Of a stretch of DNA of 64,000 bases, positions 1 through 64,000 are shown piece after piece (position 1 is the first letter of the stretch; each line of letters starts with the position of its first letter). A program made the position numbers and the translations under genes. The DNA lies in contig CM037588.1 in the NCBI GenBank assembly GCA_021018995.1, positions 90,246,765-90,310,764 of the forward strand. Direction: 5' to 3'. The stretch comes from Chloranthus sessilifolius (taxonomy: Eukaryota; Streptophyta; Magnoliopsida; Chloranthales; Chloranthaceae). Below the pieces are notes generated by a model, which was not told the DNA's origin, ran no database searches, and saw only the letters and a program-made list of their open reading frames with translations.

Positions 1-278
1 TGTGGTATTGCAGATTGAAAATCGTACACGAGCTTTAAATTCTGACAAAATCGCACGTGGGATCTCGTGGAGTTGAAGCTAAGAGCCCTAGCTCTAGATC
101 CAAGCCCTTGAATCACTCATACGTCAGATTAGAGGTAAGGTTTTGTTAATTGATGATATGTGTGAAGTTTGAGCTTTAATTTAATGTATAAATGTTGGAT
201 TAAAAGAAATAAAAGAAGAAATTTTTTTTGAGAGAAAATCAAGCTAGATGAACTGCCCGAAAAGGGCTAGTTTTCTGT

Positions 279-545
279 CAAAATCGATCAATCAATTTGG
301 AAATCGATTAATCGATTTTTGACAGAAAGCAGAATTGGGAATTGCAGTATGAAATCGATTAATCGAATTAAATTTCGATTAATCGACTGGGCACTACCAG
401 TGGCTGAAAAAGCTTGCTTTTTTTGAAAAACCGATTAATTAATTTTGGGGTCAATTAATCGATTTTGGAATTTCGATTAATCGATTTTGGAAATTCAATT
501 AATCGATTTTGGGGTTGATTAATCAATTTTGATTGTGTTTGCCAT
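279..545. repeat. TCGA-TTAA-TCGA palindrome array (5' LTR)
   Basis: About nine exact or near copies of the 12-bp palindrome TCGATTAATCGA occur, many in pairs facing each other across an AT-rich spacer. In the well-kept pair near 352-385 the centres are about 20 bp apart. Later copies have decayed (for example TCAATTAATCGA). This is not coding sequence. Confidence 0.9.
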
Positions 546-1681
546 ACTACTTCCGTATTTCGGCCATAACTTTTACTCCGAACTTCGATTGATGCCATTC
601 TTATGGAGTTTGAAAGAGAATAACAAACTCTAAAACTTTTGTGTTTTGACTAATTCATGAATCTAAAGTTTTAAAGGTCATAATTTAGGGGGAAGGTTTC
701 ATCAAATTCTATATTGGCATGAAATTGCTCGTTTCAACCTTGATTTTGAGAAAACACTTAAATAAGTCTAGGTTTTTAGTGAGTAGAGTTAGTTCTTAAT
801 GCATTATGGTGTGTTTGTGATATAGATTGAGGGTGGGAAGCCGTCGATAAGGGCTGTAGTGTCGCTTTGAACGGCTCCGTGCGTGAGGTAGGGAACACCT
901 TGAACATGTACTTTAATTACAAGATTATATATGTAGTGATATAGAAAAGAGTAATTATGCATTAAAACTATGAATCTTAAGTGTGTGTGTGTGTGTGAAC
1001 ACTAAGCAAGGAAATGAAGTATAATATGAGCATGTGACGTCCCCAAGGGATGTGAATGTTATATGGGCATCTGTGTGATACATTGAGCTAGTCACATCCC
1101 AGGGATGCATGGATAATATAAAGCAAAGTGAATGAGAATTGATAAGACCTAATATAATATATTTAGCACAATCACACGGTGAATAACTATATGTAGTACA
1201 CTTTTGATATTTAAGGTTTGGAGAATACTCCACCGACGTGGCGGGATACCCATGACTGACTCGACAGAATATCCATTACCGGTACGGTGGCCAATCCGTA
1301 CACCAATTGCACATCCCAGGGATGTATGTATGAGACTTCAACCTCGCTGCCTAGGAGAAAGGGACCTGGATAGTACTAAATGAATGAAAAAGGATATAAA
1401 AATGGTCTGATTAGACGACGATGGAGGGCATTCCATCAGACGCAAGATGCTATTGTAAATCGAGGAATATTTAAGTTATGATTTAAGTCTTTAGGCCAAA
1501 TCATTATCTTATATGAGCAATTGAAAATAAAGGAATACATATAAAGTAATAGTAACATTCAGTGCATCTTTTCAGCCATTTAAATTACTTTTCCAGCTAA
1601 TTTATTGATACATCATGTTTCTAAATGTCATGGAATATATGTGAGAGATTAACTTATATGTTCAATCAGTTGTTTCCCTAT

Positions 1682-1700
1682 TGAGCTAGGATGTAGCTCA
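1682..1700 (+). promoter_or_regulatory. Conserved LTR hairpin
   Basis: TGAGCTA-GGATG-TAGCTCA folds as a 7-bp stem with a 5-nt loop. The same position in the chromovirus LTR (32184-32202) has TGAGCTT-GGATG-AAGCTCA, so one base pair has changed on both sides. Its role is unknown; an RNA-level job in the leader or 3' end is an inference. Confidence 0.7.
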
Positions 1701-2180
1701 TCCCTAAACTATACGTCATAGGTACATGTGTAGATCGAGATCCGGCTGCGGAGAAAGGCTTGGGATCTCCCGTTTGGGGAACTTTACCTTAGGTAAGGTT
1801 TGGACATGGGTATGTTTTGGGTTTGTTTAATGGAGGTTTTGAGGTCTTTTGGATCATGAACTGGGTATGTAGGGGGATTTATTATTGTATTAAGATTTAT
1901 TTTATAAGTATGTTTGTAGGTCACTGTTTAGGTGATGGTCGGCCATCACCGGTGGTTTTCTTGTGGGCCTATTTTATTCAGTCTTTATATATAGAAGAAC
2001 TTTTATTGTTGTTATATTTTACTTTGACTCTACCTTTGTTGGCATACCAAGTAAATTCTGTATTCGGATTGTGATATGTGCTACTCGACGGTCTGATTTT
2101 CCCTGAGTTTATGATGTAAGGAAGAAAAAAAAATATTGTGTCAATTTTTATGGAATCGGGGAAAATCGGGCTGTCACAGT

Positions 2181-2192
2181 TGGTATTAAAGC
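2181..2192 (+). other. Primer binding site (tRNA-iMet type, decayed)
   Basis: TGGTATTAAAGC lies 2 bp after the LTR end CTGTCACA. The usual plant site complementary to initiator methionine tRNA is TGGTATCAGAGC, so two positions differ. Confidence 0.8.
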
Positions 2193-2549
2193 TTAGGCGT
2201 TAGGTCTTATTGGGATGATGTGGCAGTAGAGCTTAAGCATTAGGTCTTGGCTAAGGACTTTTTGGGACCCAAGACTATGGCAGTAGATTCTATTAGGGTA
2301 TAGGAGATCCAATTAGGACTCTATCATGGTTGGTGGAAACCTTAGGCTTTAGGTTCTGGAAGTCTCAAGTCGTGGCAGTAGGTTTCGTTTAGAGCTTGGG
2401 TTGTGGATCTTCACGATCTCTTATAGTGGAGATAATTGATGACTGTGATAGAAGTGCGGTGATAAGATACATGATATGTTTTAGATGTTTTGTCAGAATA
2501 TAGAGCCATAATGATCTTGATCGCTGTTGATTAAAACATTTATTTCATT

Positions 2550-3229
2550 ATGACAGATCGCAATGGCACTACAGAAAAGAGAGAGAACTGGACGCACCGG
2601 ATAAAATGAGCAGAATAGGCAGTTGCTTGAGACGATAATCAACACAATGGTTCAGCAGACTACATTACTCACGACAATATTGAGAGAGACGACTCACACC
2701 TCTCCATTGACACAGGTTGAGTCATGCTCGAGGTATAGAAAATGACATAGACATCGGACTGTAGACGAGGCATGAGAGGGTGTTTCAAGTGTGGGCGAAT
2801 GGGACACCTGATAAAACATTGCCCAGCATTGAGGAAGGGGGCGATGACCTCGGAAATGACGTAGGATACGTCTCGGTCCACAGTATAGAATCGTGCACTT
2901 GCCACCCCTGAATTTGTCCACGTACCTTCTCACTCTTCAGATCCTACACCGATCAGTATATGCGCGCATTGTGGGAAGCACCACAAAACGGAAGAGTGTT
3001 GGTTAGTTTTGCGCACATGTTTTAAGTGCGATGAGAAAGGGCACCGGATCAAGGATTGCCCGGTGAGACATCAAAGGCGGGTAACATCGACGTCTACTTC
3101 CAAGCCGATCCTCCCTACAACTCAGGGTCCTACAAGTGAAACATCGATGCACGATGTCCAAATGGCACATGAAGTTTTCCAAGGTATAGATTCATTATCG
3201 ATTGTCAAGGTTTTACTCAACTTTTAGAT
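2550..3229 (+). pseudogene. Gag remnant with zinc knuckles
   Basis: An ATG at 2550 sits in a context (ATTATGACAGATC) shared with the chromovirus leader at 32773, but the frame soon stops and the capsid domain is missing. Three CCHC-type knuckles can be read: CFKCGRMGHLIKHC (2781-2822), then CAHCGKHHKTEEC and CFKCDEKGHRIKDC (about 2961-3063). A tandem pair with the first knuckle shortened is normal for gypsy Gag; the extra upstream knuckle suggests a duplication or a chimera. The last open stretch (3009-3227) ends at CAAGGTATAGATT, which matches the candidate splice donor of the chromovirus at 33997-34004. It is broken and probably makes no product. Confidence 0.75.
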
Positions 3230-5440
3230 GACAAATGCCTTAGAAATTGTGGTTGCTTTCAACACTTATGGTATATCATGACACCATCATATGTGCATTT
3301 GATTAAATCACCTGCATGACATAAACAAATTTCAATTTCCAACGATTAACTAAGTAGGTGATCAATAGAAGGATGGGACTTGAATTTGTCGTGATAGTTA
3401 GGGTGACATTACGTAAGGATAGATTGTTAGTAATCTAAAATTGAGTTGATATTATGAGTAATGATGATTGAACTAAGACTTGTAAATTTACACTTAACGG
3501 ATCTAATTGTAATGTTCTTCTTTCTAACTAATAAATCATGAGTGCATTGTGTTCGAAAGCTCTCCTTTCAACTTTGAGTGCAGTTGTTAAACACTATAGT
3601 TTTAAGTGGACATCCTTAGGGAGTTACAAACCTAGAGAGCTGGGACAAAAAAAAGAAGAAAAAACTCTTTAGGATTTGGAATGTTAAGGAAATATTGTTG
3701 ATAGTTGACATAGATTTTGATGGCCCACATTAGGGACTCAACCCTTAGTTTGAAGGAAACTAATTAAGAAAAGATAGAATTCATAGTGACTTCTCAATTC
3801 ACTATTGGATTAGCTATCACTACTATAACCTTAGACTTTGTCTTACCGTTATGATCACACAGTTACAAATACTTTAAATCCATATTGACGACGGTGGATC
3901 AATAGGGACAACAAGAACAATTAGTGACTCTATTGATTGTGTTGAGGTCTGTGCACATGAAGAGACATTTCATCTTAAGCTGAGATGTATGTAAGACCTT
4001 AATATTATGAATCGAAGGGGTGTTCTTTAGAATTGCTATCTAGAATTATCTCCTTGTTAGAATGATTGGATACATTGTGATCGAGTGTCTTTTCTTTTAT
4101 AATCTGAATGGTATTTGAGTGTGATAAGAATGAGTGAAGGCACAAATTTGAGATGTTAAGATCATTATTACAGGTTTATAATAAAATCATTTTGTAATGA
4201 CTTCATACCTTTGTGGATGTATGTTATGGCTAACGATGGTAGTTATTATGGTATGCTTACAGTGATGGTAATTTAAATCGTGGAGGAAGTCGCTCATTTA
4301 GACTAGTGGTTAAGATTATTCCAAATTGATGGTTATCGAAATTCCCAATTTCACGGGAGTGTATTTTCAGCTTTGTGGATGCGTGCTATCATGGGTTACG
4401 TGATGGTATCAAATTTCATTATGGTAATGACTAGTTGGGCCATAAGAAATTTTATTAATTGATATATTCAACTGATATATTCAACTTTTCCTGTATTGTA
4501 GTTAGATTTTATTCTAATGGATATAGTATCAATGGGGTGAGTCAACTTTTCTCTGACTGATTGTGTCAGAAGTCTAGACCCAACTGTGACTGTCACAGTT
4601 GGTATCAGAGCGTGTAAGTTTCATAAGTGGGAGACTGTGTTAGATAAGTATTATCTGAGATCTGGAGGTGTCTATTGGAAATTTTTCAGTATGATTATTG
4701 ACGTGATGCAATCATTAAGGGATAATTTGATGATTTGCTAGGTTAGTAGTAAGTTGGGAAATGCTTGCCAGTTGGAGGGTCCTGCTTATGATTTCGGTTT
4801 TTGGATTGATGGTTGTAATCTCAAGGTTAATATCTCTTTCTTGTGGATATATTCTTGCCAACTATTTATAAAGATACTTCTTAGGTAGTGGAAGTGAGGT
4901 TTGTAATTACCTGTGCATGAGTTAACTAATCTATCACTACGACTCCTGAGTGAGCACCAGTCCGGTTAGTGCTAGATGGACATCCTTATTGTAAAGCTCA
5001 GCATATAGATTTTTACCAGTGTGTGATCAATCTTTAGATGATGTGTAGTAAATCTCCATTCAATTCTGCGGCTTTGACTGTGTGTAATTCTAATTCATCG
5101 TAATGTATGTAATTCCAATTCATTGCAGCATTCGCTGTGTGTGATTTGAGTTTAACAAATGATTACTGTATTGACTATCCAAACGTCACGTCGTTCACTT
5201 TCGAGGGAGAAAATTCCTTCCGGAGGGGTAGTGGAGTACCTTCTTCTCTTTTACATAAATTTTGAAGGGTGGATTGTCGGTGTGAACACGTGTGGATATG
5301 CTGATTTTGGGTGTAGCTGATTTGACTATGACAGTGAGTGTGTGATTGTGTCAAGTTTTGTAGTTACAAATATTTTTATACATTATTGATAATTGAGTTC
5401 TTACTCAGATTTCCTTCCATGCATTTTGGAAGACGGAAAT
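3230..5440 (+). other. Non-coding interior of the LARD-like element
   Basis: No open frame of useful length and no retroviral domain could be read here on either strand. A second LTR-end plus primer-site signature sits at 4590-4611 (separate entry), so part of this stretch may come from another gypsy copy. Confidence 0.6.
4590..4611 (+). other. Second LTR end and primer site inside the interior
   Basis: CTGTCACAGTTGGTATCAGA, followed by GCG, reproduces an LTR terminus (TGTCACA) and an intact iMet-type primer site (TGGTATCAGAGC at 4600-4611). It lies 2.4 kb inside the element, where only one such site should exist. No matching LTR body is visible upstream, so it is probably a relic of an older related element or a template-switch product. 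Confidence 0.75.
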
Positions 5441-6048
5441 TCCTTTAAGTGAGGAGACTGTGATGACCTGGTCAAGAGGACGTTGAATCTTGGTGAGGAT
5501 ACCTAGATGGGTGGCGCTGAGAAATAGCCGTGGACCTAGGATTGGATTGATTTCGAGGTAATTGAAAAAAAAAAAAAATCGAAGTGAATATTATTTGAGG
5601 CGATATATATATGTGTGTTCATGTGGGAATTAGAGACTTACATCGATGTGATAGGTAAGACGTTGGTTGCAGAGAAAATCATAGTGTATACCTTACAGTG
5701 TGTGTTTAATCTCAGAACATGTTAATGTGGTGTTTTGGATGTATGATCGATGCTATTTGCTCATCTGTTGATACATGTATGTGGGGATCTTTATTGCAAT
5801 TAATAGTACATGTTGACAATTAATGATTGGACGATTTTATTTTCTTTTATGACGATGGTTAAATTTCAATTATGATCCAAAATTTTTAAGGACAAAAATT
5901 CCTATGGAGGGAAGAATGTAACAACCCCGAATTTATTTGTGTATAAATCGATTCATATCTGAACGTGAGTGTTCAACTTGATGCGCATGGTAAGACCTAG
6001 TTACTTAAGGCAATTTTCGAGGACGAAAATTTTATAAGGTGGGAAGAA
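5400..6048 (+). other. Serial purine-tract / LTR-head signatures
   Basis: Three successive copies of a plant gypsy 3' boundary pattern (GACGAAAATT-like, then a purine run, then TGTRA) lie at about 5431-5470, 5893-5935 and 6018-6060. The last borders the true 3' LTR. The first two are followed by TGTGATGACC and TGTAACAACC but by no LTR body. A fourth, weaker copy may lie near 5199-5240. The interior therefore keeps several former 3' boundaries. Confidence 0.6.
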
Positions 6049-6664
6049 TGTAACATCCTGAAAATTTTGACTTTAAAGAGTGTACCTCGGGACGTGTGCC
6101 TGCCTGGTCACTTATGCGATCAAGTGAAAGTCAACTTGATGACCTAGATTAGATTAGATTTAAGGTGAAAATACACCTAGGTGTGTGGTGTGGATCTTTT
6201 GATAAGGTTGCATACACCTGTTATGGGTGTATGTGTTTTACACCAAAACATGAATTGGGTTAAATAGGTTAAAGGCTAAGAGAAACTTATTTCTCTTTGA
6301 TTTTGGTTGGTGGTTAGAAATTTAAGAAGGGAGAGAGAGAGGTTAGAGAGATAGAAGAGAAAATGCTTGGGAGTAAATACAAAAGATTTGTGTGTGGGAT
6401 TACAGATTGAAGATTGTACACGAGCTTTAAATTTCGAGGAAATCGCACGTGGAATTTCGTGGAGTTGAAGCTAGGAGCCCTAGCTCTAGATCCAAGCCCT
6501 TGAATCACGTTGGATTGGAGGTAACGTTTTGTTAATTGATGATATGTGTGAAGTTTGAGCTTTAATTTAATGTATAAATATTAGATTAAAAGAAATAAAA
6601 GAAGAAAAAAATTTGAGAGAAAATCAAGCTAGATGAACTGCCCGAAAAGGGCTGGTTTCTTGTC

Positions 6665-6965
6665 AAAATCGATCAATCGATTCAAAAATTGATTAATCGA
6701 TTTTTAGCAGAAAGAAGAATTGGGAACTGCAGTACGAAATCGATTAATCGAATTAAATTTTGATTAATCGATTTTTGGGTTCGATTAATCGATTTGAAAT
6801 CGATTAATCGACTGGTGGCCAGTGGCTGAAAAAGCTTATTTTTTTGAAAAATCGATTAATTGATTTTGGGGTCGATTAATCAAATTTTGAATTTTGATTA
6901 ATCAATTTCAGGGTCGATTAATCGATTTTGGAAATTCGATTAATCGATTTTGACTGTGCTTGCTG
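6665..6965. repeat. TCGA-TTAA-TCGA palindrome array (3' LTR)
   Basis: This is the counterpart of 279-545, about 0.6-0.9 kb into the LTR. Roughly ten sites are visible. Number and spacing differ from the 5' LTR, so the array has gained or lost units since insertion. Confidence 0.9.
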
Positions 6966-8108
6966 ACACTACTTCGGTATTTTGGTCATAACATTTTACT
7001 CCAAACTTCGATTGATGCAATTCTTACGGCATTCGAAAGAGAACAACGAGCTCTACAACCTTTTTATTTTGACCAACTCATGAATCTAATGTTTTAAAGG
7101 TCATAATTTAGTGGGAAGGTTGCATCAGATTCTATATTAGCATGAAATTGTCCGTTTCAACCTCAGTTTTGAGAAAACACTTAAATAAGTCTAGGTTTTT
7201 AGTGAGTAGAGTTAATTCTTGATGCATCATGGTGTATTTGTGATATAAATTGAGGGGGAAAGCCATCAATAAGGACTGTGGTGTCGATTTGAACGACTCC
7301 GTGCGTGAGGTAGGGAACACCTTGAATATGTACTTTAATTGTAAGATCATGTATGTAGTGATATAGAAAAGAGTAATTATGCATTGAAAATATGAATCTT
7401 AAGTGTGTATGTATGTGTGTGAACACTAAGCAAGGAAATAAAGTATAATATGAGCATGTGGCGTCCCTAGGGGATGTGAATGTTATATGGGCATCTGTGT
7501 GATACATTGAGCTAGTCACATCCTAGGGATGTATGAATAATGTAAAGCAAAATGAATGAGAATTAATAAGGCCTAATATAATATATTTAGCATAATCACA
7601 CAGTGAGTAACACTATATGTAGTACACTTTTGATATTTAAGGTTTGGAGAATACCCCACTAACGTGGTGGGATACTCATGACTGACTCGGCAGAATATCC
7701 GTGACCGATACGGCGGCCAATCCGTACACCAGTTGCACATCCCAGGGATGTATGTATGAGACTTAAATCCCGTCGCCTAGGAGAAAGGGACCTAGGTAGT
7801 ATTAAATGAATGAAAAAGGATATGAAAATGGTCTGATTAGACGACGATGGAGGGTATTCCATCGGGCGCCCGATGCTATAGTAAATCGAGAAATATTTAA
7901 GTTATGATTAAAGTCTTTAGCCCAAATCATTGTCTTATATGAGCAATTGAGAAAAAAAGAAAACATGTAAAGTAATAGTAACATTCGGTGCATCTTTTTA
8001 ATCATTTAAATTATTTTTTCAGCTAATTCATTGATATATCATGCTTCTAAAATGTCATGGAATATGTGTGAGAGATTAACTTATATGCTCAATCACTTGT
8101 TTCCCTAT

Positions 8109-8127
8109 TGAGCTAGGATGTAGCTCA
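8109..8127 (+). promoter_or_regulatory. Conserved LTR hairpin (3' LTR copy)
   Basis: It has the same TGAGCTA-GGATG-TAGCTCA stem-loop as 1682-1700 with no change in either arm, although the surrounding LTR has diverged. Confidence 0.7.
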
Positions 8128-8604
8128 TCCCTCGATTATACGTCATAAGTACAGGTGTAGATCGGGATCCGACTGTAGAGAAAGGCTTGGGATCTCCCAT
8201 TTGGGGGACTTTACCTTAGATAAGGTTTGGACATGGGTATGTTTTGGGTTTGTTAAATAGAGGTTTTGAGGTCTCTTAGATTATAGACTAGGTATGTACG
8301 GGGATTTATTATTGTATTAAGAATTATTTTATAAGTATGTTTGTAGGCCACTGTTTAGGTGATGGTCGGCCATCACTGGTGGTTTTCTTGTAGGCCTGTT
8401 TTATTCAATCTTTATATATAGAAGAACCTTTATTGTTGTTATATTTACTTTGACTCTACCTTTGTTGGCATACTAAGTAAATTCTGTATTCGGATCGTGA
8501 TATATGCGACCCGACGGTCCGATTTTTCCTAAGTTTATGATGTAAGAAAGAAAAAAAAATATTGTGCAGGTTTTTATGGAATCGGGGAAAATCGGGCTGT
8601 CACA

Positions 8605-8768
8605 TGGCCTTTCGAATCTGATTCGTTTTGCTGATTGGGAAGTACTTTGTGAGAAACTTTCTTTGTAGCGCTGCCCAACTTGTAACCGAATCACAAGACA
8701 AAGAGTTTAACCACTATTTTTCTCGGTCCTTAAGAGAGAACGGAAATAATCTCATACGAGTGGCCTCC
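8605..8768 (-). pseudogene. Athila-type gag fragment
   Basis: Read on the minus strand it parallels 13823-13984, the segment running from GHSYETIF to GKMNQIRKTI in the larger gag copy. It is cut at 8605 by insertion of the LARD-like element. At 8768 it joins unrelated sequence across GCCTC, a short string present on both sides of the break. Confidence 0.7.
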
Positions 8769-9797
8769 CAAGAAGGTCACACATGATAAAAGAAATAAAA
8801 TAAAAGGTCTCACATGATAAAAGAAATACGGTGCATCGAAGAATAATAAGGATCTCATAAAGAAAGAGCGTATCCTAAGCATGTCATATCAAGTACCATA
8901 GATGTCACATTCTCACTCTCCACAAGGCATTTACCATATCATGGTTGGATCAAGAAGGTCTTCTTGAAGGATTATAACGGGGCTCTGGTAAAGGTTAAGA
9001 AAGAAAGGGAAGTTGGGGATCAAATTTTTCTGAAAAATTGGAAAAGAGAAACTATTTTGACTTTTCTAATTTTTCCACTTTTTTTTTTCTAATCTCTCCT
9101 GAGTTTTTCTTTTTCTTTTCTCAACTTTCTTTTCTTTTCTTTTGACTCCTTTTTATTTTGGAAACACCTCATATTTCTCATTCTTTTGTAAACTTTTCTT
9201 TTTCTTTTATCCCCTTTTCACAGAATTTTCTGCCATAAGCTCTTTGTAAACACCACACTTATTCCTAGGATCATAAGATTCAAAGTTTGAAATAATCCCT
9301 TGATTTCCATACATAAGCATGGTAATGGTGCAAAAAATTTTCTAAGCATGAATTTCAGACCTCTCCTTGAATGTTCACATTGAAGTTAATAATCATAAAC
9401 AACGGAAGTCCTAACATGGCATAAGTATTCTCAAACTAGAACTCACATACATCAACAATTATAGTTTGAAAACTACGAAAAATAAGCATAAGATGGTTCA
9501 AAAATTTACAAAAATTGAGGCTTTGAGGGCGTTAAAACAGTGGTAAATTAGAAAGTGCATAAATATAGAAATGCAAACCACCAAAATAATCACGAACACC
9601 CCCAAACTTGAGTGGTGCAATGCTCTCATTGCACAAAATAATAAACAATAAGATAGCAAGAGGGCAATTAGAAAGAAATGAAGCAATGAAACACAAGCAC
9701 CAATGATGCTCACTTATCGTCCCTTTTGCTTATGGGAGGACGAAGGGGGAAGGGGTGGCGTGAAGGCCACTCCTTTCCCACAAGAGGAAGGGGGGGC
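8769..9797 (-). other. Non-coding 3' region of the Athila-type element
   Basis: It follows the accessory ORF on the minus strand. CAAGTTTGGGGGTG (9597-9610) is a motif I associate with plant Athila/Tat-type elements just after their last ORF. The rest is A-rich on this strand (pyrimidine-rich 9050-9230 on plus) with no credible ORF. Confidence 0.5.
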
Positions 9798-12042
9798 TCA
9801 ACCCAAATTTGTATCATTGACATCAAGAACAATGGGAGATAACTGGGCACATAAATTGCTCATCTCTTTCTCCCATTTCTCCCTAGCCTCCGCATGCTGT
9901 TTAACCGTCGCCACATGCTTTTTGGCATTCACTTCACGAAAATACCTCTCATAATTTTAAGTAGAGTTGCATGTCTTCATAATCCTCCTCTATCTTTAGT
10001 CAATTATGCCAAAGAGAAACAGTCATCGATTGTTCGGCCACCAAGGTGGCGTTGGATCGACTTAGTTCCTCCTCAAAGGCATCTGTATAGACTTCCATGG
10101 AATGGATGAAAGTGACATTACAATGACCTGGGACGACATAGGTTCTCCCTGATAAGACACAATAGCCCAGGTCAAAGAGTCAGAAGCGACGAGATCATGT
10201 GGACCCTCGCCACTCACAATTAAAGCCATGGAGGGCACTTAGTAGGCTCCTCCCGGATATCCCCCTCAGGAATGGGGGGTGAGGAAATGGGCTCCTCAGA
10301 CTCCATGGGCTCAGGAACAGTGTTGACCCCCGGCTCCTCCGATGAAGAAGGGGGAGTAGGGCTAGTAGGCTCCATGGTCGGGACATCGGAATGGGCAATG
10401 TCTAAACCCTCCTCCACAAAGGGCTCGCTAGACAGTGGGGGGGAGGGGGGGTGGACTAGGTGGAGGAGCAGGTCCGTCATCATGGGAAGACCCACTCAGA
10501 TCGGACCTTGACAATAAAATTGAGACCCCCCACTCACATCTGCCAAAAGTCCCCTCATGGAGGCGATCTCAGCTTGAATCTCTCACTGCTCCGTCTCTAA
10601 CGCACTGAGGCGTTGCTCCACTATGGACTGAAAGGTGGAAGTGAAAAATGAGTCCACAAATGGGTCGCCCCCTATTGATGGCCTCATCCATCAACCAACT
10701 AAAGCCACCGGCACCTATGTCAAAGGTGTCGGGCATAAAAGTAGTGGGGAGGGGTATGGATGGAGGGGTCATGGTGGATTTGGCGGTCAAACGCTTTGGG
10801 GTAATGATGGGGTCAGCGAAAAGTATGGTGACCAGAGGTAGTGTGATGGAAGGGGGTATGGGTGGAGTCTCGGCCCAAGGAAATGGTGATGGGGGCCGAG
10901 GAGACGAAGGGGTAAAAGGTGGTGTCCCCCGTCTCCAGAGGTTGTGAAGGTGATGGAGTGAACTGAATGGGCTGGGCAAATGAAGGTATAGGTAGGGATG
11001 GGGTAGGAGTAGTGGTGTTGGCTGTTCCAGCAGCAGATTCAACAGGGCTAGAGACGGAGACTACAGGAGTCTCCGTCCGAGGTGCAGCCATGGAAGAGGC
11101 CACAACAGCCTACTCGGAAGTAGTGGGTTGGGCCTTCCTCCATTGGCTCACCTCGTAGAGATTTGGGAGCACTGTCAGAGTGGGCTCCTTCTGGTCGATG
11201 TTGTACCCTGATGGAGTAATAAGCGAGTAATGGCTCGACCGTACAGGAGTCCATGCAACACCCGATGGTACCGTGACAACGCTAATTTTCTTAAAGTATC
11301 GAGTAAACCATAGAAAACTAGTTTTGTCGGCTCAAACCACCAACCATTAAGGACAACATAGAGGACTTGAAGAAGGTCCCCACGCCTTTGGGTTTTATGA
11401 TATATCAGAAATAGTTTTTTATATAACACTACGTCTGCAAAGAATAGGTCGGGTAAAAGGGCTGCTCTGGTGGTGAAAGTGGCACCCACAGGTTGCTTTA
11501 CTAAAATTGCAAACACTAGTTCAGAGAAGGTTGGGAAATCATGGCACCTCGGCATGTCACAACCAAAAGGAGGTGTAGTTAGGATGCCACAGCCTTCAGC
11601 CAACCGTACCCGATCAAACGAAATCGAATCCATCAACCTTTGTCGAAAAGCGGCCTAGTCCAGCAGAATTATAAACAAGATTTTGATAAAAGAGTTGGAC
11701 CAGCTGGGGGTACACTGGCGTCAGTGAAGGGACCAGCAAGTCTGCGAGGCCGAATCGCTTAAAATAAGCCTGTGAAAACTAGGCCTCAGGTAGCTTCTCA
11801 AAATACTTCATGTTGAACTCAGGTTCGCCAAAGAAGTCATGGTGCATCATGGTGGACAATGGGTTTTCCCTCCACTAGTTCTGGGTCACAGAGGCAATGG
11901 GTGGTGATTTAGATGCGGTAGTCAAAGCCCTGGTGCCAATAAAAATAGCAACACCTCAGTTCAGAAGCACGGAGGGGCGTGCTTTCCTCTTGGGCGGGGC
12001 ATCCGCCATGGGTGCCTTGCCCTTGCCATGTTTCTTACCCAT
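9798..12042 (-). pseudogene. Accessory (extra) ORF of the Athila-type element, broken
   Basis: The start at 12042 opens with a lysine-rich tail (MGKKHGKGKA, then PPKRKARPS) that looks like a nuclear localisation signal. A central segment (about 11370-11250) reads YHKTQRRGDLLQVLYVVLNG followed by WWFEPTKLVFYGL. It aligns with CHKTQRLGILMNALFAAFEG of the plus-strand ORF at 38395. A Pro/Ser/Thr-rich middle and a charged, coiled-coil-like C-terminus (EAREKWEKEMSNLCAQL, ending NDTNLG-stop at 9798) follow. Several frameshifts and stops break it. The family resembles proteins annotated as putative plant transposon protein next to gypsy pol genes; this is from memory, not a search. Upstream lies the array 12350-12666. 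Its biochemical role is unknown. Confidence 0.65.
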
Positions 12043-12349
12043 TAAAAAAGTATACAACAAAATAAAAATAAACGAAATAAAGAAAAATGACTACACAACG
12101 AGAAGAAATTACCCTTCAAGCGTGAACATGCGTCGATCACGGCCGATGGATAAAGAATGTCCGTCCCGTGCATTGGAATTATAGTTGCGAACCAGCTGGA
12201 CGTGAATCGGCAAGGAAACGGCGTGATTGAAGGTAAATGGGTGCTTGAATGGGGTGTGTAAGGTTGGGAGGTGAAAAAACGCCCAAAAATAGCAAGGGAT
12301 TTGAAAAAATGGAGTCGCAGGAGCTCGAGGAAGAAGAAGGAACCTAGGG

Positions 12350-12666
12350 CTTGGACCAGTCGAAATGCGATTTGATTGATCCTGGGGCCTTAAATAAGCC
12401 CCAGCCTCTAAAACTTGACCAATCGAAATCAATTTCGACCGGTTGAAAAAATAGGTAGAGAGTTAAATTCTCGGGCCTACATCGGTTCTGAAGCAAAAGT
12501 TCCAATTTCGACCGGTCAAAACCCAAATTCGGGCAGCTGAAACACAACAGAAACTTTTGTCTTTGTTATAAATTTAATTTGAGAATCAGTCTTGACCAGT
12601 CAAAATTAATCTTTTCTCTTCTCCATGAGCAAAACTGACCGGTTGAAATCCACTTCAACCGGTCGA
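12350..12666 (-). promoter_or_regulatory. TCGA-CCGG-TCGA array and TATA-like box before the accessory ORF
   Basis: Sites of the TCGACCGGTCGA type, mostly with one or two changes, are centred near 12660.5, 12640.5, 12597.5, 12534.5, 12513.5, 12440.5 and 12420.5. Within pairs the distance is 20-21 bp. Next on the minus strand comes CTTATTTAAGG (12389-12399), a TATA-like box, then a half-site, then a C/T-rich stretch like a plant 5' UTR reaching the ORF start at 12042. This suggests an internal promoter with the array as its upstream element. The same core fills this element's LTR. Confidence 0.65.
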
Positions 12667-12839
12667 AATCTGAGAAGAGAGCAAAGCTCTCTACTCAAAT
12701 TCCACGTAACTTACTCTTTTCAACCAAAAATTATATTACATTTTTTTTTAATTTCTTTTCAACTTTACACCTAGACACTTGCACATACACAAACTCATTA
12801 AATTTAATAAAAATAAAATCCCTAAATTAATAATGTACA

Positions 12840-12914
12840 AGGGGCTAGGGTTGCCTCCCAAGAAGTGCTACGGATGCATCGGTAGCTCGACAGGGTCAAC
12901 GGGCCTATCAAGTC
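12840..12914. other. Conserved TTGCCTCCCAAGAAG boundary segment
   Basis: GGTTGCCTCCCAAGAAGTGC at 12849-12868 is a string I associate with Athila/Tat-type interiors. A near copy at 8763-8776 marks the junction with the gag fragment there. No gene is seen between it and the end of gag. Confidence 0.4.
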
Positions 12915-14265
12915 ACTAGTGGAACAGGGGAAGAAGAAGTCTTCCTTGCCATTAATTGACCTTTTGGGTTATACACCCGTTGAGATGGTAGCCGGTCCTC
13001 AGCTCCCTTGTTCAACGGGATAGCTAGTTGCCCAATTTGGGTTTCTAGCTTGGCAATGGACTGTGTGTGAGAGTGGAGTAGCTGCATTTTTGATTGGGAC
13101 TGTTGCTACCAGCTTTGGGTTGCCTGCAACATGGCTTCCTCAAAATTGCCACTCCAACGAGGTCTATACGGTTTCTGGCCCTAGGGTTGTGGAGGGGGTT
13201 GCAGAGGAGGCTGCGATATATATATATATGTTGGCCAAGTTTGGGTGATTCCTCCAACTCAAATTATAGGTATTTCCAAAGTTATTCTGGTCTGGTCTTT
13301 GATAGGGTTTTGCAACATTAATATGCTCTTGTACTATCTCGGGGTATAAAGGAGTAGTGGGACAATTGGGAACCACATGAGTACGGCTTTGGCATATCCC
13401 ACAAGCTTCACTTACTTGAGATATTGGGTGTGACTTCGCACTCAACATGGACTCAAATTTATTTTCTAAAGCGTTGACTTTGGTAAAAATATCCATCGTC
13501 AGTTTTAGTTCATACATCCCTCCTCACTTAGGAGGTGTAGTTCGTGAAACCTCAGGATCAGTCCTACTCGACACAACTTGTTGCACCGACTTCTCACTTA
13601 AGCTCTCAAAAAGTTCCAAAGCATCCTCTGCAGTCTTTGTGAGGAACGTACCCCCACAAGAGGCATCAATCATTTACCGATTTTACTTAGTCAGTCCTTC
13701 ATAGAAACTCTGCTCTATTTGTCATTTCAGAACCTCGTGATGGAGACACTTGCACAGAAGCTCGTTAACGTGTTCCCAACTCTCATGAAAGGACTTATCC
13801 AGATTTTGATGAAACGTTGTAATGGTCTTCCGAATCTGATTCATTTTGCCGATTGGGAAGTACTTTGTGAGAAACTTGCTTTGTAACGCTTCCCAACTTG
13901 CAATCGAATCATGGGGTAAAGAGTTCAACCACAGTTTTCCTGGTCCTTAAGGGAGAACGAAAATAGTCTCATATGAGTGGCCTCTTCCGACAAAGTGTGT
14001 CTTAAAAATCGTGCAGACTTCTAGAAAGTCTGTCAGATGCTTATAGGGATCCTCATTTCTAAGCCCATTAAAGCATTTAAATAAAGTTGGGCTTAATCTC
14101 GAAGGTCCCATTACAGGTGGTTGCAGGCAAACAAATGCATGAGGGAGATGCAAGTGTAGACGGTGTATAATACTCCCTCAACGTCTTATCCACAGGTGGT
14201 TCCTCTCCCGCCATAGTGAAATGAATCAGGGTAAGGACTGAGCTGCTAGAACGGTCAAAACTCAT
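12915..14265 (-). pseudogene. gag: Athila-type Gag polyprotein, broken
   Basis: In minus-strand order: N-terminal TLREYYTPS (about 14195); FNGLRNEDPYKHLTDFLEVC (about 14070); the capsid helix segment SIASWEALQSKFLTKYFPIG (about 13890); FHESWEHVNELLCKC; FYEG and CGGTFL; a CCHC knuckle CGICQSRTHVVPNC (about 13395); NNFGNTYNLSWRNHPN; and a C-terminal KLETQIGQLA segment (about 13030). This order is that of Athila-lineage Gag, which forms the particle that packages element RNA. Stops and frameshifts interrupt it, and a TA microsatellite has grown within it near 13215. Protease and polymerase, which should follow, are absent. Confidence 0.8.
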
Positions 14266-14576
14266 GACTTTTTAAGAGGAACGTAAGCTGGCGCAGATAC
14301 GCTAGCAAGTTCTCTCAATCTCAAGGTTGAGTAACTCTAAAGAAGAGAAGTAGACCTTAGTAAACTAAAAATAGTAATTAAAATTAAAACAACTAAGCAT
14401 CCTACTAGAAAGTAAAAGCACATACCTTAGCCTCTCGCAGCATCCCGTGACAAGCTTCAGTAAATTCGAGCCTTTGATCTCCCAAGCCTATAAAACAAAA
14501 ACAGAAAGCAAACTAGGGTTAGAATAATTTACAAATTGTATGAATTAAGATAGGAATTAAAAAGTAAAGTCGAAGT

Positions 14577-14593
14577 CCCCAACAATGACGCCA
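14577..14593 (-). other. Primer binding site (Athila/Tat type)
   Basis: On the minus strand TGGCGTCATTGTTGGGG follows the LTR end. It corresponds to the TGGCGCCGTTGCCGGGG-type primer site common in plant Athila/Tat elements; four positions differ. The plus-strand copy at 23912 is closer to it. Confidence 0.75.
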
Positions 14594-14599
14594 AAAATT

Positions 14600-16317
14600 T
14601 GGTCTTTCATAATCTGAAACTTTGTAAGTGCACAAGTTCAAAGTACAAGGGCGAGTATGAGGGGTGTCGAACGACAGAGACTTGTCGTGCACTTTTCAAA
14701 CTACTATCTGAAACTAAAATAATGAAAAGGAAGTTTTCTAAATTAATAAACTAAAAAGCAAACTAAAATAATTTTTGACAAGTTATGAGAAGGCAAACTG
14801 GGATCCCTCTTGGATCACAGATTTGTAAATAATAAAACTCCTATTCTTCTCCTATTCCGAATTCCAGGTACTCCCACTCGCTACAAGCTAAAGCTAGGTA
14901 TAAGCATTAAGTCTTATTATAGTTACAAACCAGTCTAAACCGATATGATCTGTCTAATTAGTAGTGACCTAAACAATAAACATCAATGCATCTAACCGAC
15001 GAAATTAGGCTACAAGCACTAATCCGCCGATGGGTATCTTATTAGATCTAATCCTAATCCCTACAAGGCCATTAAGATTAAATGAAATAGAAATAAATCG
15101 CTACTAGCTCGTTTACGGTACAACCAAATCCTCAAACATGCAATCGTACCGAAAAGGGAATTCAAAATAGAAATTGAACAGAAACAATATTAAATACTCA
15201 TTTGTGATTTACAAAGGATCCCAGCCTTGGAGAAGTTTAGGCTCGCATTGATAGATCGATCTTCATCATCTCTGACTCGATTATCTATTGATGATTACAA
15301 TATACAATCTCACAACTTTCAAAAACTAGAAACTAAACCTAAACTAACCTAAGAAGAACTCACGGCTGAAGAACTCTCTGCCAAAGGGACTCCCCAAACT
15401 CTAACCCTCGGATCCTTATTTATAGAATCGTAAGACCCTAGTACAAGTTAAACGGGATAGGTACTCTTTAGAATCCCAAGAAATCAACTGAAGAAGAAGA
15501 ATCTAGTAGGAGTCTCGGATGCTAGAAGGAACAGGTTGTAAAGCCTGATTTTTCGTGAAATAACCACTTTTCAACCGGTCGAGAATGACTCTCGTCCGGT
15601 CGAGCTACCAATTCTTTCTTCAGTCACGCCAGCTCTTAGTTTCCTTAATTATCGACTGGTCGAACTGATTTCGACCGGTCCACTCTTCAATCTCCTTTAA
15701 ACTACATCTTCTGCCTTAATCGGTCAAAAAGTGTTTCGACCGGTCGAGATTATATACAAAAACATATAAAATCATTGTTTGTACTACAAAAAATAAGCCT
15801 ATTAGCAGCAATTTTTGGTTATTAAAAACAACTACTATTAATAAAAAAACTATTAAAGGTTATTAAGACTATTAGAGGAAAGGGTATTAGTAGCAATGTT
15901 TTTGTTAATAGTGGGAGTTTTTGGCTGCCGCTAATAGTCTTATTTTTTGCAGTGTTGGTTTCGACCGATTCACTTGATAATTTTGGATCTTCTTTGAACT
16001 CGACTGGTCGAGATTAACATTTCAACTAGTTGAAATGTGCAGTTTCTTTTCTTCTCTACTGCCCTATTTCGACCGGTCCAAAGTGGATCTCGACTGGTCG
16101 AAATTGACTGTCTTGGACTTCCTTTCCTCTCTTTCTCCTCTATTTTTTATCCTGGCTTTGGGTTTACTTCTTCTTTTCTCTTTTAATCATTTTTACAAAT
16201 TTCCGGCCTTGAAACCTGTTGTAACACATCACATACTAAAGGCAACCATTAGCAGTTAAATGTGGCCTAACATTGCCCAGATTTGGGCGTAAAATATGCC
16301 ATTTTGAAGGCTAATCA
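14600..16317 (-). repeat. Athila-type 5' LTR
   Basis: It runs on the minus strand from TGATTAGCC (16317) to GACCA (14600). It matches the plus-strand LTRs at 22221-23905 and 24673-26246, including a TATA box (CTATAAATAAGG on minus, about 15420), the sequence giving GTTCGACACCC, and an array of TCGACCGGTCGA-type palindromes (about 15570-16110). A CACTA-type MITE (15782-15954) interrupts the array, so without it the LTR is about 1545 bp. Confidence 0.8.
15782..15954. mobile_element. CACTA-type MITE, 173 bp
   Basis: The ends are ACTACAAAAAATAAG and its near inverse ending GCAGTG. They are flanked by a 3-bp duplication TTG (15779-15781 and 15955-15957). The inside carries inverted CTATTAGCAGCA / GCTGCCGCTAATAG arms and matches the MITE at 18552. 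The terminal C has been lost on the left. Confidence 0.8.
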
Positions 16318-16690
16318 CTGATCGAAACTAGATTTCGACCGATCGAAATTACCAAACAGAGGACGAAAAGGCCTTATACAAACTCGACATGTCAAGTTAC
16401 ACAGATAAGATAAATCTCGACCAATCGAAGTTGAATCTCGATCAGTCGAGTTTGCTATTTCCGGCAAAGATCGAGTTTCGACAGCCGTCTGAGATTTCCT
16501 TCTTTACCGATTTTTATTAGAGTTGTTTTAGAATTTCCTTTTTGAAATAACTGAATAATCTATAATGGATTGAGGAGCACCCACATGTTGAAACGTGAAC
16601 CATGATTTTCACGGAGATTTGGGTTGACGGGGATCGGATTCGACGGCCCGTGGTTACTGATTACACCAATTCAGATCATCATCGCACAGA

Positions 16691-16692
<2 letters not shown>
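16318..16692 (+). repeat. Diverged gypsy LTR fragment
   Basis: It abuts the start of the Athila LTR. It carries decayed TCGACCGATCGA-type sites (16337-16450) and then GAGATTTCCTTCTTTACCGA through GGAGCACCCACATGTTGAA. That second part also occurs, diverged, at about 20930-21080 inside the solo LTR 18781-21694. No coding potential. Confidence 0.5.

Positions 16693-16765
<73 letters not shown>
16693..16765. repeat. (TA)n microsatellite
   Basis: An uninterrupted TA run of about 73 bp. Tyr-Ile repeat ORFs across it are artefacts. Confidence 0.97.
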
Positions 16766-16767
<2 letters not shown>

Positions 16768-17985
16768 TCAATTTTCTATTCATTTTTCATCATCTTTTAC
16801 CCCTTTCTGATGAAGCACTTCTCATAGCCTTCACTTCGACCCGTAACTGGAGCATTCAGTCGAAGCTAGTAATACATGCAGTCCCTTAAATTTCTCTACA
16901 TTTATTTTCTTCTTCAAACCAATTTAAATAAGAAAGATAAAGCCAAACTCCTACTTGTCGGGTGAATCGGTTGCACTTACTTGAAATTAGGCCAATTATT
17001 ACCTATACGATTCGGTTCTAGCACTAATTTATATCATCAGTCTCCTATACTTGCTATTTATATTATCATTTTTTTCCTCATCTACACTTTCATCTTTTTC
17101 CAATGGAACGCTCCTTATAGTCCCATTAAATCCAGTAAAAGGAACATTCAGTCCAAGCTACTAATTATATCTTCTTCAAAGTAATTGAAAAAGAAAGATA
17201 AAGCTATATAGTACGTAGAATCTGACCACTGTTGGGGAAATCAAGTGCGGTTAGGCCATTTTCAGTTTGTAACAGAAGACCATGCACGGATCTCTTCGTA
17301 GTGTGAACCTTATTTTTATCGCAGGCAGCTGGCAACTGGTTTGAATTTTGTTTTTCAATTTCGCACGTACAGAGTCATCTTCCATTTATCAGCCATATCA
17401 ATGCACTTTTACATATTAATTATGAACATCTAATTTTTAATATAAATTTCTCATGAGAGGAGTTGATAAAATGGTTAAGTACGCTAATCATTTGTCCACA
17501 GCAAATGGTTTTGATCTATGGTGCATGACTGTTTATATTGTACTAGATGGAAGAAGTTTCTACAAAATTTTAACTCTTTCCAAATCAACCTTTTGATTGA
17601 GTTGGTTATGGGCTTATAATAAAAAAGCAATACAGGGGATTTATTGCAGTTTATGGCTATTCTTCCTTTGGTATCTACTTTGAGAGACCTAGGAATGAAT
17701 GGTTTGGGAAAAATAATGATTTATGAACTCTTATCACTGCTTTACATAAATATGGTCCTGAAAAATACCAATTTAGGCCATATGGTATACATCTTTAATT
17801 ATTTTTTGGGTTTAAAGGTTATTGTTATCGTTGAAAATGATTACACATGCAAATAGGGCTATCAATCGGTCCGGTCAGGGTGTGCTTGGCTTAGGTCGGG
17901 CCAACATCTACTCAGCCCTTGCCCAGCCAGGGGTGGGCAGGGGTCGAGTACCAGGCCATTTCTTATATATTTGTGTGTGTATATA
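16766..17985. other. Unassigned AT-rich sequence with an internal duplication
   Basis: Two diverged copies of one segment are visible (about 16800-16950 and 17070-17215), sharing TTCAGTC(C/G)AAGCTA and AAGAAAGATAAAGC. At 17856 TAGGGCTATCAATCGG resembles the end of a hAT-type element, but no partner end was found. No gene is seen. Confidence 0.4.
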
Positions 17986-18780
17986 TTTATTTTATTCATA
18001 AAATCAAGTCTTCAATCGTAACTATTTCTTATATATTTTTTATAAATTTATTTCTAATTTACATTTTTACAAAGTATATAGAGTATTAATATAAATATAA
18101 ATTAGGATTATATATATTAGAAGTTTACATATTTGTATAAATATATATTAAAAATCAAACATATTCATATTTACGAATAAAAATTAAGACGGTAACATTA
18201 AATGCATTACGCACGAGCGTAACTCTTAAATAGATAAATTAATGCATAAAAAAGATCTCCCTGGAATAAAAATTAAGAGGGTAACATTAAATGCATTACG
18301 CATGAGCGTAACTCTTAAATAGATAAATGCATAAAAAAGATCATCCCGGAATTTTCATTGCGGGCTGAGCCTGCTCCTGCCACTTCTTTTTCTCTTTAGG
18401 AGTGAAGAGGTTCTCCCCTCCTCTGTGCGAACACCACCACAGATGTTTACCGACGCTCGTAGACTCATCCTTGACCATGCCTACTTCCTCGCAGTTTTGA
18501 TTTAAAGTTCCTCTTCACTGGGCAACTGCCGGTTATCCCAGCGGCCTCGTGCACTACAAAAAAACAGATTATTAGCGGCAGTTTTTTGGAGCAAAAAACT
18601 GCCGCTATTAACAAAAAACTATTAAAGACTATTAGCAACAGTTTTTTGTTAATAGCGGCAGTTTTTGGTTGCCGCAAATAGTCTTGTTTTTTGTAGTGGT
18701 GGTCTTGAAAGCTCCTTCTCCTCTCTTTGATATTTCTCTCCCCTTTTGTGTGCCCTTCCTTGAAATAGCTCCTCTGATTA
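17986..18780. repeat. Duplicated unit, copy 1, left part
   Basis: It matches 24105-24620 over most of its length, for example ACATTAAATGCATTA and CCGACGCTCGTAGACTCATC. A short segment (18185-18340) is itself doubled. The copy is broken by a MITE (18552-18698) and then by an LTR insertion at 18781, and resumes at 21695. Not coding as far as I can see. Confidence 0.75.
18552..18698. mobile_element. CACTA-type MITE, 147 bp
   Basis: It runs from CACTACAAAAAAACAG to CTTGTTTTTTGTAGTG, with a 3-bp duplication GTG (18549-18551 and 18699-18701). Inside, AGCGGCAGTTTTT and its inverse give almost full-length fold-back. The paralogous site near 24528 lacks it, so it is an insertion. It has no coding capacity and would need a CACTA transposase in trans. 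Confidence 0.9.
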
Positions 18781-21694
18781 TGTCACGACCCGAAATTCTA
18801 TCCCATCCTGAGGGGCCCAGAATTCAAAGTTATGATCCGCACGCATCCCAGATATGCTACGCGGACTTACTCATAATCAAAGTTCTCACGCAAAAATGAT
18901 TCTACGAAATCTGTGAATCCAATAAAATAAGAATGAAATAAATGAGCAGTCATAGATAATGAATAAATACTATAAAAAAATCAATGAAATATCTAATAAT
19001 CGACGAGGAAATAAAACGTCTCACAAGAAAGTAAAATAAAAAGTCTAGAACTAAGGAATGCTCAAGGCTCGTAGAAATCTGTCGGATCTACGCTCTCATC
19101 TTGGTGGTAGCCAACATCATCATCTACATAAACTGCCTCCGATACAGCTGCCTCCATGTCATCATAGGCAAATTGATCAAAGTCTTCACCTGAAATAGTT
19201 AGATTTTGGGAGGGAGTGAGTTTACTCAGTAACGTAAACTCGGTGGATTGCACAATCGATCTACCATAACTTACATAGGTGATTGTGTGTGTAATTGCTT
19301 GAGTTGCGATGTATTTTAAAATAAACAAAGCGAAAAAATATCCAAAACTTTTTTTCATGACACATCAAAACTGAAAAACATATCATAGAATAGAATGTGC
19401 ATTATGATTTTTATTCTTATTTCTTTTTCTAACTATCTCATCAACTTGTCATATGTGAGATATCGAAAGTTTTATTATTACTCCATACGCCTACACAACG
19501 TACTTCGTATCTTACTAATCTTATTTAGATGACCAATGCCATGGCCGTTGCTCGAGCCTACCACGCGAGGTCCACGTGTTGATAACCACCTATCCTCTAC
19601 ATCATAACATAAATCACTATCTAGCCAAATAAGATTATGCGCATAGTAATCATAATGTTCCCTTAGTTCGAGATAAAGCTAACATATTGTCCTTAAGACC
19701 CATTTTGACTGAAGACGTTGGACCCTTAAAGTGGCCCGTAAAGTATGACATGCGTAGAATCTTGATTCATATTCAGCTGGCATTCACAGCGTGTCTAATC
19801 ATATCATTATTAAATTCTAGGCTCAGGTCCCCGCCTCAATTTTATTTCTGGAATGGACACTATGTTCGTCGTCCTCATCCCATTTATCTAATGAGCACTA
19901 TGTATCGCCATCCCCATTTCATATTTGCGTGAGCTTAAATCCCAACTTTCTTATCATCTCGTATCTTAACATATTTATTTCTCATTTTTATTTAAAACTT
20001 ATTTTGAATAGGCCACCGTGCGATAGACTTCACTAAACAATGCTTTCCAAGGATGGGTTCTATAGTAACCTGGATGTACTTCATGTGGCATCCCATACTA
20101 CTATAGAAGAGTTGAATCCGTATATGAATGCCTGCATTCCAAGTTGTACGTGACTGTGAAAGAAACCCCACCGTGACGAAGGTTATAGCATGTGTCATAT
20201 CTTATTCTTAAGTTATCATGCTCATGCCTTGTCATAGTTTTCTACATGATGCATGTCATATGAAGATGGTGACACATATATCAAAAAGAAACTACAGCAT
20301 GCACCCTAAACAATGCAAATATATATTGAAAATTAACATGGAGCCTCATGAAGCATTGAGTAAAAAAGTGAATAAGAAATGATTAACTGTATTTATTCTA
20401 AAATTGAATCTAATTACTCTTCATTGGGGTGTGATCATGTCTATGGAACTTGGCAATTGATCGGTATAGCGATCAAATTTGTTTTTAACTTTAAAAGGCA
20501 TACCAATGTGAATATACAATGAGTGCAGTCTCAATGTAAGCATGATGAAAGGTTAAGATTTTGACTTCATAGATGGCATTAAAATTCTAAAGTTTCTATG
20601 CCATTATGAAGATCACATCGAGGCAAAGAAAATTTATATATAATACATAATGATAGGACAACTACATCAAAAGATATGGCAATTTCAAGTCAGACTTATT
20701 ATGACCAATCATAGATCACGATTGAACATGATTATGCAGAAAGGGGACACGATTGGTTGCACCGTGTCACGATTTGAGTGAATGGTGTCATGATTGAGTG
20801 AACGACATCATGATTTGAGTTAACAGTATCACGATTTGAATCGTAACTATTAGAAATGCCTATTTTGACCAATCGTGGTTGGATATTTCATGCATAGTTC
20901 AAGATTTCTAATTGCTATCTGAGATCTCTTTCTTCCCTAATCTTTCTTAGGTTTAAATTTTGGGTTTCTTTATGTATTTGGAAAAAGACTTAATAATTTA
21001 AGATGAATTGAGAGGCACCCACATATTGAAGCATGAATCAATTTCCGTGGCATTTTAGTTTGATGGAGATCGGATTTGAGCGACGATTTGCCCAAGTCCT
21101 TTTTACCAAAATTCTTTTCTTACGATTGAATCTTTACAACGATGAAGATCCTTGATGGGGGAGATTAGGCTTCAAAATAGGATGCATGAGTCGCCTATAA
21201 GATTAGAACCCGTTGTGTAGTTCCGCTGTGAAACCCAATAGTGATGGAGATTCGGCGTGGAGGGTGTAGAAGATGGAGTTGTCGGAGCTTTTGCAAAGAA
21301 GAGAGAACAGAGAGAGAGAGATGGCTGAGAGGAAGAATGGTGTATAAATTTCTAAATCTCTCTAGGTTTTATATTTATAAAGAAAAGAATGAATTAGGGA
21401 AAGAGTTCGAAACGACAAGTTAATCCTTGCTAAAGGAGCAAGAGTCCTTTTAGGATTATAATTGCTTACCAAAAGAAATCCCATGAATATTGAGATTAAA
21501 ACTTGCTTTAGTTGTTTCAGGTACACAACTCTTGGAAATTTAGTTACTATTTTTGTGTAGCCCATATCTTAATTAAAATTTTCTATATTTATATTATGTG
21601 AGCCATGATACGATGTGTGCTCAAGTACCGGGTCTTGGTGCTTCACTCATCTAAGACCATATAATCGGGATTTAAAAAAATATGGGTCATAACA
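18781..21694 (-). mobile_element. Gypsy solo LTR, 2914 bp, minus orientation
   Basis: It begins TGTCACGACCC and ends GGGTCATAACA on the plus strand, flanked by GATTA (18776-18780) and GATTG (21695-21699), a 5-bp duplication with one change. The paralogous locus at 24600-24610 is uninterrupted here, which shows the empty site. Read on minus it starts TGTTATGACCC and ends GGTCGTGACA, as chromovirus LTRs do. It holds a phased motif array (20717-20877) and, near its minus-strand 3' end, an 8-bp-stem hairpin (19218-19241). A 98-codon ORF on minus (19062-19358) lies at the LTR's 3' part and is probably fortuitous. Confidence 0.8.
20717..20877. repeat. Helically phased CAYGATT motif array
   Basis: CACGATT or CATGATT occurs at 20717, 20728, 20748, 20768, 20789, 20809 and 20830, so the steps are 11, 20, 20, 21, 20 and 21 bp. 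An inverted copy (AATCGTG) ends the array at 20871-20877. Intervening bases are not conserved, so spacing rather than sequence is what has been kept. Confidence 0.85.
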
Positions 21695-22220
21695 GATTGC
21701 TTCTTTCTGATTGATTTTCCCCTCCTTAGACCCCCTTGGGCTCCTTGCTTGGCCTCCCCCCCCCCCCCTTCCCCCTTTCAAGTAACCTCCATTGGTCGGC
21801 TCTCTCTCTCTGTCATAGGCACCTTCCTTGAATAGGCTTTTGCCTTTGCACCTTCTCTATTTTCTATGTCATTCATGTTTTTTATTGTTATTTTCTTTCA
21901 ATTGAGGGGGTAATTGATAGCATCAAGTCCTTAATATCGTACATGCCCACCCAACACGCAATTGTAGATCTTCATAGATTCTTGTCAAGTATTATGTGCT
22001 CAAAAGGTATGTACGTGACTAGCTTTTCATCATGGTTTTTGGGGGATTACACATTATTTGTCTCTGCGAGCAACAACTACATGAATTTTATGAATGATGA
22101 GATATGGTTATCGTATTACGCGTCATTAGTAAATGCAGTAATCCATTACTTAGTTGTTAAGTAATCATTTGCCTACATTCGAGGCATGTGTGTGATCAGC
22201 CTACATTCGAGGCATGTGTG
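21695..22220. repeat. Duplicated unit, copy 1, right part
   Basis: It continues copy 1 after the solo LTR and matches 26250-26660 (TTGGTCGGCTCTCTCTCT; CATGCCCACCCAACAC). At 21757-21769 it has a C run where copy 2 has an LTR inserted. It ends with CCTACATTCGAGGCATGTGT and flank repeated twice in tandem (about 22171-22228). The open frame 21943-22164 has a diverged partner at 26418-26621; I cannot assign a function. Confidence 0.7.
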
Positions 22221-24095
22221 TGATCAGCCTTCAAAACTGTATAATTTGGATCCGAATCTCCGTGTTGCTAGGCCTCATTTAACTACTAATGTTTTCTTTT
22301 AGTGCATGATATGGTGTAACAGATTTTGAAGACTAAAAGTACAAAAAGTGATTAAAAGAGTAAAGTTAAGGAAGCCTCAAAGACATGACAGAAATAGAGG
22401 AAAGAAAGGATAGTTCCACGGTTTAAATAAATATTTTCAAGAACTGAGGCTTATACCATTCAAAAGTAGAGGGTCTCAGCTTTCTAACGAGCCAAGAAAT
22501 GCCCAAATCCGAGTTTTATATCAAAAGTTATGATGAAATGAAGTTTACAAAAAAGTGCAGGAATTTCCAATCTCGACTAGTTGAGTTTGGACGAAATACA
22601 ACAGAAATTGGACTGATTGAGTTGGTTAAAGCTTCAGAAATAGCAAAATTTTATCAGTCCAAATGCAAATATGGACCGGTCGAAGCTGAACAACAAAACA
22701 AAAGGAAAAGAATGTATAAACTCGACTGGCACAAATGCAATTTGGACTGATTGAGTTCATTAAGCTTCATAAGCAAAAGTAATTTGGATTGGTCAAAAAT
22801 CATTTCGACCAATCCAAATCAAACAAGAACTAGGCCACCGCAAGGCACTGAAACAAATACAAAGTGAACCGGTCGAGTTCCATTTACGACTGGTCGCAAT
22901 GGGTTTCTGTTGCGATTTTTCTTGCTCGGCAACCTAGTTTCTTACGGAAATCAAGACCCCGAGATTTCTTTCTCTCCTCGCTCGATTCTAGGGCGGTTTA
23001 GAGGATACCTTTAGTGTTTAAACATTGTACTAGGGCCTTAAGATCTATAAATAAGGATCCTAGGTTTAGTAATAGAGGAGGAGGGGCTTGGAGCCGAGAG
23101 CTCTTCCTTAGTTTTCGTTTTCTTCTAGTTTTTGCTTTCTACCCTTCTAGGTCTTTAGTTTGGACTTAGTTTCTGATTTGCGAGAGTATGTGAGATTGAG
23201 GGCTTTGTAAATGATCAGACGATGATTGATTCAACGATGAAGATGGCAAGAGCTGCGATGCGTGGCTAAATCCCGAAGCTCAGGATCTCTGGTAAAATCA
23301 AAGATAAGTTGTTAATTTAATTTCTATTTCTTTTCTAATATGAATTTTTGTGGTAATGATTGCATGATTGGGATCTGCATTGATATGATAGATGATTTTA
23401 AATTGATTTATTTCTATTTTTGATAATTCTAATGACCATGTAGGGATTAGGATTAGAATTAATCGAATATGCACCTTCGTGCTAGTACTTGTAGTCTAGT
23501 TTGATAGATTTTGTGCAATGGTGCTTACGGATTAGATCGCTAGAGATTAGACGGATCATATTGTCCCGACTGGTCCTTGACAATGAATAGGATCTGATTG
23601 TTATACCTACTTTAGCTTGTAGTGAAAAGAAGGTCGATTACCAGGAATTCGGATTAGATTAAGAATAGGATGTGAGTTATTTACGAATCTGCAATTAAAG
23701 GGATCTTAGGCTGTTTTTTCACTATTTTCTATATCAGATTTACTTGCTTTCCTAGATAACTTAATTAGAATTTTCCTTTTATAAAACCACCTTTATATAA
23801 GGCTTTAGTTTAGATAAACGACTAGTCCCTATAGTTCGACACCCTTGTATTCGCCTTAGTACTTCAAACTTGTGCACTAGCAAGGTTTTAGATTTTAAAC
23901 GATCAAGTTTTTGGCGTCGTTGCCAGGGACTACGGTTTTATTTGAATTACTGCCTTTTAGATTGTTCCTATTAGTGATTTTCTAATTATAGTTTACTTTT
24001 TTCTAGATTTGGAGATTGAGGTCCGAGTCTGCCAAAGCTTTGAAGGGGACGCCCACGAGAGGTCAAGGTATGCACCTTTGTTTTTAGATTTAGTT
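22221..24095 (+). mobile_element. Truncated Athila-type element: 5' LTR, primer site and leader
   Basis: The LTR (22221-23905) begins TGATCAGCC and ends ACGATCA. A TATA box CTATAAATAAGG lies at about 23045, and CCGG-core palindromes, some decayed, lie at about 22560-22900. The primer site follows (23912-23929), then a leader matching the minus-strand element near 14400-14520 (TTTGGAGATTGAGG; GAGGTCAAGGTATG). At about 24095 the element breaks off and the second copy of the duplicated unit begins. No gag is left. Confidence 0.8.
23912..23929 (+). other. Primer binding site (Athila/Tat type)
   Basis: TGGCGTCGTTGCCAGGGA differs at two positions from the common plant type TGGCGCCGTTGCCGGGGA. Confidence 0.85.
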
Positions 24096-24104
24096 TGGTT
24101 TTTG

Positions 24105-24672
24105 TATTTGTATTTTTTACAAAGTATATAATGTATTTATATAAATATAAATTAGGATTAAATTTATTAGAAGTTTACATATTTGTATAAATATATATTA
24201 CAAATCAGAATTATGGTTAATTACATATTCATATTTAAGAATAAAAATTAAGAGGGTAACATTAAATGCATTATGCACGAGCAAAACTCTTAAATAGATA
24301 CATGCATAAAAAAGATCACCCCGGAATTTCCATTGCGGGTTGGGCTTACTCCCGCCACTTCTTTTTCTCTTTAGCCGTGAAGAGATTCTCCCATCCTCTG
24401 TGCGATCGCCACCAAAGATGTTTACCGACGCCCGTAGACTCATCCTTAACCACGCCTACTTCCTCGCAGTTTTAATTTAAAGTTCCTCTTCATTGGGCAA
24501 CGGCCAACCGTTCTAGCGGCCTTTTCGTCTCTCTGAAAGCTCCTCCTCCTCTCCCCTTGATCTTTCTCTCCCATTTTGGGTGTGCTTCCTTGAAATAACT
24601 CCTCTGATTGCTTCTTTCTGGTTGACTTTCCCCTCCTAATACCCCCTTGTGCTCTTCACTTGGTCTCACCCC
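24105..24672. repeat. Duplicated unit, copy 2, left part
   Basis: It is the paralogue of 17986-18780 without the MITE and without the LTR of copy 1, and runs straight through to sequence found at 21695-21765 in copy 1. It ends at the solo LTR insertion. Confidence 0.75.
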
Positions 24673-26246
24673 TAATCAGCCTGTAAAATAGCATATTTTA
24701 TGCACAAATCTCGGCCTTGCTAATCCTCAATTAACTACAAATATTTGCCTTTAGTATGAGATGTGTCACAATAGATTTGAAGGCCGAAAGTACACAAAAG
24801 TAGTTAAAAGAGCAAAGTAGAAGAAGACATAAAGCCACGGCAGAGAACAAGCTGAAACATAGTAAAGAAGTCCCAAAACAGACCATTTCGACTGGTCGAG
24901 ATCCAATGTGGACCAATCGAAATAGTGCAGTAAAGAAAGAAAAGAAGAAAGAAGAAAACAAAAGAGATTGCATATCTTGACCGGTCGAAATGCCCATTTC
25001 AACCGGTCGAGTCCCTTAATGCTTCAGGAATTGCAATTGGACTAGTTGAAATTGAATTTGATCGGTTGAGACCAAACAACAATAAAGGGCTTCTTATATA
25101 TATAATTTTGACCGGTCGAAAAGCAGTTCGACAGGTCAAGTTTGAAGAAGCAGTTGGCAAAGAATTCAAAGCTGGACCGGTCGAAAGTCAATTTCGACCA
25201 GTTGAAATAGAGTAATAGAGAGAGCAATGAGCCTGAAGAGTAAATTGACAGCTCGACCGGTCGAGATTCATTCTCGACCGGTCGAAACAAGGTTATCTTG
25301 CAAAAATCCAGCCTGTAATCTTTGGCACCCGAGAGTCCAACTTCAAGCAATCTTCTTTAAGGAGATTTTTTGGCTTCTAGGAGATTACCTGTCGTGTTTA
25401 AACTTATGCTAGGGCTTTATGTTCTATAAATAAGAACCCTAAGGTTAGAATTAATGGAATCCTTTGGGAGTCCTTTGGTAGAGAGCTTTTCCCAACCGTG
25501 AGTCTTCCTAGGTTTAGTTTTCCAGTTTTGGAGAGTTATGAGATTGTAATTTGTAATCATCATCCAATGATCGAGTAAGAGATGATGAAGATCCATTAGA
25601 TGATGCATGGCTAACTTCCCCAAGGCTGAGATCCTTTGTAAATCACAGATGAGTATTTAATAGAATTTTTTTTCTTTTTCTATTTCGAATTTCATATGGT
25701 ATGATTGCATGTTTGAGGTATGGGGTTGTTACTGTAGACGTGCCAGCAGCATTTTATTTCTATTTTATTTAATCCTAATGGCTTTGTAGGGATTAGGGTT
25801 GGATCTAATAGGATAGACACCCTCGGATTAGTGCGTGTAGCCTAGTTTCGGCGAATACATGCAATGATGTTTACTGTTTAGGTCGCTAGAGAGTAGACAG
25901 ATCATATTGTCCTGACTGGTTCGTGACTATGAATAGGACCTGATTCTTATATCTCATTTTAACTTGTAGCGAAGATCAGGACAATACCTGGAATTCATAA
26001 TAGGAGTTAGATTATGTACGAGTCTGTGATCCAAGAGGGATCCTAAGCTGCTTTATGATCAAAACTTTTCCAAATCTATTTTATTTGCTTTTTAGTTAAT
26101 TAAATTAGAAAAGTTCTTTTAAAATTCTTTTCAATTGAGACGGTAGTTAAAAGGTAAATGACAAGTCTTTGTAGTTCGACACCCTTGTATTCACCCTAGT
26201 ACATTCGGACTTGTGTAATTGAAAGGTTTCGAATTATAAACGATCA
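24673..26246 (+). mobile_element. Athila-type solo LTR
   Basis: It begins TAATCAGCC (TG decayed to TA) and ends ACGATCA with no primer site after it. The paralogous site at 21757-21770 is empty, so this is a solo LTR or lone LTR insertion. A TATA box (CTATAAATAAGAACCC) is at about 25424. CCGG-core palindromes at 24890-25290 are well kept, often as facing pairs with centres 21-22 bp apart. Confidence 0.85.
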
Positions 26247-26805
26247 ATCCCCCCCTCCTCTTTCAAGCAAACTCCTTTGGTCGGCTCTCTCTCTTTCACA
26301 GGCACCTTCCTTGAATAGGCTTTTTCCATTGTTCCTTCTCTATTTTCGCTTGTTTTCTATGTTATTCATGTTTCTTATTGTTATTTTATTTCAAGTGAGG
26401 AGGAAATTGATAAGGTCATGTCCTTAATATCGTGCATGCCCACCCAACACACAATTGTAGATCTTCATAGATTCTTGTCAGGTATTATGTGCTCAAAAGG
26501 TATGCACGTGACTAGTTTTTCATCATGGCTTTTGGGGGATTACACGCTGTTTGTTTCTATGACCAATAATTACATGGATTTTACGATGATGAGATATGAT
26601 TACTGTATTACCCGTCATTAGTAAATGCAGTAATCCATTACTTAGTTATTAAGTAACCATTTACCCCCCTTCGGGTCATGCGTTTAACTACTGATAGCCT
26701 GTGTTGAATCATTGAATCCTAACTATTTATTTCAACGTAGATAGTATCTACGTGAAATTGAGATTTTCTCGGCATCCTCCTAATGATTAATTGCTCTTTC
26801 AAAGT
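26247..26805. repeat. Duplicated unit, copy 2, right part, and flank
   Basis: It resumes the paralogy with 21770-22170 up to about 26665, then runs into unmatched AT-rich sequence that ends at GTCAT (26806-26810), the left target duplication of the next element. Confidence 0.65.
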
Positions 26806-26810
26806 GTCAT

Positions 26811-27909
26811 TGATGCGAATTTTAGATTCGCGTGTTTGAATTGTGATTGAATAAAGAGGAGACGTTAAAAGAGAAAGTGGACCTGCGAATGGATTTAAAA
26901 AAAAAATGCCCGTTAAAGACCCGTTTGATCAGAAAGAAGAAAATTTAAAATTTATTAGGGTCTTCAGCTTTCAATCCCGTCACTTTTATATTTGGACTAT
27001 TTTGAAGTGTCAAACAAAGTCCGATTGATGTAAAATTGGTCATATTAGAAAGCTTATCGAAGTAGCTTTCCAACGAGCCAAAAATTGAGCAATTCCGACA
27101 AGTATTGAAGAAGTTATGGTCAGTTCTCGAAAGCTGCACATAAAGTGACGAATTTCAAGAATCCTAATTGAATTAGGATTAGTTTATTTTATTATTTTAT
27201 TTTAGAAAGTAAGAGTTGTTTCTTTTATTAGAAATAAGATTAGTTTCCATATTGTTTTAGGACTTTATTGTTTTAGAAGAATTAAGATATTTCTTTTATT
27301 TGAATTAGGAATTAGAGTTATACTAGGATTTTTAATTTTATGCATTGGTTAGCCTATTTAAAGGCTTGTAAATATTTCTATTATGAATTTTTGGTTAATG
27401 AAAATTGCTTATACAAATTAAGAGTTTTAAACTTTCGTGAGGGTATGATTTTCTAAAAATGGACAGCCATTCTTCGATTCCCGCTTGCAGTTTGGTGCAA
27501 GGCCAACTCTTCTTCAATTTCTATCTTCTTTAGATCTATGGTTTGCGTAACTAACGTAATCCTAATTATTTTATTGATCTCATCAAAGCCCAAAATCAAT
27601 ATTTTGTTCATCATTAATTTTATTAGTCTTTTATTTTTGTTTGATATTAAGAGAACCCGCTTGCGAGTTTGTTTGACGCCCTAAAACTATCGGAGATCTA
27701 GCCGTTCATAAGAACCCTAATCTTCTAAATCTGCGATAGGGAACGCACACTAAAGTAACGCTATATTGGGCAGAAATTAAATCAATTAATTGAATTTCTA
27801 AAAAATTTTGAGATAATTTGTTATAGGAAATTATTATTTTTTTAATTAATTAAATTAATTTTAATCCTATTCTCAGCCCTAACATTGCATTTAGTAAGTT
27901 CCCGCATCA
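26811..27909 (+). repeat. 5' LTR of the outer gypsy element (1099 bp)
   Basis: It has TGATGCG...CGCATCA inverted ends and is followed by a primer site. A TATA-like box CCTATTTAAAGG is at 27351-27362. Its last 50 bp recur at about 40150-40203. It has no TCGA-N4-TCGA array. Confidence 0.88.
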
Positions 27910-27910
27910 A

Positions 27911-27925
27911 ATTGGTATCAGAGCG
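27911..27925 (+). other. Primer binding site (tRNA-iMet type)
   Basis: ATTGGTATCAGAGCG follows the LTR end CGCATCA by one base and has the canonical TGGTATCAGAGC string. Confidence 0.92.
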
Positions 27926-27974
27926 TCAGTTTAGTTTTAGGGTTTATTTAAAAAAAAAAAATCATTATTTCAGA

Positions 27975-28160
27975 TCCGTCTGGCTTTTGTCTGAAAATTT
28001 TCGTGTAGTTTTTGTCTGAAAATTTTTATCTGCAACTTTTGTTTAAAAATTTTCATCTGACTTTTGTCGGAAAAGTTTTGTCTAGCTTTTATCTATAATT
28101 TCTGTCTGTCATTTGTCTACTTTTTTTTATCTAAATATAGTCTAGCCTTTGTCTAACTTT
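27975..28160 (+). repeat. Leader with CTTTTGTCTGAAAATTTT repeats
   Basis: Six to eight decayed copies of an 18-25 bp unit (TTTTGTCTGAAAATTTT and variants) lie between the primer site and gag. They are T-rich and non-coding. Confidence 0.7.
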
Positions 28161-28329
28161 TGTCTTGCTTCACTTAGTTTCATAATTGTATGTCATTTTA
28201 ATCTTATTGCATTTTATTTCATTAGTGTGCACGTCTAGTGCTTGACAAAAGTCATCATCCATTGTTGGTTCATAATGTTTGTCTTTTCTAGTATTGTGTC
28301 TGAGTTGTGTTTGTGTCAAGTATCATGTT

Positions 28330-28890
28330 TGAGTTACTTACATGTCATCGTGAATTCCTTACTCATCATGAAAGGGTACTAGCCGAACAAGGAAACCGCT
28401 ACACCCTAAATTCTTGGCAAAGTTCCAAAAATCGTGATGAGATCAGAGTTAGGGGATACCCTCATCATCGTAAACCCGAGTACAACCCTACCGAGAAGTT
28501 TCTCAAATCTATTCAGAATGAGGTTCCAAGTTTTAGGGGATGGTTAAACCTCAAAAACTTCATGGAATGGTTGTCTAGTATAAAAGAATATTTTGATTAG
28601 TATGGCATGCCAAATGAGTATAAAATTAGGCTAGCAAAAATAAAGTTGGAGGGTAATGCCAAAAAATTTGGACTCGCGTAGAACGTCGTACTGAATCTCT
28701 TCGGAATAAACACATCTCCACATGGGAGGAAATGACGGTGAAACTTATTGAAAAGTATGTCCCTTTAACACACCGTCACCTTCTACAGAATTTGAAAACT
28801 AAGACAGATAGGTATCCTGATTTCCTTAAGTGTCAAGGCTTCAGACACTTTGCATATTAATGCCCCACAAAATTTTCCACTCCGACTTTA
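28330..28890 (+). pseudogene. gag: Gag of the outer gypsy element, broken
   Basis: An N-terminal segment with NEVPSFRGWLNLKNFMEWLS (about 28520) matches the start of the capsid-type domain of plant chromovirus Gag. YGMPNEYKIRLAKIKLEGNA, a WEEMTVKLIEKYVP-like segment and a knuckle remnant CQGFRHFAY-stop-CP (about 28830) follow. At least two stops and a frameshift interrupt it. The first methionine of the longest open piece (28307) lies in leader sequence and need not be the real start. Confidence 0.7.
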
Positions 28891-29544
28891 TTGACTAAAA
28901 GAGTGAGTCCTAAGGAGCCGGAGAATAGGGAAGTGAAAGAAGTGTATGACCCTTGTACCGTGCTGAGTGAAGCGGAGATAGAAGAAGCTGATGAAAGTCT
29001 AGTTTGTACTAAAGAGCCTTCTATTTTCCTTGTGAGTAGTAATGTTGAGTCACTCACACTTGAACCAATCGAGCCAGTTGCTTATGAGTCATTGGTACCC
29101 GAAGAGTTGAGCGCACACAACTTGTTAGTGCCCATTGGGTCGAATACATGTGAGTCCATCGAACTGGGTATACAAAAACCATTAGTGTCAATTGAATCAA
29201 GTATCCCAGAGTCTTTGGTTTTGGTTGAAGTGAGTACACTCAAGTTAATCGAGTCGAGTGTACATGAGCCATTAGTGTCCTTTGCATCATTCACACAAGA
29301 GTTGTTAGTGTCAGTAGTGTCACTTACACATGAGCCTATAGAGTCTGTAGATGCACGTACACCTTTTTTAGGCTTAGCAACAAAACCTTCAGACCCATTC
29401 CTTGATGCCTATCCACCTGAGTCCAATCCTATATACTCATTGATTTCCAAATACCCGCTTGAACAATATGTGAATAGGTTAGATGGAAAGGTTTTGGAAG
29501 ATCCATATTTTGTTACTAAGGTAAAGACACACCAAGTATATTGA
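28891..29544 (+). pseudogene. Repetitive acidic linker ORF in place of pol
   Basis: 217 codons stay open. The middle is a decayed tandem of about 14-residue units around E-S/P-L-V (for example HEPLVSFASFTQELLVSVVS). It directly follows the Gag knuckle in the same element and ends in sequence leading to chromodomain-like WKGK. I recognise no enzyme domain; this replaces the deleted protease-RT-integrase part. It may be an expanded linker kept open by its repeat nature, or a spacer in a non-autonomous Gag fusion. No function is assigned. Confidence 0.55.
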
Positions 29545-30280
29545 GAGTATCTTTTTAAGTGGAAAGGTAAATCGAAAATTTACAACACTTGGACTGCAAG
29601 GAGAATGCAATCTGACAAACATTAGGCATATCTCATCCAGTGGAAGGGTAAGTCAAATATTAGAACACGCATAGATTTTCTCCCAATATCTATTCCTCAA
29701 AGGTCATCAGAGGCTGTATCTACTTTTGCATATTACATTCATGAGTTGCATGCTGAGATTAAGAAAAGAATTAACTTATAGAATGAGATATACAAGTTCT
29801 CTGTAGATTTTCACATACGATTCAAAAAATTTCAAGAGGGTAATTTTGTGATGGTTCAGAATAGACCCGAGCGATTCCTGCAAGGAGTTGCAAAGAAGTT
29901 ACAAGCTTACGGTGCTAGACCCTATCAGATCTTGAAACGTGCTGGTTCTAATGCTTACATCTTAGATCTTTCGCCAGATTTGGAGATTAACACGAATTTC
30001 AACGTGGAAGACCTTGTTCCATTCTATGGCCCTTCAACCATCCCTGCCAATCCCTTTGAGCCTTTTACATCTGATGAACCAATAATTTTCCTACCCACAC
30101 CTACTTAGTAAACTCGTGATATCATCGAAGATGTACGGGAAGATCAGATTGTGTCCACCAACCAAGGGAGACTTCAGAAGTATTTGGTCAAGTAGAAGAA
30201 CAAGAGTGATTCAGAGAATATGTGGATTACACAAGAGTTTTAGCAGGTTGATCCGGATCTCTTGGAGCTCTATCACAACT
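29545..30280 (+). pseudogene. Integrase C-terminus and chromodomain remnants
   Basis: YLFKWKGKSKIYNTW (29551) and YLIQWKGKSN (29630) are two chromodomain-like strands. Next come FAYYIHELHAEIKK and the integrase C-terminal segment VMVQNRPERFLQGVAKKLQA, YGARPYQILKR, NVEDLVPFYG (29848-30108). A second chromodomain, LQKYLVK-stop-KNKSDSENMWIT, ends in DPDLLELYHN at 30280. Chromodomains steer chromovirus integration to modified histones. Having chromodomain-like pieces on both sides of the integrase C-terminus is unusual and points to rearrangement. Confidence 0.65.
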
Positions 30281-30868
30281 TGTAATGCCCCAACCTTTTG
30301 GGCCTTGATCCGTAAGACTCGGTGCCCGTGCCGATGGATCATGCACCGAGGACCCCCTTTAACAATGATGTAATGTCTATAGATCAAATCCAACGGACCG
30401 AATCAATCTTATGTAGACTGGATGTGGGAGCTTGAAACTCTCACACACGTCCCTTCAGTATAGCTGTTTTACACCCAAACGTAGGAGCTAGACTATGAAT
30501 AGAAACCTAGGACATTAAATAACCTAGTTAATACTGATCAGTGGGAGTAAAGAAAGATAGAGAGGAAAAATTTAGGGCATTGAATTCTTGTGAACAACAT
30601 GGGAATGAGTTGATAGCGCGGAAAGAAGCGATTGATCTAATGGGAATGAGGATGAACAGCTGTCATTAGAGGAACCTTAGTTCCGATTTTGAACCACGGA
30701 AGAGGATTCGTTGGAGCAAGGTATGGAATATGAATGCGTGTTTTAGTTTGTGTTATGGAGATTTAAATTGGTGTGTGTTCATATGAGAATCTCAAGAAAG
30801 TGAGATCGATTCAAAGTGAGAAGAGATCGAGGGTGAAAAATCCCAAAAATGAGCGAAATCTGCTCATT

Positions 30869-31345
30869 TCGATCGATCGAATTATGGTTCGATCGATCGA
30901 AATGGCATTAAAAATGGGAAGAAACGAAGTCTTGAGATCGAACGAAAATTTTTCGATCGAACGAAAATTTTTCGATCGATCGACACCTAAAGTTCGATCG
31001 ATCGAATTGTATAGAAACAGAACGATAGAATTCTGTTGTGAGAATTCGATCGATCAAATTAAATTTGATCGATCAAATTATGTAATTTTGATCGAACGAA
31101 TTGGGATTCGTTTGATCGAACTGTGTTAAGGTAAAATGCCTTCTGTGGAATTCGACCGATCGAATTTTGTTTCGATCGATTGAATTACTTTCGTTCGATC
31201 GATTTGAAAATTTGTCCGATTGAATGAGAGTATGTTTTATAGTTTCTGAGAGAGGTCGACTGATTGAAATTTATTTCGATCGATCGAAAATGGATTTCGA
31301 TTGATCGAAACAGGGATTCGATCGATCGAATTTCCCAAATTTTTG
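30869..31345. repeat. TCGA-TCGA-TCGA palindrome array (LTR)
   Basis: Exact 12-mers are centred at 30874.5, 30894.5, 30977.5 and 30999.5. Variants such as TCGATCGATCAA, TTGATCGATCAA, TTGATCGAACGA and TCGTTTGATCGA are centred at 31051.5, 31070.5, 31093.5 and 31113.5, and more continue to 31330. Steps between neighbours are 19-23 bp. Confidence 0.92.
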
Positions 31346-32183
31346 CGTTTGGGGAGTTTTGACTTTGAGATTTCAAGGGGACCTCTAGCTATGTGTTTTG
31401 CATCATTCAAATAAATAAAATGATCATGTTTAGGTGAACCCTTGTGAGTACGGAGAACCGACCTTTGCGGCGGCTTGAGTGCGCGCGGGTCGAGATTGTG
31501 AGGTAGGGAAAACTTGGTATCATGTGCATTATTTCATAAACATGTGTGTTATGTTATGATACGTTCTTCGATCCGATTATATGATTTTCGTTTATGATTT
31601 TGAAGAAATGAGGTATGTGTTTATGTATGATTTGGAAACATGTGAGACTTATGGAATCTTCGAGATTCATTTGATACGTGTATAAGAGACTTTCGTACGT
31701 TGTTTCGACTTCTGATGTAAATTATAATTATCACTTCACACGGCAATAAGCTATATGTATGCACTTTTGGTTTTATGGTTATGTGAATATCCGCAAGTGA
31801 CGATGACCAATCCGTACACCCTTTGTGATATATGCTTTGTGATTCCTATCGTATAACGGTAATTATGTTCGGCCAAGTGTCCAACTCTACGGGACCTTGG
31901 ATTTATGTACAAATGACTCATGTGAGTGACGATGGTGGGTATTCCATGGGGGGCTTGAGGCTATAGTTTCTCATTCTAGTACTTAAAGTAAACACTTTTA
32001 AGTTTTTCTTCTTTCTTATGTCGGAATAGAAATGTGAGCATGTTCATGATTCTATTAGCATTGCATATATATGTTAAGGTTATGAAATCACCACCCAGCA
32101 TGTGTTCAAAACAACTTTGTGTACGTTATGCCATAAGATATGTGTTTGATGTCATGATAAGCATGTTATTAGTTTTTCCCTAC

Positions 32184-32202
32184 TGAGCTTGGATGAAGCT
32201 CA
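32184..32202 (+). promoter_or_regulatory. Conserved LTR hairpin
   Basis: TGAGCTT-GGATG-AAGCTCA, a 7-bp stem and 5-nt loop, with a compensated A-T/T-A swap relative to 1682-1700. Confidence 0.75.
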
Positions 32203-32669
32203 TTCCTTTACAAATGTCATAGGTTCAGGTGAAGGTGTTGAGGCAGAGATTCTGGAGAAGGAAGATCCGGACTACTCCCCCGGCGAAGACCTTGAGAAGC
32301 CCCATCCCGAGGATTGTTTCCTTTGCACTAGACCTGGGTAGGTCCGGCCCTAAGTCATGTAATAAATTTTGGTTGGTTTTGGATAGAGAGAGAGAGAGAG
32401 ATGACTTCTAAATGGTATAAGTGATTGATTTTGTTGAACCATGTTCGGTAAGGAAAGGCCCTTACCGGTGGTTCTCAACGGTTCTTTTTCCATAGGCTTT
32501 CTTATGGAATTAGAACCGTCTTTTGGTTTCTGGGATGAATGATGGTGTTTCATTATTTTGTTATGTTACGAGTTCCCAATGGTTCTGCTTAGATTCCGGT
32601 GTGCATTTTGAGACGCGATGTGATCCGTTTGGGGCCTTGAGTTTGGCGACTGAAATCCGGTCATCACGA

Positions 32670-32683
32670 TTGGTATCAAAGCG
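32670..32683 (+). other. Primer binding site (tRNA-iMet type)
   Basis: TTGGTATCAAAGCG lies four bases after the LTR end. One base differs from TGGTATCAGAGC. Confidence 0.85.
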
Positions 32684-32787
32684 TGGCTTTAGAGACCCGA
32701 CAAGTCTTATCCTTTCGAGATTGAGATTTTGTTGTGTACAAGGGACCTTCTGTTAATGAGACTTTTGTTTCATTATGACAGATCCTA

Positions 32788-33999
32788 ATGGAACATCGTG
32801 GAAGCGGTCGACTAAGAGGTAGTCGCCAAAGAAGTGAGAGGCATACTGAAGACATCCCTTCGGGATCCGGGAGAGGATTGAGACCACCTCCTGAGGCCGA
32901 GGGAAGCCGTAGAGATGAACCTTCTGACAAGTTGACCAGGGCCATGGAGACGATTGCTAATGCAATGGCCCGGTGACGGCGTTGCTACGCCAACAACAAC
33001 CCGTGACGATACCACCACCACCTCCTCCTGCCCTCTTTCCATCCTCATTTGTAGATTTCAGGAGATTGAGACCTCCTCTATTCCATGGGCAGATGGATCC
33101 GCTTGAAGCGGAGAAATGGCTAAAGCAAATGGAGAAGCTACTGGAGAGACTACAGAGCCCAGAGCATGAGAAAGTAGGATGGGCATCTTTTCAGTTGGAG
33201 GGTGATGCAGACACATGGTGGAAGTTTGTACTGCGAAAAAGAGAAGTAGAGTGTCCATACACTCAATGGACTTGGGCAGAATTCGTAACGGCGTTTAACA
33301 AGGAGTATTTTTCGAAGCAAGTTCGTAACCAGTTGAAGAAGGACTTCACGAATTTAGTCCAAGGGAACATGACCGTACGGGAGTACGACAATGAGTTTGT
33401 GAGATTATCAAGATTTGCTCCTGAATTAGTTGCTACGAAGGAAATGAAGGCCGGAAGATTTGAAGAAGGCCTGAGACCGAATATCCAAGAAAGAGTATCC
33501 ATCTTTGAGCTAGAAACATATGCCGAAGTCATGGGAAAGGCGATTGTCGCCGAAAGGGATATAAACAAGAGGAGAGACTGGAAAGGTAAACCAAGTTCTG
33601 CACCTGCTCCAGTGCCAAGACCAGCCTACTCCAATTTTCAAACGTCAAACGCATCTATCCCGACGAGACCGTTCAGGAGAGAGGGCCCTACTCAGACTCA
33701 GACATCTGGGGTATTAGTCACACAAGGACCTTCTCAAGCTGCATCTACAAATCCACAATTGAAGTGTGCTCGTTGCGGTAAACCGCACAAGACGCCCGAC
33801 TGCAGAAGAGACACGGGCGGATGTTTTAAATGCAAGAAGATTGGCCACATGATACGTGAGTGCCCTGAGATGAGAAAGGAGGGCTCCGTTCCGGCCACTA
33901 CAGCATTGAAGCCTGCACAGTCCACGAGACCAGTTGTGAAGGGACGTGCATTCGCTATAACCGCCGAAGATGCCCGCACAAGCAACGACGTGATCCAAG
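32788..33999 (+). pseudogene. gag: Gag polyprotein of the chromovirus (one frameshift)
   Basis: The start at 32788 gives a basic, Gly/Arg-rich N-terminus; an upstream ATG at 32775 runs into a stop after 15 codons. A one-base shift near 32972 moves the frame, after which it stays open. Capsid-type motifs follow: PLFHGQMDPLEAEKWLKQME (about 33080), WWKFVLRKREVECPYTQWTW, EFVTAFNKEYF, NMTVREYDNEFVRLSRFAPE, and MKAGRFEEGLRPNI. Two knuckles, CARCGKPHKTPDC and CFKCKKIGHMIREC (33765-33866), bind element RNA. It ends with AFAITAEDARTSNDVIQ, the usual lead-in to protease. Gag builds the cytoplasmic particle. Without splicing at 34000 the frame stops at 34020-34022. Confidence 0.88.
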
Positions 34000-34142
34000 G
34001 TATAATTTTCTTTGGTGTTTAAGTTCACTTATTTGTTTTCTAGATGAAGAAAGTGCATTAATAGAACAGATCTAGGTGCATTGTGCTGTGTGTGTGCATG
34101 CCATGCATGTCTGAATGTTAGTCTGTATCTTAAATCATATAG
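34000..34142 (+). other. Candidate intron between gag and protease
   Basis: Upstream ends CAAG and the segment runs from GTATAATTTTC to TTAAATCATATAG (143 bp, T-rich). Removing it joins Gag to protease in the same frame (phase 1, rebuilding a Gly codon) and restores the expected order: NDVIQG, a short spacer, then [15 protein letters not shown]. If retained, translation stops eight codons in. The LARD-like relative has the same CAAG/GTATA string at the end of its Gag piece (3180-3187). One in-frame TAA (34151-34153) remains after the join and would be a later mutation. Not shown by any transcript. Confidence 0.6.
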
Positions 34143-37100
34143 GTACACTATAACTCTACCATGAAAACGACGGCGATCGTTGTGTAGCACGAGTTTTGAT
34201 AGACCCAGGGTCTACCCACTCATATATAATTCCTGAGTTCGCGAAAAAATTAAAGATTGTTCCCGAGGAGTTACAGTTTATCCTGGATGTATCAGTCCCT
34301 ACTGGTAGTGCCGTGACTGCAGACACGTGTTGCCGATCAGTCATCGTGCAAGTGGAAGATCAGGAGACTGTCACGGACCTCATTTTATTAAATATGAGAG
34401 GACTCGATGTACTTCTTGGCATGAATTGGCTATCTGCATATTATGCAAGTGTGGATTGCCTACGGAAGGTAGTTACTTTCTGTCCTCCGAGACAGAAGTC
34501 GTTTCGATTCATCGGTGAGAGGAAAGGTAGCACCGATCATCTCCGAGTGCGAGCTGAACGAATGATGAGGAATGGATGCGACGGGTATCTGGCATTCATG
34601 CAAGAGAAAAAAGAGGAAAAGAATGTCATCACAAATATTCCAATTGCCTGTGAGTTTGAGGATGTATTTCCCGACGAATTACCAAGATTACCACCTGATC
34701 GGGAGATCGACTTCGCTATCGACTTAGCTCCAGGCACTGAACCTGTTTCCAAAGCTCCATATCGAATGGCTCCAGCCGAACTGAAAGAGTTGACGGAGCA
34801 ACTGCAAGAACTATTGGATAAGGGTTTTATAAGACCGAGTGTGTCTCCTTGGGGAGCACCGGTCCTGTTTGTTAAGAAGAAAGATGGGTCGATGAGACTT
34901 TGCATCGACTATCGTCAGTTAAACCAGCTCACGATCAAAAAAAAGTATCCATTACCTAGGATCGACGATCTATTCTACCAGTTACAAGGAGGAAAATACT
35001 TTTCAAAGATTGACTTGAGATCCGGGTACCATCAATTAAGGGTGAAGGCCGAAGACGTGCAGAAGACCGCATTCAGAACCAGATACGGGCATTACGAATT
35101 CTTAGTGATGCCTTTTGGCTTGACGAATGCTCAAGCCTCATTCATGGATCTCATGAATCGGGTCTTTAAACAATACCTTGATACGTGTGTGGTGGTGTTT
35201 GTGGACGACATTCTCATTTATTCAAAGACCAGGGAGGAATACGAACATCATTTACGCATTGCTTTGCAGACCCTTCGAGAGCATCAGCTGTATGTTAAAC
35301 TCAGTAAATGTGAATTCTGGTTGGAATAAGTGAGCTTTCTTGGCCAAATAGTATCTGAAGCAGGCGTAGCTGTTGACCCAACAAAGATTGAGGCAGTGTT
35401 GGATTGGGAGCAACCCAAGACCGCGACGGAGATTCGCAGTTTTCTCGGTCTAGCGGGATATTACCGACGCTTTGTGGAAGGTTTCTCCAAGATTTCGGGA
35501 CCACTTACCCGACTTACATGAAAGAATACAAAATTTGAATGGACCAAAGAATGTGAGGAAAGCTTCCAAGAACTCAAGAAACGGCTTACTTCCACTCCAG
35601 TGTTGACCATTCCATCAGGTAGTGGAGGTTTTGCTGTTTAAAGTGATGCGTCATATGGTGGTCTGGGGTGTGTATTGAATCAGCACAGTAAAGTGGTCGC
35701 CTACGGCTCAAGACAGTTGAAAGAGCACGAAAAGAATTATTCGACTCACGAGTTAGAGTTAGCCACGGTGGTGTTTGCGCTCAAAATTTGGAGGCATTAC
35801 CTGTACGGTGAAACCTTTGAGATCTTTACGGACCACAAAAGCCTCAAGTATTTGTTTACGCAGAAAGAGTTGAATATGAGGCAACGATGATGGATTGAGT
35901 TCCAAAAAGACTATGACTGCGCAATTCAATATCACCCAGGTAAAGCCAACGTCGTGGCTGACGCACTGAGCCTGAAGCACACATCCCAAATGGCTAGCCT
36001 TATCACAGGACTTCACAGGTGGAAGTTATTAGAAGACCTTTCGTTGTATGATAAGGCTATTACAGCCAAGGATACTGGAGTATTGTCGGCAAACCTTACA
36101 ATTAGACCAGCTGTCTTTGATCGCATTTATGAACTACAGATGAAAGATGAAGAACTTATGAGACTATGACAAAAGGCAACTGAAAATGGGGACTTCACTA
36201 TCAAGGAAGATGGGCCACTACTCTTTCGTGGACGATTATGTATACCGGTTGATACCGAGCTAAGGCAAACCATTCTGGACGATGCTCATAAATCCAAATA
36301 CGCCATTCATCCGAGTGGTACTAAGATGTACCAAGATTTATGAAAATGTTATTGGTGGAGGGGATTGAAGAAAGACATCGCCGAATATATGTCCAAGTGC
36401 TTGGTGTGTCAACAGGTAAAGGTGGACCATCGACACCCAGTAGGCCTCTTACAGCCTCTACCGATACCGGAATGGAAGTGGGAGTCCGTTTCTATGGATT
36501 TCATTGTGGGATTGCCGAGGACATTGAGACGCCACAATGCCATACGGGTGATAGTGGATCGACTGACCAAGTCGGCACACTTTTTGCCCTATAACACAGC
36601 ATACACTGCAAGCAAGTTGGCAGAATTATACATGAAAGAAATTGTCCGACTACATGGTATTCCTAAGAGCATTGTGTCCGATCGTGATCCATTGTATACG
36701 TCGATATTCTGGCAAAGATTTCAAGAAGGCATGGGCACGAGATTGGACTTTAGTTCTTCATTACATCCTTAGACTGATGGTCAGACAGAGAGAGTCAATT
36801 AGATCATTGAGGACATGTTGCGAGCATGTATGATAGATTTTCAGGGATCATGGGATCAACATCTTCCGATGATAGAGTTCGCGTATAATAATAGCTTTCA
36901 GTAGAGCATTAGAATGGCTCCATATGAAGCCTTATATGGACGGAGATGTAGATCTCCGATCAACTGGGAGGAAACCGGTGATAAGTTTGTGTTGGGATCG
37001 AAAGCTATAAGGAAGAATGCCGAAACTGTGTGTATTATCAGAGAAAGAATCAGAACAGCACAGAGCCAGCAGAAGAGCTATGCAGACATTAAGCGTACAA

Positions 37101-37513
37101 ACATGGATTTCCAAGTGGGAGATCATGTGTTTATCAAGATATCCCCAATGAAGGGTGTGATGCGCTTTGGAAAGCGCAAAAAGTTAGCTCCTCGCTACAT
37201 TGGACCATTCGAGGTATTGGGGAGAGTTGGTGAAGTTGCATATAGGGTTGCATTACCCCCGCAGCTTGATCGAGTGCACAAGGTATTTCATATTTCTATG
37301 TTGCGGAAGTACGTGCACGACCTGACTCATATCCTCGATGCACCACCAGTAGAAGTCTACCGAGATTTGACAGTCATCGAAGAACCAATGCGCATTTTAG
37401 ACCAAACTGAACAAGTATTGCGCACAAGACGAATTCCTCTGGTATTGGTCCAATGGAAGAACCACTCTAGAGAGGAAGCGACGTGGGAACGCGAAGCTGA
37501 GATTCGCGCCTAG
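34143..37513 (+). pseudogene. pol: Pol polyprotein of the chromovirus (protease, RT, RNase H, integrase, chromodomain)
   Basis: Aspartic protease: DPGSTHSYI (about 34202). Reverse transcriptase: [33 protein letters not shown], and the catalytic FVDDILIYS (about 35200). RNase [13 protein letters not shown] (35642) and FTDHKSL. Integrase: an H-H-C-C zinc site (HKSKYAIHPSG to CLVCQQVK, about 36290-36420), the catalytic Asp in MDFIVGLP, then SDRDPLYTS, and the C-terminal KLAPRYIGPFEVLGRVG. Chromodomain: LVLVQWKNHSREEATWERE at the end. All parts share one reading frame with no frameshift, but about ten stops interrupt it (34151, 35327, 35519, 35639, 35888, 36167, 36340, 36770, 36799, 36902 and vicinity). 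Several are TGA where CGA is expected. It is a dead copy. Confidence 0.93.
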
Positions 37514-37676
37514 TATCCCTCGTTAATTACCGAGTGAGAGTTGTTGTAAATGCCAAATTGTAGGTTAACGTATGTAAACTAGTGAAATTATGAATAATAA
37601 GTGTGATTTTACGGTTGAAAGTGTCAAAATGTTAAAGGGAATTTGAAAACATAAGGATCAAGTGTTTTCTGGAAAT

Positions 37677-38150
37677 TCGATCGATCGAAATTCAATTTCG
37701 ATCGATCGAAGTATGAGTTCGACCGATCGAGTATGCTGGCAAGGACAGGCTAAAAAAAACAACAAAAAAATAATAATAATAAATAAATAAATAAAATAAT
37801 AATAAATAAATTTCTACCTAAGGCTAGGTGAATTCGTTCGATCGAAATTTATTTCGATCGATCAAATTATGGTTTCGACCGGACGAAAATTTATTTCGTT
37901 CGATCAAAAATTCTGAAACCTGAGAAAATTTGACCGATCGAAATTTTTTCGATTGATCAAATGTTTGGATTTCGACTGATCGAATTAAAATTCGTTCGAT
38001 CAAAATGGTGGGACCCAGTTGTTACTAGACGAAATTCGACCGATCAAAATGTGTTCGATCGATCGAAATCATTTCAGTTCCTGTTAAAGTCAATTTTCGA
38101 CCAATCGAAACGAATTCGATCGATCGAATTTCTTCTTTATATATATAAAC
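37677..38150 (+). promoter_or_regulatory. TCGA-TCGA-TCGA array and TATA box before the accessory ORF
   Basis: Sites are centred at 37682.5, 37703.5, 37724.5, then 37839.5, 37859.5, 37880.5, 37901.5, then 37935.5, 37954.5, 37977.5, 37997.5, then pairs near 38042-38062 and 38100-38120. Steps inside groups are 19-23 bp, mostly 20-21. Eight bases after the last site comes TTTATATATATAAAC (38137-38151), a strong TATA box, followed by about 250 bp of UTR-like sequence and the ORF. The core equals that of this element's LTR. Confidence 0.75.
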
Positions 38151-38394
38151 TGTGAAATTTTTTTCTTTTGTCCGTACGAATTTTCTGAAACTTTGAGTGT
38201 TCCGTTTGGGTTTTCAAGAGTTTTTCCTGTTGGGAATCCCAAGACAATCCAATTGTGCCTATTTTCGCTCGAGAATCGAACCAAAGTGTCTTCAAACGGT
38301 AAGCATTTGGATTTTTAAATTATCAATCTCTCATTTTCACCTAAAATTTTGAAATTCCCAAAAACCTAGTTCTTCTTTACAAACCCTAATTTTC

Positions 38395-39889
38395 ATGGCA
38401 CCTAAGAGGAAAGCTGCCAGATCCAAGACCTCGACATCGAAGCGGCCCAAATCCGCTACGGGTCCTTCGCAACCATCCGTTCCCCCACCTCAACCACCCA
38501 TTCGACCACCCGTTCCGCCACCTACATTGCCTGTCGAGCAACTCGATGCTCCGCAAGCACCTCAACGCAATTTTCCCATCCAGTGGTGGGCGGACAAGGG
38601 CTTCGCCTACGAATATACCATCGACCCAGCCCTTTTTGAAACACCCGATGTGCCCGACATTGATGCTTGGGCACTCGACTATTTGGGTAAGGTAGGGCTT
38701 GATAACCTTTTGAAGCCCATTCATCCTTACTTCTATCCGTGCCTCGTGCTCTTATTTTACCAAAATATGTTTGATGGGCCAAACCCCGATACCACAATAT
38801 GTACCAAGGTCGATGGCAAGACCTATACTTTTACCCATGCGATGGCCTGTGCGGCCTTAGAGTGTTTTGATGTCTTCGGCGAAGGGATCGAATTATTACC
38901 ACCCAACCCCCCTAATCTAACCCATACCTTTGTAGCCCAACAGATGACGCAAGGGCGCGTTGCAAAAGGGCGAGCCATTAACCGAGCTCACCTACCGAGC
39001 TACATGTGGATCTTGGATACCATTTTTAAGTGTAATTTGTATCCAATCTGCCATAAGACCCAGCGATTAGGCATTTTGATGAATGCCCTATTTGCCGCCT
39101 TTGAGGGCAAATGGTTTGACGCCGCAGCCGTTGTTTTTGAGGGAATTAAACATGGTAGGAAGAAGCTCCTACCGGGAGCAGAGAAACCCGAAGAATACAT
39201 TCCTTACGCCAGTTTCATCTCCGCTATGTTCGACGAGTTTTCTGCCACCTCCGTGCACAAGGTCTCCCCAAAGGAACCTAAGTCGTCTGACAACGTAGTC
39301 TTCTACACGTTTAAGCATTGGAGGAAGACCTGTAACAGCCTGAAGCCGCACTTACCGCCAGCCCCTCAAGTACCTCCCGTCCCTCCACAACCCCAAGGTG
39401 TGCCTACTCAGGATGCCCCTATTCCTGATGCACCACTCCCTGACCAACCCGTTCCAGAGGCTCCTATTCCCATCACCGAGATTATTCCACCGCCAGATGT
39501 GCCTACCTGGGACAGCTCGCTGATTTACCGATGCCGCCACTAATTCAGCCAAAGTAACACCAATGACAAACGAGGACTTGGCAGCTCTCATCCAGGAGAG
39601 CAACCGTCAGGTCAATCAGCGTTTGGATTTCTTCGAGCTGCTCATCGGAGACGTGTTGCAGGCCGTGTATCCCACCGATTATATGCAGAGGATCACGGCT
39701 ATGCGAGCACAGGTGTATGACGTAGCTCCATCCGGCTTGGATGCGAAGGACGTACAACCTAGTGAGGACCAGGCCGACGTTGATGACGAGCACGCCGACA
39801 TTCAAGGGGAGCAAGCTGATATGGTACCGGAGGAGGCAGATGAACCGGAGAGTGGAGCTAATGTGGGAGTTTCCCCACGGACATGCTGA
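38395..39889 (+). pseudogene. Accessory ORF of the chromovirus (one frameshift), about 497 codons
   Basis: The first piece (38395-39543, 382 codons) is long and open. A one-base shift near 39520 then moves the frame to 39563-39889. The N-terminus MAPKRKAARSKTSTSKRPK is a likely nuclear signal, and a proline-rich linker follows. The globular core (about residues 60-290) includes LLKPIHPYFYPCLVLLFYQN, GKTYTFTHAMACAALECFDV, LPSYMWILDTIFKCNLYPIC and CHKTQRLGILMNALFAAFEG. A second Pro-rich stretch and an acidic tail (NRQVNQRLDFFELLIGDVLQ, then DEHADIQGEQAD) end it. The core resembles the putative plant transposon protein family found beside plant gypsy elements (from memory). It shares core and tail with the minus-strand ORF at 9798-12042. 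No transmembrane segment or signal peptide is evident, so an envelope role is unlikely. Confidence 0.72.
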
Positions 39890-40149
39890 GCTGAGAGACA
39901 TTTCTTTTCTTTTGCAAATTATTTTGGGGGGCTAAATGTATAAAATTTTAATTGCTGTGGCATGATTGCCATTTTGTTTCTTTTAATTGTTAGAACTATG
40001 GTGGCATGGCTGCCACAATGACGTTTATAGATAGGATACTACTAACTTTTGACGAATGATGTACCTCAATTATAGACCTGCTAGAAATCGTGATGTGTGG
40101 ACTCTGTGTTTGTGCATGGGCTGAAATCTTACAATGATATGGATTGCAT
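39890..40149 (+). other. 3' non-coding tail of the chromovirus
   Basis: ATTTTGGGGGGCTAAATG at 39920-39937 occupies the same place after the accessory ORF as CAAGTTTGGGGGTG does in the Athila-type element. No LTR start follows. The deletion breakpoint lies between here and about 40150. Confidence 0.5.
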
Positions 40150-40208
40150 TAATTTTAATCCTAAACTCAGCCTTAATATTGCATTTAGTAAGTTTCCGCA
40201 TCAGTCAT

Positions 40209-40507
40209 GCTCTCTCTGAGCATATGTGCAAACATTCCTCAATGCACTGATATCCTCATGGATTTGGGTTATGATTGTGTTTTTACTCGATAGGCAGTAG
40301 TGCGCTTATTTATTGTATTGTTGTTTAGTTCCGTTGCACATAACTGCTTTCTTGGGGATTTTGAAGTGTCGAAAATGGGTTGTCTACAACTGCCCCTTCT
40401 TCGGCTATCTTATGCGTGAGCGGGAAACGGGCGAAGAAGGAAATGAACTATTTTCTTCGTTTGTGCATATGAATGTGAAGCGCATAATTTGTTCTAAACA
40501 TTCCTTC
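40209..40507. other. Unassigned target-site sequence
   Basis: The stretch lies between the outer gypsy element and the PIF-type element. No gene or repeat recognised; a 65-codon ORF has no visible features. Confidence 0.4.
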
Positions 40508-40510
40508 TAA

Positions 40511-41615
40511 GAGCATCTCCAGCAAGGAGAGCTAAATTTGGGTAGCTAAACACCATTTTAGTTACTGCTACAGTACTTTAGCTACTACAACAGTAAAAAT
40601 CACTCCAACAGACACTCTATTTTAGCTACTCCTTTATTTAAAATATTATTTTTCATTCTTATTTTATTATATTTTACTACCCACACTTAGGGATGCAAGT
40701 TCGGTATACCGAACCGAACCTGAAATTTTTGGTGTTCGGTTCGGTACACCCCAAACCGAAACCGAATCAAAACCCATTTGGTTCGGTTCAATTCTTTTTT
40801 TTTGAAATCGAAACCAATTTCGTTTGGTTCGGTGCAGGTAAAATACCTATTTTTTATTTCTTTAGGGTATCTTTTTATTTTTTTCGGGTTTTTTTTTGGC
40901 TTCAAGCCACCCAAACAAAACTGAATTGAGGTTCGGTTCGGTTTGTGTCAGTTTCAATTCGGTTCAATTTTTTTTTCTGAAATCGAAATCGATTTGGTTC
41001 GGTTCGGTTCGGTGTAGGTAAAATACCTACTTTTTTTTTTTTTTAGCGTATTTTTTTGGCTTTTTCGATTTTTTTTCAAGTATTTTTTGCTTTCAAGCCA
41101 CCCAAACCGAACCAAACCCCAGTTCAATTCGGTTTGTCGGGTTTCAGTGTTGTTCGGTGTAGGGAAAATACCTACTTTTTAAAATCTTTTTAGGGTATGA
41201 TTTTGATTTTTTTGAATTTTTTTCGCTTTCAAGCCACCCAAACCGAACCGAATTGGGGTTCGGCTCGGTCTGATTTGTATTGGGTTTTGCTACGGTTCGG
41301 TCCGGTTCGGGACCCTCGGGTTTTGGTGCGATTTTGATTTATTTTGATTTTATTATTTTACAATTAGATAAGAGAGAGAAGAGAGAGGAGAGAGGAGAGA
41401 GGAGTGAGGAGAGAGGAGAGAGGAGAGACTTATCTTTAAAAATAATATTATTTTAATATTTAGCTACTGTTATAGTAATAGCTAAATTTAGCCATTACTG
41501 TAGCAATAGCTATTTATAGAGGCTGGGATGGCGCTCCTGTTGGAGCTCATTTTATAGACATTGGAACGCTATATGCAATATAGCATGTGAGATAGCTCTC
41601 GAGTTGTAGATGCTC
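40511..41615. mobile_element. PIF/Harbinger-type element (non-autonomous), 1.1 kb
   Basis: GAGCATCTCCAGC at the left and GTAGATGCTC at the right are inverted ends, flanked by TAA (40508-40510 and 41616-41618). Three-base TWA duplications and this end sequence fit PIF/Harbinger. Inverted TAGCTACTNNNNCAGTA motifs lie inside each end (40545-40640 and 41460-41510). The middle holds a tandem repeat (40690-41335) and a GAGAG-type purine run (41370-41428). No transposase. Confidence 0.8.
40690..41335. repeat. Tandem repeat of CGGTTCGGTT-rich units
   Basis: Three units of about 145-175 bp share GTAGGTAAAATACCTA, a T-rich run, TTCAAGCCACCCAAACCGAA, and short (GGTTC) runs. A related single unit lies at about 46540-46800 inside the CACTA element. 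ORFs across it are compositional. Confidence 0.8.
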
Positions 41616-41618
41616 TAA

Positions 41619-42111
41619 CAACAGATCCTTTACCGTGCAAGTGTCAAAACCGCATGTAAATGGGGTACTACGCGCACAACCTGCACACACTCAATTGTAG
41701 GTCGGTTGACGGGGCCTCAAAGTGTTCCGTCAGTTCTGTCAGAGCTAGCATTCTGCTTTCGATATTATTTCTATGAGGTTGGATTATGCAGCTTTTGATA
41801 TTATTTCTATCAGGTTGGATTATGCACCTATTGCCCATGCTTGTAAACACGCTCTTCAAGCTTTATAAATTTAGGCCCAATTTGATGTTAACACCTTCAG
41901 CTTTCTATGAATGACGTATTCTTTCGTCTCACCCTTTGACCCCTTCCATCCTGGATATATCATGACTTAAATCAATGAGATCTCTTTTCCCCGGAAGCTT
42001 AGAAAGGGTGCCTCATGCCCCTCATAGCTTAGAAAGTGTCTCTCCCTTGTGTCTTTAGTTTATTGACATTTATTTTTTATTGATTTTTTTATTTGTGGGT
42101 TTTACTCTAGA
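41619..42111. other. Unassigned sequence left of the copia element
   Basis: No gene is seen. TATTATTTCTAT-GAGGTTGGATTATGCA occurs twice in tandem with changes (41763-41826). Confidence 0.4.
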
Positions 42112-42116
42112 GGCCG

Positions 42117-42528
42117 TGTTAGAAGTATAAGCTAGACCGGCTCATCTGACCCATTTTGTCTTTTGGGTCATTGGCCTATTTGCAATTATATTGATCAATC
42201 TTGAAATTCCTTTTTTTGTTATAGGAAATTGGTGTATTTAATGTGAGGTTTTGAAAATATGGAATATACTTTAAGAATGTAATTTTCTATCTTTTTCTAG
42301 GCTAGGTTGTTATTTTGGAAGTGTATGCTTATTTACTATCGGATTTGTAATTTGGGCTTTATTTATTACTCATGTATTTTCATTTTACAAGTCATATGAA
42401 TGAAATTTGAAAGGTTCTATGTAGTATATTACTTTAGTATTTATTTTTGGTGTTTTTCTACACAAGAGAATAACTTTCTTCTCTTTAGAGTGTCATCTTC
42501 TTCCAATTCTAGTTAGTGTAATCCAACA
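42117..42528 (+). repeat. copia 5' LTR (412 bp)
   Basis: It begins TGTTAGAAGTATAAGC and ends TAATCCAACA. The 3' copy begins TGTCAGAATTATAAGC and ends TAATCCAATA and is shorter by an internal deletion with a local duplication. Confidence 0.92.
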
Positions 42529-42530
42529 AA

Positions 42531-42545
42531 GTGGTATCAGAGCTT
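42531..42545 (+). other. copia primer binding site
   Basis: GTGGTATCAGAGCTT contains the full iMet-complementary string TGGTATCAGAGC. Confidence 0.93.
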
Positions 42546-42552
42546 GAGATTC

Positions 42553-42641
42553 ATGACTTCCAATATGTTACAACCTCAACTTCCTCATTTCACTGGTAAA
42601 AACTACAATCAATGGAGTATTCAAATAAAGGTTTTATATGA
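42553..42641 (+). pseudogene. gag: copia gag, 5' part
   Basis: The ATG at 42553 opens MTSNMLQPQLPHFTGKNYNQ, then WSIQIKVLY, the typical N-terminus of copia Gag (the FTGKNYNQW motif). It is cut by the CACTA element and continues at 51962 in the same frame (SQDLWDIIETGYVE). Confidence 0.88.
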
Positions 42642-42659
42642 CACTATGTGAAAATGAGA

Positions 42660-44280
42660 AAAAAATGTCACGGGTATGAAAAGAACAACAGCTAAAAACA
42701 GTAGTGAAACAATCGATTGCCTAAAGCAGTTGTTAAGTACCTTATAACCGTTGTATTTTAAGAAAATAATAGGCGGATAATTCTATATTTTTAGAAGGGT
42801 AAACTTGTCCTTTTAATAAACCTAAGGTATATATACTAAAAGAAAACAAAAGCTCCAAGTTATTCCAAATCCTTTCCTTCTTTCTTCCTCTATTACCAAA
42901 CCCTAGCCGCTCCCATCGGATGATTTTGCTGCACAAAAGAAGAAGACGATATGGGTTTTTCTCGCCAAGAGGTGGACCCTAACCCTAGGCATCCAGTATC
43001 CCACAGAGACCTCCAATCTCTCTGGCGACCTCTAGCGACAACCTGCAATACCTCTGGTGACATTCAAAATCTGTGGGTATTAATAATTTTTTTAAATCTT
43101 AAATCCATTTTTTTTCTTTACTCTAATTTCTTCTTTGAATCTCTCTGTTTGCTCCTCTCCAATGTTCGACAAATGACGATGGCCTATATGGTCTCTAGAG
43201 TCATCTTCTTTAGGTTTTCTTTTTTCCTTATCCTTTTTAATGAACCCTTATTCAATCTTTATGTTGGATTCATATATTCAACACCCCATTGTTATTTTTT
43301 TTTTGCAAAGTATAAGATATAGGGATTATATAATAGATATAGTATTGCTTGATACTCTCTAATTATTTCTGATTTTTCTCCGATTTTTCCCTGAATTTAT
43401 CCGAATTGAACCGATCCATCCCCTTGCCGAGTTACTGCCGAATAGGGACTTTGTGACTATGCCTTCACACCCTAACCATACTAAAGCATTATTCAAGTAG
43501 ATTTTCAAATTAGTTGACTCTTCTGTTGGCTAATGCTCGTGTATTTAGCTTTTCCCATTGTTTTTCTAGTAGACCCTATTATTTACCTTACCACTGAAAT
43601 TGATTGGTTCCAGTAGCTTAAGTATTCTGTGGGCTGGACTTCTATGAGTTGCACTTCCAATCCTAATGTTAGGTGCCTAAGATGTTATGTGAGCCATGTT
43701 TGGATTTTGTTAATATCTGATATCTAGCAATATCTCCTGGGTTTATTTTTGGAGATTTTGGGTTCTATGAAAATATCTAACTATATCTACTACAGTAGAG
43801 TAACATAAAGCTGCCTTTGGTATTGTATGCAAATTCGAGTTGCTATTTGGTCAGAATTTCTTGGTTGAAAATTTTCAGATTAAATGAATTACGATGTACA
43901 AATTTGCAGATTGCTGGATCATATTTCTTTCCTGTAAATTTCTCTTTTCTTGACAAGTAACTACCCTTTTCACTTGGTAAGTGATCGTTGCAAAGATCCA
44001 TAATATAGACACCTTCAATTTGCTTTTTTTAACTTGCTATTGAGTTTATTATTAATTTATTAATTCCACTCTGTTACCAGTTTAACTTTTTTCGTTTTTA
44101 ACATAGCTTTAATTTTTTCTCTTTGCTTAGCATTATATGTTTATGTGATATTTGGTTTTTGTGAAGCTGCTTTAAGAATATTTTGAGTGCCTTTTCAATT
44201 CTTGCTTAACTAACCAAAAAATTAAATAAAATTTGAGTGCTTTAGTAGTTTTTACATGTCACATCGTTGAATCTTCAATC
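42660..44280. other. CACTA interior: UTR-like segment and unassigned sequence
   Basis: 42850-42950 looks like a plant gene 5' UTR (CTTTCTTCC, AAACCCTAGCCGC) leading to an ATG at 42951 and about 43 codons before a possible donor (GGTATTAATAA). I cannot name this piece; it could be a captured promoter and first exon. The rest to 44280 is AT-rich with no recognised feature. Confidence 0.4.
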
Positions 44281-44289
44281 AGGTTTAGC

Positions 44290-45748
44290 ACCTGTAACAA
44301 TGAATAGGCACTGTTGTGGACTGATGGGCGATACTACTTGTAGGAAACAAAGCAGGTTAGAAGCTCATGCGAATTGGAGAAGATCCTAGTGTAGAGATTT
44401 GGATATTTGATGTGAGTTACTATTTTCTTAAAAAAATTAATTGGAGAAGATCCTAGTGTAGAGATTTGGATTGCTGTATGTTTATTGTACTCAACAATGC
44501 CCACTAGATAAATGGGCTTGTAACTATAGAAAGGTTTTCTTGTCGAATACTGGGATGCATATTTCCCAAAAGGATACCTCTATTCGTGCCAACATATATT
44601 CTGAAAGCGCCAACGTGTACAACCCTGTGTTACCCATTGACTGCTTGAAATCAGATGATGGAGATCGTTTTTACCCTGATTTTCCACGCAATGAATCTTG
44701 AGACCATGATCTTTCCATCAGATGTAAGTTTTTTATTCCACGTGTCACAGATCTCAAATAATGGCTCTAAAATCACGTTTGAGTGTAATGTGTGCCATAT
44801 GATTTTAGGGGCACTTATGGGGTATCCATGCCTCATGGAATAAGAAATTACCGTTTGATGATACGCTTATGGTCTCAAGATCCATTGGGTAGAAGATTAG
44901 GGTGAAAAATGATCTCCACCATCTGATACCAAGCAGCCGATGGTTCGCTTTCAGTAAATCTGTTGACGTGAATAGAGGTACCCTTTCGAAAATTGCAAGG
45001 CCCAGTGCCTTGGTGATGTTGTGGTCCCATGTTTTTTATTTGCACTGTTACATTGAGGAATCATTGGAAATATATTTATATCGATGCATTTTGATGAACT
45101 TGAAATTTTTTTATATTCAGGCTGCTATGAATTTCATATAAGATTTTTTCTTATTGAGAGCTTAATAAGAAATTTCAGAAGTTCTACTTGTAAACATAAC
45201 CTATGATTACTTTTTAACAGAGTCTGCTTGATGTTGCTGCTGTTGGGATCGAGCCTTGGTGTGTTCCTATAGAAACTGCACAAAGATGGGAGAATACTTT
45301 CTCAAAGAAAAAACAAAAACTAATTCAGTTGTCTACTGAGTTGGTAGATGAAGTTTGGAAAAACCAGCCTTCACCTAAAATTTGCCCTGTCGTTATACAT
45401 CCGCTAGAATTTGCAGGTCGTGTAGTTGAATAAAAGTTAAGGGATCTAAGAGAAAAGCTTTCTCAGGTGAAGGCATATGGTGTAATTATTACGGCCCTCG
45501 ATGAGGTATCCTCACATCTTTTTCCTAACATTCTATGCCCCTAGGATTGTATGAGTTTGTGGTTGCACCTACTTTGAAGTATAGTGTGTTAATTTGCATC
45601 TAAATGTATATTTGGACAATTATATGTTTCATGGCTAGGCATACTAATGATATCTGGTTTCATTAACTATGCAGGTTGCTTGGTTGTATAATGTTCGTGG
45701 GAATGATGTAGCCTACACCCAAGTTATTCATGCATTTCGAGTTATGTC
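44290..45748 (+). pseudogene. Captured fragment of aminopeptidase P (Xaa-Pro aminopeptidase)
   Basis: Three exon pieces appear in gene order. 44290-44400 carries LWTDGRYYL-stop-ETKQ after a one-base shift; WTDGRYF/YLQA is a hallmark near the N-domain of plant aminopeptidase P. 45221-45505 (after a TTTTTAACAG acceptor, before GAG/GTATCC) reads SLLDVAAVGIEPWCVPIETA, RWENTFSKKKQKLIQ, LVDEVWKNQPSP and LRDLREKLSQVKAYGVIIT-ALDE, with one stop (GAA to TAA). 45675-45748 (after ACTATGCAG) reads VAWLYNVRGNDVAYTQVIHA. The metal-binding catalytic domain is absent. The enzyme family removes N-terminal residues before proline; this fragment cannot. A 32-bp direct repeat (44375 and 44440) has been added. 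Confidence 0.8.
44401..45220. other. CACTA interior between captured exons
   Basis: This is partly intron of the captured aminopeptidase gene. An open stretch 44471-44701 gives RANIYSESANVYNPVLPIDC, which I do not recognise and which may be from another donor. Confidence 0.4.
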
Positions 45749-46220
45749 GTGCAAGAAAGAAAGAAAAAAATTTATTTTTATTTTTATTTTTTAATAAATG
45801 CAGTATTAGAGCTAAAGTCTTCAAAAAAATTCAATTTGCGTGGGGGAAGTTTTTGCTTAGTTATCTTCTCTAACATCTTCACATGGATTAAAAAAAATGG
45901 GTTGTATAATTTCACATGTCTTATGGTGTCATATGGAAAGAATGTGGCCCTGTCCAGCCTCAAGCATGCTAAGGAATGGGTTGGAATTGTGTATTTTACT
46001 TTGGTTAAGTGAAGTTCACACTGGTACTTCAGATTTTACCCTTGTAAGTTATGACTTAAAAGTAAAATATTCAGACTCGTGACTTTTGAAGTCCATGGTT
46101 AAAGAGGTTATAAATAGAAGGGAGTATAAGGAGATGCTAATGAATTTTGATAGATCTTTTGTAACTTATTTAATTTCATAATTTACATCTTCACTTATAT
46201 GGTTTTACTTGGTCTTCTAG

Positions 46221-46504
46221 AAAGCTGGAGGACAGTGAAGCAACTGAGCAATATTGTACAGAGATTGGCAAACATGATGCCTATATGCAGTAGGTTTTTA
46301 TTCGTTTTCTCTTCGGAAAGTTTTTCAATGACTGCTGACTTCCTTACATTTAATTTCCATATCAGATTATAATTGAATAGTTTGTGCCTCAGGTTACTGG
46401 ATATGTATTTGGATCCAAAAGATGGGAAAGAACCTATGTTTAATGTTGCAATTCACCTTCTCCACAAGCATGGAGAGTCTTTGGATCCTCTCCAAGTGCT
46501 AGAG
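46221..46504 (+). pseudogene. Captured fragment of a VPS39 (Vam6)-like gene
   Basis: Exon piece 46221-46290 (after GGTCTTCTAG) reads, with one base shift, KAGGQ then EATEQYCTEIGKHDAYMQ. After an intron, exon 46393-46504 (CTCAG acceptor, GAG/GTATCA donor) reads LLDMYLDPKDGKEPMFNVAI, then HLLHKHGESLDPLQVLE. The HxHGESLDPLQVLE string is what I know from the clathrin-repeat C-terminal half of plant VPS39, a subunit of the HOPS vacuole-tethering complex. Only two exons are present. Confidence 0.7.
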
Positions 46505-46590
46505 GTATCAAACTTCATCGTTTCTGCAATGAGTTAAAAATTGGAACTGGAAACCGAATTGAAACTGGGAAATGGATTCGGTTTTAGTTT

Positions 46591-46653
<63 letters not shown>

Positions 46654-49599
46654 TTTTGGTTTTTGATTTATATTTTTTCTATTGTTTTGAGGTTATTTAT
46701 ACCCATCTGGTTTTTGGTTTCAGCCACCCAAAATTGAACTGATTGGGATTCATTTTCGGTTTTTTCAGTTTAGTTTCGGTTACTTCGGCGAATTGGTTTT
46801 TGTATTAGATTTAGTATACCCACTGGCCATATGATCTTGAATTTCAGTCTATTGAAGCTGCTAATCTATGACAAACTACTTGATTCCTACGTAATTTAAA
46901 ATTAAAGTAATCCTATAATAATTGCACATAAATTAGTTAGTTTTCTAAGTAATAGTGTTCTTATTCTAAAATAAACTTCCAACTGAAAGAACTTTTGCTA
47001 ATCAAAATAAATGTCTAGATTAAATGATGCAAATACCTTTTCTACTGCTAAAAAACTCGACCATCTCATGTTGCCCATCTTTGACCTAGGTTATTGGCAT
47101 TTAATAGCTAGTAAAGGGTAACTCACAGTTCCCCTTTGAGAATGAAATGATCACTGATTGGGTATATGTAGCACTATTCTTCATCAAGTGGCAAACTTGA
47201 TGCATAACCGATGTAAAAATATGATGGGTTAAAAGCTTGCATCAAAAAAATAGTTCAATCGTGTGATTGAAAGAGTTACGGTTTTAAAATGAAAGGGTAT
47301 CATGTAAATCTCCAAACCTATTTTAGCCTTTCATTAACTGTGATCATCTCTAATGGGAACAAGTCGACTACTTTATACCGGGTGCTACATGAAACCTATC
47401 ATAACTTTTTAAGATAAATATTAAGCATCTTGACTGTTTTAAGCCGTCCAAGTGACAAAATATCATATGAATTAATGCATTCTTAAAGGGTTTGTCATCA
47501 TTCATCAAATGGTTCAAACAATTTGATCCAAGCCCTTTTATACAGATCCATATTAAAGCGCCAGATCAAAATGTTCAAACAATCAAATGGACAACAAATG
47601 TGCTCTAGATAGTCTGAAAGTGTAATAGTGAGAAGGTTATATATTGATGTCAATTTCTTCAAAAATAGAGAGCACACTTTAAAAAACTCGACCATATCAT
47701 GTTGCCCAGCTTTGACAACTTGGAGGTCTTTGACATCAAGAATGAAGATGGTAATATCATAACGAACGTCAGATTTTTTTTTTAAGTTTCATTTTTCATT
47801 TTTGGCATTTTTAATTTTATATTTCATATTTGAAAATATGATGATATATTGGTATGCCAATATAAGAGTTCTCCTATATTTTCTTTTCCTTGCAACTATG
47901 TATGGTTATCTCCAAATTTTACTCATTTGGGATTTAATATTTATAAGTGATGATATTATCAGATAATTTCTCACTTCGATCTCTTTCATGGTCTAAATAA
48001 TGTCATGGAGAGAGTGCATTTAGTATCTCCAATTCTTGTAAATGAGGCTTGTTTGCATAGGTGGTGTGCTTTCATAGGTTGGTTTATCTAATTTCTTGTT
48101 GTTGTGGATTTTATTTGTATTTTTTTGGTAATTTGTTGATGAATCAATGTGTTGATGGGGTTTTGTGAATCTAATCGGCTTATTTGAGGGAGAAAAATTG
48201 AGGGAGATTGCGTGCCTTGGGAGTAGGCAACAGTTGAATAGATTTGGATGGAGTTTATGATACTTAGAGCTGATTTATTTACTTTAAAAAATTGATTTAG
48301 TGTGGACTAGGGTTAAGTGGGAGTAGAGTAGTCTTGCTTCATATGTACATATTTAGACTGCGGTGCATGGTTCATCCGCCAGCGTTAGGCATGCATACCG
48401 TGCACTGCATGGACTTTGAGGCGTGCACAGATCTATAGGTTGTTGAAGTCAGCACACACCCATTGAAAACTAGTGGGAACGAGTTGCACCATATTCAAAC
48501 TTATTTTTTTGCTATGTGATTAAAATGAAGCTGAACTCTTTATTGTAGTCAATCCAAAGCAAAAACCAACTGAATTTAACGTACCAAGGCAGCGGGAGAA
48601 CAAGAGTCTATATGTTGTCGAATGCAACCGATTCTCAGATACGACAGTAATGTGTACTCAGCTTTGCAGTTGATATATATGTAGATATAAACTCGCCCAG
48701 GCTAGGGTCCTAAGGTTTACACAGTGCTGCACTGTTATTTTATATAGAAATGAGATACATATACATTTTTGGGTTTTGGGCCCTTGCTTCAGTATCTTAT
48801 TCTTTGATTCGATAGCAAGTTCTCTTTGCTGGAATTTGGGTTGATCGGTATCCGATAGATAGAGACTTTGAATTTTATCTGGAATTAGTGTTATGTGTTG
48901 TCATTTTTACTGTACGTGGGGTGGAGGTAATGTTGGATCTGAACCTTCAATGTGGCAGGTCAACCCTTGGATGGAACAGAGCCCAAAATTAGGCGGTTTA
49001 GATGATCATGACCATTTGATTCAAAAAAATTAATGGTTAACATTTTTTATGTGTAACAAAAGCATTTGTCGATTGGATGCTCAGAATCAGCCCATTGGCT
49101 TGATCTATTGGCTCTGCCCCTTCCAAGAAATGGCCTGTCATAATCACTTGTACAACATAAATACCTAGAGCACCAAATACCCTTTCTTCTTTGTTTCTAA
49201 AAGAGTAAAGAAATTGGGTTTTCTAGTTTGATGCACTTTAACTAAATGAGCTATATTTAATAGCCCATTTGGTGAAATTAGTCACTTAGTAAGCCCATTT
49301 GGTGAAATTTATTTATATATTTGAATGAGAATATTGATATTTCAGAGAAGAGAAAAGAGGGCTAAAATCTGTCTTCTTTATCAAATCGAGACTTCTTAGT
49401 CTCCATTGATGGCTCTACTTGTTAGTTGTTACTAGCCTCTTCAGACTGTTGTTCACGTGCTTATTTATGTGAATTGTGGTACTGCTGCTGCTATTTTTTG
49501 CATCATCTATTGCTGCTGTAACAGATTTTTGGGTTCTAAAATTCAAGACTTTTGAGTCACCTTCCCTGTTGTAAAACCTAGTGACTTTACAGGCTTATC
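46505..49599. other. CACTA interior, mostly unassigned
   Basis: It holds a CGGTT-rich repeat unit (46540-46800) with a TA microsatellite (46592-46649), and a near repeat of AAAAAACTCGACCAT...CATGTTGCCCA at 47048 and 47686. Otherwise it is AT-rich sequence without recognisable exons. Confidence 0.4.
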
Positions 49600-50245
49600 A
49601 CTACAGAATATTCAGATTTGTGATTGTTCCGAGACTTCAAATTGAATTCCTGATTTCATTGGCAATTGGACGAGACTTAATAGATTGTTAGTACTATATA
49701 TCTTTTAACTTCTATGCATGTGTTTTTTAGAACCAATATACTATACAAAGGCAATTAAATGAATTGTGGTTGAAATCCATTGCAGAGACATGCAAGGTTT
49801 ATGGAGGGGCCAATTCCATCTAACATCCGTTTATTGCAAAACATAACTGAACTATGAGCTATTTTCTACCATTCTAAATGTTTTCCGTATAGTTTGTAAA
49901 CTACGGGGAAGGAGAAAGATGCATAGTCTTAGTTACTGGATCTGACTTTGGCATGTTGTGATTTTAGAAGGATATCCAACTTGAATGGACTAAGCATTGG
50001 TTTCCCTAATTTACAGAATTTGACAATAATTAGGAGATTGTGAGTTGAATGGATCTACTTCTAGATGTGCTATTACATCTGTTGGTTTCTTCTCTCAAAA
50101 CGTCCATCGGTTGCCTTGTATGATGCAAGATACTCATAAATTGCTCAATTTCAGGTGTTATCCCACGTTATCTTTGGAGCATGGCTAACATAACAACCTT
50201 GGAAGTCACTCTGGATAAATGCTTCTCAGATTTTCTGTAACTTTC
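49600..50245 (+). pseudogene. Captured LRR receptor-like kinase exons
   Basis: Leucine-rich repeats appear one per small exon, with intron-like gaps: IPDFIGNWTRLNRL (about 49650), MEGPIPSNIRLLQNITEL (about 49801), RRISNLNGLSIGFPNLQN (about 49970), and GVIPRYLWSMANITTLEVTL (about 50155). This exon pattern and the MEGPIP and FPNLQN strings fit the ectodomain of plant LRR kinases of the At1g53430/RFK1 group (LRR-VIII). No kinase domain is present. Stops interrupt the frames. Confidence 0.7.
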
Positions 50246-50594
50246 TTGTTGAGGAACCCAATATTTTCTATGTTTCATTCTCTTTAGTTTAGTATCACAG
50301 TCATGATACTCGTGCATTTAGGAGCTCTAATATTTTGGAGCCCCCTTGTGTTTCTAATGGTTAAACATTTTTTTAAAATGATTATATATATATATGTGTG
50401 TGTGTGTATGTGTGTGTGTGAAAATGTTCAAATGACTAAAGTTATGGTCCTGGTAGATTTTGATTTTTGTTGTTATGAAGGTTTTACAGGCAACATGGGA
50501 ATGAAAATAGAGCCATCCATAACCAAGTGCAAAGAAGGGGAAAACTGGACAAAGGTCACATTTAAGCCTGATTTGGCTAAATTCAACATGAACC

Positions 50595-50681
<87 letters not shown>

Positions 50682-51640
50682 CTCCAGTGGTGAATACAAG
50701 ATAGGTACTCCAACATCAAGTTGATCTTCACTTGGACCCCCCAAAATACTATTTTGATGTAATGTGGAGCTCCGGTAGGGTATATAGATCAATTAAAATA
50801 AATAAAATTGAATTTAAAATTGAAATTCAAATGTTGACTGTGATTATTTAATCCTAAAAAATACGTAGTGGAGATGAAATTAATTTTTTTTTTTAATAAA
50901 TGATCAAAACAAAGCTGCCTTGCTCCACATAGCACCCAAAAGCCTAAGAAGGTAATTTATCTATCAGAATGCTTACCATTTTATCTGTTATCTCCCCTTC
51001 CTCTAATTTGTTTTTAAATGTGCTATGTTGAAAATAACTAGTGATTGAAAATAATTGTTAATGTAATTTGATGACTCCAGTCTTTGTGTAAAACAGATAT
51101 ACAACTACTGCAGGTTCTTCTTTGGCAGTGGGACTGGTATTGTGCCTAATGATTATTTCGTCTCCATTGGTTCATTAAGCTCAAATGCTGACAAAAGAGG
51201 CAGCCATACTAATAGTTTGAAATTAGGTTAACCTAGTTGTATTTATTCTATTTTCTTTTTCCTTCTAGTGATTCGATTCCTAGAGTCGAAGAATCAGATC
51301 TTTCTACTTTAGAAGCTGAAAATAAGTTTCTTTCTCCATTCTCTATAGACCGATTTGTAAATGATAATTTTATAATGATATTTCAGTTATGGAACTTTAT
51401 TTATCACTTAAAAGAAGATCTATCTTATTTCTTTTTGTGTTTTTACTGCTTGTGTAATGGTTACTAGGCCTCCTTTGGATGTTTATTCAGAGATCGGAAT
51501 CCGATCATTGATCGGAAGCATTAATTTTTTATATGCAGGTGAAAGATTCTGTGTTAATTTTGTTCTGAACTTAATTTATTTTATTATTATTTTTTAAATT
51601 AATGTATTATTTTTTTTTGAAAAAATATAAATAAAAACGA
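50246..51640. other. CACTA interior, unassigned, with TA microsatellite
   Basis: (TA)n of about 80 bp lies at 50598-50677. Open pieces at 50460-50580 and 51110-51290 (YNYCRFFFGSGTGIVPNDYF) might be further captured exons, but I cannot name them. Confidence 0.4.
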
Positions 51641-51958
51641 TGGCCGAAAACCGTCGTTCTTCTTCTCATCTATGACCGTCATTGTATGAGAGAAAAACGA
51701 CAGTCAAAATGGGTCGTAAAAAAATGGGGTGAGTGTTTTTTTTTTTTTAAATGATATAAAAAATAAGAGCTCAAAACCGTTGTTCGTAGTCGACAGTCGA
51801 AGACAGTCGTTACTTTGATGAAATGAACGACGGTCTAAATATGTCGTTGAAAAATACTACTGTTTTTTTAAGGACAGCTCACTCGATTGTCTAAAACTGT
51901 CATTGTTTGGGAAAACGATAGTCATGGGCTGTTGTTTTTTTTGCATTTTCACGTAGTG
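51640..51958. repeat. CACTA right subterminal array
   Basis: About ten short inverted motifs of the type AACGACGGTC / GACCGTCGTT with variants lead into the terminal repeat. Such arrays are where CACTA transposase subunits bind. Confidence 0.8.
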
Positions 51959-51961
51959 TGA

Positions 51962-52840
51962 GTCTCAAGATTTGTGGGATATTATTGAGACCGGATATGT
52001 AGAATCGGAGGATCAAGCGGCTCTCACACAAGCTCAACTCAATGAGTTGAAAGAAAATCGCAAGAGGGACAAGAAGGGTTTGTTCTTCATCTATTAAGCT
52101 ATGGATGAAGTTATTTTTGAAAGAATTTCATCGGTGTCATCGGCAAAGCAAGCATGGGATACTCTCTATGCTTTATACAAAGGCAAAGATAAAGTCAAAT
52201 TGGTGCGGCTCCAAACTCTTTAAAGTGAGTTTGATTCTATAAGAATGAAGGATTCGGAAGCGGTTGAAGATTTTTTCAATTGGGTAAGTTCTCTTGTTAA
52301 TCAATTAAGGATTAATGGTGAAAATCTTCAAGATCAAAGAATTGTAGAAAAAAATCTTAGAAGCTTGACTCGTAAGTTTGAATATATTATTGTTGCATTT
52401 GAAGAATCTAAGGATTTATCTACTTTGTCTTTGAAAAGTTAGTTGGAATCGCTTCAATCTCATGAACTTTGTATGAAATAATTTGATTCTTCTCCTCTAG
52501 AGCAAGCTTTTCAAACTCAAATTTTCTTTAAGGAAAGTTCTAAAGGTGGAAGAGGAAGACATTCTAATCGCAGACGAGAAAGGCATAATGAAGGAAGATA
52601 TCAAGCAAAAGAAAGAGATGATGATGGATCATCTTCATCATCAAGAGGAAGAGGAAGAGGAAGAGGCCGATCTTCTCTTTCTAATGTTCAATGTTATCAT
52701 TGTCAAAAATATGATCACACCATAAAATATTATAGAAAATGATTGGCGGAAGAAGAAAAAAAGGAATCGAATTTTGTTCAAGAGAATAATCAATGTAAGG
52801 AAGATGACACTCTCTTTCTTGCTTGCAATGTTTGAGAAGT
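51962..52840 (+). pseudogene. gag: copia gag, 3' part
   Basis: It reads SQDLWDIIETGYVE, then ISSVSSAKQAWDTLYALYKG, RLQTLQ-like, MKDSEAVEDFFNWVSSLVNQ and LRSLTRKFEYIIVAFEESKD, which is the retrotran_gag/UBN2-type domain of copia Gag. The zinc knuckle is CYHCQKYDHTIKYY (about 52690), whose last Cys has become Tyr. Several stops are present. Confidence 0.88.
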
Positions 52841-53910
52841 TGCATTCAATGAAGATTGGTATCTTGATAGTGGTTGCAGTAACTACACGGGAAACAAAGA
52901 CGTATTTGTTACTTTAGATAAATCTATTCAAAGTGAAGTAAGGACTGACAATGATAAACGACTTTTCGTAAAGGGTAGAGGTGATATTCTTGTTCAATCA
53001 AAAAATGACATCAAACACATCTCAAATGTTTTCTATGTACTCGGCCTCAAACACAATCTTTTAAGTGTTGGACAACTCTTTTTGAAAGAACACAATATTT
53101 ATTTCAAAAGAGATGCATGTGAAATCAAGGATATGAACAATGCACTCATTGCTAAAGTAAATATGACTCCAAACAAGATGTTTTTACTTAAGTTTCAAAA
53201 TAAAGTTCTTCCTTCCTTCAATTCTATCATCCAAGATAAATCATGGCTATGACATCTTCGGCATGGCCACTTGAGTTTTAACTCTTTGACTCTCATGTGC
53301 AAAAATCACATGGTGAGAGACATGACAAATATTGATCGCAAAGACCAAGTTTGTAAAGGATGCGTACTTGAAAAACATTAAAAAAATTCTTTTCCGATTG
53401 GGAAAGCGTGGAGGGCATCAAATCCTCTTGAGCTTGTTCAATTGGACCTATGCGGGCCTATGCACAAACTTCTATTGGCGGTAATCGTTTTTCCTCATTT
53501 TTATTGATAATTATAGTCATAAATCTTGAATTTATTTTTTCAAAGAAAAATTGGAGGTATTAGGCCACTTCAAAGCATTTAAGGCCTTAATTGAAAAGCA
53601 AAGTGATTTTATATTGAAAATTTTGCGTACCAATCAAGGTGGTGAATATGTTTCTCATGATTTTGAGAATTTCTTAAAAGATAATGGCATTCGGCATCAA
53701 TTAACCACTCGGTACACACCTCAGCAAAATGAAGTTGCCGAAAGAAAAAATAGAACACTTATGGAATTGGCTAGAGGTATGTTAAAAGTCAAAGGGATGC
53801 CAAATATATTTTGGGCTGAAGCTGTTTAATGTGCTAACTATCTTTTGAATTGTGTCTTATCCAAAAGTGTTGAAGGCATGATACCACAAGAAGCATGAAA
53901 TGGATACAAA
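52841..53910 (+). pseudogene. pol: copia protease and integrase, broken
   Basis: Protease: WYLDSGCSNY (about 52858) with the catalytic DSG. Integrase zinc site: HGHLSFNSL and CKGCVLEKH (53260-53380). First catalytic Asp in LVQLDLCGPM (53433). The second catalytic Asp, normally in RTDxGGEY, is Asn in LRTNQGGEYVS (about 53625). The Glu segment QQNEVAERKNRTL is intact (53721). A frameshift lies near 53500. The frame is cut by a solo LTR at 53916 and resumes at 56770. Confidence 0.88.
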
Positions 53911-54251
53911 CCATGTGTGACAGCCCGAATTTTCCCAATCTTAAATTTTTGAGACATATATATATATATATTTTTTTCAAACTTATACCAAATGGGAAAA
54001 CCCGAACCGCCAGATCGTAGATCACAATCTGATACAGAAAATATTGGTACAACAAAGCGAAAACATAAACTCCAGTTATACAGTGAAAGAACAGTAATTA
54101 AGTACCTACAAGTGTATTCAAAGAATTACAAAACTATACTTACCAAAACTCAAATACAATCTACGATCCCAAAATCTTACTACTCCACAAGTCCTCAACC
54201 CCAAATCCCGTATCTTGCTAACTGCCAAACCTGTGACGTATAGTCGAAGGG

Positions 54252-54270
54252 TGAGCTTCATCCAAGCTCA
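54252..54270 (-). promoter_or_regulatory. Conserved LTR hairpin
   Basis: On minus, TGAGCTT-GGATG-AAGCTCA, identical to the chromovirus copy at 32184, and followed by TACGTCACAGGT as in the other LTRs. Confidence 0.75.
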
Positions 54271-55762
54271 GTAGAAGAAATTCAAACACAATTCACATCT
54301 TATCATTGAAGTGCATAGATTCGGTGACATAATTTCAAAACCATTTTGTATCAAACTGAGTTGCAAATATTATATTTCATTTTCAAAACATAGCGCAGCG
54401 GAAACAAAGCATATCGAGAACAAATACATATGAAAAACAAAGATACTTATCAAAACATAGCTGAAAATAGAAGCATAATAAATTAAAACAGAATATGTTA
54501 GAGACGGTGACATATCACGGTAAGAGCATAACAAAACGGGACAACATATCCTCAAATCGAAGCATACAAGAAACGAGACGTACCAAGAAACGGAACAAAC
54601 ATATCGAAAGCCAAAGAATCACATAGCGGGAACAAGGTAAAAACCTCAGGGACTCAACCCCTCTTTCCACACAAAGTATGACCAACACATCCCATAAGCG
54701 AGGAACCGAAGCACATATATCAGAAGGCCAAAGCATCCCATAAGCGGGAACAAGGTCATAGCCTCGGAGACTCAACCCCTCTTTACACACAAAGTATCAT
54801 CACATCACATTACATATGGTCACAAATCAACGAGGGCCAAAGCATCCCATAAGCGGGAACAAGGCATCCCATAAGCGGGAACTGAGTAAAAACCCCGGGG
54901 ACTCAACCCCTCTTCGGAGACTCAACTCCTCTCCGCCACTCGTTGTTCAGATTCAAAGAGTTCTTATCCTTACCAGAAACATAAACGAATTCAAAAACGG
55001 AACGAAACACAAACTGATACGGAATAAAACACAAACGGATACATAATCAGAACGAACACCGATACATAATTGGAACGGACATACACATGCGTTCAATTAC
55101 TAATTCATACTTCAAAGCTTTCATATTTTCTAAAACAATTACAAAACATTCATTTATATCACATCATCTATGAACGAAATAAAAAATGCAATTAGATGGT
55201 GAATTTCCCCTACCTTAACCTCGATGCTGCACGAAGCCAAGCGAAGCTCTATCAATGGCTTTTCATCCTCAATCTACATCACGAACATAACATGTATCAA
55301 AGACTAACTCTAGTTACTAGAAACTTAGACATCTATAAATGTTTCTCAACACGAGGCGGAAACAGACAAATTCATGATAATCTGAAATTTGATGTACCTT
55401 ACCATAAACTTTTGACCTTTAAACATTTAGATTCATGAGTTATTCAAAACATAAAAATTGTAGATCTCAAAGTTATATTTCCAACGCAATAAGAATCGCA
55501 TCAAGTGGAGTTTGGCACAGAAAGTTACGGCTAAAATACCAAGACTGTATCGGTACCTCAGTCGAAACGCGCCAACTCAAACTTTATGTAGCTTCCCTCC
55601 ACATTTTAACCTTTAAAAAATTTGATTCACCAATTCTAATATACATAAAAGTTGTATTTCTATTTTTCCTCTTTCCAACGCCTCAAGAATTACTTGATTC
55701 TAAGTTCGGGGCAGAAATTTATGGCTAAAATACCGAAGCATTGTCGGCGCGCACAGTCAAAT

Positions 55763-55959
55763 TCGATCGATCGAAATCCATTTCGATTGATCGAATTTCA
55801 ACAGAAGTCCATGACACTCCCTGTTCTATACCTTTCGATCGATCAAATTTGAAACTCGATCGATCTAAAACCATTTTGATTGATCGAAATCTATTTTGAT
55901 CGATCGAAAACCTCCAGAAATCGAAATTCATCAGTCTTAAGCCAAATTCGATCGATCGA
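55763..55959. repeat. TCGA-TCGA-TCGA palindrome array (solo LTR)
   Basis: Sites are centred at 55768.5, 55788.5, then 55840.5, 55861.5, 55881.5, 55901.5, then 55953.5. Steps are 20, 21, 20 and 20 within groups. Two are exact, the others have one or two changes such as TTGATTGATCGA. Confidence 0.92.
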
Positions 55960-56769
55960 AATTTGCAGATTTCGCCCAAACCTTCGTTTTTCTCAATTTT
56001 CACCATTTTTCTTCTCTTAATCCATCATTTACACAATAAATCTAAGCTAAATCATCATGCACAACATAAATCTACAAAACCTTACCTCAAATCGGTCCGA
56101 TTAACCCATAGATCGGATCATCTTCTCCGTTTCTCAAAAAGGGTTTCCAAACCCACATCGGTTTCTTCCAAGCTCCACAATCACGACCAAGCACTCGAAA
56201 ATGTCAGAAATCTCCCCACGCACACTCCACACAAACCCACGCTACGATTTGCAGCTCAAATCATACGATCTCTTCGCATAAGAAATGGGTTTCAAAAACC
56301 CTACACAGCTAAACCACTCCAATCTTCGAAATCGACGGTGGATCTCTTCCTCACATGATCTCGCAACCCTTTTTCACGCACCCAAACTCAGAGCACGCAA
56401 ATCCGGCGCTTTCTTCACCTTCTTCTCCTCTTTCTTCTTCCTCCTTTCACAAGAACCCAAACCCTCTTTTCTCTTGAACAAATGGCTTCTAAGAGAAGCC
56501 CTTCTTTCTCTTATAACACAAGGAGTCCAGCTCACCTGCCAAACACACATACGCTTAATAGGTGTATATATAGCCCAATCCAATGGTTCTCATACCACAC
56601 TAGTGTGCATTTTCACACCAAAACTAAGCCAACCCAAGTCATCAAGTTGACTTCACTTGATCAAATAAGTGATCAGACGGGCACGTATCTCAAGGTACTC
56701 TATTCAAGGTCGGGCATGCATCCCGAGGTACACTTTTCAAAGTCTAAATTTTTGAGATGTTACACCATG

Positions 56770-58770
56770 TGTTGCGCATTTAATGATATTTGGTAGCATT
56801 GTATATTCTCATGTGCCGAATGAAAGAAGAAAAAAATTGGATGATAAATCCGAAAAATATATTCTTATTGGTTATAGTGAAACTTCAAATGCATACAAAT
56901 TATTTAATCCCATCACCAAAAAAACTATCATAAGTAGAGATGTAAAATTTATTGAAGAAGAAGCTTGAGATTGGGATTTCCATGAAAAGACACAAAAGTC
57001 TATTTGTGTCAACGAAGAATAATTGAAAGATGCTCAAAATTGCGAGCATGAAGAGGATAGAACTTCCTCTCCATCTTCATCTTCACCATCTTTATCATCA
57101 TCATCATCAAGTTCTAATTCTCCTCCAAAGAATGCTAAAAGCATCAATGAAATTTATAAAGCATCAAGAAGACTTTTTGATAAATATGAGATTAACTTTG
57201 CACTATATGCCGATGCCGATCCATTTTCCTTTGAAGAAGCATCTCAAGAAGAAAAGTGGAACCATGCAATGAATAAAGAAATTGATTTCATCAAAAGAAA
57301 TGAGACTTGAGAGTTAACGAAACTTTTAAATGGGCAAAAATCTATTGGTATAAAATGGATATATAAAACCAAGTTAAATGCAAAAGGTGAAGTCAAAAGG
57401 CACAAAGCTCAATTAGTGGTGAAAAGCTACAAGCAAAGACATGGCATAGACTTCAATGAAGTTTTTGCTCCCGTTGCTTGGCTTGAGACTATTAGATTGG
57501 TCTTAGCATTGGTGGCTCAAAGAAATTGGAAGGTTTATCAAATGGATGTCAAATCAGCATTCTTAAATGGTATTCTTGAAAAAGAAGTTTATGTTGATCA
57601 ACCTCCCGGGTTTGTGAAAAAGAGTAAAGAGCATAAAGTTTGTAGATTGAAGAAAGCACTTTACGGTTTAAAGCAAACACCAAGGGCATGGTATAGCCGT
57701 ATTGATGAGTACTTCATAAAGAATAGATTCAAAAGGTGTCCTTTTGAACACTCTCTTTACATCAAAGAAAACACTTAATGTGAGTTCTTAGTTGTTTGTT
57801 TATATGTTGATTATTTAATTTTCACCGGTAATAGTTCAAGCATATGTGAAGAATTTAAAAAATCCATGTTGCTTGAATTTGAGATGACTGATATAGGTCT
57901 CCTACATTTCTTAATATAGGTCTCCTACATTTCTTTCTTAGCATTAAAGTAACGGAAAATGAAAATGGGATTTTTATATCTCAAAAGAAGTATGCAAAAG
58001 ATTTATTGAAAAAGTTTAGAATGAAAGATGCAAATCCTACTTGCACTCCAATAGAAGTTGGTTTGAAACTTAGGAAAAATGATATTAAAAAAAGAGTTAA
58101 TGAAACTCTTTATCAGAGTCTTGTTGGTAGCCTCACGAACTTGACCGGTACAAGACTGGATATTATATTTGCAGTTAGCATGATTATCCATTTCATGGAA
58201 TCACCTAGAAGAAGTCATTAGAATGCCGGAAAGAGAATTTTGTTATACGTATGTGGTACCATTAATGATAGTATACATTAAAAAATGGTTTAAAATTCAT
58301 GTTTGGTTGGATATTGCAATAATGATTAGGGTGGAAGTATAGATAATGAAAAAAGCACTTCTGATTATAATTTTAATATTGGTTCGGGTTCAATTTCATG
58401 AACTTCAAAGAAACAACAAGTTGTTGCTCTCTCTACAACTGAAGCGGAGTACATTTCATTAGCATTTGTGGGTTGTCATGCACTTTGGTTAAGATGGGTC
58501 GTAGAAAAACTTAAGCATCCATCAATTGAAGCTACAAATTTGTTTTGTGATAATCGTTTAGCTATTGCACCAACCCATAATCTCATTTTTCACTATAAAA
58601 GTAAGCACATTCGAATTAAGTATCATTTTATCCGTGACTTGAACAATGATGGTGAAATTAATGTGAAACCTTGTATATCACAAGATCAAATAGCAGATAT
58701 TTTTATAAAGGCATTGAAGAGAAAAACTTTTATCAAGATCAAAGAAAAACTCGGCATTCGATCGGTCTAG
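56770..58770 (+). pseudogene. pol: copia integrase end, reverse transcriptase and RNase H, broken
   Basis: The integrase tail reads FGSIVYSHVPNERRKKLDDK, then EKYILIGYSE. A Ser-rich linker follows (57060-57120). RT: WNHAMNKEID, IKWIYKTKLNAKGEVKRHKA, VYQMDVKSAFLNG with its catalytic Asp, and PPGFV. The second catalytic site reads YVDYLIF (57802) where YVDDLIF is normal. A 24-bp tandem duplication (about 57896-57942) shifts the frame. RNase H: QQVVALSTTEAEYISLA (58428), LFCDN, KHIRIKYHFIRD, and a C-terminus ending at 58770. It is inactive. Confidence 0.9.
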
Positions 58771-58782
58771 CTCAAGGGGGGC

Positions 58783-59165
58783 TGTCAGAATTATAAGCTA
58801 GACCGGCCCATCTAGCCCATTTTGTCTTTTGGGTCATTGGCCCATTTGTAATTATATTGGTCAATCTTGGAATTCATTTTTTTGTCATAGGAAATTGGTG
58901 TATTTAATGTGAGGTCTTGAGAATATGGAATATACTTTGAGAATATGGAATATATTTAATGTGAGGTCTTCAGGTTGTTGCTTTGGAAGTGTATCCTTAT
59001 TTATTCCCAGATTTATATTTTGGGCTATATTTATCACTCATGTATTTTCATTTTACAAGTCATATGAATGAAATTTGAAAGGTTCTAAGTAGTATATTAC
59101 TTTGGTCTTCATTTTTGGTATTTTTCTACACAAGAGAACAACTTTCTAGTTGGTGTAATCCAATA
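58783..59165 (+). repeat. copia 3' LTR (383 bp)
   Basis: It follows the purine run CTCAAGGGGGGGC (58771-58782) and ends TAATCCAATA before GGCAG. GAATATGGAATATA...TTTAATGTGAGGTCTT has been duplicated locally (58919-58969). Confidence 0.92.
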
Positions 59166-59170
59166 GGCAG

Positions 59171-59579
59171 CACCTTCCCATGCTGCATCTGGTGATTGCT
59201 CACTTGGTTTATCTTGTTCCCTCTTGTTCATTGTGATCTTTCTTTCCTTTCTTTCATGATGGTGTTGTCTTTCTATGAAGACTCATGATTGGAGTTAACG
59301 TAGGGCACTCTTGATTCTCAGGTATCTTGCGTTCCCTCTTGGTGTAGTTATTGTCTTCTCCCCATTTAGCTTTTTATTACTAATGGATTTTGTTTGGGTT
59401 TTATGTTTTAGACCCGGGCTATGGAGTCCTCCTATGTTGCAGTTGCTGAGATTCCTTTTCCTCATACGACTATAGCCAAGCAGAGGTGAGACCTGGAGAC
59501 TGCCCATGCCATTGCTAAGCCTTGCGCCCTATAGCAGATCACTCATCTAATGAGTTTTCTTTCTCTTTCGAGTTGCCGC
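59171..59579. other. Unassigned target-site sequence
   Basis: It continues the sequence that lay left of the copia element before insertion. No gene is recognised. The minus-strand 70-codon ORF has no visible features. Confidence 0.4.
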
Positions 59580-59582
59580 TTA

Positions 59583-61312
59583 GGCCCTGTTTGATAGCAA
59601 TGAAACTCAAAAGAGGAAATGAAATCAATTTCTTAGTTGATTTCCTGGGAAATGATTTCCTCTATAAATGAATTTTCTAGTGTTTGATTAGTGTGTTTGA
59701 GAAATGAATTTCATTGGAAATTGATTTCTCTTGTTTGATTGGTATCATTAAAAATGAATTTGAAAATGAGCTTTTAAGTTTTGATCATTTATTATTAAAA
59801 TCATAATTAAAGTAAAATATTAACCAATAATTTTTTTAATGATATTCTATTAAGTTACAAATTAATACCATAGTAATCATTATTTATTAAGTTATATAAA
59901 TCAGAGTTTGAAAAGTCAAACTCAAATAAAAAGTCAAACTTTGACCAAACTTAAAATTTTGATAAAAAAAATATGTAAAGTTAAATAATAAAGTTGTAAA
60001 TGCTAGTATCTAATGTAAGTTTATACGTTGAAATGAAATTAAAATTTTATAAAAGTCAAACTTTGACCATAATTTCAACTTTGGCCAAGAGAAAATTTTG
60101 CAATGTACCAACAAGTTAAAAAAAATCCAACTGTAAATTAATATAACGGTATTCATATATATTGTTAGGTTACACTAGTCAAAATTTGATCAAATATCCA
60201 CTTTTAATAAAAGTCAAACTTTGATCAAATGTAAAACTATGATTAATAAAAAAATTTAAAACTAAAGTATAAAGTTATATAGGAAATGCTAGTATGTATT
60301 GTAAGGTTACATGTTCAAACAAAATTCAATTTTTAAACTCCAAAGAAAATTCAATTTTTTTAAAAAGTCAAACTTTGACCAATAAAAAATTCGACAATCT
60401 ACTGCCAACATACAAATTAATATAATAGTATTCGTATCCATTGCTAGGTTATACTAGTAAAAAATTGGACTAAATATCAACTTTCAAAAAAGTCAAACTT
60501 TGACCAAATGTAAAAAAAAAAGTAAAATAAAATTTGATAATGTACTACAAAGTAATAAATTAAAAAATAAAAGTGTCATTGGGGATGCAGAAGTTCAAAA
60601 AAATCAAATTGTGTTTAAAAGTCAATTTGATCAAATATCTAATTTTGACCAATAAAAATTTTTATTACCAAAATACAAATAACAACAATAATAATTACAA
60701 CCTACTGTCAAGATATACTTCTCAAATTTTGACTATAGTCAAAACTTGAATAAAAGTCAAACTTTGACCAATAAAAATGAGGCAATGTAGTTTCAAATTA
60801 TAAATTAAAATAATGATAAATATTTTTAATTATAATATTTCACTAATAAAAATTTATAACATTTTATAGAAAATCAAACTTTGACTAGAAAAATATTACA
60901 TTGATACGGTATAAATTTATGTAGTACTAGACTCTATCGATAAGCAGGTTTCGAGTTTGACTAAAACTAAATTTTGTGTAAAAGTCAAAGTTTGACTAAA
61001 GGTCAAACTATTGACTAATACAATTGAGAATCTAGAATCAAATTATACATCAACGCGGCAATATCTTTTTTTCGCCATCAAATTATTGAAGTCAAAGTTT
61101 AATAAAAAGTTAAATTTTAATTAAAAGTCAAAGTTTGACCTTAAAATCAACCTTTGACCCCTAAAAATTTGATAATATATTACTAACTTACAAATTATTA
61201 TCATGTTTCAATAGTCAATGTTTGATCAAAAGTTAAAACTCTATATAGCTTATAAATTCAATTAAAGTTTGATTAAATTCAAACTTTGACCAAAGTCGAA
61301 TATTAAATGAAA
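59583..61312. repeat. GGCCCTGTTTG-type end and GTCAAA/TTTGAC repeat region
   Basis: TTA/GGCCCTGTTTGATAGCAATG at 59580 looks like the left end of a PIF/Harbinger or similar element. The right end is not resolved; TTA recurs at 62343 without a matching terminal repeat. From about 59930 to 61300 a decayed tandem of roughly 120-bp units repeats AAAAGTCAAACTTTGACC and, in between, AATGCTAGTAT and TTAGGTTACACTAGT. I counted at least a dozen GTCAAA-n-TTTGAC pairs. Not coding. Confidence 0.6.
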
Positions 61313-62057
61313 GGGTTTTTTGCAAATACCCCCCTATGTTATGCTTAAATTGTATAAAACCCCCTGAGTTATGCCTATTTACACTTGCCCCCCTACTTTT
61401 ATGTTTCCTTTATAAATACCACCCTGCAGTGAAATGACAGTTAAATAGGCATCATTTTTTCAATTAAATGACTTGTTTGCCCTTACCTAACATTATATAA
61501 AAAATGGCCATTATATTTTTTCCAACTTGGACTGCATTTTAAATGGTAGATAAGTATCGGATCTGGCCTAAATTTTTTGGGTGGTACATGATTGATCTCC
61601 TATAAGTTGTCGTATTACCTGATTTTCGATTTGGATGTCTATGACGCTCGCTTGACTCGTAGGTAGCGCTAAAATGTTACTCCCGTTTGTACCATCCGGA
61701 CCCTACCATTGTTACGAACCAACTGAGTATCATGGACACCCAAATCAAAAATCAGGTAACACGGCAATTTAGAGGAGATCAATCATGTTCCACTCAAAAA
61801 ATTTGGGCAGGATCTAATGCTTATCCACCGTTTAAAATGCAGTCAAAGTTGAGAAAAATATAATGGTCATTTTGTATATAATATTAAGGGTAAATGCGAC
61901 ATTTAATTGAAGAAATAATGCCTAGTTAACTGCCAGTTAACGGCAGGGGGGGATTTGTAAAGGAAACATAAAAAGAAGGGGTGCAGTGTAAATAGACATA
62001 ACTCAGAGTGTTTTATGTAATTTCAGCATAACATAGGGGGATATTTGCAAAAAACCC
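61313..62057. mobile_element. Mutator-like foldback element, 745 bp
   Basis: The ends are GGGTTTTTTGCAAATACCCC and its inverse GGGGGATATTTGCAAAAAACCC. The 9-bp flank TAAATGAAA is present on both sides (61304-61312 and 62058-62066), the size expected for Mutator. Arms of about 340 bp are inverted copies almost to the centre, for example TTTCGATTTGGATGTC against GACACCCAAATCAAAAA. No ORF. Any read-through RNA would be a long hairpin. Confidence 0.92.
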
Positions 62058-62066
62058 TAAATGAAA

Positions 62067-62346
62067 AGAGTATGATGTAAGTAATGTGGTGGTCATAGTG
62101 ATCGTGCTGGTATGATGATCATAGAAATTGAAGTTACTTTTTAATAGTCAAAAAATAATTTTTTTTGCTTTGTAGGTTTTTTACAAGTAACTTTAGATTT
62201 GCAATAACAAAAAATTATTATTTTGTTAGTAGGAAACTCAATTTCAGCCACTTAAAAGGTTGAAATGATTTCCTCATAAAATGATTTGGTGTATGGAAAT
62301 TCAATTTCCATGCGGGGGCGACTTAATTTCATTTTCATCTCCTTAA
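62067..62346. other. Right remainder of the interrupted repeat region
   Basis: It continues the sequence split by the foldback element and includes GGAAATTCAATTTCC, a perfect palindrome with a one-base centre. No gene. Confidence 0.4.
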
Positions 62347-64000
62347 CACTTTGTGAAAATTGGCAAAAAACAACGGCCCAAAACCATTGTAAAATTCATA
62401 AACAACGGTTATGAGCCGTGGTAACGACCGTTGTTTATAGCACAGTGGTTTTCATAAACCACGGCCGAAAATTGTTGTTTATATTCCAAATAAACAATTG
62501 CCTATGTCCGTTGCAAAATAACAACAATTTTTAGCTGTTGTTTTTAACGAAAAAAGGATTGTTATTTTTCATCATAAACCACGGCCTAAGTCAGTGGTAT
62601 ATGAAGACAACGCCAATGAATCGTTGTTAATTTACTCAAATTATAATGGTGATAATCCATTGTTTTAATTTTTTTTTTTTTTTTTTAAATGCATAGCTAC
62701 TATTTTTATTTTTTTTGCCCCAAGCAGCAACATCCACAACCTGCATTTTAAAAAAAAATAAAAATCCGTAACTTGTATTTACATACTCACATTTTCATTC
62801 ACATTAGCATAAACACATTAACATGCTCAAAGCTCATTCACAAAAATAAATTTTCACTCACAACAACACAATTTCATTCACAACAAATTTATGTGTACAA
62901 GCAATGACTCCCCTTTTTTCTTGCTATAGTATTACGAAATAAACATGTATAGCATATTCTAGATTTGTAATTTTTTTCATCAGCGAAAACTTCTCTGATA
63001 TGCCCCATTCCACCAGTATTTGGACTTGTATCACCATTGTCGATTCATTTATGGTCCTGTAAAGAAGGAAGCTTCTCACCATCCACCAAAGCAAAGAAAG
63101 AACTCGCCTTCAAGAAATTCCTCAATGACGACTCGGCAACCAGCAGCCCCAAACTACCCTTTACCAGCATAGAATCAACAACTTTGAATGCATACTCCAC
63201 CTAAAAGAGAAAAAGCTTGATGGTAAAACTAAAATCATAACTTCAATAACCAAAGATAACTTCACAGAATTTGATTATTGAGTTTGACAACACTAATCAC
63301 AAAGAAATATCATATAAAAAATAGAATTGAGAGTCAAAAGAATAAACTTCCACATATATGACAATTTTTCACAATCACACAAAGCGAAATGGTAAATTGA
63401 TTCACCAATAATGGATATATCCCATCATGTTTGAACAATATGATGATGAATACTTAGTTCACACAAGCCATCCTTTAAAAGCATTACCTTTCACGAGGAG
63501 TTATTGATAGTGGCAATAATAACCACTATCTATGAGGGGCTGCAGCAGCTCAAGTTTTTGCAAAATTTCTGACATCAAAATTAAAAGATTACAAGAAAGA
63601 AGATACCACATTATAACTGCGATAGAACAAAAAATCAAAACAAAGTAGATTAGGGATCTGCCACAAAAATGTACAATGTAATTTTATTATTAACATATTG
63701 CAGGATCAGTAGCTGCGTAGGTTGATAATTCTTCTCATGTGAGTAAAAAGTGTCCCTTTCAGTTATAATCTATATAATCGAAGCTGAAAAAATCTAAGGA
63801 TCCACATCCCACCTAAAAAGATGATGATTAGGTATGTAATCTATGTGACCTATAGGAGGCCTATTTGTTTCGCAGATTCTTATCAGTAGTTTATGATCAT
63901 ATCATAAATCATGTGCCTTGGACGAAGGAGATGCAAGATGAGGCACCAACAGGTCTAAATGATAAGAACTTGATAGTGTTGGATGTGGGTGGTGGGGTGG
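62347..64000. mobile_element. Second CACTA element, left end (runs off the window)
   Basis: CACTTTGTGAAAATTGGC at 62347 resembles the 42642 terminus. Inverted subterminal motifs follow at once (ACAACGG, CCGTTGTT, ACCACGG; 62369-62640). The right end is outside the window. 62700-63000 and 63201-64000 show no recognisable gene apart from the exon listed separately. Confidence 0.7.
63045..63200 (-). pseudogene. Captured last-exon fragment, identity unknown
   Basis: On minus, TTTCTCTTTTAG precedes 51 open codons starting VEYAFKVVDSMLVKGSLGLL and containing RNFLKASSFFALVDGEKLPS, ending QDHK-stop. The strong acceptor, clean frame and gene-like codon use contrast with the surrounding AT-rich DNA. 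It looks like a captured terminal exon. I cannot name the donor gene. Confidence 0.5.

Follow-up and report, generated by a model that had tools for sequence, protein, structure and literature searches.

What is the function of the clustered palindromes in the retrotransposons of this Chloranthus sessilifolius locus, and which protein might recognize them? The question was raised by a preliminary description of the window (the whole stretch of 64,000 nucleotides that was analysed; Table 1), which claimed arrays of sites with TCGA arms and self-complementary cores. Such arrays are real and genome-wide. In the window 38 exact TCGA-N4-TCGA sites (TCGANNNNTCGA) were counted versus 0.55 expected (mean of 60 dinucleotide-preserving shuffles, maximum 3), and the 2.17-Gb genome contained 438,185 sites, whereas the reversed pattern, taken as control, gave 42,247. 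All 38 window sites fell inside eight arrays (3,448 bp in total, with bounds set in this analysis) and all had a YYRR core (TCGA 12, TTAA 9, CTGG 4, CCGG 3, CCGA 3, CCAA 2, TTGA 2, TCAA 1, TCAG 1, CTGA 1).

The steps had been described as mostly 20-21 bp. Between window sites with at most one mismatch in the eight arrays, 26 of 68 steps measured 20-21 bp and 38, just over half, 19-22 bp. The genome scan proposed in the same description gave 221,742 site pairs in the 12-42 bp step range, compared with 230 for the reversed pattern; among the first 100 pairs listed, the step was 19-22 bp in 84 and 40-42 bp in nine. Spacing of neighbours by two helical turns is far above chance, although for the window "mostly" was too strong. 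Location of the sites on one helix face agrees with the neighbour step, but phasing across gaps of more than 25 bp was suggestive at most (p was 0.009 for the full set of arrays and 0.09 when each lineage contributed a single array; with the period left free there was no significance). Pairs of another palindrome, TCAATCGATTGA, were searched in the range of 20-24 bp, and 43 of the 50 listed were exactly 22 bp apart with nearly unrelated linkers. Since the spacing was kept while the linkers were nearly unrelated, decay and simple-sequence expansion are both disfavoured, as had been argued.

The arrays had been ascribed to different families, all of them in LTRs. There are fewer families than first appears, because the arrays at 279-545 and 6665-6965 lie in the two LTRs (88% identical) of one element, A, elements A and C have homologous LTRs, and the LTR of B resembles them patchily. 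Two of the arrays are internal, that at 37677-38130 in element B and, judged by the order of parts, that at 12350-12666. Downstream of the LTR arrays, no TATAWA was seen in the 250 bp read for A and the 460 bp read for B.

Table 1. Positions of the elements, arrays and reading frames in the window
Feature	Position	Strand	Remarks
Element A, 5' LTR	1-2178	+	87.95% identical to 6393-8604; start outside window
TTAA-core array, A 5' LTR	284-526	+	8 sites with ≤2 mismatches; steps 20, 51, 20, 76, 22, 22, 20
PBS-like site of A	2181	+	iMet-type PBS, 2 mismatches
Element A, 3' LTR	6049-8604	+	repeat of 1-2178; similarity to C reaches upstream to 6049; start approximate
TTAA-core array, A 3' LTR	6669-6947	+	site scan
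Broken extra ORF (ORF2 family), Athila-like element, downstream of array F	11178-11778	-	tblastn to 38398-39540, E 4e-7 and 7e-4; profile E 1.3e-7 and 1.2e-6
Array F, CCGG-core, internal by order, upstream of broken ORF2	12350-12666	-	TATTTAAG 30 bp after a palindrome start
Gag zinc-knuckle-like ORF, Athila-like element	13167-13523	-	sub-threshold zinc-knuckle match, E 0.0099
G1, CCGG-family LTR, then Asp-type PBS-like sequence	14599-16320	-	74-77% identical to G2; ends approximate
CCGG-core array of G1	15571-16101	-	interrupted by small inserted element at 15780-15964
G2, solo LTR of CCGG family	24673-26246	+	inserted in another repeat; TATAAA ~151 bp after last palindrome start
CCGG-core array of G2	24888-25285	+	sites mostly paired, steps 20-22 bp
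Element B (chromovirus-like), 5' LTR	30281-32668	+	ends approximate
TCGA-core array, B 5' LTR	30869-31329	+	site scan
PBS of B	32671	+	sequence
B gag, protease, reverse transcriptase, integrase, chromodomain-like end	32961-37510	+	Pfam; several frames
Array D, TCGA/CCGA-core, between pol and ORF2	37677-38127	+	same place in 12/12 other copies fetched
TATA box, presumed internal promoter	38138-38149	+	22 bp after start of last palindrome
ORF2 of B, 382 codons + stop	38395-39543	+	weakly Transposase_32-like
C, LTR piece homologous to A LTR	54229-56764	-	sequence similarity; ends approximate
TCGA-core array of C	55763-55959	-	site scan

In the CCGG family the 225-bp gap in the array at 15570-16110 contains a short inserted element, with a relative at 18550-18708. 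The flanks of the solo LTR G2 (24606-24672 and 26249-26683) continue one repeat, a copy of which is found at 21695-22191. Array F consists of six sites with one or two mismatches and contains no exact TCGA-N4-TCGA; its layout is similar in two other loci, L065 and L067. The order of parts suggests that G1 and F belong to one element, which by this order and its PBS is probably Athila-like. We take the Asp-type PBS and GGGAGGCAACCC, located at 12859 (- strand) near the gag-like ORF, to be Athila marks. A PBS with one mismatch is present at 23912, beside a G1 relative. The gag-like ORF gave no significant Pfam match.

Element B carries Ty3-type gag, reverse transcriptase and integrase parts (Pfam) and is perhaps a Tekay element; its putative chromodomain scored 21.9 bits with PF00385 (Chromo), below the cut-off of 25.1. 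Array D is internal and stands in front of the TATA box of a presumed promoter. The order integrase/chromodomain-like end, array, ORF2 was the same in the window and in all 12 fetched copies, TATAWA was found between array and ORF2 in 12 of these 13 copies, and the number of sites per array varied between relatives. The TATA box may mark a promoter in use.

ORF2 is under purifying selection, with dN/dS values of 0.07-0.30 in the listed pairs among 13 stop-free copies. Between families it diverges faster than integrase (43% versus 68% identity between B and the element at L054). Homologues were scored in 150 cases among 26,983 genome candidates. All 11 aligned members matched PF20167 (Transposase_32) with E-values of up to 0.1 (best 1.5e-7), the window ORF2 at E 0.0082 and 16.5 bits, below the cut-off of 45. 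ORF2 appears weakly related to Transposase_32, the only Pfam family that it matched. A profile search of the PDB returned one hit (E 0.13) and no recognizable DNA-binding domain.

The upstream side of ORF2 was read at 22 loci in a targeted search, not a census, and an array was found at 20 of them; the arrays of L024 and L025 were weak. No array was present in the 701 bp upstream of an ORF2 relative at L066, and at L016 the upstream region was interrupted by another element. The TATA box followed the start of the last upstream palindrome by 20-22 bp in the TCGA, TTAA and TCAATCGATTGA families and by 30 bp in the three CCGG loci. At L053/L054 (C1:54.5-63.9 kb) a TTAA element with 17 internal sites is followed by an ORF2 relative (43% identical to that of B over 201 residues, E 1.6e-51). 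For this locus an internal TTAA array and an ORF2 had been expected from the listed sites before the sequence was fetched, and both were there. LTR-side arrays after ORF2 were seen only at L054 and L024/L060, perhaps also at L027.

LTR-side and internal palindromes agreed in all five elements in which both were readable, three of which have weak sites or inferred membership: TTAA in L053/L054, TCGA in B (with array D), CCGG in G1/F (one element by order only), ACGT-like in L024/L060 (decayed) and TCAATCGATTGA in L027 (3'-side arrays presumed to be LTR). The claim of element-specific cores was borne out in that the sites are dyad-symmetric and cores differ between elements; within a family they are not uniform. 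Internal arrays of TCGA-family elements commonly contain CCGA alongside TCGA. The ACGT-like arrays of L024/L060 are mixed, L024 having three decayed internal sites and a 3' array in which ACGT narrowly outscores TCGA (five sites versus four), and L061/L062 combine TACA, TTAA and TGCA. The TCGA arms are not constant either: TCAATCGATTGA and probably CCTSTCGASAGG arrays occupy the same place in other elements. The arrays of L019, L020 and L022 and one cluster in L061/L062 could not be assigned a position within an element.

The pattern had been thought undescribed. However, palindromic repeats upstream of the TATA box in Sirevirus LTRs, and again upstream of the env-like gene, were reported in 2010 (Bousios et al., PMC2829016, in the sections considered here). 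These too are high-copy and element-specific, and their second cluster has its counterpart upstream of the extra gene in the window and the 12 copies. The same sections describe the motif as confined to Sireviruses and missing from classic copia elements, with no common binding factor found. Table 3 of that paper includes ACAATCGATTGT (Tnd-1) and CGGTCGACCG (Vitis), close to palindrome types of C. sessilifolius. The CGG-CCG core, which according to those sections Tnd-1 also lacks, is absent here except for a near-match in the CCGG family, the other types being TTAA, TCGA, ACGT-like and TCAATCGATTGA. Sireviruses are Ty1/copia elements, whereas the present ones are Ty3/gypsy (chromovirus-like and Athila-like); most have TCGA arms around variable cores, neighbouring sites show a two-turn step, a TATA box stands at the next step, and one ORF2 family is common to different lineages. 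No spacing rule is given in those sections.

The other precedent is VANC, the element-encoded anti-silencing proteins that bind motif arrays of VANDAL DNA transposons (PMC5735166, as far as consulted). This analogy, already drawn in the preliminary description, is now better founded, matched arrays having been located in front of an extra ORF. Here as there, short motifs are multiplied in the element's own non-coding DNA, the motif type is family-specific and divergence is fast; binding by ORF2 would complete the likeness. VANC21 motifs in contrast all point the same way, and the main text consulted nowhere uses the word palindrome. Sense aORFs outside gag-pol, conserved in many copies, are also known, and a sunflower Athila aORF is Transposase_32-related and predicted to be nuclear (PMC7264820, in part); ORF2 likewise lies after pol, is conserved and resembles Transposase_32. 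The consulted parts of that paper, and of one on Retand tandem repeats and TRP28 (PMC11963269), mention neither a palindrome array before the ORF nor a matching LTR array. By analogy, the closest known parallels to the sites are the palindromes of Sireviruses and the targets of VANC.

We give an even chance to the reading that the arrays are element-specific regulatory DNA, whose sites would co-regulate the LTR and internal promoters and would probably be bound by the element's own ORF2 protein. Dyad-symmetric sites, most of them paired or in runs with a two-turn step, would suit a dimeric protein binding side by side, presumably cooperatively, on one helix face. Arrays occur at two places within one element, its LTR and the internal promoter presumed for the extra gene, with one palindrome type at both and different types between families. 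ORF2 would most likely be the binder: a sequence-specific factor that would ignore the palindromes of other families and switch on or unsilence the LTR and its own promoter, by activating transcription or by counteracting silencing.

Rather unlikely, in our estimate, is binding by one or several host transcription factors. If an element responds to such a factor, both of its promoters must carry identical sites, and the match between LTR and internal arrays then arises without an element-encoded binder. L061/L062 have LTR palindromes and no ORF2 found by profile, and comparison of Sirevirus palindromes with known plant cis-elements gave mainly sites of stress-related factors, with no common binding site (PMC2829016, same sections). 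Against a host factor, at least four palindrome types of this one genome (TCGA/CCGA, TTAA, CCGG and TCAATCGATTGA) accompany different ORF2 relatives, and all placeable internal arrays were upstream of ORF2 relatives, where the search was targeted.

It is improbable that the palindromes act as double-stranded structures in the transcript, feeding or evading small-RNA silencing, a role that has been put forward for those of maize Sireviruses. The palindrome clusters of Sireviruses are reported to attract more than their share of mapped small RNAs (PMC10760457, in part, citing Bousios 2016), and the four arrays that were folded greatly exceeded shuffles in stability (z -11.7, -10.4, -8.7 and -6.6), values that do not discriminate, as any palindrome array folds well. 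The internal arrays are present in full-length RNA, but because they lie upstream of the TATA box they are outside an ORF2 transcript started there, and hairpins predict neither a constant two-turn step nor a TATA box at the next step. Least probable is neutral multiplication of a 20-22 bp or 42-bp unit by slippage, with palindromy and spacing as by-products: a 42-bp tandem unit is visible in element A and site number varies between relatives, but the linkers and fixed spacing of the TCAATCGATTGA pairs speak against it, the same layout recurs with different sequences, and the CpG-rich sites, expected to decay fastest, have been kept, 26 of 38 single mismatches being C-to-T or G-to-A in the arms.

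Regulation by ORF2 can be put in a wider form, which we hold more tentatively. A regulator family related to Transposase_32 would be common to chromovirus-like and Athila-like elements, each member binding its own palindrome, arranged as phased pairs, both in the LTR and at the internal promoter of its own gene; co-evolving lock-and-key pairs would insulate the families of one genome, and a large part of the approximately 0.4 million genome sites would be occupied. Extra genes of unknown function occur in many plant LTR retrotransposons, and matched operator-like sites, placed both in the LTR and ahead of such a gene, offer a concrete, testable one, that of a self-specific transcription or anti-silencing factor. 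If true, the VANC idea would no longer be confined to one group of DNA transposons but would also apply to abundant retrotransposons; the Sirevirus palindromes might thereby be explained, and natural pairs of protein and site specificity would become available for working out the code.

The window consists of nested plant LTR retrotransposons and contains 38 exact matches to TCGANNNNTCGA. All 38 have a YYRR core and all lie inside eight short arrays. Dinucleotide shuffles of the window (60 trials) gave 0.55 exact sites on average and 3 at most, and a chance origin was rejected. When one mismatch was allowed, 80 sites were found against 1.1 expected, 76 of them within arrays. C-to-T or G-to-A changes in the arms made up 26 of 38 single mismatches, as expected under methylation damage of once-perfect CpG sites. 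Because a YYRR core was required in these first mismatch screens, cores of the ACGT type would be missed. The steps (centre-to-centre distances) had been described as mostly 20-21 bp. The excess at two helical turns was borne out, the word "mostly" was not: with one mismatch allowed, 26 of the 68 neighbour steps inside the eight arrays measured 20-21 bp and 38 measured 19-22 bp. The CCGG arrays are composed mainly of pairs of sites. The two TTAA arrays were rejected as independent families, as they are both LTRs of one element (A); fewer families are present than the preliminary claim of arrays in LTRs of different families suggests. Coordinates are collected in the table, together with side observations.

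Features in the window and at two loci on contig C1
Feature	Position	Strand	Remarks
Second A-type LTR end with perfect iMet PBS	4586-4611		inside element A; hints at a nested or rearranged copy
Broken ORF	11178-11778	-	homologous to ORF2
Short element interrupting the G1 array	15780-15964		starts CTACAAAAAATAAG; inverted repeat, MITE-like
Three TCGA-arm palindromes	16335-16449		cores CCGA, CCAA, TCAG; 21 bp between two; just outside the G1 LTR start; rejected as part of the G1 array because it lies beyond that start
Relative of the element at 15780-15964	18550-18708		inverted repeat, MITE-like
Stretch similar to that adjoining 16335-16449	20862-21079
ORF2 of element B	38395-39543	+	382 codons
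Ty1/copia element	42117-59147		LTRs about 42117-42529 and from 58783; RT 57311-57775; nested within it are LTR piece C and further insertions
Large inverted repeat	61312-62058		arms about 350 bp, 80% complementary
Predicted TTAA element	C1:54.5-63.9 kb		internal TTAA array, ORF2 relative
Athila-like L061/L062	C1:458500-469500		small TGCA/TTGA/TCAA cluster at 1939-1998, steps 19-21 bp

In the 2.17-Gb genome TCGANNNNTCGA was found 438,185 times and the reversed pattern 42,247 times. Pairs 12-42 bp apart numbered 221,742, compared with 230 for the reversed control. Among the 100 pairs listed, which all lie in the initial 1.75 Mb of contig 1 and form 28 clusters by the criterion of the analysis, the step was 19-22 bp in 84 (exactly 21 bp in 53) and 40-42 bp in 9. 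The genome-wide step spectrum, for which peaks at 20-21 and 41-42 bp had been anticipated, draws on the count pooled over 12-42 bp and on these 100 pairs, 71 of which were used for the linker comparison of the TCGA class. Twenty 10-kb stretches, two from each of contigs 1-10 at the fixed positions 20 Mb and 60 Mb, yielded 38 sites confined to six stretches. Their cores were YYRR in 31 cases and TTAA in 19, and 15 of the 23 steps below 160 bp were 19-21 bp long.

In 11 arrays, 70 of 114 steps were at 19-22 bp versus 14.6 expected. The periodogram of these arrays peaked at 10.4 bp (z 15) and at 21 bp (z 7), peaks owed largely to the 20-21 bp steps. Gaps >25 bp alone gave phasing with p 0.009 for all arrays, many of which are homologous and not independent of each other, and 0.09 for one array per lineage; with a free period the phasing in these gaps was not significant. 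Since phasing is weak in gaps >25 bp, we regard the two-turn step between neighbours as solid and phasing over longer distances as suggestive. The proposal that the sites face the same side of the helix is supported for neighbours and tentative at longer range.

The preliminary description placed the arrays in LTRs. This was correct for the TTAA arrays of A, the TCGA arrays in the LTRs of B and C, and the CCGG arrays of G1 and G2. The ends of G2, a solo LTR, are clear, and a TATA box stands about 151 bp past its last palindrome. It was not correct for array D, which is internal to the chromovirus-like element B; as a 3' LTR of B it was rejected, since its similarity to the 5' LTR is limited to the palindromes. 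Array D lies about 160 bp past the stop codon that closes the integrase/chromodomain-like frame of B; a TATA box and then the additional reading frame ORF2 come after it. Upstream regions were read for 12 other genome copies of ORF2; 108 of the 48,332 candidates had been scored. The order integrase end, array, ORF2 was seen in all 12 (in two the integrase end is broken into pieces), with 9-17 sites per array at one mismatch or less. The 148 steps pooled from the 13 arrays fell at 19-23 bp (90), 24-39 bp (1), 40-45 bp (23), 46-57 bp (5), 58-66 bp (17) and above (12). In all 12 copies having a TATAWA box, it starts 20-22 bp past the start of the last upstream palindrome (in L037, which has a second TATA further upstream, the offset was obtained by subtraction). 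Among the 13 copies including that of the window, the upstream region of L032 was without TATAWA.

The same arrangement was found in other elements. The broken ORF of the window, homologous to ORF2 by tblastn (E 4e-7 and 7e-4) and by profile search (E 1.3e-7 and 1.2e-6), stands after array F, the internal CCGG array of an Athila-like element. G1 appears to be an LTR of this element. Of the relatives of the broken ORF 150 were scored, and the upstream side of three was read: CCGG arrays together with a TATA-like box stand there in L065 and L067, and no array was seen in the 701 bp read for L066. From the site listing of contig 1, it was predicted before the sequence was fetched that a TTAA element would carry TTAA sites internally and, after them, a relative of ORF2. 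The locus agreed with the prediction: it carries TTAA-type LTR-side arrays at both ends and an internal array of 17 sites, with a TATA box 21 bp further on. Its integrase-chromodomain is 68% identical to that of B, and its ORF2 relative shows 43% identity. In L016 the upstream side of the ORF2 relative is cut off by another element. Altogether, an array was present upstream in 20 of the 22 ORF2 loci read, weakly in two of the 20.

Palindromes of other types were also detected, among them those of L024/L060, L027 and L025, sampled loci that contain ORF2 relatives. The array of L027 consists of TCAATCGATTGA, and all 13 steps below 30 bp were 22 or 23 bp (two mismatches or less). Exact TCAATCGATTGA pairs 20-24 bp apart numbered 20,529 in the whole genome and 0 in the reversed control; limited to these steps, the search cannot show that others are rare. 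The 50 pairs listed contained 41 distinct linkers, and 43 of these pairs had a step of exactly 22 bp; the 35 distinct ten-base linkers were hardly more alike than random ones (mean identity 0.39 versus 0.33). Weaker evidence indicates a third type in the corresponding position of L025, with a sequence of roughly CCTSTCGASAGG. L012 contains seven CCTSTCGASAGG-like words (two mismatches or less), possibly another array family. L024/L060 is ACGT-like, with three decayed internal sites and seven sites in the 3' array (cores AAGT, ACGT, ATGA, ACGA, CCGT, ACGA and TTGA; steps 20, 20, 48, 21, 20 and 21).

In all five elements readable at both places the LTR-side and internal palindrome types agreed (TTAA, TCGA, CCGG, ACGT-like and TCAATCGATTGA). 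Random dealing of five types to five elements would give full agreement with a chance of 1 in 120. The evidence differs in strength between the elements: L024 has a small number of internal sites and its 3' array is mixed, the 3'-side arrays of L027 are of putative LTR status, and G1 and F are assigned to one element by order alone. As the places were mostly picked via ORF2, the match is not an unbiased census. L061/L062 has mixed TACA/TTAA/TGCA palindromes in its LTRs, and no ORF2 was found there by profile search.

Thirteen stop-free copies of ORF2 (12 fetched of the 108 scored, and that of the window) gave dN/dS values of 0.07-0.30 among the pairs listed, which either include the window copy or have a dS exceeding 0.35, pairs with saturated dS having dropped out. 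The ORF2 protein has therefore been kept by selection during multiplication of the elements. All 11 aligned members matched PF20167 (Transposase_32, "putative plant transposon protein"; best E 1.5e-7), the window copy below the cut-off (E 0.0082). The N-terminus is basic and proline-rich. Pfam and PDB searches recognised no DNA-binding domain, and none of 5,760 candidates in the protein collection was a homologue at E 0.001 or better.

The pattern had been thought undescribed, but palindromes of Sireviruses have been published (PMC2829016) and, according to PMC10760457, linked to small RNAs. Additional ORFs are also known, among them an Athila ORF that resembles Transposase_32 and carries a nuclear localisation signal (PMC11728184, PMC7264820, PMC11963269). 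PMC6911290 deals with palindromes as insertion targets, a different question. In the available portions of the related literature we found neither the pairing rule of the sites and the TATA offset, nor arrays in chromovirus-like and Athila-like elements, nor a palindrome type tied to a shared ORF2 family. Judged by titles and the starts of abstracts, none of the 20 papers listed, out of 25 containing the literal 12-mers, appears to concern such arrays.

The dyad symmetry, a step of two turns across linkers that vary freely, the position upstream of a TATA box at a near-constant distance and the agreement of palindrome types between both promoters of an element suggest a dimeric DNA-binding factor. 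Such a factor would bind the palindromes as DNA and contact its neighbours. That it is the ORF2 protein would be the simplest account of the co-variation of palindromes and ORF2, as far as sequences tell. Alternatively, a host factor may bind the palindromes. Palindromes acting as hairpins in RNA would suit the strong folding of the arrays, and internal arrays would still be part of the full-length RNA, but an ORF2 transcript initiated at the internal TATA box is unlikely to contain such hairpins, as this box lies downstream of the internal arrays. If the ORF2 protein is the binding factor, the system would work like VANC/VANDAL, for which VANC motif arrays have been published (PMC5735166), with ORF2 binding the motif arrays of its own element.
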